From assembly GCA_017465745.1 (NCBI GenBank), contig JAFTVM010000100.1:1-42409 (forward strand): DNA of 42,409 bases, written 5' to 3'. The first letter of the stretch is position 1. Each line of letters starts with the position of its first letter. Under the pieces are notes generated by a model. The model had not been told where the DNA came from and did no database searches. It saw only the letters and a list, made by a program, of their open reading frames with translations. The position numbers and the translations under genes were made by a program. This DNA comes from Oscillospiraceae bacterium. Its GTDB lineage: Bacteria; Bacillota; Clostridia; Oscillospirales; Oscillospiraceae. Shown here piece after piece: positions 1 to 42,409 of the stretch.

Positions 1-141
1 AAAGAGCTAACCGAGGAGCTGAAACTTGCAAGGCAGGCTATGACGAAGCTGAGGCAGGAGCAGCAGCTCGCCCGCATTGCTTGGATGCAGCAAGCGCAGA
101 CCGCTCAGCAAATGGGGCAAAACATTCGCACGCTCGCGGAA
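1..141. repeat. Terminal direct repeat, left copy (circularisation overlap)
   Basis: The first 141 bases are identical to the last 141 (42269-42409). The tape-measure frame reads through the join without a break. An exact 141-base overlap is the length left by a k=141 de Bruijn assembler on a circular or circularly permuted molecule, so this is most likely an assembly overlap and not a biological terminal repeat. Confidence 0.95.
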
Positions 142-1677
142 GGTATGACCGGGTTCAGCGAGAGCGTGGAGAACGGCACAGTGAACCTCACGGGTATGGT
201 GTCGGCGGTGATGAGCCTGAGCATGGCAATCAAGGCGGGCTTGGGGCCGCTGGGCTGGGCATTGCTGGCAGTCGAGGCTCTGAGCATGGCATGGAATAGC
301 TACGCCAAGAGTCAGAAGGAGGCTGAGGAGGCAGAAAAGAAAAAACAGGAACGCATTGTAAATCTTACAAAGGCATACCATGAGGCTGCTGCTGAGGTTG
401 ATAAATTCAAAAATGCTGAGGCTCGCCAAGCTGAATTGAATGACCTTCTCTCTATATACGACGACATAAACGCTCGATTCAGAGAGAGAAATGACCTGCA
501 AGAAAAAAGCCTTCGCATGATTCAGGCCGAGCTTGCAATGCAAGCGAAAGAAGATGAGCAAGCCAGTGTTCTTGCTCGCAATGATATCATGCGTGCGTAT
601 TGGCGAGGCGAAATAGACGAAGAAGAAAGAGACAGCAGGCTTGACCGACTGAAGATAACTCAAGCTCGCAACAGAAAGCGTCAAACGTCACAGCTTGGGC
701 AAGCTAAAATTTCTGCTGCAAAAAATAAAGTCTCTGCCGCATATTCCGCTCGAGAAGCAGCAGGCATTGAGTTTGGAGCAATATTGGGTGATGGAAAAAT
801 TTATAATTTTTCACCTGAAGAAATGGCAAAACGTGCAGCAGCTTATAATTTATCTTTGCAATTTGTACAAGGGGAAGAAGCCGTGTTCAACGACAGAATG
901 ACGGACATGCGAGAAGAGTATGAGAAAATTGTAAGAGCGACTGGCCCTGAAAACATCTCTGCTATAGAATTAGACAAACAAATGCAGAAGTATGCTCGCG
1001 AATTTGCTTCTCGTTTAGCAGGGTTAAAAGCAAATGCACAAAATAAAAAAAATGCGCTCGGTGGTTGGTCAGTAGAACAAATTGAATCCGGCGAATATGG
1101 TGAACGTTATGAAGCATATCGCAAAAAATATTCTGAGGCCCAAAAGCGAGTTCAACAAGCAGAGAAAAATATTGCAGACGCTGAAGAAAAACTCGCAGAC
1201 GCCGAAGAGCAGCTTGCTATAGACTTACGACAAGCTGAGCAAGGCGTAAAATTCGCTATACAGACCGCAGGACAAAATGTGCTTTATAGACAAGACAAGA
1301 AAGACTATGACGCCCGCAAACAAGCAGAAAGAGCTCAAAAGCAGGCAGCCGAAGCAGCTCGAAAAGAGGCTGAGCGCAGAAAAGCCTTGCAAGACGCTGC
1401 TCTGGCTGAGGGTTTGTACGATGGAGGCATGACCAAAAATGCTCGCAAACTGGCAAAAGGCGGTGCGTGGTCGTTCCTTTCTGACAACAAGCTGTCATTG
1501 TCTGAACTAAGAGAAATGGTCAACACAATGAAGGCAGAGGGCAATGCCGAAAATGAATCTCTGAGAGCATTGTTCAAAGCTATCATTGAGTTTGCGAAGC
1601 AAAATAAGCAGGTGACCGCAAAAACTCTTGGTAAGATGAAACAGGAGCTCGAAGAAACTCAACTCAGCGTGTTCTAA
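1..1677 (+). CDS. Tail tape measure protein, C-terminal 558 residues (continues from 41567)
   Basis: This is the 3' part of the tape-measure gene. Codon 1 at base 1 is in frame with the segment starting at 41567, and the joined protein is about 792 aa. It has a glycine/alanine-rich hydrophobic stretch encoded at about 190-300 (typical tape-measure membrane segment), followed by a long charged Ala/Glu/Lys/Gln-rich coiled coil rich in AEAR/AEEK-type heptads. Tape measures set tail length and enter the cell with the DNA. Position between tail-tube genes and the tail hub supports the call. From about 350 to 1650 the DNA is visibly more AT-rich than the N-terminal part, suggesting a replaced C-terminal half. 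An ATG at 40 is internal, not the start. A one-base overlap (TAATG) couples it to the next gene. Confidence 0.8.
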   Translation, partial: KELTEELKLARQAMTKLRQEQQLARIAWMQQAQTAQQMGQNIRTLAEGMTGFSESVENGTVNLTGMVSAVMSLSMAIKAGLGPLGWALLAVEALSMAWNSYAKSQKEAEEAEKKKQERIVNLTKAYHEAAAEVDKFKNAEARQAELNDLLSIYDDINARFRERNDLQEKSLRMIQAELAMQAKEDEQASVLARNDIMRAYWRGEIDEEERDSRLDRLKITQARNRKRQTSQLGQAKISAAKNKVSAAYSAREAAGIEFGAILGDGKIYNFSPEEMAKRAAAYNLSLQFVQGEEAVFNDRMTDMREEYEKIVRATGPENISAIELDKQMQKYAREFASRLAGLKANAQNKKNALGGWSVEQIESGEYGERYEAYRKKYSEAQKRVQQAEKNIADAEEKLADAEEQLAIDLRQAEQGVKFAIQTAGQNVLYRQDKKDYDARKQAERAQKQAAEAARKEAERRKALQDAALAEGLYDGGMTKNARKLAKGGAWSFLSDNKLSLSELREMVNTMKAEGNAENESLRALFKAIIEFAKQNKQVTAKTLGKMKQELEETQLSVF

Positions 1678-3719
1678 TGGCTACATACAATTGGACAGTT
1701 CAGGAGCTACAAGCTCATGCCGCAAGGTCGCTCGAGTTTTCATACAACACAGATCGCCCGGATACATTAAATATCGAGCTTCGCCCGGAATCTTACGCGA
1801 AGCTTCCGCTTGTTGCTCTTGACCGCCTGACTGTTACGGAGGGTGGCCGTGTTATATTCTCAGGCATTGTGCCCATTGGCGCGAATTGCGCCGCTCAGGC
1901 AGCGCAAGGCGAGACGGTGAACATCGAGCTTCAGAGTGACTACTATATACTTCAGAATACTGTTTACGCAAAGCTTAACGGCAAGGGAGAAGCTGTGTTC
2001 AGTCGCACTCCTGTTGACTCTCGCACAACTACTCTGAACAAGGTTGTTGAATCGATAAGCGAGTGGCTTGACAGCTATTTACCGAGTCGGCTTACATGCT
2101 CAACGTCTGCAGTTGTGCCTACTCCTACAAGTGATGGCACGGCTCCATGTGCTAGTTTGCTTGCGGATGCACTCAGGTGGGTGCCGGATGCTGTTACAGT
2201 GCAGCGTTACATTAACGGTGGCTCTCTCAGCGTGACCACTTCAGCAAATGTTGGAAGTATACAGCTAACACCGAAAGCAAACGCCTTGCAGAGTGTCTCA
2301 TTACAAGCTCGGTATGACTTACGCGTGCCCGTTTGTGCGCTTGTTGGTGGCGTGCATAAGGTATGGCCCGCCGGGGCTGATATACGTCAATTAGGCGCAT
2401 TTGTTTACGCTGTGCCGGTCGAATACGATGACCCTGACAGTCCGCAGGTCGGTGGAGCGGGAACTTCTCCGGCCAGTTCCAAAATGATTGTAAAGGGAGT
2501 GCCCATACCTGAGGGGGCTATTTTTGTGAAGGGGAAGGAGGAATACGATACCGACCCTTACACCGCGCAATCTAATGCGCAAAAGTTTATCAAGCACTTT
2601 TTCCCGGAATTGGCTCCGCTTCAGTCCGTGGCTCTCATTGGCAAGCCGCTTGTGGAAATTGTCTCTCGCGAGACTCTACAAGAAGAGCTTGAGGATAGCG
2701 GAGACGAAGATGCACAAGTTCCTGACAACTACATGGACAACATTCAGTCGTGGGGGCTGAGTCAGATTTATGTGCACACCGAGGGTTCTTTCCCTGCTTC
2801 GACACGCAATAGCAAGAATGTACGTGGTCTCCGCTGGTGCAAGGCTCAAGTGTCGTTTATTCTTGCTGTTAAATCTAATCAAGACCTGACAGCCGAGCAA
2901 CGCTTAATTTGCCAGACTTACCTACCCGGTCGCCGAACGAAAAATGGCGAGGTGTATGGTTATGTAAGAAAAACGCTTAATTGCAACCTCATTAACCGCC
3001 GTCGCAGGGTGTACGACCCCGCGACAAACAAGCTTTGTTCCACCGATGAGGGGTATTCAGAAGAAATCGACACTGAGGCAACAGAAAGCCCGACAACCGC
3101 TGACTATATAGCAGCGATGGAGCAGTACTACGCTGCAGCAAGCAAACTGCAGCACGAGGGCAGCATATCCATGCTTCACAATGGTTCTTTGGTGCCTAGC
3201 GAACTGACAGGGAAATCTGTCACAGTTGCAGGATTGAGAGAGGAATGGGAAAGCATGACTGCGGTTATTCGCTCTGTGCAGTGGGACTACGGCAAAAAAT
3301 CTCTCTCTCTCTCGGTCGGTTCGCGTGCGGTAATGGGGTACTCTGAGAATTTGCAGCGACGAGTTTTAGCTCGCAATCGCACCCGCGACGAAGCTCAAAA
3401 GAATACTCTCGCTTACGATCCAGTAGATGATATAGCACAGACTGAAACGGAAAACGCCATGTCGGTGTCGCCTAGCATAACTGCTGGGACTGACACTACG
3501 AGCTCAGGCAAGTTCCACAAGCGAGGAACGCTGTATATCCGAGAAGAAGATAAAGTACTAGTCTGTGCGGGTGGGTCGATTCGTTACGGTAATCAGCTGT
3601 TTCATATTGATGATGCAGAAACACAGACTAATGGCTCACCTTGGGAGAAAGGCAAGCCGGTTCGCATTAAGTTTGTGAAAGATGAAAGTGGAAAAACTAC
3701 ATACGAATTGTTCCAATGA
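1677..3719 (+). CDS. Tail hub / baseplate-like protein
   Basis: The 680-aa protein directly follows the tape measure with a TAATG overlap, the position of the distal-tail or tail-hub gene in siphophages. The N-terminus is beta-rich with a pattern of the type LTVTEGGRVIFSGIV, which recurs in phage tail hub proteins at the tail-tip ring. Residues about 110-330 are mixed beta. The C-terminus (about 620-680) is a small beta domain ending in a KFVKDESGKTTYELFQ-like strand pair that may bind the tail tip. No catalytic motif is seen. The family call rests on position and general character, not on a certain domain match. Confidence 0.6.
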   Translation: MATYNWTVQELQAHAARSLEFSYNTDRPDTLNIELRPESYAKLPLVALDRLTVTEGGRVIFSGIVPIGANCAAQAAQGETVNIELQSDYYILQNTVYAKLNGKGEAVFSRTPVDSRTTTLNKVVESISEWLDSYLPSRLTCSTSAVVPTPTSDGTAPCASLLADALRWVPDAVTVQRYINGGSLSVTTSANVGSIQLTPKANALQSVSLQARYDLRVPVCALVGGVHKVWPAGADIRQLGAFVYAVPVEYDDPDSPQVGGAGTSPASSKMIVKGVPIPEGAIFVKGKEEYDTDPYTAQSNAQKFIKHFFPELAPLQSVALIGKPLVEIVSRETLQEELEDSGDEDAQVPDNYMDNIQSWGLSQIYVHTEGSFPASTRNSKNVRGLRWCKAQVSFILAVKSNQDLTAEQRLICQTYLPGRRTKNGEVYGYVRKTLNCNLINRRRRVYDPATNKLCSTDEGYSEEIDTEATESPTTADYIAAMEQYYAAASKLQHEGSISMLHNGSLVPSELTGKSVTVAGLREEWESMTAVIRSVQWDYGKKSLSLSVGSRAVMGYSENLQRRVLARNRTRDEAQKNTLAYDPVDDIAQTETENAMSVSPSITAGTDTTSSGKFHKRGTLYIREEDKVLVCAGGSIRYGNQLFHIDDAETQTNGSPWEKGKPVRIKFVKDESGKTTYELFQ

Positions 3720-4600
3720 GTGAAGAAATATTTGAATTATCGACCGATGACGGCGACGACGACGCTCTGAACCTGCCGGGGCTGGCCTCCGACGGGGTGC
3801 CGGGGCTGCTGGTGAGCGTGGAGTTCGACGACAACCTAAGCGACCCAATTATTGACAACGGAAAAGTGCGCATGCCTCGGTCGGGTGGCTCTGCGCCATT
3901 GGCTCATTTTAAGAAAAATGAGGATGGTAGCACTTCGGTGACTGCAGGCTTGCTGCAGGGTATGGAATTTTCCAGCAGCATTTCGTTGCCTGAGGCGTCT
4001 AATGGTGTGGTGCTTTTTCCTCTGGCTCAGTCTCATAGTTATTTTTCTGAGCTTGGTGATGCTTCGGCTGTCGCAGGTGCCATAATTGGTTGCATGTATT
4101 CCAGTAGCGTCTCTTCGCCTGAAATTAATAACGGTGTCATAGTGTTGCCGCTGAATAACTCGGAAATTCCTCTAGCGAGCTTTGTTGACCGAACTACGGC
4201 TATCGCCGGGGCCGTGGTGTCCATGTATTTTCAAGACGGTCTAAGCTCAATTGAGGCCAATGACGGAAATGTAGCTCTCCCGCGAGCTTATTTTGTACCC
4301 AGATCGGGTGTTTATACCACCGGAGTGACCGGGGGATTGCATTCCGTTCGATATTCTGCTGACGTCACGGAACCTCAAATACGCAATGGCGATATGTTGT
4401 TGCCCGCCGAGGGCTTGCTAAAAGGTGTAGTAGACACGACCGGCTATTTTCACTCTTGGGGCAACATTCAAGGGTTTGCCGGGTCTGAGGTGAAAGTTGC
4501 AACAACTATGCTGCAAATTGACGCTAACACTTCCATTCCCATTTCCCTTTCGGTTGGCTTCAACGGAAAGGGGTTAACTTTCAACCTTTACAATGCTTAA
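3716..4600 (+). CDS. Tail tip/fibre protein with five internal beta repeats
   Basis: The 294-aa protein overlaps the hub gene by ATGA. It contains five spaced copies of a segment of the form (S/G)-x-x-(Y/F)-S-x-x-(V/I)-S-x-P-E-I-x-N-G-x-V-x-L-P, at about residues 33-55, 82-104, 125-147, 169-191 and 209-231, a period of roughly 40-49. The N-terminus (about 8-20) is very acidic. Repeated short beta units like these are typical of phage fibres and tip proteins that trimerise or bind receptors. Function is inferred from the repeats and from position after the hub; no named family is recognised. Confidence 0.55.
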   Translation: MSEEIFELSTDDGDDDALNLPGLASDGVPGLLVSVEFDDNLSDPIIDNGKVRMPRSGGSAPLAHFKKNEDGSTSVTAGLLQGMEFSSSISLPEASNGVVLFPLAQSHSYFSELGDASAVAGAIIGCMYSSSVSSPEINNGVIVLPLNNSEIPLASFVDRTTAIAGAVVSMYFQDGLSSIEANDGNVALPRAYFVPRSGVYTTGVTGGLHSVRYSADVTEPQIRNGDMLLPAEGLLKGVVDTTGYFHSWGNIQGFAGSEVKVATTMLQIDANTSIPISLSVGFNGKGLTFNLYNA

Positions 4601-4608
4601 TTATAATT

Positions 4609-5352
4609 ATGCTTTACGTAACTTTTTGCTATAAGCCAGACGCAGACATGCTGCGCATGTCTTCTGCTCGCATTCGTGAGCTCGACCCGACCGCGAAGAT
4701 ATACGCGGTTAACGACCCTGCTGCGCCTATTACTGATACTATTCCGGGCGTGACGTTCATGCAGGCAGATTTTCCTCGGGGCGGCAACCTCAATGGTCTG
4801 GCCACCGTGGCGGGGGAGCTTGCTGTGTTTCAGCGGCTGCTGGACGCCGAGTATGCCGACTATATTGTGAAATTCGACTGCGACCTCTGGGTGAATCAGC
4901 TCGGGCCGTTCCTCCAGACTCTCCCTGAGGCGGGTCAGTCGGTTCCCGACTACCTCAGTGTTGAGAGAGCAGAGCCGTTCGTTCCGTCCGGCATGCTGTA
5001 CCGTTTGAGCAAATGGGCAGTGCTCTCCATAACGAATGAATTCAACCGTCGAAGCCAAGCCGGTCAATGGGCCAAGTGGCGGTTCCCGGAAGACATTACC
5101 ATTTACAATTTAGCTCGACAAGGGCACCTGACTTGCTCCCTCATTCCGTTTACTGAGGGGCTCACTGCTGGCATGGGAGACTCAGGCCCCGGAGGTAATG
5201 AGACTTGCCACCGTGCATGGTTTGTGCATTGTGGTGAGCCGTTGCCGGACGGCAAACGAGTGAGCCGAGAACACGCAACTCTGCGCATGCGCTTGCTTAA
5301 GTGGGAGACTTACAACCAGACTAAAAATGAGACTACAGAGCCGAATAATTAG
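4609..5352 (+). CDS. Glycosyltransferase-like (GT-A) protein in the tail cluster
   Basis: The 247-aa protein begins with a Rossmann-type strand (LYVTFCYKPDADM) and has a DxD-like motif in a KFDCDLWVN context near residue 90, as in GT-A glycosyltransferases that bind a nucleotide sugar through a metal. A later WRFPEDITIYNLARQG stretch with nearby acidic residues fits the acceptor half. It lies between two structural genes and overlaps the next by 26 nt, so it is probably expressed late. It could glycosylate a virion protein or a host surface sugar. Acceptor and donor are unknown. An inactive GT fold serving as a structural part is an alternative. Confidence 0.5.
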   Translation: MLYVTFCYKPDADMLRMSSARIRELDPTAKIYAVNDPAAPITDTIPGVTFMQADFPRGGNLNGLATVAGELAVFQRLLDAEYADYIVKFDCDLWVNQLGPFLQTLPEAGQSVPDYLSVERAEPFVPSGMLYRLSKWAVLSITNEFNRRSQAGQWAKWRFPEDITIYNLARQGHLTCSLIPFTEGLTAGMGDSGPGGNETCHRAWFVHCGEPLPDGKRVSREHATLRMRLLKWETYNQTKNETTEPNN

Positions 5353-5761
5353 CATTGAATATGCCGGGCAGAGCATACTCAGCCCCGGGCAATACCTCGC
5401 AGCCGAAACCTATGGTGGGAGCGACAACTACACCACGCAAGCTGAAGAGCTTTTGACCGCAGACGCAGTTACTGTTCGTGACTACGGGAACCGGCGAGGA
5501 GAAATGCAGCTGCCGGTCTGCGAGGACTTCCGCAGCGAGACGGAAGCCTTCGCCGCTGCCATGAGCATGCGAGCATTCGTGCGAGCTCACCAGACCGGGA
5601 CTCTGAAAATAGCCATTGGTTCTGAGCTGGACGAATGCGAGGCTGGGGTGCAGTCGTTTAACTGGGAAATTCGTTACACGGGCTCCGGCACCGGCTCGCG
5701 CGTTCGCCTGACAATGACGTTCAGTTTCATTTTGGGAGGTTCATCGGCTAATATCGGCTAA
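5327..5761 (+). CDS. Small tail-associated protein, unknown
   Basis: The 144-aa protein is the last gene of the rightward late region and overlaps the preceding gene by 26 nt. It is beta-rich: residues 55-65 have an NRRGEMQLPVCEDF segment, and the C-terminal 35 residues form alternating strands ending in TMTFSFILGG. The look is of a small virion or tail-tip component, but no family is recognised. Its stop codon sits inside the intergenic terminator hairpin that ends this transcription unit. Confidence 0.5.
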   Translation: MRLQSRIISIEYAGQSILSPGQYLAAETYGGSDNYTTQAEELLTADAVTVRDYGNRRGEMQLPVCEDFRSETEAFAAAMSMRAFVRAHQTGTLKIAIGSELDECEAGVQSFNWEIRYTGSGTGSRVRLTMTFSFILGGSSANIG

Positions 5762-5782
5762 TTTGCAGCTAAATTAGCCGAT
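5753..5782. terminator. Bidirectional terminator between late genes and integrase
   Basis: A perfect 12-bp stem (ATCGGCTAATTT / AAATTAGCCGAT) with a 6-nt loop lies between the convergent ends of the rightward 144-aa gene and the leftward integrase. The stem ends in AT-rich arms usable in both directions. It overlaps the 144-aa stop codon (5759-5761). A direct repeat of ATCGGCTAAT sits just before it. Confidence 0.75.
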
Positions 5783-5784
5783 AG

Positions 5785-6900
5785 CTACTCGGGCAGGATG
5801 TTCCAGTATTCTGCAGCCTGCTCGGGGGTGGCTGCGGCGCGGTAATGTCGGAAGAGCATGGCAGAGCCCGTGGAATGACCAAGGTTGGCTTCCAAGGCTG
5901 CGCGGTCTTTGTATTTCGCAAGGTGGTATGTAGCATAACTGTGTCGAGCAACGTCTTGTCGGTCTGCCAGACCGGCTTCGCGTCGCGTCGCCTGATTTTT
6001 GCGCTTCCAGTTGGTCGGGCATATTCTGTCTTCCGGGCTGTGCCTTCCTGCTGCAGAGATCCACGCAGCGAGGTTCGGCTCTATTTCCACATTGCGCACT
6101 TGAGCCGTTTTTGTGACCTCCGGCGTCATATGAATGAACCCGTCACGAATGGCTCCCCATGTGAGTCTCGTCAGCTCTACCGGGCGAACGCCTGCGAAGA
6201 GCAGGAGTGCGTATGCAGTCTTGCAGTCGGTCGGAGCTGTTTGCATGAGCTTGCGCGCCTCAGCTGGACTGAATACGTCAATGGCTGAGCGCTTCGGGGC
6301 ACGAATTGGCTCCATTTTGCTAAATGGCGACTCCGGCAGCATGCCCTGTCGGACTGCATAGCTGAACGCCGGGCGCAGTGTGCGTACAAGCCCCAGCGCG
6401 TATGCCGGACACCCGAAGGAATGCAGCCATGAGCTCAGGAGCTTGGGCGTGACCTCGGACACAGCGAGCCTGGCAAACTGCTCTCTCGCCATGTTGGCTA
6501 CGAATTTGAAATTGCGCATAGTGTGCGGTCTCCAACTCTCCCTCTTTACCTCTGCAAACTCGGTCAGCAAAACGTCGACCGAAACATGCCTGCCTGAGCT
6601 CCTGAGCAGGGGCAGGGCGAGCTCTATGGCGCGGTCAAGGCTCATGCTAAGCCCCGCCTCTGCGAGGCGCTCTAGCGCTCGTTTTGCGTCAACTACTTGA
6701 TGGTTGCTGAGAACTGTCTCGCGGCTCTCGGTTCGGGTTGCTGCGACAAGTTCCGCTCGTTTGCGCTCAGCATCGGCTTTTGAGCGGAAATAAAACTGAC
6801 GACGCTTATTGTCAGGTGTGAGGTACGCAGGCACGAATATAGAATAATACGTCGTTCCATGTTTTTCTGTCTTTTTTATTTTGAGGCTGGCTACTTTCAT
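5785..6900 (-). CDS. int: Tyrosine-family site-specific integrase
   Basis: The 371-aa protein has an N-terminal arm-binding region (about 1-60, basic, with a YFRSKADAERKRAEL helix), a core-binding domain (about 105-190) and a C-terminal catalytic domain. Visible catalytic residues are Arg in FAGVRPVELTRLTW, Lys in EVTKTAQ, DxxR in DVARHSYATY (Asp replaces the usual first His), His in LGHS and the Tyr nucleophile in the FRHY segment. It would recombine attP with a chromosomal attB, most likely a tRNA-Thr gene. It is transcribed leftward from a promoter at 6960-6987, next to the attP candidate. The stop is TAG at 5785-5787. Confidence 0.93.
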   Translation of the reverse strand: MKVASLKIKKTEKHGTTYYSIFVPAYLTPDNKRRQFYFRSKADAERKRAELVAATRTESRETVLSNHQVVDAKRALERLAEAGLSMSLDRAIELALPLLRSSGRHVSVDVLLTEFAEVKRESWRPHTMRNFKFVANMAREQFARLAVSEVTPKLLSSWLHSFGCPAYALGLVRTLRPAFSYAVRQGMLPESPFSKMEPIRAPKRSAIDVFSPAEARKLMQTAPTDCKTAYALLLFAGVRPVELTRLTWGAIRDGFIHMTPEVTKTAQVRNVEIEPNLAAWISAAGRHSPEDRICPTNWKRKNQATRREAGLADRQDVARHSYATYHLAKYKDRAALEANLGHSTGSAMLFRHYRAAATPEQAAEYWNILPE

Positions 6901-6919
6901 GGCTGGTGTTGGGTTTGGT

Positions 6920-6938
6920 TTTGTCCTACTTTGTCCTA
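6920..6938. repeat. Candidate integrase arm-type sites, left arm (two TTTGTCCTA copies)
   Basis: TTTGTCCTA occurs at 6920-6928 and again at 6930-6938, with a third exact copy across the att core at 7151-7159. Short direct repeats flanking the core on both sides are the usual form of arm-type sites bound by the integrase N-terminal domain. The left pair falls in the predicted 5' leader of the integrase mRNA, so binding there could also repress int. Confidence 0.55.
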
Positions 6939-6959
6939 CTTTCGGCTTGTCTTATACGT

Positions 6960-6987
6960 ATTATATTGCTTATTCGTGAATTGTAAA
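6960..6987 (-). promoter_or_regulatory. Integrase promoter
   Basis: On the minus strand a TTTACA -35 (6982-6987) is followed after 16 bp by a perfect TATAAT -10 (6960-6965). The predicted start near 6953 gives a leader of about 50 nt that contains the two left arm-type repeats. Confidence 0.65.
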
Positions 6988-7008
6988 GCTTTAAGTTTTT
7001 AGACACGA

Positions 7009-7052
7009 AAAAGCCGCTTAAAGCTTTGATTTATAGGCTTTAAGCGGCTTTT
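7009..7052. terminator. Strong hairpin terminator downstream of the tRNA fragment
   Basis: A 16-bp perfect stem (left arm 7009-7024, right arm 7037-7052) with a 12-nt loop has A- and T-runs at its ends, so it can terminate both strands. Read leftward it lies just after the tRNA-Thr 3' half, as a host tRNA terminator would, so the phage probably restores both the tRNA end and its terminator on integration. Confidence 0.75.
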
Positions 7053-7060
7053 ATTTCCAG

Positions 7061-7102
7061 AGCCGGATGTCAGGGTCGAACTGACGACCGTCCGATTACA
7101 AA
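7061..7102 (-). other. attP: Probable attP core: 3' half of a tRNA-Thr(UGU) gene
   Basis: Read on the minus strand, the segment carries the anticodon loop with TGT (TTTGTAA), the 3' anticodon strand TCGGA, a variable loop, a perfect T-arm (GTCAG, loop TTCGACC, CTGAC), the acceptor strand ATCCGGC and a discriminator T; no CCA is encoded. The sequence 5' of the anticodon loop does not pair with TCGGA, so homology starts at the anticodon loop, a classical crossover site for tyrosine integrases. It lies beside int between arm-type repeats. Confidence 0.8.
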
Positions 7103-7150
7103 TAACGCGGTCGTATTTTGTAAGTTGCTAAGGCATAGCGGGTAAACTGT

Positions 7151-7159
7151 TTTGTCCTA
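7151..7159. repeat. Candidate integrase arm-type site, right arm
   Basis: A third exact copy of TTTGTCCTA, on the other side of the tRNA core from the two copies at 6920-6938 and in the same orientation. Confidence 0.45.
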
Positions 7160-7190
7160 TTTTGGTACGGCTATTTTTCCGTAGGAAAAG

Positions 7191-7225
7191 CAAAACACGC
7201 TCGCCGTTACCGGGAGCGTGTTTTG
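7191..7225. terminator. Hairpin terminator
   Basis: A 12-bp perfect stem (CAAAACACGCTC / GAGCGTGTTTTG) with an 11-nt loop has TTTT in the outer right arm and AAAA in the left. It separates the att region from the rightward accessory promoter at 7384. Confidence 0.65.
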
Positions 7226-7287
7226 TGGTGCTGTGGGCACCCTTCAGAACTTTGCTGGGATGGATTCAAGGCAAAATTCTTAGTTTT

Positions 7288-7320
7288 GCGTTTAAATTCG
7301 CGTCCTAAGTAAGACGACAA
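7288..7320. repeat. 33-nt imperfect direct repeat, copy 1
   Basis: This 33-nt segment matches 7439-7471 at about 27 of 33 positions with no gaps; CCTAAGTAA and ACGACAA are fully conserved. It lies upstream of the promoter at 7384, while copy 2 ends on the start codon of the downstream gene. No function is known. Confidence 0.7.
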
Positions 7321-7383
7321 CCGCAATATACTGCATATTTTTCACAAAAACAAGCAATTTTTCATTTTTTTTGCATTTTAATG

Positions 7384-7412
7384 TTGACTTACTGACAAAT
7401 TGACAGTATAAT
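7384..7412 (+). promoter_or_regulatory. Strong sigma-70-type promoter for the accessory genes
   Basis: TTGACT (7384-7389), a 17-bp spacer and a perfect TATAAT (7407-7412). The predicted start is near 7419, giving a leader of about 50 nt that contains a CCCC/GGGG hairpin (7421-7436) and repeat copy 2. Confidence 0.85.
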
Positions 7413-7438
7413 AACGCCGTACCCCCCAGAAGGGGACA

Positions 7439-7471
7439 GCGTTTAAAAACTCAACCTAAGTAACACGACAA
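7439..7471. repeat. 33-nt imperfect direct repeat, copy 2 (ends at a start codon)
   Basis: Second copy of the repeat at 7288-7320. Its last A is the A of the ATG of the 82-aa gene, so the repeat occupies the ribosome-loading region of that mRNA. There is no Shine-Dalgarno sequence. Confidence 0.7.
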
Positions 7472-7719
7472 TGAAACTGGAAATCATCAGAAAAGCCTAC
7501 CAATTTTTCACAGACAGCTTAAACCGTGAAATCTGCGAAATAGCAAATATTGCGGAAGATCGCTTGGCTCATATTTGCCCAGCCTCCAATACCCCCGAGA
7601 GACAAGTTTACGACGAATGCCACGAGCTTTATGCAGAGCAACTGGAGCTTGCTCCGTCTATAGCCGACCGTGTCTGCATATCTTTCTGGGACTCACTTGT
7701 AGCATCTTTACCCAACTAA
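7471..7719 (+). CDS. Hypothetical protein, 82 aa
   Basis: First gene behind the strong promoter at 7384. The protein is mainly helical and acidic with no signal peptide or membrane segment; two Cys-containing stretches (residues about 13-30 and 48-62) show no metal-site spacing. No family is recognised. Its own sigma-70 promoter, separate from the early and late operons, suggests expression in the lysogen or very early in infection. Confidence 0.6.
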   Translation: MKLEIIRKAYQFFTDSLNREICEIANIAEDRLAHICPASNTPERQVYDECHELYAEQLELAPSIADRVCISFWDSLVASLPN

Positions 7720-7723
7720 AAAC

Positions 7724-7933
7724 ATGGACAACACACAGAAAAATAACGAAATAACAGTTGAGCATATAATCCCCAACGGCGTCAAGCTCAGTATCGGCAA
7801 TGCTTTTATGCTTATGCGCCGAACGCCACGAGGCTGGGTTCAGGCCGCATTCCGGGGAGATTGCACTAAACAGTCAGCTCTTTGGCTTTATTTTGACAAG
7901 CACATAAAAAACGGCTCAACCCCCATAGCTTAA
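7724..7933 (+). CDS. Hypothetical protein, 69 aa
   Basis: Starts four bases after the previous stop in the same unit. It is a small beta-type protein with a basic centre (LMRRTPRGWVQAAFRGD) followed by an aromatic helix (ALWLYFDKHIKN). The stop overlaps the terminator hairpin, so the two-gene unit 7471-7933 is self-contained. Function unknown. Confidence 0.6.
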   Translation: MDNTQKNNEITVEHIIPNGVKLSIGNAFMLMRRTPRGWVQAAFRGDCTKQSALWLYFDKHIKNGSTPIA

Positions 7934-7952
7934 ACTATGAGGGCTGAGCTTT
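7914..7952 (+). terminator. Terminator of the 7471-7933 unit
   Basis: An imperfect 15-nt arm hairpin (7914-7928 with 7935-7949, one mismatched block) with a 6-nt loop is followed by TTT. The stop codon of the 69-aa gene lies in it. Confidence 0.55.
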
Positions 7953-8058
7953 AAATCAGCGAACCGCCGAAAAAAAATAATGTAGTTTCAATTCACGCAC
8001 GCCGAAACGCGCGACCTGTCTGCAGAATACCAAAATAAAACTTTTTGTCAACAGAAAA

Positions 8059-8265
8059 ATGAAATTTTCCGAGTACATTGAGCAGAAAGCGGGGGAGGGC
8101 ATGTCCCTCACCCGCACGGTGGCCGAGCTTGCGGGACTGCTGGGCGTGTCTGAGCGCACGCTGTGGCGCTGGCATGAGGCACAGAATGCCCCCCGCCACG
8201 TCGAGCTTCTGCTGAGCGTACTTGTGGAGGCTACGCCTGAGCAGCGGGCGAAGTGGTTCAAATAA
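8059..8265 (+). CDS. Small helix-turn-helix DNA-binding protein
   Basis: The 68-aa protein has a clear HTH at residues about 17-38 (TRTVAELAGLLGVSERTLWRWHEA), matching Cro/C1 or transposase-like HTH proteins where the second helix SERTLWRW is the recognition helix. It is a likely transcription regulator of neighbouring genes, and it lies between integrase and the immunity region. About 100 bp upstream carry no gene; no confident promoter was found there. A different fold with a similar helix pair cannot be excluded. Confidence 0.7.
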   Translation: MKFSEYIEQKAGEGMSLTRTVAELAGLLGVSERTLWRWHEAQNAPRHVELLLSVLVEATPEQRAKWFK

Positions 8266-8273
8266 ATACGAAA

Positions 8274-8552
8274 ATGAACTTATTTAGCTTTTTTGAAAAA
8301 CGCGAGAAAGCGTGTAAAGATGGACTCTTTGAGGAGCTCATTTTCTGTTACAATACAGAAAAACTGCTTCATGAGGACGAAAACTACATAATGCCGGAAG
8401 TTAAACGCCCCGAAGAATTAAGCACCGACGAGCTTATTGACTTGCTTCTATGGTTCCGCAAGCATTCTCGTGAAAACGTCAACGTGGACGAGTTGCTCGG
8501 ACATCGTGAACGGCTTATTCAGTTTTTTAATCAAAAAAACGGTTTATCTTGA
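8274..8552 (+). CDS. Hypothetical protein, 92 aa
   Basis: The start is taken at 8274 (AAAATG) and not at an in-frame ATG at 8253 that would overlap the preceding HTH gene. The protein is helical and charged, with an LSTDELIDLLLWFRKHSRENVNVDELLGHRERL segment looking like two amphipathic helices. No family is recognised. It probably forms a unit with the HTH gene and ends at the strong terminator 8559-8587. Confidence 0.55.
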   Translation: MNLFSFFEKREKACKDGLFEELIFCYNTEKLLHEDENYIMPEVKRPEELSTDELIDLLLWFRKHSRENVNVDELLGHRERLIQFFNQKNGLS

Positions 8553-8558
8553 CGAATC

Positions 8559-8587
8559 AGCCCCGGTGGGAACCGGGGCTTTTTTTG
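8559..8587 (+). terminator. Strong intrinsic terminator
   Basis: AGCCCCGGT / ACCGGGGCT perfect 9-bp stem, 4-nt loop, followed by TTTTTTT. It ends the rightward unit and faces the convergent gene at 8588-9070. Confidence 0.9.
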
Positions 8588-9070
8588 TCACTTGCGGGGG
8601 CGTTCCATGATAGCCACAACACCATGCAGCGAAATACCCGCACTGGCTCCCGCTCCGAATACTGCGTTCATGGCTTGGGTCTGCGATGTTGTCGGAGCAC
8701 ATGCCGCAACGAGTCTGTACCCTTGAGCCGCCAGAGCGTTTATTTTATCTTTTAATCCTTTGTAGTCATAATCGCCACCGGCTAATCCTTTGTATTTGGT
8801 GTGCTCTATGACTTCATATTCATAAATTGCCGGTTTGCTGGCCTCAATCTTTCGGCGTTCTTCTTCTTGCTTGGCTTTGAGCTCTTCTTCTCTGGCTATT
8901 TGGATATTGGGCCATTCTTCCCATGTGCATTGCTCGCCTCGCGTATCGCCATAGACCGGGATGATGTATGTCTCCGGGTCGTTGCGAGAGGTGAGGTCTG
9001 CAAGGCTGGCTTGTGTCCACTTTTCTTCAAATGGGTCGTAGTACAGAAAATGTGTAGGTGTTGTATTCAT
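8588..9070 (-). CDS. GYF-like plus DUF4177-like protein under its own promoter
   Basis: The 160-aa protein (start at 9070) has an N-terminal segment resembling the GYF_2/DUF4339 tryptophan-type fold (FLYYDPFEEKWTQASLADL, then PETYIIP and CTWEEW). A charged helical linker leads to a C-terminal DUF4177-like region with YEYEVIEHTKYKG and LAAQGYRLVAA followed by a short final strand ending in ERPRK. The frame can extend to a TTG at 9136, but a promoter with its -10 at 9081-9086 makes 9070 the only sensible start and gives a 4-5 nt leader. A single leftward gene with its own promoter among rightward genes suggests a lysogenic-conversion gene, possibly superinfection exclusion. That role is inferred. 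Confidence 0.7.
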   Translation of the reverse strand: MNTTPTHFLYYDPFEEKWTQASLADLTSRNDPETYIIPVYGDTRGEQCTWEEWPNIQIAREEELKAKQEEERRKIEASKPAIYEYEVIEHTKYKGLAGGDYDYKGLKDKINALAAQGYRLVAACAPTTSQTQAMNAVFGAGASAGISLHGVVAIMERPRK

Positions 9071-9080
9071 AGCAAGGTGC

Positions 9081-9109
9081 ATTATAGTTTTTCGGTTAAG
9101 TGAAGGCAA
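9081..9109 (-). promoter_or_regulatory. Promoter of the leftward GYF/DUF4177 gene
   Basis: On the minus strand TTGCCT (9104-9109), 17 bp, TATAAT (9081-9086). The predicted start is near 9074, only a few bases before the ATG at 9070. A perfect palindrome CAACTAGTTG (9134-9143) lies 25 bp upstream and could be an operator. Confidence 0.75.
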
Positions 9110-9136
9110 GCTAAAAGTTACATCGTATACATCCAA

Positions 9137-9351
9137 CTAGTTGTACTCGCTTGCTAACGCGAGTTTTGTATTGCATACAACTTTACTTGCGGTTGCGAAA
9201 AAAGGCTGTATAACCATAGACGTATGCCGAACGTGTACCCCACAGCCCAGCCGGAAGTCTGCAAGAGCCTGACTACCCACATGACGACCCTGACCATTTC
9301 GGCCGGGCGTAAAAAAAGCCCCCTCGCGAGAGGGGGCTGGGTGGGGCGGGG
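9137..9351. other. Gene-free stretch between accessory gene and repressor
   Basis: This stretch contains a small hairpin (ACTCGC/GCGAGT followed by TTTT, 9145-9167), a weak rightward promoter-like pair (TTGCGG, 16 bp, TATAAC ending near 9214) and the repressor terminator. A rightward ORF reading into the repressor gene is antisense to it and is not supported. A short RNA running from about 9220 toward the repressor 3' end is possible but unproven. Confidence 0.4.
9311..9338 (-). terminator. Repressor terminator
   Basis: AGCCCCCTC / GAGGGGGCT 9-bp stem with GCGA loop at 9317-9338. On the minus strand it is followed by a T-run (A-run at 9311-9317 on the plus strand), 14 bp after the repressor stop. 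Confidence 0.85.
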
Positions 9352-9714
9352 TTATTCTTCCTCACCTAATAGGAATCGCATTTTTTCCAAAGCAGCGTCT
9401 CGAATGAAGTCGGAAATGCTTTTTCCTTGTTCGCTGGCTATCTTTTCCATTTTGTCGGCATCTGGCCCCATGATTAATACACCGACGGCGCGCCAATACC
9501 AACGTGGCTTCTCTTCCACTACTCCCCTGTCTAAGAAGAAGGCTCTTATAGACTCCCATCTTTTTTCGGGGATGTTTGTATTAGAGAGCCAACCATACAC
9601 AGTTGCCTCTGAAACTCGGAATTCTTCGGCAAATTGCTTTCTGCTCAATTTGCTTCTTCGGAGCCAGATGTCCAACTGCTCTCTTTTGTTTTCTAGTTCG
9701 TAATTGCTGGACAT
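9352..9714 (-). CDS. Prophage repressor: HTH plus ribbon-helix-helix-like C-terminus
   Basis: The 120-aa protein has an N-terminal HTH (residues about 18-50: LSRKQFAEEFRVSEATVYGWLSN), as in XRE/CI-type phage repressors. A C-terminal segment (about 84-115) reads KMEKIASEQGKSISDFIRDAALEKM, the pattern of ribbon-helix-helix proteins, perhaps used for dimerisation or a second DNA contact. There is no peptidase domain, so classical RecA-triggered cleavage is not expected. It is transcribed leftward, divergent from the early operon, across an AT-rich operator region. The -10 box ends 8 nt before the ATG, so its mRNA is nearly leaderless, like lambda cI from PRM. Confidence 0.8.
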   Translation of the reverse strand: MSSNYELENKREQLDIWLRRSKLSRKQFAEEFRVSEATVYGWLSNTNIPEKRWESIRAFFLDRGVVEEKPRWYWRAVGVLIMGPDADKMEKIASEQGKSISDFIRDAALEKMRFLLGEEE

Positions 9715-9722
9715 GCCTGCAT

Positions 9723-9752
9723 TTTATAGAAATCTCTAAAAAAGTAAAGCAA
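9723..9752 (-). promoter_or_regulatory. Repressor promoter (PRM-like)
   Basis: On the minus strand TTGCTT (9747-9752), 18 bp, TATAAA (9723-9728). The predicted start is at about 9715-9716, next to the ATG at 9714. A TAGA-N4-TCTA site (9727-9738) overlaps the -10 end. Confidence 0.55.
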
Positions 9753-9812
9753 AAAAGATAAAAAATAGAGAAATCTATAAAAATACACTTGACATTTTTA
9801 TAGAAAATTATA
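9727..9812. promoter_or_regulatory. Operator region with three TAGA-N4-T(C/A)TA sites
   Basis: Three related dyads lie between repressor and early genes: 9727-9738 (TAGA-aatc-TCTA), 9766-9777 (TAGA-gaaa-TCTA) and 9801-9812 (TAGA-aaat-TATA), with centres 39 and 35 bp apart. The first overlaps the repressor -10; the third lies between the -35 and -10 of the early promoter. This is the layout expected of a three-operator immunity switch. Assignment to the 120-aa repressor is inferred. Confidence 0.65.
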
Positions 9813-9816
9813 AAAT
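9789..9816 (+). promoter_or_regulatory. Early rightward promoter (PR-like)
   Basis: TTGACA (9789-9794), 16 bp, TAAAAT (9811-9816), in a very AT-rich stretch. The predicted start is near 9823, and the first gene begins at 9839. A candidate operator occupies the spacer. Confidence 0.75.
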
Positions 9817-9838
9817 ACGCCCAACGAAACAATAAAAC

Positions 9839-9991
9839 ATGACGACGGTAACAACTAAATTCACAGACGAGGAATTGACCAAACTTGGTCGTGCAATGGA
9901 GCGCAGCGGACACACTTCTATCGAAGAGTTTATCGTGTGGGCAGCACAAGAAAAAATCAATGCGACACTCTCCACCCTCAAGCAAGACTAA
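9839..9991 (+). CDS. 50-aa ribbon-helix-helix-like protein (Cro/antirepressor position)
   Basis: First gene of the early operon. The protein has a short N-terminal strand (TTVTTKFT), then DEELTKLGRAMERSGHTSIEEFIVWAAQEKI, the two-helix pattern of Arc/MetJ-type ribbon-helix-helix proteins. The second helix region resembles the C-terminus of the divergent repressor (SISDFIRDAALEKM), so the two may share DNA sites or form mixed dimers. Position equals that of cro. There is no Shine-Dalgarno sequence before the ATG (AATAAAACATG). It may regulate the switch; evidence is fold pattern and position only. Confidence 0.65.
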   Translation: MTTVTTKFTDEELTKLGRAMERSGHTSIEEFIVWAAQEKINATLSTLKQD

Positions 9992-10016
9992 CTTTCCCAA
10001 CCCCAAACCCACAACA

Positions 10017-10217
10017 ATGACAACACTAATTGCATTCGCAGTAGGACTCGCAGGAGTCGCCCTTGGCCTCTACATTTACCATTCCGGCAAGCTGGAGGGG
10101 AGGCGCGAGCAGATTGAATCCATGGAAAACCAGCGCAAGCTTTATGAGAGTTTGAGCTTAGCAAACTTTGAAGCAGCAATGCGCAAGGCTAAGGAAGAAG
10201 CTCAGAAGAAGGACTAA
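10017..10217 (+). CDS. Small single-pass membrane protein, 66 aa
   Basis: The start is at 10017, after an A/C-rich leader without Shine-Dalgarno; the longer frame opened by an upstream GTG is not credible. One N-terminal transmembrane helix (about residues 3-21, LIAFAVGLAGVALGLYIYH) is followed by a charged helical cytoplasmic tail (about 28-66). No family is recognised. Early phage membrane proteins of this size often act in superinfection exclusion or host takeover, but nothing here proves that. Confidence 0.6.
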   Translation: MTTLIAFAVGLAGVALGLYIYHSGKLEGRREQIESMENQRKLYESLSLANFEAAMRKAKEEAQKKD

Positions 10218-10221
10218 GGAT

Positions 10222-10467
10222 ATGAAACTGACTATCACTTTTGTCGAGTGCTGCATTGTCAATGACCGTGGGCACTACTGGTTTGAGCTGGAGACCGAGC
10301 GGGAGACCCGCCAATGCTGCTATGTGCGCAATGGCGAAGACTGGGTGTATGAGGAGGGCGACAATAAGCCCGACATGCCCCATGAGCTGCAGGTGCTCTT
10401 TAATGAGGTCGGCAATGAGGCTTTCGTGGAAGCTATACTGAATGGCAAGTCTGAACTTTATCTTTAA
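10222..10467 (+). CDS. Hypothetical protein, 81 aa
   Basis: Starts at 10222 after AAGGAT, a weak Shine-Dalgarno. The protein is small, acidic and beta-rich, with four Cys (two adjacent pairs near residues 10-11 and 31-32) and aromatic strands (HYWFELETE, DWVYEEGD). No signal or membrane segment is seen. The family is unknown; it is in the early operon. Confidence 0.55.
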   Translation: MKLTITFVECCIVNDRGHYWFELETERETRQCCYVRNGEDWVYEEGDNKPDMPHELQVLFNEVGNEAFVEAILNGKSELYL

Positions 10468-10480
10468 CCCCAACATAACT

Positions 10481-10804
10481 ATGATCAGAACAAACAAGCT
10501 GAATAAATGGAAGCGCACGGATGTCTGCCTGCTGGTGGACAAGAAGGGCAACTTTACCGAGATTACGAAGGACGCTGCGGAGTCTCTGAATGAGTACTTG
10601 CACTCAGGGTACACTATTCAGAAAGGGCACAATGGCTACCTTGTGTACCGCAAGGGTGCGGAACGCATCGGCGAGGCTGAGACCATAGCAAGCGCGGTAT
10701 ATTACCCCGAGAAAGACGGTCTGCCCGGGCTGTGCGTGGATGCCGTTGACGAGCTGGAGCGCACGCAGGATTGGTTTGTAACGTATACCCTCATTTACGC
10801 ATGA
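10481..10804 (+). CDS. Hypothetical protein, 107 aa
   Basis: The start is placed at 10481, after the previous stop and an AACCCCAACATAACT leader, in preference to an in-frame ATG at 10442 inside the previous gene. Mixed alpha/beta; contains GYTIQKGHNGYLVYRKGAERIGEAETIASA, which looks like a small beta-hairpin with a helix. Function unknown. Overlaps the next gene by ATGA. Confidence 0.55.
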   Translation: MIRTNKLNKWKRTDVCLLVDKKGNFTEITKDAAESLNEYLHSGYTIQKGHNGYLVYRKGAERIGEAETIASAVYYPEKDGLPGLCVDAVDELERTQDWFVTYTLIYA

Positions 10805-11100
10805 GCGCACACCTGATTACACCGGAGCAGGAGCAGCAGCTGCGCAAGCTCGCTAAGCGCCTGCGCAAATGGACTGAGCCGTACACGGTGAAGTTGCTGC
10901 AGGTGCCCGCGTTTAGTGGTCTGCCCGGAGGCATCAGCCTGACGGCCCGCACATGGCCGCTGTACTCGAAGCTGGTGGGGCTGGTGAAGCGCATTGTACC
11001 TGAGTTCAACGCCAAGCTTAAAGAGAATGGCGTCGGGTGGCACTACCTCGACAAGACGCCCTACTATTACACTGAATTTACCTATTTCATCAAGAAATGA
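10801..11100 (+). CDS. Hypothetical basic protein, 99 aa
   Basis: Starts in an ATGA overlap with the previous gene. The first 40 residues are a strongly basic helix (QEQQLRKLAKRLRKW); the C-terminus is aromatic (KTPYYYTEFTYFIKK). No family is recognised. The basic helix may bind nucleic acid. ATGA coupling to the next gene suggests co-translation. Confidence 0.55.
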   Translation: MSAHLITPEQEQQLRKLAKRLRKWTEPYTVKLLQVPAFSGLPGGISLTARTWPLYSKLVGLVKRIVPEFNAKLKENGVGWHYLDKTPYYYTEFTYFIKK

Positions 11101-11453
11101 CGGCATACATTCGAGTTAAGAATACGCTGCCGAGCAGCCCGAAGGTTATGCGCTTAGCGCGTGAGCTGGAGTGCTCTCAGGAGGAGGCTCTGGGTGTGAT
11201 GATTCGATGGCTGGCATGGCTGGACATGCACACTGTTGACGGCAAGACCGGGCTGGACACGACGGAGGCGAACCAGTTGGTCTTCGGTCATGACCTGCGC
11301 GAGTACACTGAAGCTCTGGTCGCTATTGGCTGGGCTGAGTTGGTAGACGGTAAGGTGTGCGCTGTGAACTTCGAAAAGTATTGTACGCCGACGGCAAAGA
11401 GCCGCATATCTGCCTGCGAACGGCAGCGCAAACACAGAAACAGTAAGAAATGA
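11097..11453 (+). CDS. Winged-helix protein, short paralogue of the replication initiator
   Basis: The 118-aa protein resembles the N-terminal domain of the initiator at 19711 along most of its length: RVKNTLPSSPKVMRLARELECSQEEALGVMIRWLAWLD here against KINTALPRSPKVRRLASLMGVDKHTALGLVLDWLCWVD there, followed in both by T-G-L and an IGWAEL strand. This is the winged-helix domain of phage replication initiators (replisome organiser type). The C-terminal helicase-loader-binding part and the iterons are absent. It may compete for origin binding and control replication, or bind another site. It ends in a basic tail (CERQRKHRNSKK). Confidence 0.65.
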   Translation: MTAYIRVKNTLPSSPKVMRLARELECSQEEALGVMIRWLAWLDMHTVDGKTGLDTTEANQLVFGHDLREYTEALVAIGWAELVDGKVCAVNFEKYCTPTAKSRISACERQRKHRNSKK

Positions 11454-11457
11454 TTTT

Positions 11458-11697
11458 ATGAGCTACGATCCTAAAAAACACCCCATGACTTTTGCCAAGG
11501 CAGCACGTCTGCTGGCTCAGGAGCACCCCGATTTTGCTTTCACGGCTGAGCAGCTGCGTCGCATGGCACATCGCCGTGTGATACCCTGTCTGACCATGCA
11601 GAGCTGCGGCACCATCCGCACGACCTATAACATGGTCAATTACCCCGAACTAGTGAAGCACCTGCGCAAGTGCAAACAAGAAGCTATTACCGCCTGA
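11458..11697 (+). CDS. Excisionase/MerR-like DNA-binding protein
   Basis: The 79-aa protein has a winged-HTH pattern: TFAKAARLLAQEHPDFAFTAEQLRRMAHRRVIPCL resembles the MerR/Xis rule (helix, turn, recognition helix, basic wing), followed by a Tyr/Asn-rich strand and a basic helix. Its size and early-operon place suit an excisionase directing excision by the integrase, but similar small HTH proteins lie at 19283 and 19494, so the assignment is open. Confidence 0.5.
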   Translation: MSYDPKKHPMTFAKAARLLAQEHPDFAFTAEQLRRMAHRRVIPCLTMQSCGTIRTTYNMVNYPELVKHLRKCKQEAITA

Positions 11698-11702
11698 GAA
11701 TT

Positions 11703-11882
11703 ATGAACAACTTCCTTTGTGTCCTTGCCAGCATACTTGGCATAGCAGTGATTGCAGCGGAGTGCTGCAGCGACGAGCACGACCGCATATCGCCATACTC
11801 CGGCGCGCAGCCGGGTGCCGCATGCGACTATGACTACGAGCATGAGCTCGACAACTCTTTACCCCCCACATACGCAGAATAA
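11703..11882 (+). CDS. Small secreted or membrane-anchored acidic protein, 59 aa
   Basis: Starts at 11703. Residues about 3-19 (NFLCVLASILGIAVIAAECC) form a signal-like hydrophobic helix ending in two Cys; the rest is acidic and Tyr/Pro-rich. The Cys context does not fit a good lipobox (AAEC), so a membrane anchor is likelier than a lipoprotein. Overlaps the next gene by TAATG. Function unknown. Confidence 0.5.
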   Translation: MNNFLCVLASILGIAVIAAECCSDEHDRISPYSGAQPGAACDYDYEHELDNSLPPTYAE

Positions 11883-12205
11883 TGAGCAAGAAAGTTTACG
11901 CCAACGTCGGCAATTTTTCCACGAACCGACCCATCCCGGTGCTGGAGCCGGGTGTGAAAACGGGCAACGGCAAGGCCACCTTTAAGACCGCGACGGCTGC
12001 TGCTAATGCAGCACGCGAGGCAAGAGACGAAGCACGGGCACTCACGAATGAATGCGCAAGCTACTTGCAGCAAGCAGCGAAAGCCAAGGAGGATGCGAGC
12101 CTTTACTGCGAGAGCACCCTGCGCCGCCTAAAGTTCGATTTCTGGTGGAAACTGGCAATCATGGCCTTGGTGATATATGACCTCTTTGTCCGGCTCACGA
12201 CGTAA
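11882..12205 (+). CDS. Coiled-coil protein with C-terminal membrane anchor, 107 aa
   Basis: Residues about 33-70 are an Ala/Glu/Arg-rich coiled coil (TAAANAAREARDEARALTNE), and residues about 88-104 are a transmembrane helix (WWKLAIMALVIYDLFVRL), giving a tail-anchored topology. No family is recognised. It is the last gene before the structured non-coding stretch 12206-12506. Confidence 0.6.
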   Translation: MSKKVYANVGNFSTNRPIPVLEPGVKTGNGKATFKTATAAANAAREARDEARALTNECASYLQQAAKAKEDASLYCESTLRRLKFDFWWKLAIMALVIYDLFVRLTT

Positions 12206-12506
12206 AATTGAGCATTTTGTATGATGGAACAGCTCACGCTGGGAAGCGTTGGCAATCATTTTTCATTTAGGTAAGTTGGTTCCCCGAGCCGGAGGGGTAT
12301 ATAAAAAGCCGGTGTAACCTCGGGTCTGGGACAGCGCGTAAAAAAGGAAGTAGGAAGCCACGCGCTTGGCGGGTCGGTGCCGCCACCGGGGACTAGCCGA
12401 AGCTCTCGAGTGCTGCGAGGTAGAGAGCCGAGGCTCGAGTATTCATGGCATCTCCCTGCCGCCGGGAGCTCGTAGCAGGCGGCAAAACTAACCATCGCAT
12501 ACAATT
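12206..12506 (+). ncRNA. Gene-free 300-nt stretch with dense predicted hairpins (candidate structured RNA/leader)
   Basis: No credible gene lies here, but stems are packed in series: ACGCT/AGCGT (12236-12249); CCCGAG/CTCGGG with a stacked CCGG/CCGG (12283-12324); AGCGCGT/ACGCGCT (12333-12366) with a purine-rich 20-nt loop; GGCGG/CCGCC or alternatively CGGTG/CACCG (12368-12388); GCTCTC/GAGAGC (12402-12428); CTCCC/GGGAG (12452-12468) interlocked with TGCCGCC/GGCGGCA (12457-12484), a pseudoknot or a switch. A weak promoter (TTGGTT, 16 bp, TATATA at 12276-12303) may precede it. It could be a long regulatory leader for the recombination operon or a free-standing RNA. No known RNA family is recognised. 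Confidence 0.45.
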
Positions 12507-13514
12507 ATGTTAAACATCCCCATAAGTAAAGGCAAGCAAACGCGCGCTCAGCGCATTGTAATATACGGCCCAGAAGGAATAGGCAAATCAACGCTCGCAA
12601 GCTCAGCCCCGAGCCCTCTGTTTTTGGACACCGAAATGGGCACAGGGCAGTTGGACGTTGACCGCGTGGAAGCGTACAATTTTGAACAAGTTACTGCAAC
12701 CATTAACGCGCTTCTGATTGAAGATCACGAATATAAAACCCTTGTTCTCGACACAACCGACAACCTCAAAAGGTACTGCGAAGAGGCGGTTATGAACGAG
12801 AACAACTGGGACAGCTTGGAAAAACCCGGGTATGGCAAGGGCTTTCGGGTTGCGTTTGAGCGGTTTAAGCTGCTCATTGGTTTGCTCGACCAGCTTATTT
12901 TTAAGGGCATTAATGTAGTGAATATTTGCCATACAAAGGTTTTGCGTATCACGCCGCCTGATTCAGCCGACTACAATAAATACTGCCTGAAGGTGAGCGA
13001 CAGCAATAAAGAGAACGACGACAGTCGCTTGTTCCTGAAAGAGTGGAGCGATTGCGTTCTATTTTGCAACTACGATACAGTTGTAAACAGCAGTCAGCAG
13101 AAGGCCGTGAAGCACGAGAGAGTTGTTCATACAACAAGTTCTCCCGCATGGGAGGCGAAGAACCGCTACGGTCTGCCTGAGGCTATGCCCATGACCGCCG
13201 AGACCATGCAAGCAATTTTCCAAGCCGCGCAGGGAGGGGCTCAGCAGCCCGCACAAGTCCCGGCACAAGCTCAGGTGGAGGAAGTGCCCGCTCAGGCACC
13301 TTCCCCCGCTCAGGCGCAAGGCTATGAGCAGGCGGCGAAGCGAGAGCGCGAAGTGCTGACCGCGTTTTTCGTAGGTACAGGCAAGCTGCAACCGGGGCAA
13401 ACATTGGAAGACCTGCCCGCCAACATAGCAGCGGCTCTGAAGGCACGTCCGCAGCAGGCTCTGGATCGTGCACTGGCATGGTGCGAGCAGCATGGAAAGG
13501 AGAAAAAATGTTAA
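12507..13514 (+). CDS. Sak4-like RecA-fold ATPase (phage recombination)
   Basis: The 335-aa protein has Walker A at about residues 21-28 (GPEGIGKS), a small acidic motif LFLDTE, and Walker B in KTLVLDTTDNL. This is the AAA_24/Sak4 architecture of phage single-strand-annealing or RecA-like core proteins. It should promote annealing or strand exchange with the SSB-like protein encoded downstream. The C-terminus is a Gln/Ala/Pro-rich linker (about 238-278) and a short helical tail (QPGQTLEDLPANIAAALKAR). It opens a recombination set with the Cas4/RecB-like nuclease, the SSB-like protein and the RusA-like resolvase. It follows a structured 5' region and overlaps the next gene by 7 nt. Confidence 0.85.
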   Translation: MLNIPISKGKQTRAQRIVIYGPEGIGKSTLASSAPSPLFLDTEMGTGQLDVDRVEAYNFEQVTATINALLIEDHEYKTLVLDTTDNLKRYCEEAVMNENNWDSLEKPGYGKGFRVAFERFKLLIGLLDQLIFKGINVVNICHTKVLRITPPDSADYNKYCLKVSDSNKENDDSRLFLKEWSDCVLFCNYDTVVNSSQQKAVKHERVVHTTSSPAWEAKNRYGLPEAMPMTAETMQAIFQAAQGGAQQPAQVPAQAQVEEVPAQAPSPAQAQGYEQAAKREREVLTAFFVGTGKLQPGQTLEDLPANIAAALKARPQQALDRALAWCEQHGKEKKC

Positions 13515-13813
13515 TAAAAGCAATCAAACTAAATTACAAAAAAGAGTTTAACGAGGTGCTTTGTCTCATTTCTGCTTATGGCTTCAAAGAAGGGCATATA
13601 TATCCTGCGGTCGGGTGGAATAATGGGACTCAAGTGGTGCGCTGTGGTTTTTGCGGAGATACGAAAGTATTGCTTTGTTACGATACCTGCAATTATGACG
13701 AATCTGAATTTTATTTAACAACGCAAGATGAAAATTCAGACGAAGACATAACGATATTCAAATATTTGACAATGAATGGAAGAAGATTAGTAAATGGAAA
13801 GGAGCAGGCATGA
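13508..13813 (+). CDS. Hypothetical protein, 101 aa
   Basis: Starts at 13508 with a good Shine-Dalgarno (AAAGGAG) inside the end of the ATPase gene. The DNA is more AT-rich than its neighbours. It contains CGFCGDTKVLLCYDTC, a possible small Cys metal site, and an acidic C-terminus. Family unknown; the base composition suggests recent acquisition. Confidence 0.55.
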   Translation: MLIKAIKLNYKKEFNEVLCLISAYGFKEGHIYPAVGWNNGTQVVRCGFCGDTKVLLCYDTCNYDESEFYLTTQDENSDEDITIFKYLTMNGRRLVNGKEQA

Positions 13814-14622
13814 AAAACCGTTTGTTTTACCGAATTTATTCTGACGGCGAGCGAGTGCTGGAGGGCTGCACCGACTTTCCGGGCAGCATAAGTTTGCAGG
13901 AAGCTCAGACGCTTGCGGGCGACATTGACGCCGCAACCGATAAGCTAATGGGCGAGCATGTGAAGCAGCACGGCGAGAACATACCCGAGAGCGAGGAGCC
14001 GGAGCAACTTAGAAAGCCAACCAGCGAGGGCAAGCCATATCCTTTTAGTGTGCTGTTGACTGACAGGAACGGCAATCAGGAGCTGAAACAGTTTAAGGCT
14101 CATGACGGCGATTTCTTTGTGGTTCATAAATCCCCGTGGAATGGCGGTTTGTCGTTCCGCGCGGCGACGCTGGAGGACTACAAAGAGCTAGGCAACCTCA
14201 TGCCCTCCGAAGAAGCTTTGCGAGCTCAGTTTGAGGACGCCCGAGCCGAGTTTGAACGTCGCTGCTTGCCGAGAAACCACAAAAAAGAAAAAGGGTATTC
14301 CGGGAAAATGGTAGATGTTGAAACACCCGCGAAACGCATAGCTGAAAAGGTGCGTATGGCTTACACATGCAATTTTGAGGACTTCAACGACATGGACAGT
14401 TATTACGCGGCTATTCGTGGACTTGCGCAGGAAGGGCTGGACGAAGAAGCAGACAAAAGGCACTACAGAAATGCCAAATACAGAGCGGAAAAAGTATTCT
14501 CTTGCTATGCCGATTGCAAGGTGTGCGACCTGCCTGAACGGAAGCGAAAAGCAATTTGCAAAAAATGCCGACGTAACCCCGATTTTGAAGACAACTTCAC
14601 TGACGGAAAGGAGGAAAAATGA
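13810..14622 (+). CDS. Hypothetical protein with C-terminal Cys cluster, 270 aa
   Basis: Starts in an ATGA overlap. The N-terminal half is mixed alpha/beta with an acidic linker (about 58-72). The C-terminus carries CYADCKVCDLPERKRKAICKKC, a five-Cys basic cluster like a zinc-binding module. Between recombination genes it may be a DNA-processing accessory factor. No family is recognised. Confidence 0.55.
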   Translation: MKNRLFYRIYSDGERVLEGCTDFPGSISLQEAQTLAGDIDAATDKLMGEHVKQHGENIPESEEPEQLRKPTSEGKPYPFSVLLTDRNGNQELKQFKAHDGDFFVVHKSPWNGGLSFRAATLEDYKELGNLMPSEEALRAQFEDARAEFERRCLPRNHKKEKGYSGKMVDVETPAKRIAEKVRMAYTCNFEDFNDMDSYYAAIRGLAQEGLDEEADKRHYRNAKYRAEKVFSCYADCKVCDLPERKRKAICKKCRRNPDFEDNFTDGKEEK

Positions 14623-14837
14623 ACGAGGAAAAATACTTTCCCTATATCGTCCGCGAGCTAAAAACGCTGGGAGAAATAGACGTTGAGTATTCCTACGGCA
14701 AATCCTGTCGCCTTGTTGCCATGTTTTTGTACAGGCGTGGCAAAGATGACTTCTGCCTGTCCTACAAGGACGCCCGCACCGCTGCAATCGCCACAGCAAA
14801 ATGGCTTAAGGAAAACGGAATAGAAGAAGCAGAATGA
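14619..14837 (+). CDS. Hypothetical protein, 72 aa
   Basis: Strong Shine-Dalgarno (AAAGGAGG) six bases before the ATG; overlaps both neighbours by 4 nt, indicating coupled translation. Small alpha/beta protein with no recognised motif. Its strict coupling between the Cys-cluster protein and the nuclease suggests a role with them. Confidence 0.55.
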   Translation: MNEEKYFPYIVRELKTLGEIDVEYSYGKSCRLVAMFLYRRGKDDFCLSYKDARTAAIATAKWLKENGIEEAE

Positions 14838-15898
14838 ATATGAACGAAGAACTGATACGACCCTCCTCGCTCCCTAAGCTGGCTTGTTGCCGGTGCTATG
14901 TGAGCCAGAGCGGGACAAGCGAAGCCGCTGAGCGAGGCACCCGACTGGACGCCATCATCCGCGAGCAATGGCTGAACCCTTCCCCGGTGGAGGGGCTGAG
15001 CCAAGACGACGACGAGGCGGTAACATGGGCATTCAACGCGCTGAAGCTCCTTTCCTGCGACATGCAGGTGGAGACCCGCGAGGAAGAACTTCGAGCCGTG
15101 GTGCCCGTGGACGGCATAAAGGCCGGGACAATGGACGCGCTCTGTGTGGCCGGTGGCTGGTTGGCCGACTTTAAGACCGGGCAGGTGCGCGACTACGCCG
15201 CGCAGATGGCAGCATACGCGCTCGCTTGCATGGACTCCTATTTCGCAGACGAGTGGACGAGCCACCTGCTGTTCATCGACCAGCAGCTGACCGTCTCCCA
15301 CCGCTGGACGCGCGCGGAAGCCGAGGAGCTGGTGCTCGGCATTGTCAACAAGCCGCAGGTGCCGACCCCGTTTGAGAACTGCAGCTGGTGTGGCGCGTTC
15401 GAGACTTGCGAAGCCGTTCGTGCGGCCACGACCGAGGTCACGCCCGCTCTGCCTAAGCTTACCGCCGACGCCAAGGGGAAGGGCCAGCTCCCCCCCAGTA
15501 TGGAGGGCATGCTGACCGACCACGCGGCAGCGCACGAATTCTTGAGCAAACTCGCCATTGTGAATGACTGGGCAGACATGCTGAAGAGCAAGTTGCGTGA
15601 TCAGCTGGCACCGAAGGATGGTCAGGAGGCTCCCGCAAGCAAGTATTTCACTCGCGTCGTGGTAAGTGGCTCGAAGAAGGTCAACCCGCTCAGTCTTGCT
15701 AAATATGGCATGGAACTTGGGTATGATCGCATGCTCAAAATATGCGCTCAGATACCGCTCAGCAAGGTGAAGGAAGTCTGGAAGGAGGTATTCGGCGACA
15801 AGCCGGTTCCCGAGGATATTATTGTCACAAGCGGCGGCTCGGTGCAGCTCAAACTCAAACCTCTCAAAAAATCTCTCTCAACAACAAACGAAAACTAA
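14834..15898 (+). CDS. Cas4/RecB-like PD-(D/E)XK nuclease
   Basis: The 354-aa protein has N-terminal Cys near residues 17-20 (ACCRC), an E-x-R region (ETREEELRAV), a nuclease core (AGTMDALCVAGGWLADFKTGQ, with the D and DxK of PD-(D/E)XK enzymes) followed by the QMAAYAL helix, and a distal CSWCGAFETC cluster. The Cys set fits an iron-sulphur site as in Cas4, AddB or DUF2800-type phage exonucleases. It should degrade one DNA strand to provide single strands for the Sak4-like protein. The C-terminal 130 residues are helical with a strand motif. Two ATGs (14834 and 14840) are possible. Confidence 0.8.
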   Translation: MNMNEELIRPSSLPKLACCRCYVSQSGTSEAAERGTRLDAIIREQWLNPSPVEGLSQDDDEAVTWAFNALKLLSCDMQVETREEELRAVVPVDGIKAGTMDALCVAGGWLADFKTGQVRDYAAQMAAYALACMDSYFADEWTSHLLFIDQQLTVSHRWTRAEAEELVLGIVNKPQVPTPFENCSWCGAFETCEAVRAATTEVTPALPKLTADAKGKGQLPPSMEGMLTDHAAAHEFLSKLAIVNDWADMLKSKLRDQLAPKDGQEAPASKYFTRVVVSGSKKVNPLSLAKYGMELGYDRMLKICAQIPLSKVKEVWKEVFGDKPVPEDIIVTSGGSVQLKLKPLKKSLSTTNEN

Positions 15899-15900
15899 TT

Positions 15901-16554
15901 ATGGCATACGCATTCACAACACAGTACGCGCATGATGCGCAACCGACCGAAGCGGCTCAGAGCTACAAAGCAGGATTCTATCCTGCGAAGATTGTAGCCG
16001 CTGAGGAGAAGTACAGCAGGAGCGGCAAGCCCATGTTTGAGCTTACGCTGGAGGTAGATCCGGGCGGTATTAAGACTCTCGATGTGAAAGAGTATTTGCT
16101 GCTCGAAGGCAACGCAAGTTGGAAAATAGAACAGTACCTCGCTGCGATCGGTATGAAGTTCGGTGCAGGTCAGAACATAACTGTAGACGCAAACACATTC
16201 CTTGGTGGTCGTCTGTACCTGCTGACCTGCAATGAGCCCGGCCAAAAGAACCCGGACAGGCTTTACATGAAGCCAATGAGGGCTTTCCGCAAGGATGATA
16301 TTCCGCACTCAGGCCCGTTGACTGAAGGAGAGCTGGAGTATTGGGGGCTCACCCCTGACGGCACCCGCAAGGGCAGCAGAGAGGAGCAGCGTGCGAATGC
16401 GCAGATCATGCACAGCCCGCAGCAGAACGCTTGGGGGACGCAGCAGCCGCCCATGCGTCCGCAGCAGGGCGCATGGGGGCAGCAGCAGGCCCCGGTGCAG
16501 CAGCCTGTGCGCCCGGTGGAAGAGAACCTCGCAGACGACGACATACCGTTTTAA
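15901..16554 (+). CDS. SSB-like DNA-binding protein (DUF669-type)
   Basis: The 217-aa protein (start 15901, after an A/C-rich leader) has a beta-rich N-terminal domain (residues about 20-130: GFYPAKIVAAEEKYSRSGKPMFEL and KEYLLLEG), a Gln/Pro/Trp-rich disordered linker (about 165-205), and an acidic end in DDDIPF, the classical SSB tail that docks partner proteins. It therefore probably coats single-stranded DNA made by the nuclease. The DUF669 family assignment is by pattern. Confidence 0.75.
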   Translation: MAYAFTTQYAHDAQPTEAAQSYKAGFYPAKIVAAEEKYSRSGKPMFELTLEVDPGGIKTLDVKEYLLLEGNASWKIEQYLAAIGMKFGAGQNITVDANTFLGGRLYLLTCNEPGQKNPDRLYMKPMRAFRKDDIPHSGPLTEGELEYWGLTPDGTRKGSREEQRANAQIMHSPQQNAWGTQQPPMRPQQGAWGQQQAPVQQPVRPVEENLADDDIPF

Positions 16555-16556
16555 GC

Positions 16557-16955
16557 ATGAAGTTGGACATAGAGTTTCCGCACCCTGACCGGGTGCTTTC
16601 TCCGAACAGCAATGCCCCCCTCAGCACGAGGGGGGCAAAGACCCACGGAATCATCAAAGCGAGAGTGAAGAAAAAGACGCGCAACGCTGCATACCTGAAG
16701 GCACTCTGTGCCCTGTCAACCATACCGCAGCGGAACTTCCCGGCGAGACTGGTTGAGGTCACTTGGTACTACAAAGGCATGAAGCCAGACGTTGATAACG
16801 TGGTCGCACGACTGAAACCGCTCATCGATGGGTGTGCTCAGGCATTCGGCATTAACGACCGAGAACTGGAACTCGGGCGCGTTCGCCGGGTACATACGCT
16901 GGGCAAGGAGGCTGGAATGCTAATGCTTCACTTCAATACCGAAAATGACTTATGA
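16557..16955 (+). CDS. RusA-like Holliday junction resolvase
   Basis: The 132-aa protein starts two bases after the SSB-like gene. The KPDVDNVVARLKPLIDG segment (residues about 78-95) and the following NDRELE region carry the acidic residues of RusA family junction endonucleases. The ELGRVRRVHT strand fits the DNA-contact surface. It would resolve junctions made by the recombination set. Confidence 0.8.
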   Translation: MKLDIEFPHPDRVLSPNSNAPLSTRGAKTHGIIKARVKKKTRNAAYLKALCALSTIPQRNFPARLVEVTWYYKGMKPDVDNVVARLKPLIDGCAQAFGINDRELELGRVRRVHTLGKEAGMLMLHFNTENDL

Positions 16956-17050
16956 AACAAGATTTTGAAAATGCTGGCTGCTTAGCTGCCGTTCTTTTGA
17001 GTTTAATTTTTTACTTCATATTTTCCATAATTAACCATTTCATCTTATGA
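16952..17050 (+). CDS. 32-aa membrane micro-protein
   Basis: Opens in an ATGA overlap with the resolvase gene and closes in an ATGA overlap with the next small gene. A charged N-terminus (MKQDFEN) precedes a single hydrophobic helix of about 20 residues (AAVLLSLIFYFIFSIIN). The coupled overlaps on both sides are the main evidence that it is translated. Confidence 0.5.
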   Translation: MKQDFENAGCLAAVLLSLIFYFIFSIINHFIL

Positions 17051-17157
17051 GCACACCCACTGAAGTTACCGGCTGCTGCATAGCACTTGTGCTGTTGGCC
17101 GTTTTCTACATAGTTATGGTGATCATCACTTTCACCCTTTATTCGCTATTCTTCTAA
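17047..17157 (+). CDS. 36-aa membrane micro-protein
   Basis: Begins in an ATGA overlap with the previous micro-gene and ends in TAATG overlapping the next gene. A hydrophobic helix covers about residues 10-35 with two adjacent Cys near its start. With the previous gene it forms a tandem of tiny single-pass membrane proteins. Function unknown. Confidence 0.5.
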   Translation: MSTPTEVTGCCIALVLLAVFYIVMVIITFTLYSLFF

Positions 17158-17516
17158 TGAACACCTACTACGAAATCAGGATGACTCCCGAGCAGCGGCG
17201 AACGCTCATTGAGCTCTCCAACATGGGGCTGATTGAGTGGTGCAGCACTTGGGAAGCTGTGCCCAACGACCCGCGCAGAACGGCATACGAGCAAGCTGTA
17301 GCTCTGCTGGAGGATGCAGAGGAACACCCCAACATCGAGGACGTGTATCTGTACGAGGCAGAGCACAGTGGCTTCACTGCTGGCGAGAAAGTTCTGTTGG
17401 AATGCGAAATGCTCGGCTCTGCTGACTATGTGAGTACCGTTGCCATTCATCACCTCACCGCCTCTCCCGGCGAAGTTATAATGGTCTCGAATAAACTCAT
17501 TTACCACAAAGACTAA
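17157..17516 (+). CDS. Hypothetical protein, 119 aa
   Basis: Overlaps both neighbours by one base (TAATG type). N-terminal helix EQRRTLIELSNMGLIEWC; no membrane or signal segment; the C-terminal half is beta-rich. No family is recognised. Early operon, translationally coupled. Confidence 0.55.
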   Translation: MNTYYEIRMTPEQRRTLIELSNMGLIEWCSTWEAVPNDPRRTAYEQAVALLEDAEEHPNIEDVYLYEAEHSGFTAGEKVLLECEMLGSADYVSTVAIHHLTASPGEVIMVSNKLIYHKD

Positions 17517-17746
17517 TGAAACTCACCAAAGCACAGCGTCTTTTCGTAACCATAGGGCATGTGGACGGAAAAATTCGCCGCATAGCAGATTCTTTCCTTG
17601 CCCCGTATGGGCGCGAGCGACCACACCCGCACCCCGTATGGGACGCAAAAAGGACTCAGCTAAAAGAACTCCGCGCCCTCCGCAAGCGTCTCATACGCGA
17701 GGCTCTGGAAGCGTGGAAGAAAGAAATAAACATCATTGAGTTTTAA
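17516..17746 (+). CDS. Hypothetical basic helical protein, 76 aa
   Basis: Starts in TAATG overlap. The C-terminal half is a long basic helix (QLKELRALRKRLIREALEAWKKE), and the middle has RERPHPHPVWD. Likely nucleic-acid or protein binding; family unknown. Confidence 0.5.
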   Translation: MKLTKAQRLFVTIGHVDGKIRRIADSFLAPYGRERPHPHPVWDAKRTQLKELRALRKRLIREALEAWKKEINIIEF

Positions 17747-17748
17747 TC

Positions 17749-18159
17749 ATGACTGAGTACCTACAAATTAAAATAGACCGTAACGCGTACAACGTTGCGC
17801 TGAAAATACTGCATAATGCATTAGTGTTCATGAGGGATTTACCTTATCGGCACGACGAATGCGCACAACTAGAACGCGCTGTCGGCGCATTCCACGCTGG
17901 TCATCTCATAAATAAGACGACCAAAACACAACACACTCACAATAAAGCTATGACCGAAGATGAAAAAGATATGCTGCTCGCCAATTTTGAGCGGCTCATA
18001 CGTCAAACCGCAATCATGGGCGGGTACAAGTACGAAGGTGATTGCGGAGAGTATACGCTCACCCCTATAGGGACGTGCCAATGCCCCCAAATCGAGGCCG
18101 TTATTTACGACCTAGTCAATGCGCTGGGCAACTTGGAAAGCATTAAAACAGAAGATTAA
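17749..18159 (+). CDS. Hypothetical protein, 136 aa, possibly two fused genes
   Basis: Residues 1-56 and 68-136 look like separate small helical proteins. They are joined by residues about 57-67 (KTTKTQHTHNK), whose DNA (17915-17950) resembles the G-poor A/C-rich leaders found before true starts in this genome and ends at an ATG (17951). Either the second half has its own start or a stop codon was lost. No family is recognised. Confidence 0.5.
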   Translation: MTEYLQIKIDRNAYNVALKILHNALVFMRDLPYRHDECAQLERAVGAFHAGHLINKTTKTQHTHNKAMTEDEKDMLLANFERLIRQTAIMGGYKYEGDCGEYTLTPIGTCQCPQIEAVIYDLVNALGNLESIKTED

Positions 18160-18169
18160 CACTAAAATT

Positions 18170-18883
18170 ATGGCTATAAAAGAAGTTAAGGCTGGAGAAA
18201 AGTACAAGCTGGAATTGCTTTGTATTCACAACTCCGGAAAAGTTATTATTTTTGAAACGCCGACAGGCGACCATCTTCCTTTTAGAGAAAGCGACCTCGA
18301 ATGCGTCAGTCCCGCCAGACAGGACGTGCGGCCAGAACATTCAACCGTAAGCACACTCAGCTACCCAGAAAGGGTATGGAATGAACTGTGGGCTAAAGAG
18401 ATGCGAGACCATAGCAAATCCATGAATCCTGACACCGCAAACGGTACAAAAAATACCGAAACACCCCCAAAATATGACCCAAACCGCATATTCCTCAAGG
18501 GTGACAGGGTGCGTCTCGTGCAGTGCAATGGGCGCAACCCGTTTGACAGCTTCAACGGTATCGAATACCCGCCAGATGAAACTATTTACACAGTGGAGGG
18601 AGATGAATACGACAATGGTAAAGTAGAGCTATACGCAACGGATAGCTGTGACGTCTTTGAAATACACCACTCAAACCTCGAACTTGTAACCCCCATTGAG
18701 GAAGCTGAACCGTATTATGTGAAAAATATAATAAGAGGGTACGCAGTATACAAAAGGGGAGCTGGAGACCTTGCCGCAAGCTGCGTTTTCTGGAGCAAAT
18801 ACCACCCCAACGCCAGAGCCGCCGCCGAGGCCGAGCGCGACCGCCTGAACGCCGAGTATAGAAAGGAGCAGAGCAATGACTGA
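18170..18883 (+). CDS. Hypothetical protein, 237 aa
   Basis: The start is at 18170, after a G-poor leader. Two SH3-like beta segments of similar form are visible: residues about 4-42 (VKAGEKYKLELLCIHNSGKVIIF) and about 103-160 (FLKGDRVRLVQCNGRNPF), followed by a C-terminal helix rich in Ala/Arg/Glu (ARAAAEAERDRLNAEYRKEQ). No named family. Early operon. Confidence 0.55.
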   Translation: MAIKEVKAGEKYKLELLCIHNSGKVIIFETPTGDHLPFRESDLECVSPARQDVRPEHSTVSTLSYPERVWNELWAKEMRDHSKSMNPDTANGTKNTETPPKYDPNRIFLKGDRVRLVQCNGRNPFDSFNGIEYPPDETIYTVEGDEYDNGKVELYATDSCDVFEIHHSNLELVTPIEEAEPYYVKNIIRGYAVYKRGAGDLAASCVFWSKYHPNARAAAEAERDRLNAEYRKEQSND

Positions 18884-19118
18884 ATGCGAGTACCTGCGTA
18901 TCATGCGGGAACGAGAAAAAATAGAATGGAAAAAAAACGAGATTATGTTTCCGAAAATTGCATATCGGGATAGTGTTTACACTCAAACTTTTCTTGCAGG
19001 CGACCTTGTGGAAACCATGTGCGAGACCCTGTCATACAAGGAGCTGCGAAACATGGCTGACTATATTATCGACAAGCTGCCTTACGCATACAACAAGGAG
19101 AGAAAGGAGCAGGAATGA
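18876..19118 (+). CDS. Hypothetical protein, 80 aa
   Basis: Has a good Shine-Dalgarno (AAAGGAG) and overlaps the previous gene by 8 nt. Highly charged helical protein with no motif recognised. Ends in an ATGA overlap with the next gene. Confidence 0.55.
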   Translation: MTECEYLRIMREREKIEWKKNEIMFPKIAYRDSVYTQTFLAGDLVETMCETLSYKELRNMADYIIDKLPYAYNKERKEQE

Positions 19119-19279
19119 ACCTATTTGACTACGCGATCGCCGAGGAAGAGCATGTGTGCAGGGACTGTGTACACTCTCGACCTTACGAGCAAGGGCGGGC
19201 TGTATGGTGCAAGCTGCACAGCTACCCTTGCTGCAAAATGAACACTTGTGCATCTTGGGAGAGAAAGGAGAGCATCTGA
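19115..19279 (+). CDS. 54-aa Cys-rich putative zinc-binding protein
   Basis: Starts in an ATGA overlap after AAAGGAG. Seven Cys in a pattern CxxC-x2-S...WC-x2-H-x3-CC-x4-C-x2-W resemble the small Cys-rich proteins common in phage early regions that bind zinc. The function is unknown; binding of a host protein or nucleic acid is plausible. Confidence 0.6.
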   Translation: MNLFDYAIAEEEHVCRDCVHSRPYEQGRAVWCKLHSYPCCKMNTCASWERKESI

Positions 19280-19282
19280 ACA

Positions 19283-19537
19283 ATGCCTAAGCCTAATTCA
19301 GTATTGCCACACATAGACACCATTCCTCCCGAGTTGTGTACTCGGGAGGAGGCCGCGAAGATTTTAGGACTCAGAACCGTTGCAGCTCTAAACTTACGCA
19401 TTAAGAGGTTCAGCAAGCTGCTTTATACAGAGGTAGTATATAAAAAGTTCCGCGTTTACCTGTTTAACCGCAAGCAGGTTGAGTCGTTAAAATATGAGGA
19501 TCCTCCCGAGGGGGTATATAACGTGGAAAGAGGTTGA
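19283..19537 (+). CDS. HTH DNA-binding protein (Xis/MerR-like), 84 aa
   Basis: Residues about 19-50 (CTREEAAKILGLRTVAALNLRIKRF) form the first HTH of a MerR/excisionase-like winged helix, followed by a wing (KKFRVYLFNRKQVESL). It could regulate replication genes or act as Xis. Overlaps the next gene by 44 nt. Confidence 0.6.
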   Translation: MPKPNSVLPHIDTIPPELCTREEAAKILGLRTVAALNLRIKRFSKLLYTEVVYKKFRVYLFNRKQVESLKYEDPPEGVYNVERG

Positions 19538-19724
19538 CAAATTGCTGGGCTACAATTCGAACAAAAATTGCACTGTGTTGTCAACGATGAAAACGCACAA
19601 TGTGCCGCGAGTTTGGGTGAAGTGTCACCATTCGCAATTCTACTACGAGCGCAAGGCTGTAGAGGCTCTTCGCGGGGTAATCAAACCATGCAAAAAGAGA
19701 CAGCGTAAAAATGGACTGGATTAA
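19494..19724 (+). CDS. Small HTH-like protein, 76 aa
   Basis: Contains GYITWKEVDKLLGYNSNKNC and a following VWVKCHHSQFYYERKAVEAL, again the pattern of a MerR/Xis-type winged helix, so two similar small regulators lie side by side. The start at 19494 is inside the previous gene; a later start would remove the first helix. The C-terminus is basic. Confidence 0.5.
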   Translation: MRILPRGYITWKEVDKLLGYNSNKNCTVLSTMKTHNVPRVWVKCHHSQFYYERKAVEALRGVIKPCKKRQRKNGLD

Positions 19725-20514
19725 AATAAACACGGCTTTGCCTCGCAGTCCGAAGGTGCGGCGCTTGGCCTCGCTCATGGGCGTGGACAAGCATACTGCG
19801 CTGGGGCTGGTGCTCGATTGGCTTTGCTGGGTGGACAGTGCCACTGCAGACGGCTGTACCGGGCTCACTGTGGACGAAATAAACGCCGAATTTGCATGTA
19901 ACGCAAACACCGTTACAGTATGTAACGCTTCGAGCGTTACACCCTGTAACGCTCAAGTATTACAGTACTGTAACGCTATGCTTGAAATTGGGTGGGCAGA
20001 GCTCGATGAAAACGGCATTGTTCACGTGCATAATTTCGAGGCTCATAACGGAGAAAACGCAAAACGCCGCGCGCAAGGTGCTAAACGTGTGGCAGTTATG
20101 CGCAAGAGGGTATGTAACGCAAATAGCGTTACACCCTGTAACGCTCCGAGCGTTACCAGAGAAGAGAAGAGAAGAGAAGATAAAAAAATAGACTCTAAAG
20201 AGTCTACAAAAAAGACCCGACCCGAGGGGAAAATTCCCCTCCCTGAGACGTCCGACGACGTGCTCACTTTCCTTGCCTCGCAACCTAATTGCGGGTTGAA
20301 AGGCGACGACCTCCTTGCCTGCGCTGAGGCCTTCTTCAACGAGTTTGAAGCAGTCGGCTGGGTCATGCGCGGTCAGCCAGTGGCCAACTGGCATTCCGCT
20401 GCCCGCTCATACCTCGCCCGCTGGCAGAACAACATTGCCAGTCGCGCGGCCGCTGCACCGCGCTCTGGCAAAATAACCTATCGCAGCGAAACCCAGCAAA
20501 ACTATGAACTGTGA
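19711..20514 (+). CDS. Replication initiator (lambda O-like) containing the origin
   Basis: The 267-aa protein has an N-terminal winged-helix domain (residues about 1-115), an internal linker, and a C-terminal helical domain (about 180-250: DDVLTFLASQ... VGWVMRGQPVANWHSAARSYLARW) like the parts of phage initiators that hold a helicase loader. The wing and linker encode 8-residue repeats starting CNA because the DNA carries 24-bp iterons. The next gene is a DnaC-like loader. This is the lambda O/P arrangement, with the origin inside the initiator gene. A short paralogue of the N-terminal domain lies at 11097. Confidence 0.85.
   Translation: MDWIKINTALPRSPKVRRLASLMGVDKHTALGLVLDWLCWVDSATADGCTGLTVDEINAEFACNANTVTVCNASSVTPCNAQVLQYCNAMLEIGWAELDENGIVHVHNFEAHNGENAKRRAQGAKRVAVMRKRVCNANSVTPCNAPSVTREEKRREDKKIDSKESTKKTRPEGKIPLPETSDDVLTFLASQPNCGLKGDDLLACAEAFFNEFEAVGWVMRGQPVANWHSAARSYLARWQNNIASRAAAAPRSGKITYRSETQQNYEL
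19897..20157 (+). repeat. ori: Replication origin iterons (24-bp repeats) inside the initiator gene
   Basis: TGTAACGC recurs at 19897, 19921, 19945 and 19969 (exact 24-bp spacing) and at 20113 and 20137 (again 24 bp). Most units are dyads TGTAACGC-N5-GCGTTACA, perfect at 19921-19941 and 20113-20133. The two clusters lie 144 bp (six periods) apart. Just after is a purine run (GAAGA repeats, 20158-20183) and an AT-rich stretch with the palindrome TAGACTCT-AA-AGAGTCTA, a likely unwinding element. The arrangement matches iteron origins of lambda-type phages. Confidence 0.85.
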
Positions 20515-21322
20515 ATTGACCAAGAAATGCCCCTTCTGCGGGCGAAAACTCCTGACCCTCGCCGGAGTCGTTGTCCTCGACGACGTAGCCGACCCACGCC
20601 GAAGCGCTGTGGAGGGCCTAGAAATGGCTTGCACCTGCGCTGCGGCAGTTGCTGCGGACGCCAGAATAAACGCAGAGCTAGATATCGCTAAACGCGCCAG
20701 AGTAGCAAAAGCGCGCGAGGAACGTCTGCGCTGCCGTCTGGAAGAGTCGAACATGCCTGAAGCGTGGCACCAGAGGGGGCTCTCTGCATGGCTGCGCCGA
20801 ACACCCAACGAGCAGGCTGCATTCGACGCTGCTGTGGCGTTCGGTCGCCGCGTCAAAAATGGTGAGCGTCCGAGCCTGTACATCGCCGGGCCTATAGGCA
20901 CAGGCAAGACCATGCTTGCGTCCTGCCTTGCCCTCGACCTCATTCGGCTCGGCCACTCGGTGCTCTGGAGCAATGTTGGCGACCTGCTGCGTGCTCTGCG
21001 CGCGACGTTCAACAGCTCCGAAAAGGAACAAGATGTGATCGACCGTTTCACTGCTCCACCCATTTTGGTACTCGACGACCTTGGCAAGGAGCGCCCGACC
21101 GAGTGGGCCGCTGAGCAGCTCTTCGCCATTTTCAACCGCCGGTACGACTGCGGGAAGACCACCATTGTGACCACAAATTACGGAGGGCCCGACCTCGTAA
21201 GACGTCTAACGCCGCGCCCTGACTCAACGGGTTACGCCGACGACACGACTGCTGCGAGCATTGTCGACAGGCTGCGTGGAACGTCTAACCTCATTGTGCT
21301 GGAAGGAGAGAGCAAGAGATGA
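20504..21322 (+). CDS. DnaC-like helicase loader (AAA+ ATPase)
   Basis: The 272-aa protein has an N-terminal zinc-type CPFCGRK with a later ACTC, a Walker A near residues 128-135 (GPIGTGKT), Walker B LVLDDLG, and a sensor-type IVTTNY, as in DnaC/IstB-family loaders. It should bring the host replicative helicase to the origin in the neighbouring initiator gene. Overlaps the initiator by 11 nt and the next gene by ATGA. Confidence 0.88.
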   Translation: MNCELTKKCPFCGRKLLTLAGVVVLDDVADPRRSAVEGLEMACTCAAAVAADARINAELDIAKRARVAKAREERLRCRLEESNMPEAWHQRGLSAWLRRTPNEQAAFDAAVAFGRRVKNGERPSLYIAGPIGTGKTMLASCLALDLIRLGHSVLWSNVGDLLRALRATFNSSEKEQDVIDRFTAPPILVLDDLGKERPTEWAAEQLFAIFNRRYDCGKTTIVTTNYGGPDLVRRLTPRPDSTGYADDTTAASIVDRLRGTSNLIVLEGESKR

Positions 21323-21666
21323 AAGACTCCGAGTTGAGAAAGTACCTGAGACAGAACAAGCCGACTAAAAAGACAGGTCAGCCCGGTTCATTCTACCTGC
21401 GCATGCTTTACTGTCCGAACCCTGTACTCAAAAGCATTCGCAAAGACATTGGGCTTGGTACTAATGACGAAGCGCATGCGCTGTTGCATGCACGTCTGCT
21501 GCTGCGTGCCTGTTGCGTGCTCGGTGCGAAGTTTACTGCAAAAATTAAAATAGTTCCGAAGCCGAAAGAGAAGAAGCTTCCTAAGCTTCCGACGCTCTGG
21601 GATTGGTATTATTCTCAGCTTCTACCCCCACGCGGCGAGGTTGAAAAAGACAAGCAACCCGAATAA
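21319..21666 (+). CDS. Basic protein at the early/late boundary, candidate late activator
   Basis: The 115-aa protein has a Lys/Arg-rich N-terminus (RKYLRQNKPTKKTGQPGS), a helical middle (DEAHALLHARLLLRACCVL) and a KIVPKPKEKKLPKLP linker. It is the last early gene and the first late promoter (21623) lies in its 3' end, the position of Q-type or other late regulators in lambda-like phages. No family is recognised. The activator role is positional inference; a DNA-binding motif is not clear. Confidence 0.45.
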   Translation: MKDSELRKYLRQNKPTKKTGQPGSFYLRMLYCPNPVLKSIRKDIGLGTNDEAHALLHARLLLRACCVLGAKFTAKIKIVPKPKEKKLPKLPTLWDWYYSQLLPPRGEVEKDKQPE

Positions 21667-21669
21667 ACT
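21623..21669 (+). promoter_or_regulatory. Late promoter A (MuF/terminase unit)
   Basis: An 18-nt element beginning TACCCCCACGCGGCGAGG (21623-21640), then -35 TTGAAA (21641-21646), a 17-bp spacer and -10 TAAACT (21664-21669). The ATG at 21676 is seven bases past the -10, so the mRNA is predicted leaderless. Same architecture as sites at 26235, 33920, 35925 and 37488. Confidence 0.85.
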
Positions 21670-21675
21670 ATAGTC

Positions 21676-22635
21676 ATGCCCAGCGCACAGCGCAGAGTAC
21701 GCGACCTGAAGCTCTCACCGTCGGCTCACACGACCGCCGGGTGGCAAGGCGTGTCGGCAGCTGTGCGCAATACCTCATTCTTCTCGGCTTGTGTGGAGGA
21801 TGAACGACTGCTAGGGGCTCTGCAGGAGTTTGTTGACCGAGCTGTCACCGAGGGCTGGAGTGTGACGGCATTCATAGACCGAGCTCTCACCATGTTGGAT
21901 GACATACGCCTAGAGCGTTACCCCGGCAGCGAGGGGCGCGAGCGAGGGCAGGAGTTTGACGACAGCTTCGACATTCTGTACGATATGAACCGGCTGCGTC
22001 TTATTTATCTGACGCAAAAGCAACTTGCCGCCGGGTTCCGTCAATTCGTGGACGACTTTGACCCGTACCAGCTGCAAGTCTACCCTGCATGGGAGTTTTA
22101 CCGACAAGCCGGTGCCAAAGAGCAAAACAAGCGGATAGACCATGTGAAGCATGAGGGGTTCATTCGGCTGAAAACTGACCTGCCATTCTGGCTTGCGCGC
22201 AACTCGCCTGACCAAGGCGGGTTCGGCAACCCATACGGCCCGTGGGGCTTCAACAGTTGGATGACGACCCTAAAAGTCGACCGAGAACGCGCTGAAGAGC
22301 TGGGGCTCATTAAACCGGGCGAGCGTCTGCAAATACCTGCTGAGTATGCCGAGTGGAACATTGGCAATGTCATTCGGAACATCGGTACGGCGTCCGTGAC
22401 TGACCTGCTCCCGAAGCAGCGTCAGAACGTGGTTGACCGCTGCGAGGAGGAGGGTATTACGGTGCAGGAAGAGGACGACACTCTCCATGTTGTGCCCGGT
22501 GAATCCCCGCAAGACCCGCTCAATGTTCTCGAGGAGGAAAACTTGGACGATTGGTTGCAGCGCGAGCAGGAAAGACTCGAACAAATGAGTGAGGAGGAAA
22601 TATTGAACGAAATACTTAACGGAGGCAACACGTAA
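21676..22635 (+). CDS. MuF-like minor head protein
   Basis: The 319-aa protein contains an RLRLIYLTQKQLAAGFRQF helix, followed by AWEFYRQAGAKEQNKRIDHVKHEGFIRLKTDLPFW and later GFNSWMTTLKVDRERAEELGLI. This order of R..H...G and a DxPFW element is that of the MuF/SPP1 gp7 minor head domain, which sits inside the capsid near the portal. The usual C-terminal Cys/Arg motif is not seen. Unusually it precedes terminase and is far from the portal gene. The C-terminal 60 residues are acidic. Predicted leaderless transcription from late promoter A. Confidence 0.7.
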   Translation: MPSAQRRVRDLKLSPSAHTTAGWQGVSAAVRNTSFFSACVEDERLLGALQEFVDRAVTEGWSVTAFIDRALTMLDDIRLERYPGSEGRERGQEFDDSFDILYDMNRLRLIYLTQKQLAAGFRQFVDDFDPYQLQVYPAWEFYRQAGAKEQNKRIDHVKHEGFIRLKTDLPFWLARNSPDQGGFGNPYGPWGFNSWMTTLKVDRERAEELGLIKPGERLQIPAEYAEWNIGNVIRNIGTASVTDLLPKQRQNVVDRCEEEGITVQEEDDTLHVVPGESPQDPLNVLEEENLDDWLQREQERLEQMSEEEILNEILNGGNT

Positions 22636-22638
22636 CAC

Positions 22639-23160
22639 ATGCCCAAGAAAACACCCAAGAGCAACTCTGAAAAGCGAGCCTTAACACCCGAACAGCGGGT
22701 GTTTTGTCGCTTGGTTGCCATTGAAAAATTGAAGCCTAGTCAGGCTTACCTGCAAGTATTTAAGTGCAAGCCGAATAGTGCTTCCACAATGGCAGGCGTT
22801 TTCTTGAAGAGGATTGAAATTCAAAATGAAATTCAACGGCTTCAATCCTCCATTCAATTGGTTCAGGAGAAAACACACATATGGACAAAGGCCGAGCGCA
22901 TGGAACGTCTGCAAGAATGGGCTCAGGAGAGCGCAGGGGCAGGCGACATTCCGACCGCTATCAAGTGCGTGGACACACTCAACAAGATGGATGGGGCCTA
23001 TGAGACGAAGGTCAGCACCGAGCAACAGTCAGTGCGAGAGCAGCGCGAAATGGCAGAGGAACGCGCCGATCGCATGAAACAGAACATACTTCAGGTAATC
23101 TATGAACAGCGAGAGCGAGCAGGTAGCTCGAGCCATCTCGATAGGGAACTTCGCGCATGA
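22639..23160 (+). CDS. terS: Terminase small subunit
   Basis: The 173-aa protein has an N-terminal HTH-like segment (LTPEQRVFCRLVAIEKLKPSQAYLQVF, then an ASTMAGVFLKR helix), as in Terminase_2-type small subunits that bind the packaging site, and a helical oligomerisation region. It directly precedes and overlaps the large subunit by 59 nt. Confidence 0.8.
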   Translation: MPKKTPKSNSEKRALTPEQRVFCRLVAIEKLKPSQAYLQVFKCKPNSASTMAGVFLKRIEIQNEIQRLQSSIQLVQEKTHIWTKAERMERLQEWAQESAGAGDIPTAIKCVDTLNKMDGAYETKVSTEQQSVREQREMAEERADRMKQNILQVIYEQRERAGSSSHLDRELRA

Positions 23161-24478
23161 TACGCTGAAGCTCGACCTTTACGATTGGCAGGAGCAGGCT
23201 CTTTTCGGTTCCGTGACCGGGAACCGCCGCATGGCGCTTGTCGCGGCTAATGGCTCGGGTAAGACCGCCTGCGTTAACGTAGTGCTCCTGCTCTGGTTCC
23301 TGCATGAGTACCCGAGGGGCATTGCTATGGTCACTTCCGGCTCTTGGAACCAGCTCAAAACGCAATTATGGCCGAACCTCGAGATGCACCGCGAGAAGTT
23401 CCCTGAGTGGAAGTGGGGAGCCGAGCAGATTACCACCCCGCAGGGTGGTTTCATACGCGCTTACTCTACCACCCAGCCGGGACGCACAGAAGGCCACCAC
23501 GAGCACCTGCCCGAACGCCCGGTGATGCTCATGGTGGACGAGGCCAAGAGCGTGCCGGAGCCTATTTACGAAGCCCTGAGCCGCTGCACGCCGACGTATT
23601 TTGTGCTCACCAGCTCCCCCGGTGCCCCGAGCGGGTCGTTTTATAACGCGTTCCACAAATCCCGCGCGCTGTACCACAGCGTTCGCGTGGACGCGTTCAT
23701 GTGCCCGCATATACCGAAATGGAAAATCGAGCTTGCGCAGCAGCTTTACGGGCCTGAACCCGAGCGGCATCCCATCTATCGCTCGATGATTATGGGGCTC
23801 TTTACCGAAGGCGACGATGCCATGCTCATACCTCGCTATCTGGTCGAGCGCGCTCTCATGCACAAGCCTGAGCCGCGCGCAGGCGACCGAAAGGCTGCTG
23901 TCGACTGGGCTGCAGGTGGCGACGAGACGGTACTTGCTGAGCGCAACGGCAACCAGCTGCGCATACTGTGGCGCGACCGAGAGCGCGACACGGTGAAGGC
24001 TGCACAGCGTGTGGTGCATGAGTGCAGGCAACGCGGCATTGAGGACGGCGATTGCATGGGCGACGTGTGCGGCTTGGGCAAGGGTATAATGGACGCTGCT
24101 AAGCATTACCAAGAGTTCTACTTCAAACCGTTCAACGGCGGCTCCCAGCCCGCCAACGAGAAAGACCGCCAGTACTATACTGATTTGAACGCGCAAGCAT
24201 GGATGTACTTCAGGCAGTCACTGGAGCGTGGCGAGGTATGCTTCCCGGACGGTCTGGACGAGACGACGGTTGACCAGCTCTGCAACCGCTATATGCAATG
24301 GGGGAGTCGTGGGCAGATTAAGTGCGAGCCTAAAAAAGAGATGAAAGAAGAGAGAGGCTTAGAGTCTCCCGACCGCGCAGACGCGCTCATCATGGCGTGG
24401 TGGGCGGGCAGGTTCATGACCTACGATGACGAGCGCACCGAAGTGCGCCCAGCAAAGAAAAATAAGTTTGTGATATGA
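23102..24478 (+). CDS. terL: Terminase large subunit
   Basis: The 458-aa protein has an ATPase domain with Walker A at residues 48-55 (AANGSGKT), Walker B at 141-147 (VMLMVDE) and a coupling motif YFVLTSSPG. The RNase H-like nuclease domain has acidic residues in AAVDWAAGGDE, GDVCG and SPDRADALIMAWW. It packages DNA into the prohead and cuts it. The packaging strategy cannot be read from the sequence; the circular assembly allows headful packaging but does not prove it. Confidence 0.93.
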   Translation: MNSESEQVARAISIGNFAHDTLKLDLYDWQEQALFGSVTGNRRMALVAANGSGKTACVNVVLLLWFLHEYPRGIAMVTSGSWNQLKTQLWPNLEMHREKFPEWKWGAEQITTPQGGFIRAYSTTQPGRTEGHHEHLPERPVMLMVDEAKSVPEPIYEALSRCTPTYFVLTSSPGAPSGSFYNAFHKSRALYHSVRVDAFMCPHIPKWKIELAQQLYGPEPERHPIYRSMIMGLFTEGDDAMLIPRYLVERALMHKPEPRAGDRKAAVDWAAGGDETVLAERNGNQLRILWRDRERDTVKAAQRVVHECRQRGIEDGDCMGDVCGLGKGIMDAAKHYQEFYFKPFNGGSQPANEKDRQYYTDLNAQAWMYFRQSLERGEVCFPDGLDETTVDQLCNRYMQWGSRGQIKCEPKKEMKEERGLESPDRADALIMAWWAGRFMTYDDERTEVRPAKKNKFVI

Positions 24479-26256
24479 ATATTACGCTAATTCAGGAGCA
24501 GTTGGCACACATCGAGCTCGCCCTCGAGACCGAGGACGAATTTGACGTGTATGGTGGCACGACCCGCGCACCGTTCGAGTTTCAGCCCACCGGGGTGGCC
24601 TCGTGGCGGGTCGTAGTGCGCGAGAGCGAGGTGGCCGGGGCGGCGATTCGCGCGTTCGACATTTACGCCCGACAGCGCAGCACTGGGCGCGAGTGGGTGG
24701 TGCTCAGCGGCAAGATTATCGTGAAGCCTCGCACCGCCGACATCGAGGGCGACAAGCTCTCCCCGGTCGAGTACCATGTGTCGGTGCCGGTGGTTGACAG
24801 CGTGGTTGATACGCAGGGAATGACCATCGTGACAGGCATTCCGGGCCCGCAGGGCCCGAAGGGGGACAAAGGCGAGCCCGGCGAGGGAGGAATGACGGAA
24901 GCCGAACGCGCCACGCTTGCAGGCGCAGCCCAGCGAGATGCTGACAACACGTTCACAGCAGCAAACACGTTCACGGGCGAGGTGGACATGAGCGGGGCGA
25001 GCGTGCAGCCGCCGAGCGGGTGGAATGTGGAGGGGGTGACGGCCGAAGCCATCCAAGCTGTCGCGCCGATAGCGTGGGACGAAACAAACGTACAGTTCGG
25101 GACAGGCTCAGTATTGAGCAAAACGGAATCTGTGGTCATAGGTGCTGGAGCAAAAGGCGAAGCGACAATGACCACCGCTCTCGGCCACGGTGCGAAAGTC
25201 TTTAAGGATTATTCAGTTGCAGTTGGGAAAAACGCAACCTGCAAAAACACAGCAACTATTTCAATTGGGTATAACAGCTCGACGGAGGGGCAGCGGTCAG
25301 TTGCACTGGGTTACGACACAGGCGCACGCGCGCAGTATGCTCTGGTTTTCGGCATTAGCGCAAAATCCGGCCTTAATGCCGTAAACAGCGTAACCATTGG
25401 ACAAACCTACTCAGACACGAACGGAGAGAACTCCTGCACCACCGAGGGAACAGGCTCAATCACCATCGGTGCGGGCGCTAACACCCTGAACAACGGCACG
25501 ACAGAGAGCAGCAACTCCGTGACCATTGGCTGCAAGGCTGAGAATAAGGGAGCGGATTCTGTAGTGATTGGGGCGCAGGCGAAGGGTATAAAGGGTTCCG
25601 TTGTTATGGGCACAAGCGCGACTGGAGCCGACAGCACCGTTTGTATAGGCTCGAAGTCCGAAGCAAAGGGGGCATCGTGCGTGTCGGTTGGCTTGCAGGC
25701 AAAAGCACATAGCGTGTATGGCGTAGCCTTCGGCTCATACGCAGAGGCACAAGGAGGCTGTGTGTCGGTTGTCTATAATACTAAAGCGAACAAAACTCAC
25801 AGCGTGTCATTAGGCTTGGAGGCAATAGCAGGACAGGAAAAGGCGGTGGCTCTCGGCTATAAAGCGTCTGTAAATGACTACGGCGCAACCGTCATCCGCT
25901 CAACCGCCTCAGACGGCACCTACACGCAGCTTTATTTCTCAGGCGCGAATACCCCGCTTGCGAACACCTACCATGACGGAGCGCCCATGCTGGCCTATGT
26001 CACCAAGGACAGCGCGGGAAATATCGTTGCTGCAGGCACGCGCTCGCTCATCGACCTGCTGACGGACAACAGCACATTCCAGCCCGCGTCTCTAGACGAG
26101 AACGGCGAATGGGTCATGCCCAAGGTATTCCACCCATCCGACCTCGACCTCCCGACCGAGGAGCCGAGCGAGCCAGAGGAGTATCAGCCTCTGCCAGTTT
26201 ATCCCATCGTGGAGCCGGAGGTGGACGAGCTTCGTACCCCCACGCAGGAGATTTGA
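24475..26256 (+). CDS. Fibre protein: collagen-like segment plus YadA-type head repeats
   Basis: The 593-aa protein has a globular N-terminal domain (about 1-115), a short collagen-like run (IPGPQGPKGDKGEPGEGG, about 121-138), then about twenty repeats of the YadA head type (V-x-I-G-x-x-A-x-A-x-G) from about residue 205 to 470, building a left-handed beta-roll trimer. The C-terminal part is a Pro/Glu-rich tail. Such trimeric heads bind host or mucosal surfaces. It follows terminase by an ATGA overlap. The stop codon lies within the -35 of late promoter B. Confidence 0.8.
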   Translation: MNITLIQEQLAHIELALETEDEFDVYGGTTRAPFEFQPTGVASWRVVVRESEVAGAAIRAFDIYARQRSTGREWVVLSGKIIVKPRTADIEGDKLSPVEYHVSVPVVDSVVDTQGMTIVTGIPGPQGPKGDKGEPGEGGMTEAERATLAGAAQRDADNTFTAANTFTGEVDMSGASVQPPSGWNVEGVTAEAIQAVAPIAWDETNVQFGTGSVLSKTESVVIGAGAKGEATMTTALGHGAKVFKDYSVAVGKNATCKNTATISIGYNSSTEGQRSVALGYDTGARAQYALVFGISAKSGLNAVNSVTIGQTYSDTNGENSCTTEGTGSITIGAGANTLNNGTTESSNSVTIGCKAENKGADSVVIGAQAKGIKGSVVMGTSATGADSTVCIGSKSEAKGASCVSVGLQAKAHSVYGVAFGSYAEAQGGCVSVVYNTKANKTHSVSLGLEAIAGQEKAVALGYKASVNDYGATVIRSTASDGTYTQLYFSGANTPLANTYHDGAPMLAYVTKDSAGNIVAAGTRSLIDLLTDNSTFQPASLDENGEWVMPKVFHPSDLDLPTEEPSEPEEYQPLPVYPIVEPEVDELRTPTQEI

Positions 26257-26281
26257 AAATTTAACCAACCGAACGCATAAT
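26235..26281 (+). promoter_or_regulatory. Late promoter B (lectin fibre, lysis, portal unit)
   Basis: Element TACCCCCACGCAGGAGAT (26235-26252), -35 TTGAAA (26253-26258), 17 bp, -10 CATAAT (26276-26281). The ATG at 26288 is seven bases past the -10, so a leaderless mRNA is predicted. Confidence 0.85.
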
Positions 26282-26287
26282 ACAGAC

Positions 26288-27961
26288 ATGAAGCAAATCG
26301 ACAGCATAGCAGGCAAATGCTACATTGCCACAGCTCCCAACGGCGGCACCGTAACCGACGAGGCCGGGCGCACTCTCGCCACCGTCGAGGCGGGCGAGCA
26401 GAAGGCCGTGTGGGGCACCGACGGCAAGCTCTACCTCTCCGACGACGACGGCAAGCTCGTGCTCGCAACTTTTAAGTCCCCCCTGCTCGCGCTTCGCCTG
26501 CTCGGGCAGGGGGAAAATGCGCTCCCTGCGGGGTATACGCGGGCAGAGTTCTTGGAGTCTACTGGGACGCAGCGCATATCTGTGGCGCGGTCTTTGACTG
26601 TCGCTGCCGATTGTCGTTTTACCGTTAAGGCTCAGAATACAGGGACAGGCTGGCAACACGCATTTGGTGCGCGTGTGGCTGCTAACTCAAAAGAGTTCGG
26701 TGTCACATACAATGTCGCCGGAGGCAGCGCACAAGTGGGGCTAGGCGGAAGTGTTGTCTCCATTCCGTGCGCGTTGACGGAAGTTCACGAAGTCTCTGCG
26801 GACGCGGCTAAAGGCACCGTGGTCTGCGGGGACGAGACTCGCTCAATAACCTCTGCGTCGAGCAGCATGTCCAGCATAGGAGTATTCCAGCGAGCTGGAG
26901 TATCAACCTCTTTCACCGGTCGAATTTTCAAGGCGAGTATATTTAACGAAGGTAAGCAATTTTTGCAGCTAGTACCAGCCCTCGACCCTAACGGCACGCC
27001 CTGCATGTACGACCGCGTGAGCAAGACGGCGTTTACGAACAGCGGCACTGGCCAGTTCATTGCGGGCATGACACTCTCTCAGGTTCGTGGGCTGCGCCTG
27101 CCTGCTGGCGGGGGCAAGTTGACACTTTCACTCCCGCACGAGGCGAGCATTGACAGACTCGCGCAGGCTGCGCTGGAGCGGGCTCGCGCGAATGGCTGGA
27201 CGCTGACGCTGCAATACGCCGAGGCGGATGTACCGGCTGGGTACAGGCGGTTGGATTTCTTGGAGAGCACAGGGACGCAGTATATTGACACGGGAGTCAA
27301 GCTGAGTAGTGAGAGCGAGGTGAGGTGTGGTGTAGCTTTCACCTCTATGGAGTCATTTAATTATGTTTTTGGTGGCATGGGGGAAGTGTGGTTGAATGAG
27401 GGTTTTTATGCTATTTGCGAGAATTTCCGACTTTCGGCAGGATTCGCCACTCAACAATCGTCAAGAAGATTCTCAGTGGTGCAGTATGCGTTATATAATA
27501 TAAAACTTGACAAAAACGATTATAACGTAAATGGGACTCAAATACATGCGTTTAACCCGGATAGTAGCGGTTTTACTGAACAGCCTGTAACATGTTCTAT
27601 TTTTTCGTTCAGGAGAGGCTCAGCATATAAAATAAATCCAAACATTTGTCGCATATATTCCTTCACCATCTCCCGCGCGGGCGTGGCTCAGGTGGACTAC
27701 GTGCCCTGCATAGCACCAGACGGCAAGCTCGGCATGTACAACAAAGTAGACGGCACACTCAAGGAGAACGCTGGCAGCGGCGCGTTTATTGCAGGCCTCG
27801 CCACCATCGACGACGTGCGCAAGCTTTGGCTGCCCGAGACAAACGGCGAGCTGACCGTTTCCGTGCCCTCCGACACTCCCGACAGCGCGGTGGAGCAACT
27901 GCGCAAGAACAACCCAACTTGGCAAATCGCAATACAATATCGAACCGACAATGAAAATTAA
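26288..27961 (+). CDS. Tandem lectin-type (concanavalin-like) fibre protein
   Basis: The 557-aa protein has an N-terminal beta region (about 1-75) and two homologous modules of about 235 residues. Each starts with a GYxRxxFLESTGTQ signature (about 79 and 317), contains an LxGF-type lectin beta-sandwich, then a GSGAFIAG or GTGQFIAG signature and a small LTVSVP-type domain. This is the LamG/concanavalin-A-like fold often used by gut phages for glycan binding. The second module's DNA (about 27310-27660) is markedly AT-rich, suggesting a swapped receptor domain. Confidence 0.75.
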   Translation: MKQIDSIAGKCYIATAPNGGTVTDEAGRTLATVEAGEQKAVWGTDGKLYLSDDDGKLVLATFKSPLLALRLLGQGENALPAGYTRAEFLESTGTQRISVARSLTVAADCRFTVKAQNTGTGWQHAFGARVAANSKEFGVTYNVAGGSAQVGLGGSVVSIPCALTEVHEVSADAAKGTVVCGDETRSITSASSSMSSIGVFQRAGVSTSFTGRIFKASIFNEGKQFLQLVPALDPNGTPCMYDRVSKTAFTNSGTGQFIAGMTLSQVRGLRLPAGGGKLTLSLPHEASIDRLAQAALERARANGWTLTLQYAEADVPAGYRRLDFLESTGTQYIDTGVKLSSESEVRCGVAFTSMESFNYVFGGMGEVWLNEGFYAICENFRLSAGFATQQSSRRFSVVQYALYNIKLDKNDYNVNGTQIHAFNPDSSGFTEQPVTCSIFSFRRGSAYKINPNICRIYSFTISRAGVAQVDYVPCIAPDGKLGMYNKVDGTLKENAGSGAFIAGLATIDDVRKLWLPETNGELTVSVPSDTPDSAVEQLRKNNPTWQIAIQYRTDNEN

Positions 27962-28184
27962 CATGAAATGGGTGCGCCGTACACCCTCAGAATACGGCAA
28001 TTACGTAGACGTCTACGGCACGCGCTACACGGTGGAGTGGTGCCACAAGCTTCTGACTCCTGACGGCTCGACCGAGGCTGAGCATGGCTATGAACAGCAC
28101 GCTAGCGTGGAGGAAGCCTGCGAGTCGTGGGGGCTGGTGCCGTATGTCGACCCGAACGCAGAAGAACTTTCAACCATTGAATAA
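27951..28184 (+). CDS. Hypothetical protein, 77 aa
   Basis: Starts at 27951 inside the lectin gene (or at 27963). It is a small acidic protein with an N-terminal basic strand, YVDVYGTRYTVEW and an SVEEACESWG helix. No family is recognised. Late operon. Confidence 0.5.
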   Translation: MKINMKWVRRTPSEYGNYVDVYGTRYTVEWCHKLLTPDGSTEAEHGYEQHASVEEACESWGLVPYVDPNAEELSTIE

Positions 28185-28186
28185 CT

Positions 28187-28459
28187 ATGGACAAGACGCA
28201 AATCAAACAGACGGTGCATGGCTTTGCCACGCAGGCTGCAAGCAAGGCAAATGAGAACGCCAAGTCCGCTACAGGCTGGAAGAAATGGCTCTGGGCTGCT
28301 GGAGCTATCATCGCTGGTGCTGTGGCGTGGTTCACCCAGAGCTGCACCAACGTAACCCCTCAGCAGGTGCATGCTGCGCATGTGCTGTACCATGCCATCA
28401 GCGGCGAGCCTTGCACCATTGCTAAGCCTTCCCCGGTGGTGGTGCCCACCGTAAAATAA
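28187..28459 (+). CDS. Single-pass membrane protein, lysis-region candidate
   Basis: The 90-aa protein has an amphipathic N-terminal helix (about 1-28), a transmembrane helix at about 32-48 (WLWAAGAIIAGAVAWF) and a Cys at about 52 (TQSC), which is not a canonical lipobox. The C-terminus is Pro/Val-rich. Its place before an amidase gene suits a holin or spanin-type role, but the topology is only suggestive. Confidence 0.5.
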   Translation: MDKTQIKQTVHGFATQAASKANENAKSATGWKKWLWAAGAIIAGAVAWFTQSCTNVTPQQVHAAHVLYHAISGEPCTIAKPSPVVVPTVK

Positions 28460-28498
28460 CGCACACCCCTAACTACCAAACAAACCACAAAACAAACT

Positions 28499-28735
28499 AT
28501 GAATGGATTCGCTAGTAACGCAATGTCGGCGCTCGGCAACCGCTTTCGCGGAGAACTTGAGCAGACCTCAGGCATGAGCCTCGAACAAGTACAGCAAGCC
28601 GTGCAAAACGGCGATGAAAAAGGCCTGTGCTGGCTGCAAAAGAAAGTCGAGCAGATACGCAAAGAGAACCCGCGTCTGTACTCAACCATTGAGGGCATGG
28701 CGCGTGGTCGTAACCCCTTCCCGGGCTCACGGTGA
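28499..28735 (+). CDS. Hypothetical helical protein, 78 aa
   Basis: Starts after a long G-poor leader (28460-28498) with no Shine-Dalgarno. Helical, with LEQVQQAVQNGDEKGLCWLQKKVEQIRKENPRLYSTIEGM. No signal or membrane segment. The stop lies in a small palindrome GCTCAC-G-GTGAGC. Function unknown. Confidence 0.5.
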   Translation: MNGFASNAMSALGNRFRGELEQTSGMSLEQVQQAVQNGDEKGLCWLQKKVEQIRKENPRLYSTIEGMARGRNPFPGSR

Positions 28736-28780
28736 GCTTGGAAAGACAAACACAACTAAACTAGAAAGGACTCAAATAAA

Positions 28781-29659
28781 ATGAGCTACAATAATGACGG
28801 CGGCTGCTGCAATGGCGGCTGGGGTATGCCCTTCGGGGGCTTTATGAATGGCATGGGCGGCTTCGGCTTCGACGCGCTTATTCTTCTCCTGTTCTTCGGC
28901 CTGATGGGCGGTGGAATGTGGGGTGGCATGGGCGGCTGGGGCGGCTTCGGTGGCGGTGCAGGCATGCTCGGCACGACCTCGCTCGCTGCTACGGAGACAG
29001 CTGCTCTGATTAACCAGCAGAACACCGCTGACCGCGTGGCTGGCATTGGTGCTGACGTGCGCCAGATTCTCGGCCAGACGGGCGGCATTATCGAGGCTGT
29101 AAACACTGTGGGCAACCGCGCACAGGACGGCTTCGCCCGCGTGGACACCAACCTGTGCCAGCTTGGCAACAATATCGCCCAGCAGTTCAGCGCACAGACC
29201 ATGAACGGCATGCAGAACCACAACAACCTGACCTCTCAGCTGACCGAGATGCGCTTCGCTAACCAGCAGTGCTGCTGCGATACGAAGCAGCTGATTCAGA
29301 GCTCGTTCTGCGACCTTCGCCACCAGATGGCTGCAGACAAGTGCGAGACTTTGGGTGCTATCGCTGCCAGCAAGGCTGAAATCCTCGGCGTAATGAACGC
29401 TCAGCGCATGGCCGAGCTTGAGGCAAAGAACATCGAGCTGAAGGGCCAGATTTCGCAGGCTAACCAGACAGCTGCTATCGTGGCTGCTGTGCAGGCTAAC
29501 GGCTGCAAGCCCGCTTGTGCCCCGGCCCCGTGTGGCACCGCTTATGCGTACACGCCTTGCAACCCCTGCTATGACGGCGTGCAGCGCGCTGTAAACAACG
29601 CACTGGGTGAGCGCATTGGCGAGCTTCTGTTCCCGACCACAACTCCGGCAACCGCCTAA
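28781..29659 (+). CDS. Gly-rich membrane protein with CCC-motif helical body (gut-phage family)
   Basis: The 292-aa protein begins with a Gly/Met/Asn-rich stretch and one hydrophobic helix (ALILLLFFGLMGGGMW), then a Gly/Trp-rich turn. A long helix from about 70 to 225 carries QQCCCDTKQLIQSSFCDLR and an AEILGVMNAQRMAELEAKN coiled coil. The C-terminus is Pro/Cys-rich (CKPACAPAPCG...CNPCYDG). Similar proteins with a Gly-rich start, a hydrophobic helix and a CCC(D/E)-type motif are common and uncharacterised in gut phages. A virion, ejection or membrane role is possible. Confidence 0.65.
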   Translation: MSYNNDGGCCNGGWGMPFGGFMNGMGGFGFDALILLLFFGLMGGGMWGGMGGWGGFGGGAGMLGTTSLAATETAALINQQNTADRVAGIGADVRQILGQTGGIIEAVNTVGNRAQDGFARVDTNLCQLGNNIAQQFSAQTMNGMQNHNNLTSQLTEMRFANQQCCCDTKQLIQSSFCDLRHQMAADKCETLGAIAASKAEILGVMNAQRMAELEAKNIELKGQISQANQTAAIVAAVQANGCKPACAPAPCGTAYAYTPCNPCYDGVQRAVNNALGERIGELLFPTTTPATA

Positions 29660-29668
29660 CCATAACCC

Positions 29669-29688
29669 GCCCCGCCTCCGGGCGGGGC
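29669..29688 (+). terminator. GC-rich hairpin after the CCC-motif gene
   Basis: GCCCCGCC / GGCGGGGC perfect 8-bp stem with TCCG loop, not followed by a T-run (ACAACCC). It may protect the 3' end of a strongly expressed message or act as a weak terminator. Confidence 0.5.
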
Positions 29689-29707
29689 ACAACCCAGTAA
29701 ACGAGAT

Positions 29708-30253
29708 ATGAACTACAACAACCAATACAACGGCGGCTATGGCCAGCAGTACCCGCAAGGCGGGTATGGCGGGGCTCAGTACCCGCAGCATGGCGGGCAG
29801 TTCCACTCGCAGGGCGGTTATGGCGGGCAGCAGTATGGCAGACCTCAGCAGAGCGGTGAGCATGAGAGCGTGCTTGCCTTCTTCCGCGCGGTGGCACAGG
29901 GCGAACGCCCTTGCCCCGAGGAGCTGAAGCAGGTCGTTCTTGGCATCGTTGGTGAGCAGGCGAACGGCATGCTCGCGCAGTATGGGTACACCCAGCAGGG
30001 CGGTGAATGGGGCAACGACCCCGGACGCCACCACCGATACAAAGAAGTCTTGGAAGAGCTGCGCGACGTTCCCAACGTCATCGAGGCGGAGAAGAAATTC
30101 GACCAGTTTTTCACCGACCTCACTCCTGAGGACAAGAAGGTATTGAAGCAACTCATCAACCGTCCGAGTTCTAAAAAGCTCGCCCAGATGGTCAATATGA
30201 CTCCTGACCGCTTCATAGAGGTGAAGAGGTCGCTGGAGCACAAACTGAAATAA
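29708..30253 (+). CDS. Protein with GYG/Q-rich prion-like N-terminus
   Basis: The 181-aa protein has a low-complexity N-terminus (residues 1-50) made of Tyr, Gly and Gln (GYGGQQYG, YPQGGYGG), like adhesive or phase-separating sequences. It is followed by a helical domain (about 53-181) with ESVLAFFRAVAQGERPCPEELKQ and DLTPEDKKVLKQLINR. No known family. With the preceding CCC-motif protein it may form a virion or membrane-associated assembly; this is inference. Confidence 0.55.
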   Translation: MNYNNQYNGGYGQQYPQGGYGGAQYPQHGGQFHSQGGYGGQQYGRPQQSGEHESVLAFFRAVAQGERPCPEELKQVVLGIVGEQANGMLAQYGYTQQGGEWGNDPGRHHRYKEVLEELRDVPNVIEAEKKFDQFFTDLTPEDKKVLKQLINRPSSKKLAQMVNMTPDRFIEVKRSLEHKLK

Positions 30254-30259
30254 TCCACC

Positions 30260-30598
30260 ATGCAACAAGAGCGCACCGAACAAGAAAGCAAAATAAACTA
30301 CTGGTATAAGCAATATTTAAAGGCACCAGCCCAGCTCGTCGGGTTCGGTGCGCTCATCGCATTGTGTATTATTTACTATGATTCTAAACAGGGCGAGAAG
30401 GAGTTTCGACAGTATATGGTCTCGCAGCTCGCCCGCTCGGAAGCGCAGAATGACAAGCTGCTGAGCCGCATAGAGGAGGAAACCCGCACGCTTTCGCAAA
30501 TGACCACCCAGCTGGAATTGCTAAACAACCGCGTGGGGCATCTTGAGCGCGAACACGAACTTAACCGCAAACGAAACCATGAAACGAGTAGCAATTGA
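30260..30598 (+). CDS. Membrane-anchored coiled-coil protein (spanin/holin-like candidate)
   Basis: The 112-aa protein has one transmembrane helix at about 28-41 (VGFGALIALCIIYY), and the rest is a charged coiled coil (SRIEEETRTLSQMTTQLELLNNRVGHLEREHEL). Topology resembles inner-membrane spanins or small anchors, and it ends 20 nt inside the amidase gene start. The exact lysis role is unproven. Confidence 0.55.
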   Translation: MQQERTEQESKINYWYKQYLKAPAQLVGFGALIALCIIYYDSKQGEKEFRQYMVSQLARSEAQNDKLLSRIEEETRTLSQMTTQLELLNNRVGHLEREHELNRKRNHETSSN

Positions 30599-31121
30599 CA
30601 TCGGCCATGCGAACGGAACCGGCGCGCGTGGGAACGGATTTGAAGAGCACGAGCAGTGCAAGAAGCTTGCTGTCGAGCTGAAAAAGGCTCTGGAGGCGTT
30701 TAAGCTGTGCCCCATTCAGGCCGACATCATAGACTTCCCGGAAATGAGCAACGGCGGCGACCTCGCTGCAACGGTGAGGGCCGTCAATGCGGGCAACTAT
30801 GCGGCCTGCATCAGCTTGCACATGGACGCCAGCGATTCACCCAAGGCTAAGGGAGCGCACGTCTGCTACTACTCAGAGCGAGGCAAGGAGCTCGCCAAGG
30901 AAATCGCGCTCAGACTCTGCCCGCAGCTGCCCGGTCGCGCTAATACGACGGTGAAACGCACTGACCTTTATGTGCTGAAGAACACCCGCCCGGTGGCCGT
31001 GCTTGTGGAATGCGGGTTCATTACCAACCCCAACGACGCGGAATGGGTAGACAAGAACCCTGACCGCGTGGCTCTCAGTATAGCTCTCGGAATCGCTTCT
31101 TTCTTTGACTATGAAAATTGA
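30579..31121 (+). CDS. N-acetylmuramoyl-L-alanine amidase (endolysin, Amidase_3 type)
   Basis: The 180-aa protein has an Amidase_3 zinc site: AIDIGH near the start (His10), an E in the GFEEHEQ region and a SLHMDAS His near residue 78, plus a catalytic Glu in VAVLVECGFITN. The length matches a single-domain phage endolysin with no cell-wall-binding module. It cleaves the amide bond of peptidoglycan stem peptides at lysis. The start is at 30579 (CCATGAAACG). It overlaps the portal gene by 11 nt. Confidence 0.9.
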   Translation: MKRVAIDIGHANGTGARGNGFEEHEQCKKLAVELKKALEAFKLCPIQADIIDFPEMSNGGDLAATVRAVNAGNYAACISLHMDASDSPKAKGAHVCYYSERGKELAKEIALRLCPQLPGRANTTVKRTDLYVLKNTRPVAVLVECGFITNPNDAEWVDKNPDRVALSIALGIASFFDYEN

Positions 31122-33606
31122 CGCTCTCCAAAAATACCAGAATCAGCTTTTAAGCGCGTTTAACGCCGAGCAGCTGCAATACCTCAAATACGACAACTGG
31201 ACAGGGCTGCTCACGGAAACAGACCGGCTCTACGCAACGATGTTCCATGACTGGGACGTGCTGCAAAAGGACTCTTCCGACCTTGCGGAGGCCGTGCAAA
31301 GCCTTGAGTGGACCGTCGCGCCATACGTGGCCGACGGCAAAGAGGCTGACGCTAAGGCTCAGGAGGTAGCCAAAACTGTGACAGACGCTCTCTGGAAGCG
31401 CAGTAGCAAGCTCCCCGGCACCTACTCGCACACGTTCCCCCAGTTGCTTAATGCTCTTGTTCATGCCCTGTTCCGAGGCTTCAACGTGCACGAAATTGAG
31501 TGGGTGAATGATGGCGAACTTGTCTACCCTGCTGCATTCCACCAGTTGCCCCCGCAGTTCATGCGCTGGGAAGACCGGGCCGGTGAGCTGGACAGGCTGC
31601 TTTTCGTTGCAGATGGAGAGACGGCGAAGCCGAAGCCGTTCCCAGCCAACAAGTATATTGTCGCACTCAATACCAGCGGCCCTGATCACCCGCTTTACAA
31701 TGCCATGTACTACTCGCTCATTGCGTGGTATGGGGCATACAAGTTCGGGCTTGGTTGGTTCATGGAGTACTGCCAGAAGTACGGCATGCCCAAGCTCGTG
31801 TTCCATTATGAGTCTGACCGCGACAGACAGCAGCTCGAAGCCGAACTTGCCGAGGAGCGTGTGCTCAATAACATTCTGCTGAAGGGCGATCGCGCGGTTG
31901 ATATCGCCAACGCTCCCGCTAGCGGTGCAAGCCTTCCGCAGCGCGAGCTACTGAATCTCGCCGAGTCGCAGTGCCACAAGTTGATTCTTGGCCAGACGCT
32001 CACGTCCGACACAAGCGAGCACGGAGGCTCGCTTGCGCAGGCCCGTGTTCATGCCGGTGTGCAAGCCGAGGTGGTTAAGAAGCGCGCGGCATTCGTTGCC
32101 GACGTGCTCAACACGCAGCTCATACCGGCTATCGTGCTTCTCAATTACGGCACTATGGACGTGCCTATGCCCGAGCTCGTGTTTAAGCTCCCGCAGGAGG
32201 GCGTGACATTGGAACGCGTGCAGGTGCTTAAGACTGCGCTCGAAATTAAGGGCATGCGCATTAAAAAGAGCGAGGCTTACGAGTTCATGGGCTTCGCGCA
32301 GCCTGCTGAGGGAGATGACGTGTTTGAAGCCGCAAGCGAGACTCCCCAGCAAGGCGGGTTTGGTGCTATGTTCGGCCAGCAGCCGCCCCCCGGTGGTAAA
32401 GCCCCGCAGAAGGAGCAACAGAAGCCCGACAGTGGCGACAAAGCGCAGACCGGCCAGAAGACGGAGCAGGGCGACAACGACGAGCCGGTGCAAGCTGCCA
32501 AGGCTCCCGCCGACCCCGCGCAGGAGTGGCTCGCGCCCATCAAGCAGAAGTTCCTCGAAGCTCGCAAAGCGGGGGCCAGCATGGCCGACCTGAAGAAGAT
32601 GCTGCTCACCATGCACCCGGACACGAAAGCCCTTGCGAAGGCGTTTGCTAACAACATTCTTGCAGGGTTTGCGGGGGAGAGTGAGGAGGTAGACGCGGCC
32701 AACCCCTACGGATGCAATCAGCATGGCGAGGGGTGGCGTATGCCCCATAATGGGCGAGCTAGCAAGCCGGGAGCACCCGTTAAGAAGACAGACCCCACCG
32801 AGGAGGAACGCAAGCAGAAGGAGGAAGAAGAACGTCAGCGTCAGAAGGAGCAGGAGCGCAAGGCTCGTGAGGAAGAGGAAAAGAAAGCTAAGGTGAAACA
32901 CCCCATCGGGCAAGCAACAACGAGAGAAGAAGCTATTCGAGAGACGAAAAGCTTAATTGATGGCAAAGGACGCGTTAAATGGAGCGAAGATATTTCTATT
33001 GAGCAAATTAATGAGTTTAATGAGACTATCTCTGCTATGAAGGAAAAATTCCCTTTAGACACAGATATAGTTAAATTAGGTTCGTATATAAGTGAAGACG
33101 ATGACGAAGGGGCTCATTGCGAAGCGTGGAGTAAACCAAACACAGATGATATAGTCCTTCATTTGGAACTGAATCAAGACCACGAATATGGTGGCGTTCA
33201 CGACTTTTATAGTTGGAAACCCTATGAACGTTGGGAAATTAAACAGTCGGGAGGCTATAAAAGAATGAATGTGGGCGCTTCTAAGTCAGGTATTAGCATT
33301 AGAGCTGTAATGCTTCATGAGTATGGTCATGCTCTTCATTCTAGAGCACATATAGCTGTTGACCACTCTGATAAAATAAATGCGAGCTGGATAAAAGATA
33401 ACGTAGACGTTGGCAATAAATGGAAAGAAGTTTATGCTACTGCTGTAAATAACGGAGACATTGTAAAAATCAGCGAATATGCAGCAGGCAACGATTCCGA
33501 ATTCTTTGCTGAGTGTTTTGCTGCTCGTGAATTGGGAGAAAAATTGCCTGATTATATAAACACTGCTCTTGACAATGTAATAAATCTTGCTATAAAAAAG
33601 CCATGA
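31111..33606 (+). CDS. Portal protein (DUF935/Mu gp29 type) fused to a zinc metallopeptidase domain
   Basis: The 831-aa protein has an N-terminal portal domain of the Mu gp29/DUF935 kind (about 1-420: QSLEWTVAP, ALFRGFNVHEIEW, ALNTSGPDHPLYN, GWFMEYCQKYGMPKLVF, LILGQTLTSDTSE). A Pro/Gln linker follows, then the NPYGCNQHGEGW motif at about 530 and a Glu/Lys-rich helix. The C-terminal domain (about 600-831) carries HEYGH (736-740) and SEFFAECFA (Glu797, Glu801), a gluzincin-type signature like the lethal-factor-type zincins in polymorphic toxins. The DNA from about 32920 is visibly more AT-rich, showing the module was joined later. The next gene overlaps by ATGA and is a likely inhibitor. Confidence 0.85.
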   Translation: MKIDALQKYQNQLLSAFNAEQLQYLKYDNWTGLLTETDRLYATMFHDWDVLQKDSSDLAEAVQSLEWTVAPYVADGKEADAKAQEVAKTVTDALWKRSSKLPGTYSHTFPQLLNALVHALFRGFNVHEIEWVNDGELVYPAAFHQLPPQFMRWEDRAGELDRLLFVADGETAKPKPFPANKYIVALNTSGPDHPLYNAMYYSLIAWYGAYKFGLGWFMEYCQKYGMPKLVFHYESDRDRQQLEAELAEERVLNNILLKGDRAVDIANAPASGASLPQRELLNLAESQCHKLILGQTLTSDTSEHGGSLAQARVHAGVQAEVVKKRAAFVADVLNTQLIPAIVLLNYGTMDVPMPELVFKLPQEGVTLERVQVLKTALEIKGMRIKKSEAYEFMGFAQPAEGDDVFEAASETPQQGGFGAMFGQQPPPGGKAPQKEQQKPDSGDKAQTGQKTEQGDNDEPVQAAKAPADPAQEWLAPIKQKFLEARKAGASMADLKKMLLTMHPDTKALAKAFANNILAGFAGESEEVDAANPYGCNQHGEGWRMPHNGRASKPGAPVKKTDPTEEERKQKEEEERQRQKEQERKAREEEEKKAKVKHPIGQATTREEAIRETKSLIDGKGRVKWSEDISIEQINEFNETISAMKEKFPLDTDIVKLGSYISEDDDEGAHCEAWSKPNTDDIVLHLELNQDHEYGGVHDFYSWKPYERWEIKQSGGYKRMNVGASKSGISIRAVMLHEYGHALHSRAHIAVDHSDKINASWIKDNVDVGNKWKEVYATAVNNGDIVKISEYAAGNDSEFFAECFAARELGEKLPDYINTALDNVINLAIKKP

Positions 33607-33869
33607 AAGATGAAGTTTTAGTAAAAAAAGTAAAAGCTATAGAAAATGACGAGGCGTCTGTCCGTTCTTTACTCTTAGAATTACTGAATTCTGGTGCTGT
33701 TTCAACTGAGCAAGTTATAAAAGTACTGGACAAACCTAGTAACGATTTTCCGAAAGGCTTGACTTTCAATAAAGACCCGAATTTCATTACAGAGAGTCCA
33801 TCTTTCATAATGAGAGTCATTACTAAATACAAACGAATGAACGGAAATAAAAAAGCCTTCTGCTGCTAA
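33603..33869 (+). CDS. Candidate immunity protein to the portal-fused metallopeptidase
   Basis: The 88-aa protein overlaps the effector domain's stop by ATGA. It is acidic in its first half (KAIENDEASVRSLLLELL) and AT-rich like the metallopeptidase module, so the two appear to have been inserted together. No family is recognised. Small overlapping downstream genes with no other role are the usual immunity partners of polymorphic toxins. A terminator follows directly. Confidence 0.5.
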   Translation: MKDEVLVKKVKAIENDEASVRSLLLELLNSGAVSTEQVIKVLDKPSNDFPKGLTFNKDPNFITESPSFIMRVITKYKRMNGNKKAFCC

Positions 33870-33884
33870 ACCTAGCCCCCCTTC

Positions 33885-33910
33885 GCCCCGCCCTTCGGCG
33901 GGGCTTTTTT
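33885..33910 (+). terminator. Terminator of the lysis/portal unit
   Basis: GCCCCGCC / GGCGGGGC stem (33885-33892, 33897-33904), loop CTTC, followed by TTTTTT. It closes the unit started by late promoter B, just before late promoter C. Confidence 0.9.
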
Positions 33911-33919
33911 GCGACTTTC

Positions 33920-33966
33920 TACCCCCAAGCGGGAGACTTCAAATCTCCTGCGTGGGGCGGTAAAAT
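33920..33966 (+). promoter_or_regulatory. Late promoter C, with an inverted second element
   Basis: Element TACCCCCAAGCGGGAGAC (33920-33937), -35 TTCAAA (33938-33943), 17 bp, -10 TAAAAT (33961-33966). In the spacer, on the minus strand, lies a second element (TACCGCCCCACGCAGGAGAT) that matches promoter B at 20 consecutive bases, so C is nearly palindromic. It could give weak divergent transcription, or place two activators head to head. Confidence 0.75.
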
Positions 33967-34046
33967 GGAGGTGTTCGAAAGAAACACTCCATGCCTTGCG
34001 GCATAGCAAGCCGCCCGCATGTACAAAACACTTTAGACGTACATGC
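33967..34046 (+). promoter_or_regulatory. Structured leader sequestering a start codon
   Basis: Downstream of promoter C are three hairpins in series: GGAGGTGTTC/GAAACACTCC (33967-33990), a perfect ATGCC/GGCAT with TTGC loop (33991-34004), and a perfect 8-bp GCATGTAC/GTACATGC (34017-34046) in which the ATG of the next gene (34043) lies inside the right arm. The stem would hide that start until opened. A short GTG-started peptide frame (33971-34006) is also possible. Confidence 0.6.
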
Positions 34047-34486
34047 AACAATCATTCATTAGTAGTGCCTACACCCGCCTGTCAGGGCTGGGTGTGGCAA
34101 GTCAGGCTTTAAGCGAAGAGCAGCGGAAGCTCATTGCTCGGAACAAGGAGAAAGCAGAGCAAGCTCGGCAGCGATACGCTGAGCGGGCTAAGCAGGCTCG
34201 CCAAAAGGCGATGGCTGAGAAGTGCTATAAAGAACAACTTGTGCGAGCTCGGAAAAGTGCCGAGCGTATGAAAGCTGACCGAGAGTTCCATGCTGCGAGA
34301 TTCGCGGACAAGATGTGGTGCTACAATGTGCCGAATACGCGCTTGGGAAGGTGGCTGCTGAAAGTATACCATCCGCTGGCTACGCGGTCAGGCATGCTTA
34401 TTTGGCGCGAGCTGTGGTGCGGTAGGCACTACAATCGGGCATATTATGCTGAGTTGGAGCTGAACCACAAAAACGCTTGGGCATGA
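34043..34486 (+). CDS. Basic coiled-coil protein, 147 aa, unknown
   Basis: First gene of the cassette after promoter C. Residues about 25-75 are a strongly basic helical run (KEKAEQARQRYAERAKQARQ); the C-terminus is Trp/Arg-rich (YHPLATRSGMLIWRELWCGRHY). The start codon is inside a hairpin. No family is recognised. It overlaps the next gene by ATGA. Confidence 0.5.
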   Translation: MQQSFISSAYTRLSGLGVASQALSEEQRKLIARNKEKAEQARQRYAERAKQARQKAMAEKCYKEQLVRARKSAERMKADREFHAARFADKMWCYNVPNTRLGRWLLKVYHPLATRSGMLIWRELWCGRHYNRAYYAELELNHKNAWA

Positions 34487-35445
34487 TGACGGAAGAGGAA
34501 ATTGAGGCTCTGAAGAAAAAGAGCAAGACGGCGTACCGTCAAATCTGGATGAGCAGCCGAGAGCTGGTTTTGGAGTTCAAAGCAAGAAACCCGGAGAAGT
34601 CGTCGAAATACGCCACGACGACATGGCTGAGAACCACAGGCAAAGGGGTGACTCGGTTATTGCCTGAGCCGTTGCCGCCTGAGCTGAAAAAGAAGCAAAA
34701 GTATCACCGACAACAGGTGCTGGAGCTATTGAAGAATCCTCCCCCGGTGAGAGCGGAGCTGCAGGAGTGGCAGAGACGCACTTCGGAAGCGGACGCAAGC
34801 GGCGAGTGGGTGCCGTTGAGCGGTGTGCAAGACAGACTGTTGGGGTGCAATGAGAAGTTTGCAAACATAGCCAGAGTGAGCGGTTTTTTGAGCAGTGTAC
34901 AAAAGGGCAGGAACATTCGTCGACTGTACGATCGCGAGAAAGAGGAAGTGCCACCGTCGGCATTGTGCTTACAGCGTTACTATTTGCCTGATGTGTTGAA
35001 ATTAGCTGAGGCATACCAGACACGGGTACAGGAATCGCGGTTTATCATTGTTGATGAACCTCCCGAGCACACATGGCTGAGCTTCCCGACTATTTGCAGA
35101 TTGACCGGGTGCCCAAGACAGAGACTCGTTGACCTTGCGACGCGTGGGCACATTCAGACCGTGCTGATTCGCGAGAAGTTTGAAGCTGTGCGAGGAACGA
35201 AGACCCGTTTGACGTGCTACGCTGACTTCGCTGCGGTGCGTGAGGTGCTTTGTTGGCGGAGTCACAGCTATGTTGCGCGAGTCATGGGCAGAGACTGGTT
35301 GAAAAAGAGGCTGGAATGGCAGGAGAAGTACGGACTTGTGTCACCGTTCGACCATGTGGCAGAAACCTACTCTGCTGCGGGGTACAGTGTTTATTGCCCC
35401 GAACTTATTAACGAAACAGCATCATACACCAAGCATGTGCATTGA
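34483..35445 (+). CDS. Multi-HTH DNA-binding-like protein, 320 aa
   Basis: The start is the first ATG at 34483. Two MerR/Xis-like segments are visible: about 115-165 (WVPLSGVQDRLLGCNEKFANIARVSGF) and about 200-245 (SFPTICRLTGCPRQRLVDLATRG, then a wing of TKTRLTCYADF), with a similar N-terminal helical part (about 17-60). It therefore looks like a protein with repeated winged helices that could bind several DNA sites, perhaps the late-promoter element. No known family is matched. Confidence 0.45.
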   Translation: MMTEEEIEALKKKSKTAYRQIWMSSRELVLEFKARNPEKSSKYATTTWLRTTGKGVTRLLPEPLPPELKKKQKYHRQQVLELLKNPPPVRAELQEWQRRTSEADASGEWVPLSGVQDRLLGCNEKFANIARVSGFLSSVQKGRNIRRLYDREKEEVPPSALCLQRYYLPDVLKLAEAYQTRVQESRFIIVDEPPEHTWLSFPTICRLTGCPRQRLVDLATRGHIQTVLIREKFEAVRGTKTRLTCYADFAAVREVLCWRSHSYVARVMGRDWLKKRLEWQEKYGLVSPFDHVAETYSAAGYSVYCPELINETASYTKHVH

Positions 35446-35968
35446 ACTTATTTCTTCGCGCAAATGGGGCGAGCCGCCGCTCAAAAAGCCCAAAGAGCTA
35501 AAGGGTGAGAAGCAGGCAGGAACCGTACCTTTCGGGAGCAAGTGCAAGTGCCCGGTATATGTGACAAAGACGCACATATACCTCAAGCACCGCGATTGGT
35601 TTTCGCCTTGCATTTCTTGCCAGAAGGCAAAAGACGCCGGCATTATTGACAAATGGGACACGCGTTTTATATACAACGACCGTTTCGGCGGAGTTGTTCT
35701 ACGCAGCGAAGCGTGGCTTCGCTTCCCTTTGCTCATGATAACCGGATGGAAGGGCCTGTTGCCCGCCTATGGGCTTTGTATAGAGTTTGAGAAGTTTCTC
35801 GGGCTGGAAGAGGGGACGTTGTGTCATTTTGACTGGGTGAATATGTTTGAGGAGCTTATAAAGCTCTGCAAGCCGTATTTGCCGAGGAAGCCGAAAATAG
35901 GCGTTATAACTTCGCTGCTGGATTTACCCCCACGCGGGAGTATTGAGAATGCGCTTGCGCGCGAGTAG
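35435..35968 (+). CDS. Zinc-ribbon-like protein, 177 aa, unknown
   Basis: The start is at 35435 (overlap with the previous gene); an upstream in-frame start would only add shadow sequence. Cys pattern CKC...C-x2-C (CKCPVYVTKTHIYLKH..., then CISCQKAK) suggests a small metal site. A helical part (about 75-160) follows. The C-terminus PPRGSIENALARE is the translation of late promoter D, so the end of the protein is set by the promoter. Function unknown. Confidence 0.5.
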   Translation: MCIELISSRKWGEPPLKKPKELKGEKQAGTVPFGSKCKCPVYVTKTHIYLKHRDWFSPCISCQKAKDAGIIDKWDTRFIYNDRFGGVVLRSEAWLRFPLLMITGWKGLLPAYGLCIEFEKFLGLEEGTLCHFDWVNMFEELIKLCKPYLPRKPKIGVITSLLDLPPRGSIENALARE

Positions 35969-35971
35969 AAT
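35925..35971 (+). promoter_or_regulatory. Late promoter D (323-aa gene)
   Basis: Element TACCCCCACGCGGGAGTA (35925-35942), -35 TTGAGA (35943-35948), 17 bp, -10 TAGAAT (35966-35971). The ATG at 35978 is seven bases past the -10, again predicting a leaderless mRNA. It lies within the 3' end of the preceding gene. Confidence 0.85.
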
Positions 35972-35977
35972 GGTGCT

Positions 35978-36949
35978 ATGTACGAAGAACTGAACATTTC
36001 AGAGTTGGAAGGCGTGTGGGCAGCGTACCTTGCCATCTGCGACCTGAAGGAAGAAACGGAACGCTTGCAGGCTGCTTGTGCGGCCAAGACGGCAGAGCTT
36101 GCCGAACTGCGAGAGCAGACCGCTGAGCTATTCGCCGAGCGAGTGGCTGCAGAGGGCGCAGACGATGACGCGGTGCATGCTGCTATGGCTATGTGGCAGC
36201 ACGACCCCGAGAGCGCCGCGCGTGCTGTGCTGGGGTGTGATATTGCTGAGGCTGCTAACCCGTATGGCTGTAATCAATACGGCCACGAGTGGCGAGGCAA
36301 GCATGGCGAGGGGTGGAAGCCCAGCGGGAGAGGGGGTAAAGAGAAGCCGGGGGAGAAGTCAGATTCAAGCGAGACTTTAACAAAAGAGATGCGAAGAAAG
36401 CACGAAGAATACGAGAAAGCGCAAGAAGCTTACAGGCAGGCGAGAAAGAAAGTTTTTGACTTGGATGACGAAATAGAGAATGCAATAAAAAACGGAGATT
36501 CGGAAAAAGCAGACCAACTCGAAAAAGAACAAGAAGAGGCGAGGCGCATGTGGAGGGAAGCAAGTTCCAACGCAGACAGAGTGACTAAAGAATATAGAGA
36601 GTTGTCGAAGCGTTATCGCGCGGCAAGCAACAAAGGAGAAAAAACTGTGGAAGAGGAAGCTGACGAATATGAAAACAGCTCAGAAAAAGAACGTGGCTTG
36701 AAGCTGTTTATTTGGAAGCGTGATTTGCAGCAAGCTAAAGACAAAGCTTTAGACATTAGAGAGTCTACGAAATATCGACAGAGAGACCCTGAGACTGTGA
36801 AGCAATACGAAGAGGCAAAGAAAGAAGCGAATGAGAGAGCGAAAAGACTTCGCGCAACCCTCAAAGCAATAGGAGAGCGTCGTGGCTGGGACAAAAAAAA
36901 GATTGACTACATGCTTCGTCGCTACCCGGAAACTGTGATTGATTTTTAA
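35978..36949 (+). CDS. Coiled-coil protein sharing the NPYGCNQ junction motif, 323 aa
   Basis: The N-terminus is a helical domain (about 1-88). Near residue 93 it has NPYGCNQYGHEW and then a second GEGW motif, closely matching the portal-metallopeptidase junction (NPYGCNQHGEGW). A long Glu/Lys/Arg coiled coil follows (about 125-310). The C-terminal half is AT-rich, as in the metallopeptidase module. It is likely a second virion-linked cargo protein built on the same junction; its C-terminus might be another effector or a regulatory partner. Function unknown. Confidence 0.55.
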   Translation: MYEELNISELEGVWAAYLAICDLKEETERLQAACAAKTAELAELREQTAELFAERVAAEGADDDAVHAAMAMWQHDPESAARAVLGCDIAEAANPYGCNQYGHEWRGKHGEGWKPSGRGGKEKPGEKSDSSETLTKEMRRKHEEYEKAQEAYRQARKKVFDLDDEIENAIKNGDSEKADQLEKEQEEARRMWREASSNADRVTKEYRELSKRYRAASNKGEKTVEEEADEYENSSEKERGLKLFIWKRDLQQAKDKALDIRESTKYRQRDPETVKQYEEAKKEANERAKRLRATLKAIGERRGWDKKKIDYMLRRYPETVIDF

Positions 36950-36961
36950 CACTTTTATACC

Positions 36962-37996
36962 ATGCTCAGCATCAAATTATCAGAAAACGCGGGGCGCGCG
37001 CCGGAGGCCGTGCCGTTCATGCCCGCAGGGCAGCACAGTATTTGTGCCACAGTCAATGGCAAGCCCGGCCGACGCTTGGTGACGGTCGACCGCGAGGCGT
37101 GCGACAGGTTGCAAGCTGACCTCTCGGAGCACCTGAGAGCGTCTGCAGCGGGTGAGAAGGCACGCCCCATGCTTATGTTCGACCACACGGCAGGCAATGC
37201 CGCTGCAAAGCCGCTGGGCTTCGAGTGGGACGACGAGCGAGGCATTCTGCTGCGCGTGGAGTGGACGAAAGCAGGGCGCGAAGCGGTGGAGGGCGGCAAC
37301 TATGGCTACGTGTCGCCTGCTTTCAGGCTCGCCAAGGGCACCGGGGAGATTCTTGGCCTTGCGGGTGGTGTGGAGGTCGGATCGCTTGTCAATGACCCTG
37401 CGTTTGAGCGCAATGAATGCATAGCCGCTGCGCGTGCGGACGAACCAGAAGATGTGCAGGTGGACTATGTGGAGACTGCAATGAGCGTACCCCCACGCGA
37501 AGAGGTTGAAAATATCGCGCGTGAGGGCGATAATACAAATGTCGCCAAGGAAGGCGGCGCAAACAACCAAAAGCAAAACATGGAAGAGATTAAGAAAATG
37601 CTGGGTCTGCCCGCCGAAGCTGACGACGCTGCAGTCTTGTCTGCCATTCGTTCCCTGAAGGCTCAGGGTGCCGAGGCTAAGACGAAGACTGAGGAGGTCG
37701 CCGCCGAGTGCGAGAAGCACAAGAAGGCTCTGGCCGACCACAAGGAGAAGTCTGCGGACGCTTTCATTAAGCGACTGCAGAAGGACGGCACCATTGCCCC
37801 GAAGGACGAGGAGCGCGCCAAGGCCGCTCGTACACTGTTCATGGCCGACCCCGAGCAGGCAGAGACTCTGTTCTGTGGGCTGCGTGCAGCTCATTCTGAG
37901 GTTGTGGGTGACGAGGTTCGCGCTAACCGCGTGACCGAATCCACTGCAAATGACTATTCCAACAAGAGCCTCGAGGAACTTTTGAACGAAAACTAA
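36962..37996 (+). CDS. Mu gpI-like head maturation protease with scaffold C-terminus
   Basis: The 344-aa protein matches Mu protein I/gp32: residues 1-160 contain PMLMFDHTAGNAAAKPLGFEWDD and GREAVEGGNYGYVSPAF, the conserved Mu I protease region, followed by VGSLVNDPAF. Residues about 185-205 are a linker, and the rest is a Lys/Glu-rich coiled-coil scaffold. As in Mu, a nested in-frame start (37580) makes the scaffold part separately, here with its own late promoter at 37488. Confidence 0.88.
   Translation: MLSIKLSENAGRAPEAVPFMPAGQHSICATVNGKPGRRLVTVDREACDRLQADLSEHLRASAAGEKARPMLMFDHTAGNAAAKPLGFEWDDERGILLRVEWTKAGREAVEGGNYGYVSPAFRLAKGTGEILGLAGGVEVGSLVNDPAFERNECIAAARADEPEDVQVDYVETAMSVPPREEVENIAREGDNTNVAKEGGANNQKQNMEEIKKMLGLPAEADDAAVLSAIRSLKAQGAEAKTKTEEVAAECEKHKKALADHKEKSADAFIKRLQKDGTIAPKDEERAKAARTLFMADPEQAETLFCGLRAAHSEVVGDEVRANRVTESTANDYSNKSLEELLNEN
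37488..37534 (+). promoter_or_regulatory. Late promoter E inside the protease gene (scaffold/capsid unit)
   Basis: Element TACCCCCACGCGAAGAGG (37488-37505), -35 TTGAAA (37506-37511), 17 bp, -10 GATAAT (37529-37534). The predicted start is near 37541, with a 40-nt leader before the nested scaffold ATG at 37580. This would give extra scaffold and capsid messages beyond those reading through the protease. Confidence 0.8.
37580..37996 (+). CDS. Nested scaffold protein (138 aa), in-frame with the protease
   Basis: In-frame internal ATG at codon 207 of the protease gene, preceded by GCAAAACATG and a leader with GGAAGG. The product is the coiled-coil scaffold alone (MEEIKKMLGL, then TKTEEVAAECEKHKKALADHKEK), the equivalent of Mu gpZ. 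Promoter E directly upstream supports independent expression. Confidence 0.7.
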   Translation: MEEIKKMLGLPAEADDAAVLSAIRSLKAQGAEAKTKTEEVAAECEKHKKALADHKEKSADAFIKRLQKDGTIAPKDEERAKAARTLFMADPEQAETLFCGLRAAHSEVVGDEVRANRVTESTANDYSNKSLEELLNEN

Positions 37997-38003
37997 TACT
38001 GAA

Positions 38004-39065
38004 ATGGCTACTAACGTAATTACTCTGGCCGACCTCATGCAGCGTCGTGGCGCACCCGCCATTGACCGCAAGGTCGTGGATGAGATTGCGGACTCTGCTC
38101 CGCTCTTCAACGCTATGCCTGCCCGTTCCATTACTGGCACGACATACCGTTACATGCGCCGAACCAGCATCCCCATGATTGGTGCTCGCCCGCTGAATGC
38201 CGGTGCTGAAATGCTGAAGTCTGCCTACAGTCAGGCTACCGCTGAGTGCTATGCTTATGACGGTCTGATTCTGGTTGACAAGATGATTGCCGATGCCGAC
38301 CCTGCAGGCAAGAATGCTCTCATGGCCGAAGAGATGCGCGCTGTTCTGCGCGGTACTGAGTTCGGTCTGGAGCAGGCTCTGTTCTATGGCAAGGCTCGCG
38401 ACCAGTACGGTATTTATGGTCTGAACAATCTCGTGGCAGACTACATGACCATGAGTGCCGACCCCAGCGTGACCGATGCCGAGACAGCTCTTGCTAAGGG
38501 TGGTTGCTCCATCTGGTTCCTGAACCTGAACAACGACTTCATGGAGCTGCAGTATGGCAACGGCAAGACTATTTCCTTCGGCCCTGAGAAGACTCAGGAC
38601 GTGGAACGTCCGACCGGGAAAGACGGTGTCACGATGGGCTCGATGGAGGCTCACATTCGCCACTGCTCCTTCTGGCTCGGCTTCGCTCTGAAGAACATCT
38701 GGGCTGCAGGTCGTATTTGCAACGAGTCTGCAAGCAACCCTGTGACTGACGAGATGCTGGCCAACATGCTGCGCAAGTTCCCTGCCAACAGCAAGCCCAC
38801 CCACATCGTCATGAATCAGGACACTCTCGCTCGCTGGGAGGCAAGCCGCACCAAGGCTCTGACTTTCACAAAGGGCATTTCCAAGGGCGGTGTGATTGCC
38901 GACACCCCGACCGATTTCCGAGGTCTGAAGGTCATTGTCACCGATGCTCTTCTGTCCAACGAAACCGAGAGCGAGATTGCTGCTATTCGCAACAAGAACG
39001 TTATCGGTGTGGAGGACTTCATGAAGAAGGACGGCATGCTTACCAACAACAACAAACCTCTCTAA
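38004..39065 (+). CDS. Major capsid protein (HK97-like fold)
   Basis: The 353-aa protein follows the scaffold by 7 nt. Sequence features fit HK97-fold capsids: an N-terminal helix (ALADLMQ-like), a YRYMRRTSIPMIG region, an E-loop/spine with AEEMRAVLRGTEFGLEQALFYG, and an A-domain with PTHIVMNQDTLARWE and RGLKVIVTDALL. It is also the gene expected after the scaffold in Mu-like order. No delta domain is present, consistent with the separate scaffold protein. Confidence 0.9.
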   Translation: MATNVITLADLMQRRGAPAIDRKVVDEIADSAPLFNAMPARSITGTTYRYMRRTSIPMIGARPLNAGAEMLKSAYSQATAECYAYDGLILVDKMIADADPAGKNALMAEEMRAVLRGTEFGLEQALFYGKARDQYGIYGLNNLVADYMTMSADPSVTDAETALAKGGCSIWFLNLNNDFMELQYGNGKTISFGPEKTQDVERPTGKDGVTMGSMEAHIRHCSFWLGFALKNIWAAGRICNESASNPVTDEMLANMLRKFPANSKPTHIVMNQDTLARWEASRTKALTFTKGISKGGVIADTPTDFRGLKVIVTDALLSNETESEIAAIRNKNVIGVEDFMKKDGMLTNNNKPL

Positions 39066-39071
39066 AACAAC

Positions 39072-39362
39072 ATGGCTGAATTTCATGATCGCGTAGATTT
39101 GGCTCTCGTTTCCACAGGCCCGACCGACATCATTGACATCTGCGAAGAGGGTGGCATCCAGAATGCCCACCTCGTCGTGGAGCTTGAAGGCGGTGGTTCT
39201 GTGACTATCGAGGGCTGCAAGACCGAGGATGGTGTGTTCACAACGGTTGAGAGCATTACTGTTCCCTCCGACGGTGTTTACCGTTCCCGCATTCCGCTGA
39301 ATTATCCCCGCTTCATTCGCCTGTCGGCTGCAAGCGGTGCAACCCTTAGCGTTCGCGTGTGA
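39072..39362 (+). CDS. Capsid decoration/stabilisation-like protein
   Basis: The 96-aa beta-rich protein begins after the capsid gene. It shows a pattern of small head decoration proteins: an N-terminal Asp-rich segment, then alternating strands (LVVELEGGGSVTIEG, SGATLSVRV). It resembles Bbp16-type head decoration proteins in size and position. Overlaps the next gene by one base. Confidence 0.6.
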   Translation: MAEFHDRVDLALVSTGPTDIIDICEEGGIQNAHLVVELEGGGSVTIEGCKTEDGVFTTVESITVPSDGVYRSRIPLNYPRFIRLSAASGATLSVRV

Positions 39363-39832
39363 TGAGCCAGAGCCTGCAATCTGTAACCGTTGACCAACTC
39401 CGCAGTGAGCTCACTGCTGCGGAGCTGGAAGCTCTGCCGTCCGCTGTGATGGATGGGGCAGAATACGAGCAGGTGCAGGCGTGGTTGCAGGAACGACTGC
39501 TACAGGCCGCTGACCGTGTTGTGGGAGCTGTGAACACATGCTCCCGCAATGCTGCCATAAAAAGCGGCCTGTGCAAGGTTCCTGCTGCGTGTGTGCGCAC
39601 TGTGCTGGTGCTTGCCCGCCATGCGGTTATTTCAGCCATCCCCGGTATGGCTGAGACGCTGGAGGGCGGCACCCGTGCGGCTGAGTACTCGACCGCTACG
39701 AGAGAACTGGAAAGCCTTGCGTCATGCTCGCTAGTGCCCGACTATGCACTGACAAGCGAAGAAATGGCTGACGGTGGCTCTTGTGGCGTGACGCTCATGT
39801 TTGGTGAAAGACTCAATAAGTTCAGGTGGTGA
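39362..39832 (+). CDS. Head-tail connector (DUF1320/gp6-like)
   Basis: The start is the ATG at 39362. The 156-aa protein is helical with a QERLLQAADRVVGAVNTCSRNAAI segment and a VRTVLVLARHAVISAIPG helix. This is the all-alpha fold of head-tail connectors that dock on the portal, as in DUF1320 or HK97 gp6. Position before the tail-completion gene supports it. Confidence 0.65.
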   Translation: MSQSLQSVTVDQLRSELTAAELEALPSAVMDGAEYEQVQAWLQERLLQAADRVVGAVNTCSRNAAIKSGLCKVPAACVRTVLVLARHAVISAIPGMAETLEGGTRAAEYSTATRELESLASCSLVPDYALTSEEMADGGSCGVTLMFGERLNKFRW

Positions 39833-40266
39833 AAGGCATTAGCACAGCATTCTGCGACTGGCTCAAAGCACGTTTGGTGGAGTATTCCAACGGCGTGCTG
39901 AGCGCAGAGCTTGTGTACGACGAAAGGCATACCAACCTCGGCACGGCTATTAAAAAGGCCGTGAACGGTGGCTTGGGCTGCTGTGTGGTCATGAGCACTC
40001 CGAGCCTGCGGCAGGCAGATGGCAGCTCCCCCGATGATACGCGGTACACCGTGAGCGTTGAGGTTGCCATTATGCACAATGCAGCGCTGTCTGCCGACAT
40101 TGACTCGGTGCTGCTGTCGGAGCATATCTTCCGCGAGCTTGCTGCGACTCACTTTGAGCTGCGAACTGAGTTTCCACCGAACGTGCGCGCCGAGTCACTC
40201 ACGCACACGCTCAACACAACAAAATGGCTTCATCAATTCACAATAAACTACATAACCAGAATTTAA
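39826..40266 (+). CDS. Tail completion / terminator-like protein
   Basis: The 146-aa protein begins with GTG GTG (39826 or 39829; no ATG). Its pattern (an N-terminal LKARLVEY helix, then beta-strands and ALSADIDSVLLSEHIFRELAATHFEL) resembles the small tail completion proteins between connector and tube. Gene order supports it; no exact family is named. Confidence 0.6.
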   Translation: MVKGISTAFCDWLKARLVEYSNGVLSAELVYDERHTNLGTAIKKAVNGGLGCCVVMSTPSLRQADGSSPDDTRYTVSVEVAIMHNAALSADIDSVLLSEHIFRELAATHFELRTEFPPNVRAESLTHTLNTTKWLHQFTINYITRI

Positions 40267-40267
40267 A

Positions 40268-40873
40268 ATGGCAACAGTAGATATTTACAGACCCATTAAG
40301 ACCCCGGTGAATATCGGTCTCGATGTTGCTCCGCGCACGGAAGCATACGACCCGTACAACACCGAGGAAACCGGCTCTCTTATCGCTCGCTCGGTTGATG
40401 ACTGGAAAAACCTTGCCATGTGCAAGCAGGCAACTACCGAGGTGGCTACCGAGAACGACCCTGAAGATGCATTCGATGCTGTAGCTCTGAAGCGCGTTCG
40501 CATGGAGAATCCTACGGTCACCACTCGCACGACCACTTACGACATGGAGCGTCAGACTGTGCTCTATGCCGCGATTTTCAACGGCATTGCCAACCCCATG
40601 AGCGACGAGACTCTGACTGCTCTGGCAAGTGGCGAGGGCGTGCAGCTGGGCGGTACTACCGACCCGAAGGTGCCCGTCTGCGTGCGTGAGCGTGCATATG
40701 ACGACAAACAGAATCTGCTCTGGACTCGATATATGTACGGCTACCTCATTAACGCCGGTTCGCAGACCTACGACGGCAAGATTTCTCGCCCGCAGCTGCA
40801 GGTTGAGGAGGAGAGTTCTCCGCACAATAAGATTGTCTTCTCGCCCTTCTATTTGGGGACAGCAAGTGCATAA
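40268..40873 (+). CDS. Major tail tube protein
   Basis: The 201-aa protein sits one base after the completion gene and before the tape measure. The N-terminus (IYRPIKTPVNIGLDVAPRTE) and a long beta-rich body fit phage tail tube subunits. It is followed by a strong terminator, consistent with high expression relative to downstream tail genes. Confidence 0.7.
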   Translation: MATVDIYRPIKTPVNIGLDVAPRTEAYDPYNTEETGSLIARSVDDWKNLAMCKQATTEVATENDPEDAFDAVALKRVRMENPTVTTRTTTYDMERQTVLYAAIFNGIANPMSDETLTALASGEGVQLGGTTDPKVPVCVRERAYDDKQNLLWTRYMYGYLINAGSQTYDGKISRPQLQVEEESSPHNKIVFSPFYLGTASA

Positions 40874-40882
40874 CGTCTAAGG

Positions 40883-40915
40883 CGGGCAGCAGTGCGATGG
40901 CTGCTGCCCGTTTTT
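40883..40915 (+). terminator. Terminator after the tail tube gene
   Basis: CGGGCAGCAG / CTGCTGCCCG perfect 10-bp stem, 8-nt loop, followed by TTTTT. The next gene starts six bases later, so this is an attenuating terminator that lowers expression of the downstream tail genes. Confidence 0.9.
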
Positions 40916-40920
40916 AGTTT

Positions 40921-41574
40921 ATGAAGGTTGAAATTGACCAGTTCCGGCAACGCGTGCAGGCTCTCTTTTTCGGGGAGAACATGCTCCCGCAGATTGCCAT
41001 CAATACGCGCGATGCCTTGCAAGATTGGTACAAAAAACTGCCGGAAGACTGGTTCGACAACCCGAAGCCGTTCCCGGACGGCACGCCACGACATGAGGGG
41101 GTGCGTACGTTCATGGCCCCGCTCAGGAGTGCGTGGGAATGGTCGGTGGCCGATAATGGCTTTGAAATTACGTTTGCCGAGACTCGCAAGGTTCCCGGCA
41201 AGAACAGCACTGCATGGGGCTTGCGATTGCAGCAATACGGGCAGGTGATTAAGCCTGTCGAGAAAAAAGCTCTCACTATTCCGGTGACGGCTGAGGCTCG
41301 CGGTCGAACCGCGAAGATGTTTGAGCAGGCTACCGGGCACAAGCTATTTGTCGTGAAAAAGCGCGAAGCCAAAGATCCGAATCACATCGGCTCGCTTGTG
41401 TGGGAAGACCCCGGCGGCGAGCTTCACGCCGCTTTTGTGCTGCGCAAGAGCGCAGACGTGAAGCCACTTCGTGAGCGTAGAGGGCATGACGCTATACCGT
41501 CGCAAGAGCAGCTCGGTAAATGGGCTGCGGATTCTTATTTGAAATATTTGAAATACTCTTTCTTGTATGGCTAA
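40921..41574 (+). CDS. Tail morphogenesis protein (Mu gpG / virion morphogenesis-like)
   Basis: The 217-aa protein begins just after the terminator. The LTIPVTAEARGRTAKMFEQATGH segment and a LVWEDPGGELHAAFVLRKSADVKP element look like Mu gpG/phage virion morphogenesis proteins in the tail assembly cluster. It overlaps the tape measure by 8 nt, so translation is coupled. Confidence 0.65.
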   Translation: MKVEIDQFRQRVQALFFGENMLPQIAINTRDALQDWYKKLPEDWFDNPKPFPDGTPRHEGVRTFMAPLRSAWEWSVADNGFEITFAETRKVPGKNSTAWGLRLQQYGQVIKPVEKKALTIPVTAEARGRTAKMFEQATGHKLFVVKKREAKDPNHIGSLVWEDPGGELHAAFVLRKSADVKPLRERRGHDAIPSQEQLGKWAADSYLKYLKYSFLYG

Positions 41575-42409
41575 TGTAGAGGTTCAGTTGGATGTTAAGG
41601 CCGAGTATAAGCAGGCTCTTGCGGCCATTGCTATGCTCGGCAAGGCTCTGGACGCGGTGCAGCAGCGCGCTAAAATGGCCCTGTCGGTTGCCGGTGGCGC
41701 ACAGGGCGGCGCGGATGGAGCAGGTAAAGCGGAGGCTGAGCAAAAGGCCGCTGTGGAGGCTTTGAGCGCGGCCATGAGGGGCGCAGCCGCTGCTGCTGCT
41801 ATGTTGACCGAGAGCGTGAGCAAACTGACTCCTGCCCTCGAGGCAATGGGGCCACAGGCTGAACAAGTGCAGCAGGTGCTCACGCTGGCCGAGCATTACA
41901 AGCAGCTGGCTGTAGCTATGGGCGTGGCAGCGGATGCCGCAGCGAAGTACAATGCAAGCGGGGCTCAGCAGGGCGAGACAGATGCACGTATTCAGAAGCT
42001 CATGGAGGAGAACCAGAAGCTCATGGAGCTGGTCTCCAACATACGCGAGGAATACGCTGCGATCGTACGCCGAAATGCTGAGCTGAACCGCACGCGCAAG
42101 GAGCGCGAAGAAAACAACAAGTCGGTCAGGGAGGAAATGGAGGTCACGCAAGACCTCACCTACCAAATGCAGCTCGCAGCCATGAGCAAGCGCGAGCTTG
42201 TGGCTGAAATTGACCGCTTGATTAAGGCCCGCAAAGAGGCCGCAAAGGCCGGTGATGAGTCGAAGTACAAAGAGCTAACCGAGGAGCTGAAACTTGCAAG
42301 GCAGGCTATGACGAAGCTGAGGCAGGAGCAGCAGCTCGCCCGCATTGCTTGGATGCAGCAAGCGCAGACCGCTCAGCAAATGGGGCAAAACATTCGCACG
42401 CTCGCGGAA
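41567..42409 (+). CDS. Tail tape measure protein, N-terminal part (continues at base 1)
   Basis: Starts inside the previous gene (8-nt overlap). The in-window segment encodes about 281 residues: an Ala-rich N-terminus with low-complexity hydrophobic helix (about residues 65-85), then Glu/Arg/Lys coiled coil. The final 141 bases are the repeat of the beginning of the window; merged, the protein is about 792 aa. Composition and position give the tape-measure call. Confidence 0.8.
   Translation, partial: MANVEVQLDVKAEYKQALAAIAMLGKALDAVQQRAKMALSVAGGAQGGADGAGKAEAEQKAAVEALSAAMRGAAAAAAMLTESVSKLTPALEAMGPQAEQVQQVLTLAEHYKQLAVAMGVAADAAAKYNASGAQQGETDARIQKLMEENQKLMELVSNIREEYAAIVRRNAELNRTRKEREENNKSVREEMEVTQDLTYQMQLAAMSKRELVAEIDRLIKARKEAAKAGDESKYKELTEELKLARQAMTKLRQEQQLARIAWMQQAQTAQQMGQNIRTLAE
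42269..42409. repeat. Terminal direct repeat, right copy (circularisation overlap)
   Basis: Exact copy of bases 1-141. It lies inside the tape-measure gene and preserves its frame, which shows that the two ends overlap on a circular map. Confidence 0.95.

Follow-up and report, generated by a model that had tools for sequence, protein, structure and literature searches.

The window described here, a stretch of DNA of 42,409 nucleotides, appears to belong to a phage infecting Akkermansia, a gut bacterium, or one of its close relatives, with its late, virion-building genes expressed from five matching promoters. It is probable that these five sites are sigma-70-type late promoters of one regulon, in which the small basic protein encoded at 21319-21666 recognizes a common operator and activates the late genes. 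A search of a limited literature collection found no late-promoter work on Akkermansia phages or Verrucomicrobia prophages. The window DNA from 20000 to 38000 has no near DNA match in the phage collection, the head protein has no relative in viral_contigs by the same method, and Rfam gives no match in the window. The five putative promoters are as follows, with element, -35 box, spacer and -10 box in order.

21623..21669, + strand: putative late promoter 1; TACCCCCACGCGGCGAGG, TTGAAA, 17 bp, TAAACT; MuF-like gene with its ATG at the predicted +1 (21676)
26235..26281, + strand: putative late promoter 2; TACCCCCACGCAGGAGAT, TTGAAA, 17 bp, CATAAT; ATG at the predicted +1 (26288)
33920..33966, + strand: putative late promoter 3; TACCCCCAAGCGGGAGAC, TTCAAA, 17 bp, TAAAAT; intergenic, ahead of an accessory cassette; no start codon at the predicted +1 (33973)
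35925..35971, + strand: putative late promoter 4; TACCCCCACGCGGGAGTA, TTGAGA, 17 bp, TAGAAT; ATG at the predicted +1 (35978)
37488..37534, + strand: putative late promoter 5; TACCCCCACGCGAAGAGG, TTGAAA, 17 bp, GATAAT; within the protease-scaffold gene; predicted +1 (37541) without a start codon

All five sites read exactly as in the preliminary description, with an 18-nt element, a hexamer, 17 bp and a second hexamer, and the -35 and -10 hexamers of all five have a sigma-70 spacing (17 bp, with 16–18 accepted). The exact sequence TACCCCCA is present five times on the two strands of the window, always on the + strand and always at these sites. An 18-nt block does precede each -35 box, but only about its first 12 nt are conserved and the last 6 vary; the 17-nt spacers are unlike one another, and only the element and boxes agree. 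A palindromic site was considered and rejected: the 35925 element resembles an 18-nt dyad, the right half of which is not conserved in the other four sites and in relatives, making a one-sided operator likelier. The genes and other features around the promoters are listed below.

21319..21666, + strand: candidate late activator, 115 aa, basic (24 K+R, 11 D+E); its 3' end holds the start of promoter 1
21676..22635, + strand: gene for a MuF-like minor head protein, the first after promoter 1 (phrog_220, E 5e-4; MuF name from the preliminary description)
22639-23160, + strand: terminase small subunit
23102-24478, + strand: terminase large subunit (PHROG matches of the terminase pair are phrog_51 and phrog_2)
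24475..26256, + strand: fibre-like protein with YadA head repeats (PF05658, E 5e-14); promoter 2 starts in its 3' end
26288..27961, + strand: gene following promoter 2, 557 aa, nothing of weight in Pfam
30543-31121, + strand: lysis amidase (Amidase_3, E 1e-26)
31105-33606, + strand: portal (phrog_113, E 2e-56)
33885..33904, + strand: terminator-like hairpin ahead of promoter 3; 21000-38100 has 23 sites of this kind, compared with a mean of 19.7 in shuffles
34043..35968, + strand: accessory cassette of three ORFs (147, 322 and 210 aa), no PHROG match and no convincing Pfam match
35978..36949, + strand: 323-aa gene behind promoter 4, no PHROG match, short partial match in G002
36962..37996, + strand: protease-scaffold gene (phrog_328, E 1.5e-21), aligned with that of G002
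38004..39065, + strand: major head protein (phrog_212, E 2e-23)

Some of the elements do lie inside coding genes, as had been remarked: those at 21623, 26235 and 35925 (three of the five) begin in gene 3' ends and that at 37488 is mid-gene, with the 33920 copy intergenic. The assignment of a late gene group to each site needs correction at 37488, which precedes the scaffold part of the 36962-37996 gene, the head protein gene coming later, and the 'lectin fibre' label given to the gene behind 26235 is unsupported by Pfam. Phage Mu has a protease-scaffold gene with an internal scaffold start, and the window gene is probably alike; its internal start is likely the ATG at 37580, about 39 nt past the predicted start of promoter 5.

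The claim that identical geometry at five sites is far beyond chance is borne out by a search blind to the element, in which 53 promoter-like candidates with 17-bp spacing on the + strand yield ten pairs with 8 or more identical letters in the first 10 of the element, each between two of the five sites; 20 simulated sequences compared with this strand give a mean of 0.35 pairs and a maximum of one. The - strand yields two pairs of other places (simulated mean 0.45, maximum 1), and the same search in the relative G068 returns 16 pairs, mostly repeated gene modules. A plain sigma-70 consensus scan of 21000-38100 has all five among its 16 sites, with a mean of 7.6 in shuffles. In the matrix scan that the preliminary description proposed, the five sites score 34.9–37.6, the next place 19.4 and the best of 100 simulated sequences 20.0, a gap that is circular because the matrix, which is one base short at the -10 end, was built from the five sites. 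The next-best place is a partial inverted copy within the 33920 site, and an inverted copy in the spacer is seen there and at one site each in G035 and G044; as a general feature it was rejected, with 171 matching letters in 34 sites compared to 165.8 (sd 5.3) for shuffled spacers. The pattern TACCCCCANGCRG matches four of the five sites and two places on other contigs of the window's assembly, and a host regulon was discarded since both of those places lack the promoter layout by eye.

A scan of related phages, also proposed earlier, finds the same geometry in ten relatives at matching late-gene places, with G006, G001 and G072 represented by a single site each; the comparison covers few lineages and one bacterial genus. 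The occupied slots are ahead of the MuF gene, after the terminase, and both before and inside the protease-scaffold gene, and the operators are specific to each phage, including TGCCCCCACG, TCTCCCCGCG, TAGAGCCAA, TAGCCCGTTTTG and TAGCCCATTTTG. Operator identity is 0.88 within a phage (49 pairs) versus 0.54 for the same slot between phages (78 pairs; 0 of 10,000 permutations). G002, G035 and G061 each have sites ahead of the MuF-like gene as well as within the protease gene, and G010 has sites at MuF-like and protease ORFs, recognized by likeness and by eye. In G002, the site at 5070 (minus) is the counterpart of promoter 2, the next gene matching residues 1–53 of the 26288 protein; the site at 38063 (minus) is ahead of the protease, and that at 22991 (plus) precedes a gene that matches the 35978 protein over a short stretch. 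Within the protease gene the element is each phage's own and the encoded peptide differs (by eye), so that selection seems to act on the DNA.

Searching by element, 37 matches to the phage-specific cores of nine phages or contigs include 30 with -35 and -10 boxes at fixed distance, where the layout (loose boxes, 17–18 bp) has a background of 0.8–2.2% of sampled positions. Cores lacking it are found in G002 (4/9), G061 (2/6) and G044 (1/5), among them the G061 site before the MuF-like gene, which has a poor -10 (TTACTG). The spacer is 18 rather than 17 in 7 of 34 collected sites, the box frequencies of which are biased because -35/-10 patterns had served to find some of the sites. A pattern scan of the viral collection has a sole match, a single site in L007, and a CCCC-type pattern gives only single stray matches among terminase relatives, in L048 and L085.

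Start codons in this layout usually coincide with the predicted transcription starts. An ATG, GTG or TTG lies 52–56 nt after the element start in 24 of the 30 layout-bearing sites (about one in four would be expected per site, by estimate), for the most part on the predicted +1 or no more than 2 nt past it, and we propose that several late mRNAs may be leaderless. A Shine-Dalgarno-like word is present at 7 of 44 window gene starts, these starts being hand-chosen. For A. muciniphila, Cappable-seq mapping is described as having 10% of transcription starts leaderless (PMC4782308).

The preliminary description named no activator, and the comparison of adjacent genes that it suggested leads to a specific one: the 21319-21666 protein is a strong candidate for the missing late activator, judging from its position and conservation. 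Homologs of this basic protein of about 100 aa are encoded immediately ahead of the first late gene in 9/9 element-bearing phages with that spot covered by the contig, and in eight of these the first late promoter begins inside the neighbour gene. Searches of Pfam, PHROGs and NCBIfam with the neighbour protein returned nothing of weight, the PDB holds no sequence match up to E 10, and the window protein has no tblastn match in the phage collection. An AF2 model predicts a beta-beta-beta-alpha arrangement like integrase arm-binding domains; homology to these was not established, the fold match being weak and the profile comparison with integrases not significant.

No copy of the gene was found in G015:C3 and L080-L086, which are terminase relatives; it is present in Chambord, Chantilly, G008 and G011, in which the shared late element was not found; gene and element are thus not strictly coupled. 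Among relatives without the element, the search for other operator types covered L082, Chambord, Chantilly, G011 and G008, and the Chambord upstream regions, in a record that partly reads N and a search run without shuffle control, have scattered likeness only. The neighbour gene in Chambord-type phages would suit a reading in which the promoters and operator are as described and another phage protein, such as a small early HTH-type protein, or a host factor binds, with the neighbour gene doing something else. We give this a minor but appreciable chance. The window does encode further small early proteins with possible DNA-binding features (e.g. 8059-8265), but tblastn found no other early-region window gene in all element-bearing phages, a weak test in that the G044 contig has 488 bp and G068 about 1.2 kbp upstream of the neighbour gene; a host factor would hardly explain operators that are alike within a phage but dissimilar from one phage to the next in the same genus.

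Two further explanations concern the element itself. That it is the operator of a repressor, lysogenic or late-off, seems quite unlikely: position alone is silent on the sign of regulation, and the -35 boxes are recognizable, but the neighbour gene lies where early genes give way to late ones, a usual spot for late activators. The site is also upstream of -35, as described for Mu activator C (PMC4461284). A very improbable explanation is that the blocks represent cassettes, mobile or recombinational, copied from one gene module to another, their likeness reflecting recent descent rather than regulation. Blocks at module borders and ahead of the accessory cassette (33920) would fit this, but agreement is limited to the element and boxes, the five spacers being unlike, and the relatives' blocks are at matching places with other letters.

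The best-supported reading is a late regulon with an activator site from -53 to about -42 adjoining a sigma-70-type promoter, as the preliminary description envisaged and as the relatives support. In each promoter, an operator of about 12 nt would span -53 to -42 and be followed by a 6-nt gap, a weak -35 box, 17 bp and a -10 box. The 21319-21666 protein would be made at the end of the early and replication genes, bind the operator next to the -35 box and help host RNA polymerase initiate transcription of the genes for head, packaging, fibre, lysis and scaffold. With the first operator within the activator's own gene end, we propose that operator and activator are tied and diverge jointly from phage to phage.

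The arrangement is reminiscent of P2 and 186 (Ogr/Delta/B), with several late promoters of one temperate phage, a common upstream operator and a small phage-made activator; P2 is described with four late promoters and an operator consensus TGT-N12-ACA (PMC3931495). However, the window protein and its phage homologs lack the zinc motif CX2CX22CX4C, the window operator is one-sided and C-rich rather than a TGT-N12-ACA dyad (both by eye), and start codons are mostly at the predicted +1. Mu likewise has one activator, C (Mor/C family), acting at four late promoters from a binding site upstream of -35 (PMC4461284), but the window operator differs, and with an E cutoff of 1 Pfam finds no Mor/C domain in the window protein or seven homologs, nor in 16 aligned members. 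T4 late promoters, which use gp55, gp33 and the clamp gp45, are described as lacking an upstream or -35 element (PMC2988020), whereas those of the window have host-type boxes plus an operator. A possible C-terminal motif, LPL[FW], in 5/10 family tails (QLPLF in one) resembles the clamp-type motif QL[S/D]LF (PMC12309361) and is absent from the window protein; its shuffle test is weak evidence because the motif was noticed after the fact. Unlike tyrosine integrase arm-type or AP2-like domains, the window protein stands alone with no integrase core. A broader proposal, which we regard as unlikely, is that a single small integrase-arm-like (AP2-like) domain, released from its recombinase, became the late activator throughout one Akkermansia phage lineage, with a one-sided operator adjoining -35, immunity-like co-changing specificity, leaderless mRNAs and, in several members, an LPL[FW] clamp link to replication.

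Chambord and Chantilly, in whose records the neighbour gene family is unannotated, are described as prophages carried by A. muciniphila in a defined mouse consortium (PMC10197239), and genetics in cultured strains may therefore be possible. If the reading is true, Akkermansia phages would have a concrete late-gene switch, complete with a candidate regulator and testable transcription starts at exact positions, and the diverging operator-activator pairs at fixed geometry would be a natural experiment in DNA-binding specificity.

The five putative late promoters of the window (21623, 26235, 33920, 35925 and 37488, all on the + strand) read exactly as in the preliminary description, with element, -35 box, 17 bp and -10 box in the same layout, and TACCCCCA has five exact copies in the window, each on the + strand and each one of these sites. 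A position matrix built from the sites and scanned scores them at 34.9–37.6, with the next-best place, part of the element in inverted orientation inside the 33920 site, at 19.4 and 100 simulated sequences at no more than 20.0. As this matrix (one base short at its -10 end) is built from its own sites and thus circular, we ran a pair search blind to the element, collecting every T-type -35 followed by 17 bp and a -10 (53 places on the + strand) and comparing the 10 nt starting 18 nt upstream pairwise for agreement of at least 8/10. The + strand gives 10 pairs, exactly the ten among the five sites, against a mean of 0.35 and a maximum of 1 in 20 simulated sequences, and the geometry is indeed beyond chance as claimed; on the - strand the search gives 2 pairs, neither involving these sites, against a simulated mean of 0.45 and a maximum of 1.

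Related phages (G handles) and contigs (L handles), judged by their sequences, have the same layout with other operator letters. The more distant among them are G061, G010, G015:C2, G060 and G006.

Elements, with core-word matches in promoter layout over all core-word matches
Window: 5/5
G002: TGCCCCCACG, once TGCCCCCACA; 5/9
G035 and IMG contigs L076-L079: xTCCCCCAxGC or TGCCCCCTTCC
G044: TACCCCC, four sites; 4/5
G068: TCTCCCCGCG, three sites; 3/3
G072: TCTCCCCGCG, one site; 1/1
G001 (fragment): TATCCCCATTTC, one site
G061: TAGCCCGTTTTG, replaced upstream of the MuF-like gene by TAACCCGTTTTG, where the -10 is poor; 4/6
G010: TAGCCCATTTTG or TAGCCCAATTTG, four sites; 4/4
G015:C2 (shorter stretch): as G010, two sites
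IMG contig L113: G010/G015:C2 type, kept twice, with a neighbour protein 82% identical; 2/2
G060: TAGAGCCAA, twice; 2/2
G006: one site only

G002 is a circular IMG/VR phage (123-bp end repeat) that matches the window at 74% in terminase and 51–52% in the head protein. Its element precedes the MuF-like gene, the homologue of the 557-aa gene and a further gene that has a short match to the 323-aa protein of the window; the protease gene has it both upstream and within. In G035 and L076-L079 it lies before the MuF-like gene and before and inside the protease gene, within reach of each contig, and G061 has it likewise ahead of the protease gene and within it, and also upstream of a gene resembling, by eye, a tape measure. 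The peptide encoded at the protease-gene element differs among phages while the DNA matches each phage's own operator, so selection there seems to act on the DNA. Shortly ahead of the G002 protease gene, at 37532 (minus strand), TGCCCCCACGCGAGGCTATTGCGTGGGGGCTTTTTT forms a terminator-like hairpin built from two inverted copies of the operator, one in each arm. G068 has seven similar blocks around GGACTGCGAAAATAACGC with promoter-like sequence (L040, 2549-14700), apparently a repeated gene module. Among the window's tail genes, a 247-aa gene (4609-5352), 56% identical in G002, looks by eye like a glycosyltransferase.

Across nine phages or contigs the core words match 37 times, 30 of these matches having a loose promoter layout (17–18 bp spacing) at a fixed distance, and the background rate of this layout is 0.8–2.2% of sampled positions; these counts, which omit G035, G001 and G006, are descriptive because the core words were picked after the sites were seen. 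A start codon lies 52–56 nt past the element start at 24 of the 30 layout-bearing sites.

The proposed mechanism begins with the early region.

19711-20514, replication-initiation-type gene
20504-21322, IstB-type ATPase gene
21319-21666, + strand, 115-aa basic protein, candidate activator

After induction, early genes with replication functions would be expressed, the last being the activator, which would bind the operator at -53 to -42, adjoining a weak -35, and bring host RNA polymerase to five starts. These would serve packaging and head genes, the fibre-lysis-portal group, an accessory cassette whose start would sit behind its own terminator-like hairpin, the gene before the protease gene and, within the protease gene itself, its scaffold part, where an internal ATG at 37580 would give extra scaffold. 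Internal starts yield extra scaffold in other phages. Three of the five late genes would have AUG at the mRNA 5' end and be leaderless; a Shine-Dalgarno-like word is found at 7 of 44 window gene starts, as chosen by us. In Akkermansia muciniphila, 10% of the starts mapped by Cappable-seq are leaderless (PMC4782308).

The neighbour gene is also present in Akkermansia phages Chambord and Chantilly and in G008 and G011, and the shared late element was not found in these four, which counts against strict coupling of gene and element. With a lenient threshold, the activator-like gene was not found in G015:C3 or in IMG loci L080-L086, which are relatives by terminase and several of which may be copies of one phage; CCCC-type patterns among these relatives are single stray matches (L048, L085), and the search for other operators covered L082 alone. 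The gene is unannotated in Chambord (L104, 17623-17910) and Chantilly (L097, 3423-3713). The annotated Chambord 'head morphogenesis' start (17801) falls inside it, and 17897 is the more likely start. Longer chromosomal paralogues of the domain (ORFs of about 190–220 aa) occur in 12 Akkermansia loci (L060, L062, L064, L066-L070, L072-L075), and the five translated look alike.

LPL[FW] occurs in 5 of 10 tails of the activator family (shuffled mean 0.04), with codons that differ between members, and resembles the clamp motif QL[S/D]LF (PMC12309361). T4 late transcription is activated by the T4 clamp (PMC7892883 and PMC2988020). A clamp link is only a lead, since the window protein lacks LPL[FW].

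The window is one (C83) of 122 assembly contigs. It is a closed circle, since 141 bp are repeated at both ends (1-141 and 42269-42409), and in all likelihood represents a phage genome, about 42.3 kb long. The remaining assembly has six Spo0A matches, five above the cut-off, and presumably is from a Firmicute; its contamination is given as 7.08. The nearest named relatives, however, are from Akkermansia: the terminase matches at 67–68% in an Akkermansia MAG, matches occur in 13 of 76 Akkermansia genomes, and the best three among 146 phage records are Akkermansia phages (37–39%), the others among the matches listed being below 28%. This suggests that the host is Akkermansia or near it and that the contig was probably misbinned, ending up in an assembly that bears Spo0A.

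In the paper library searched, no paper combines Akkermansia, phage and 'late promoter'. Late regulons in which a single small activator serves several operators are of a known kind, as in P2 and Mu; the operator, activator family and leaderless layout here match no tested known system. For 31 sites in eight phages, compared over their first 12 letters, copies in a single phage have an identity of 0.88 and copies of different phages at one slot, meaning the matching late-gene place (slots named by us, those of G010 and G061 partly by eye), an identity of 0.54; redealing the letters among phages within slots reached this difference in 0 of 10,000 trials. Such concerted divergence would be the trace expected from a trans-acting partner.
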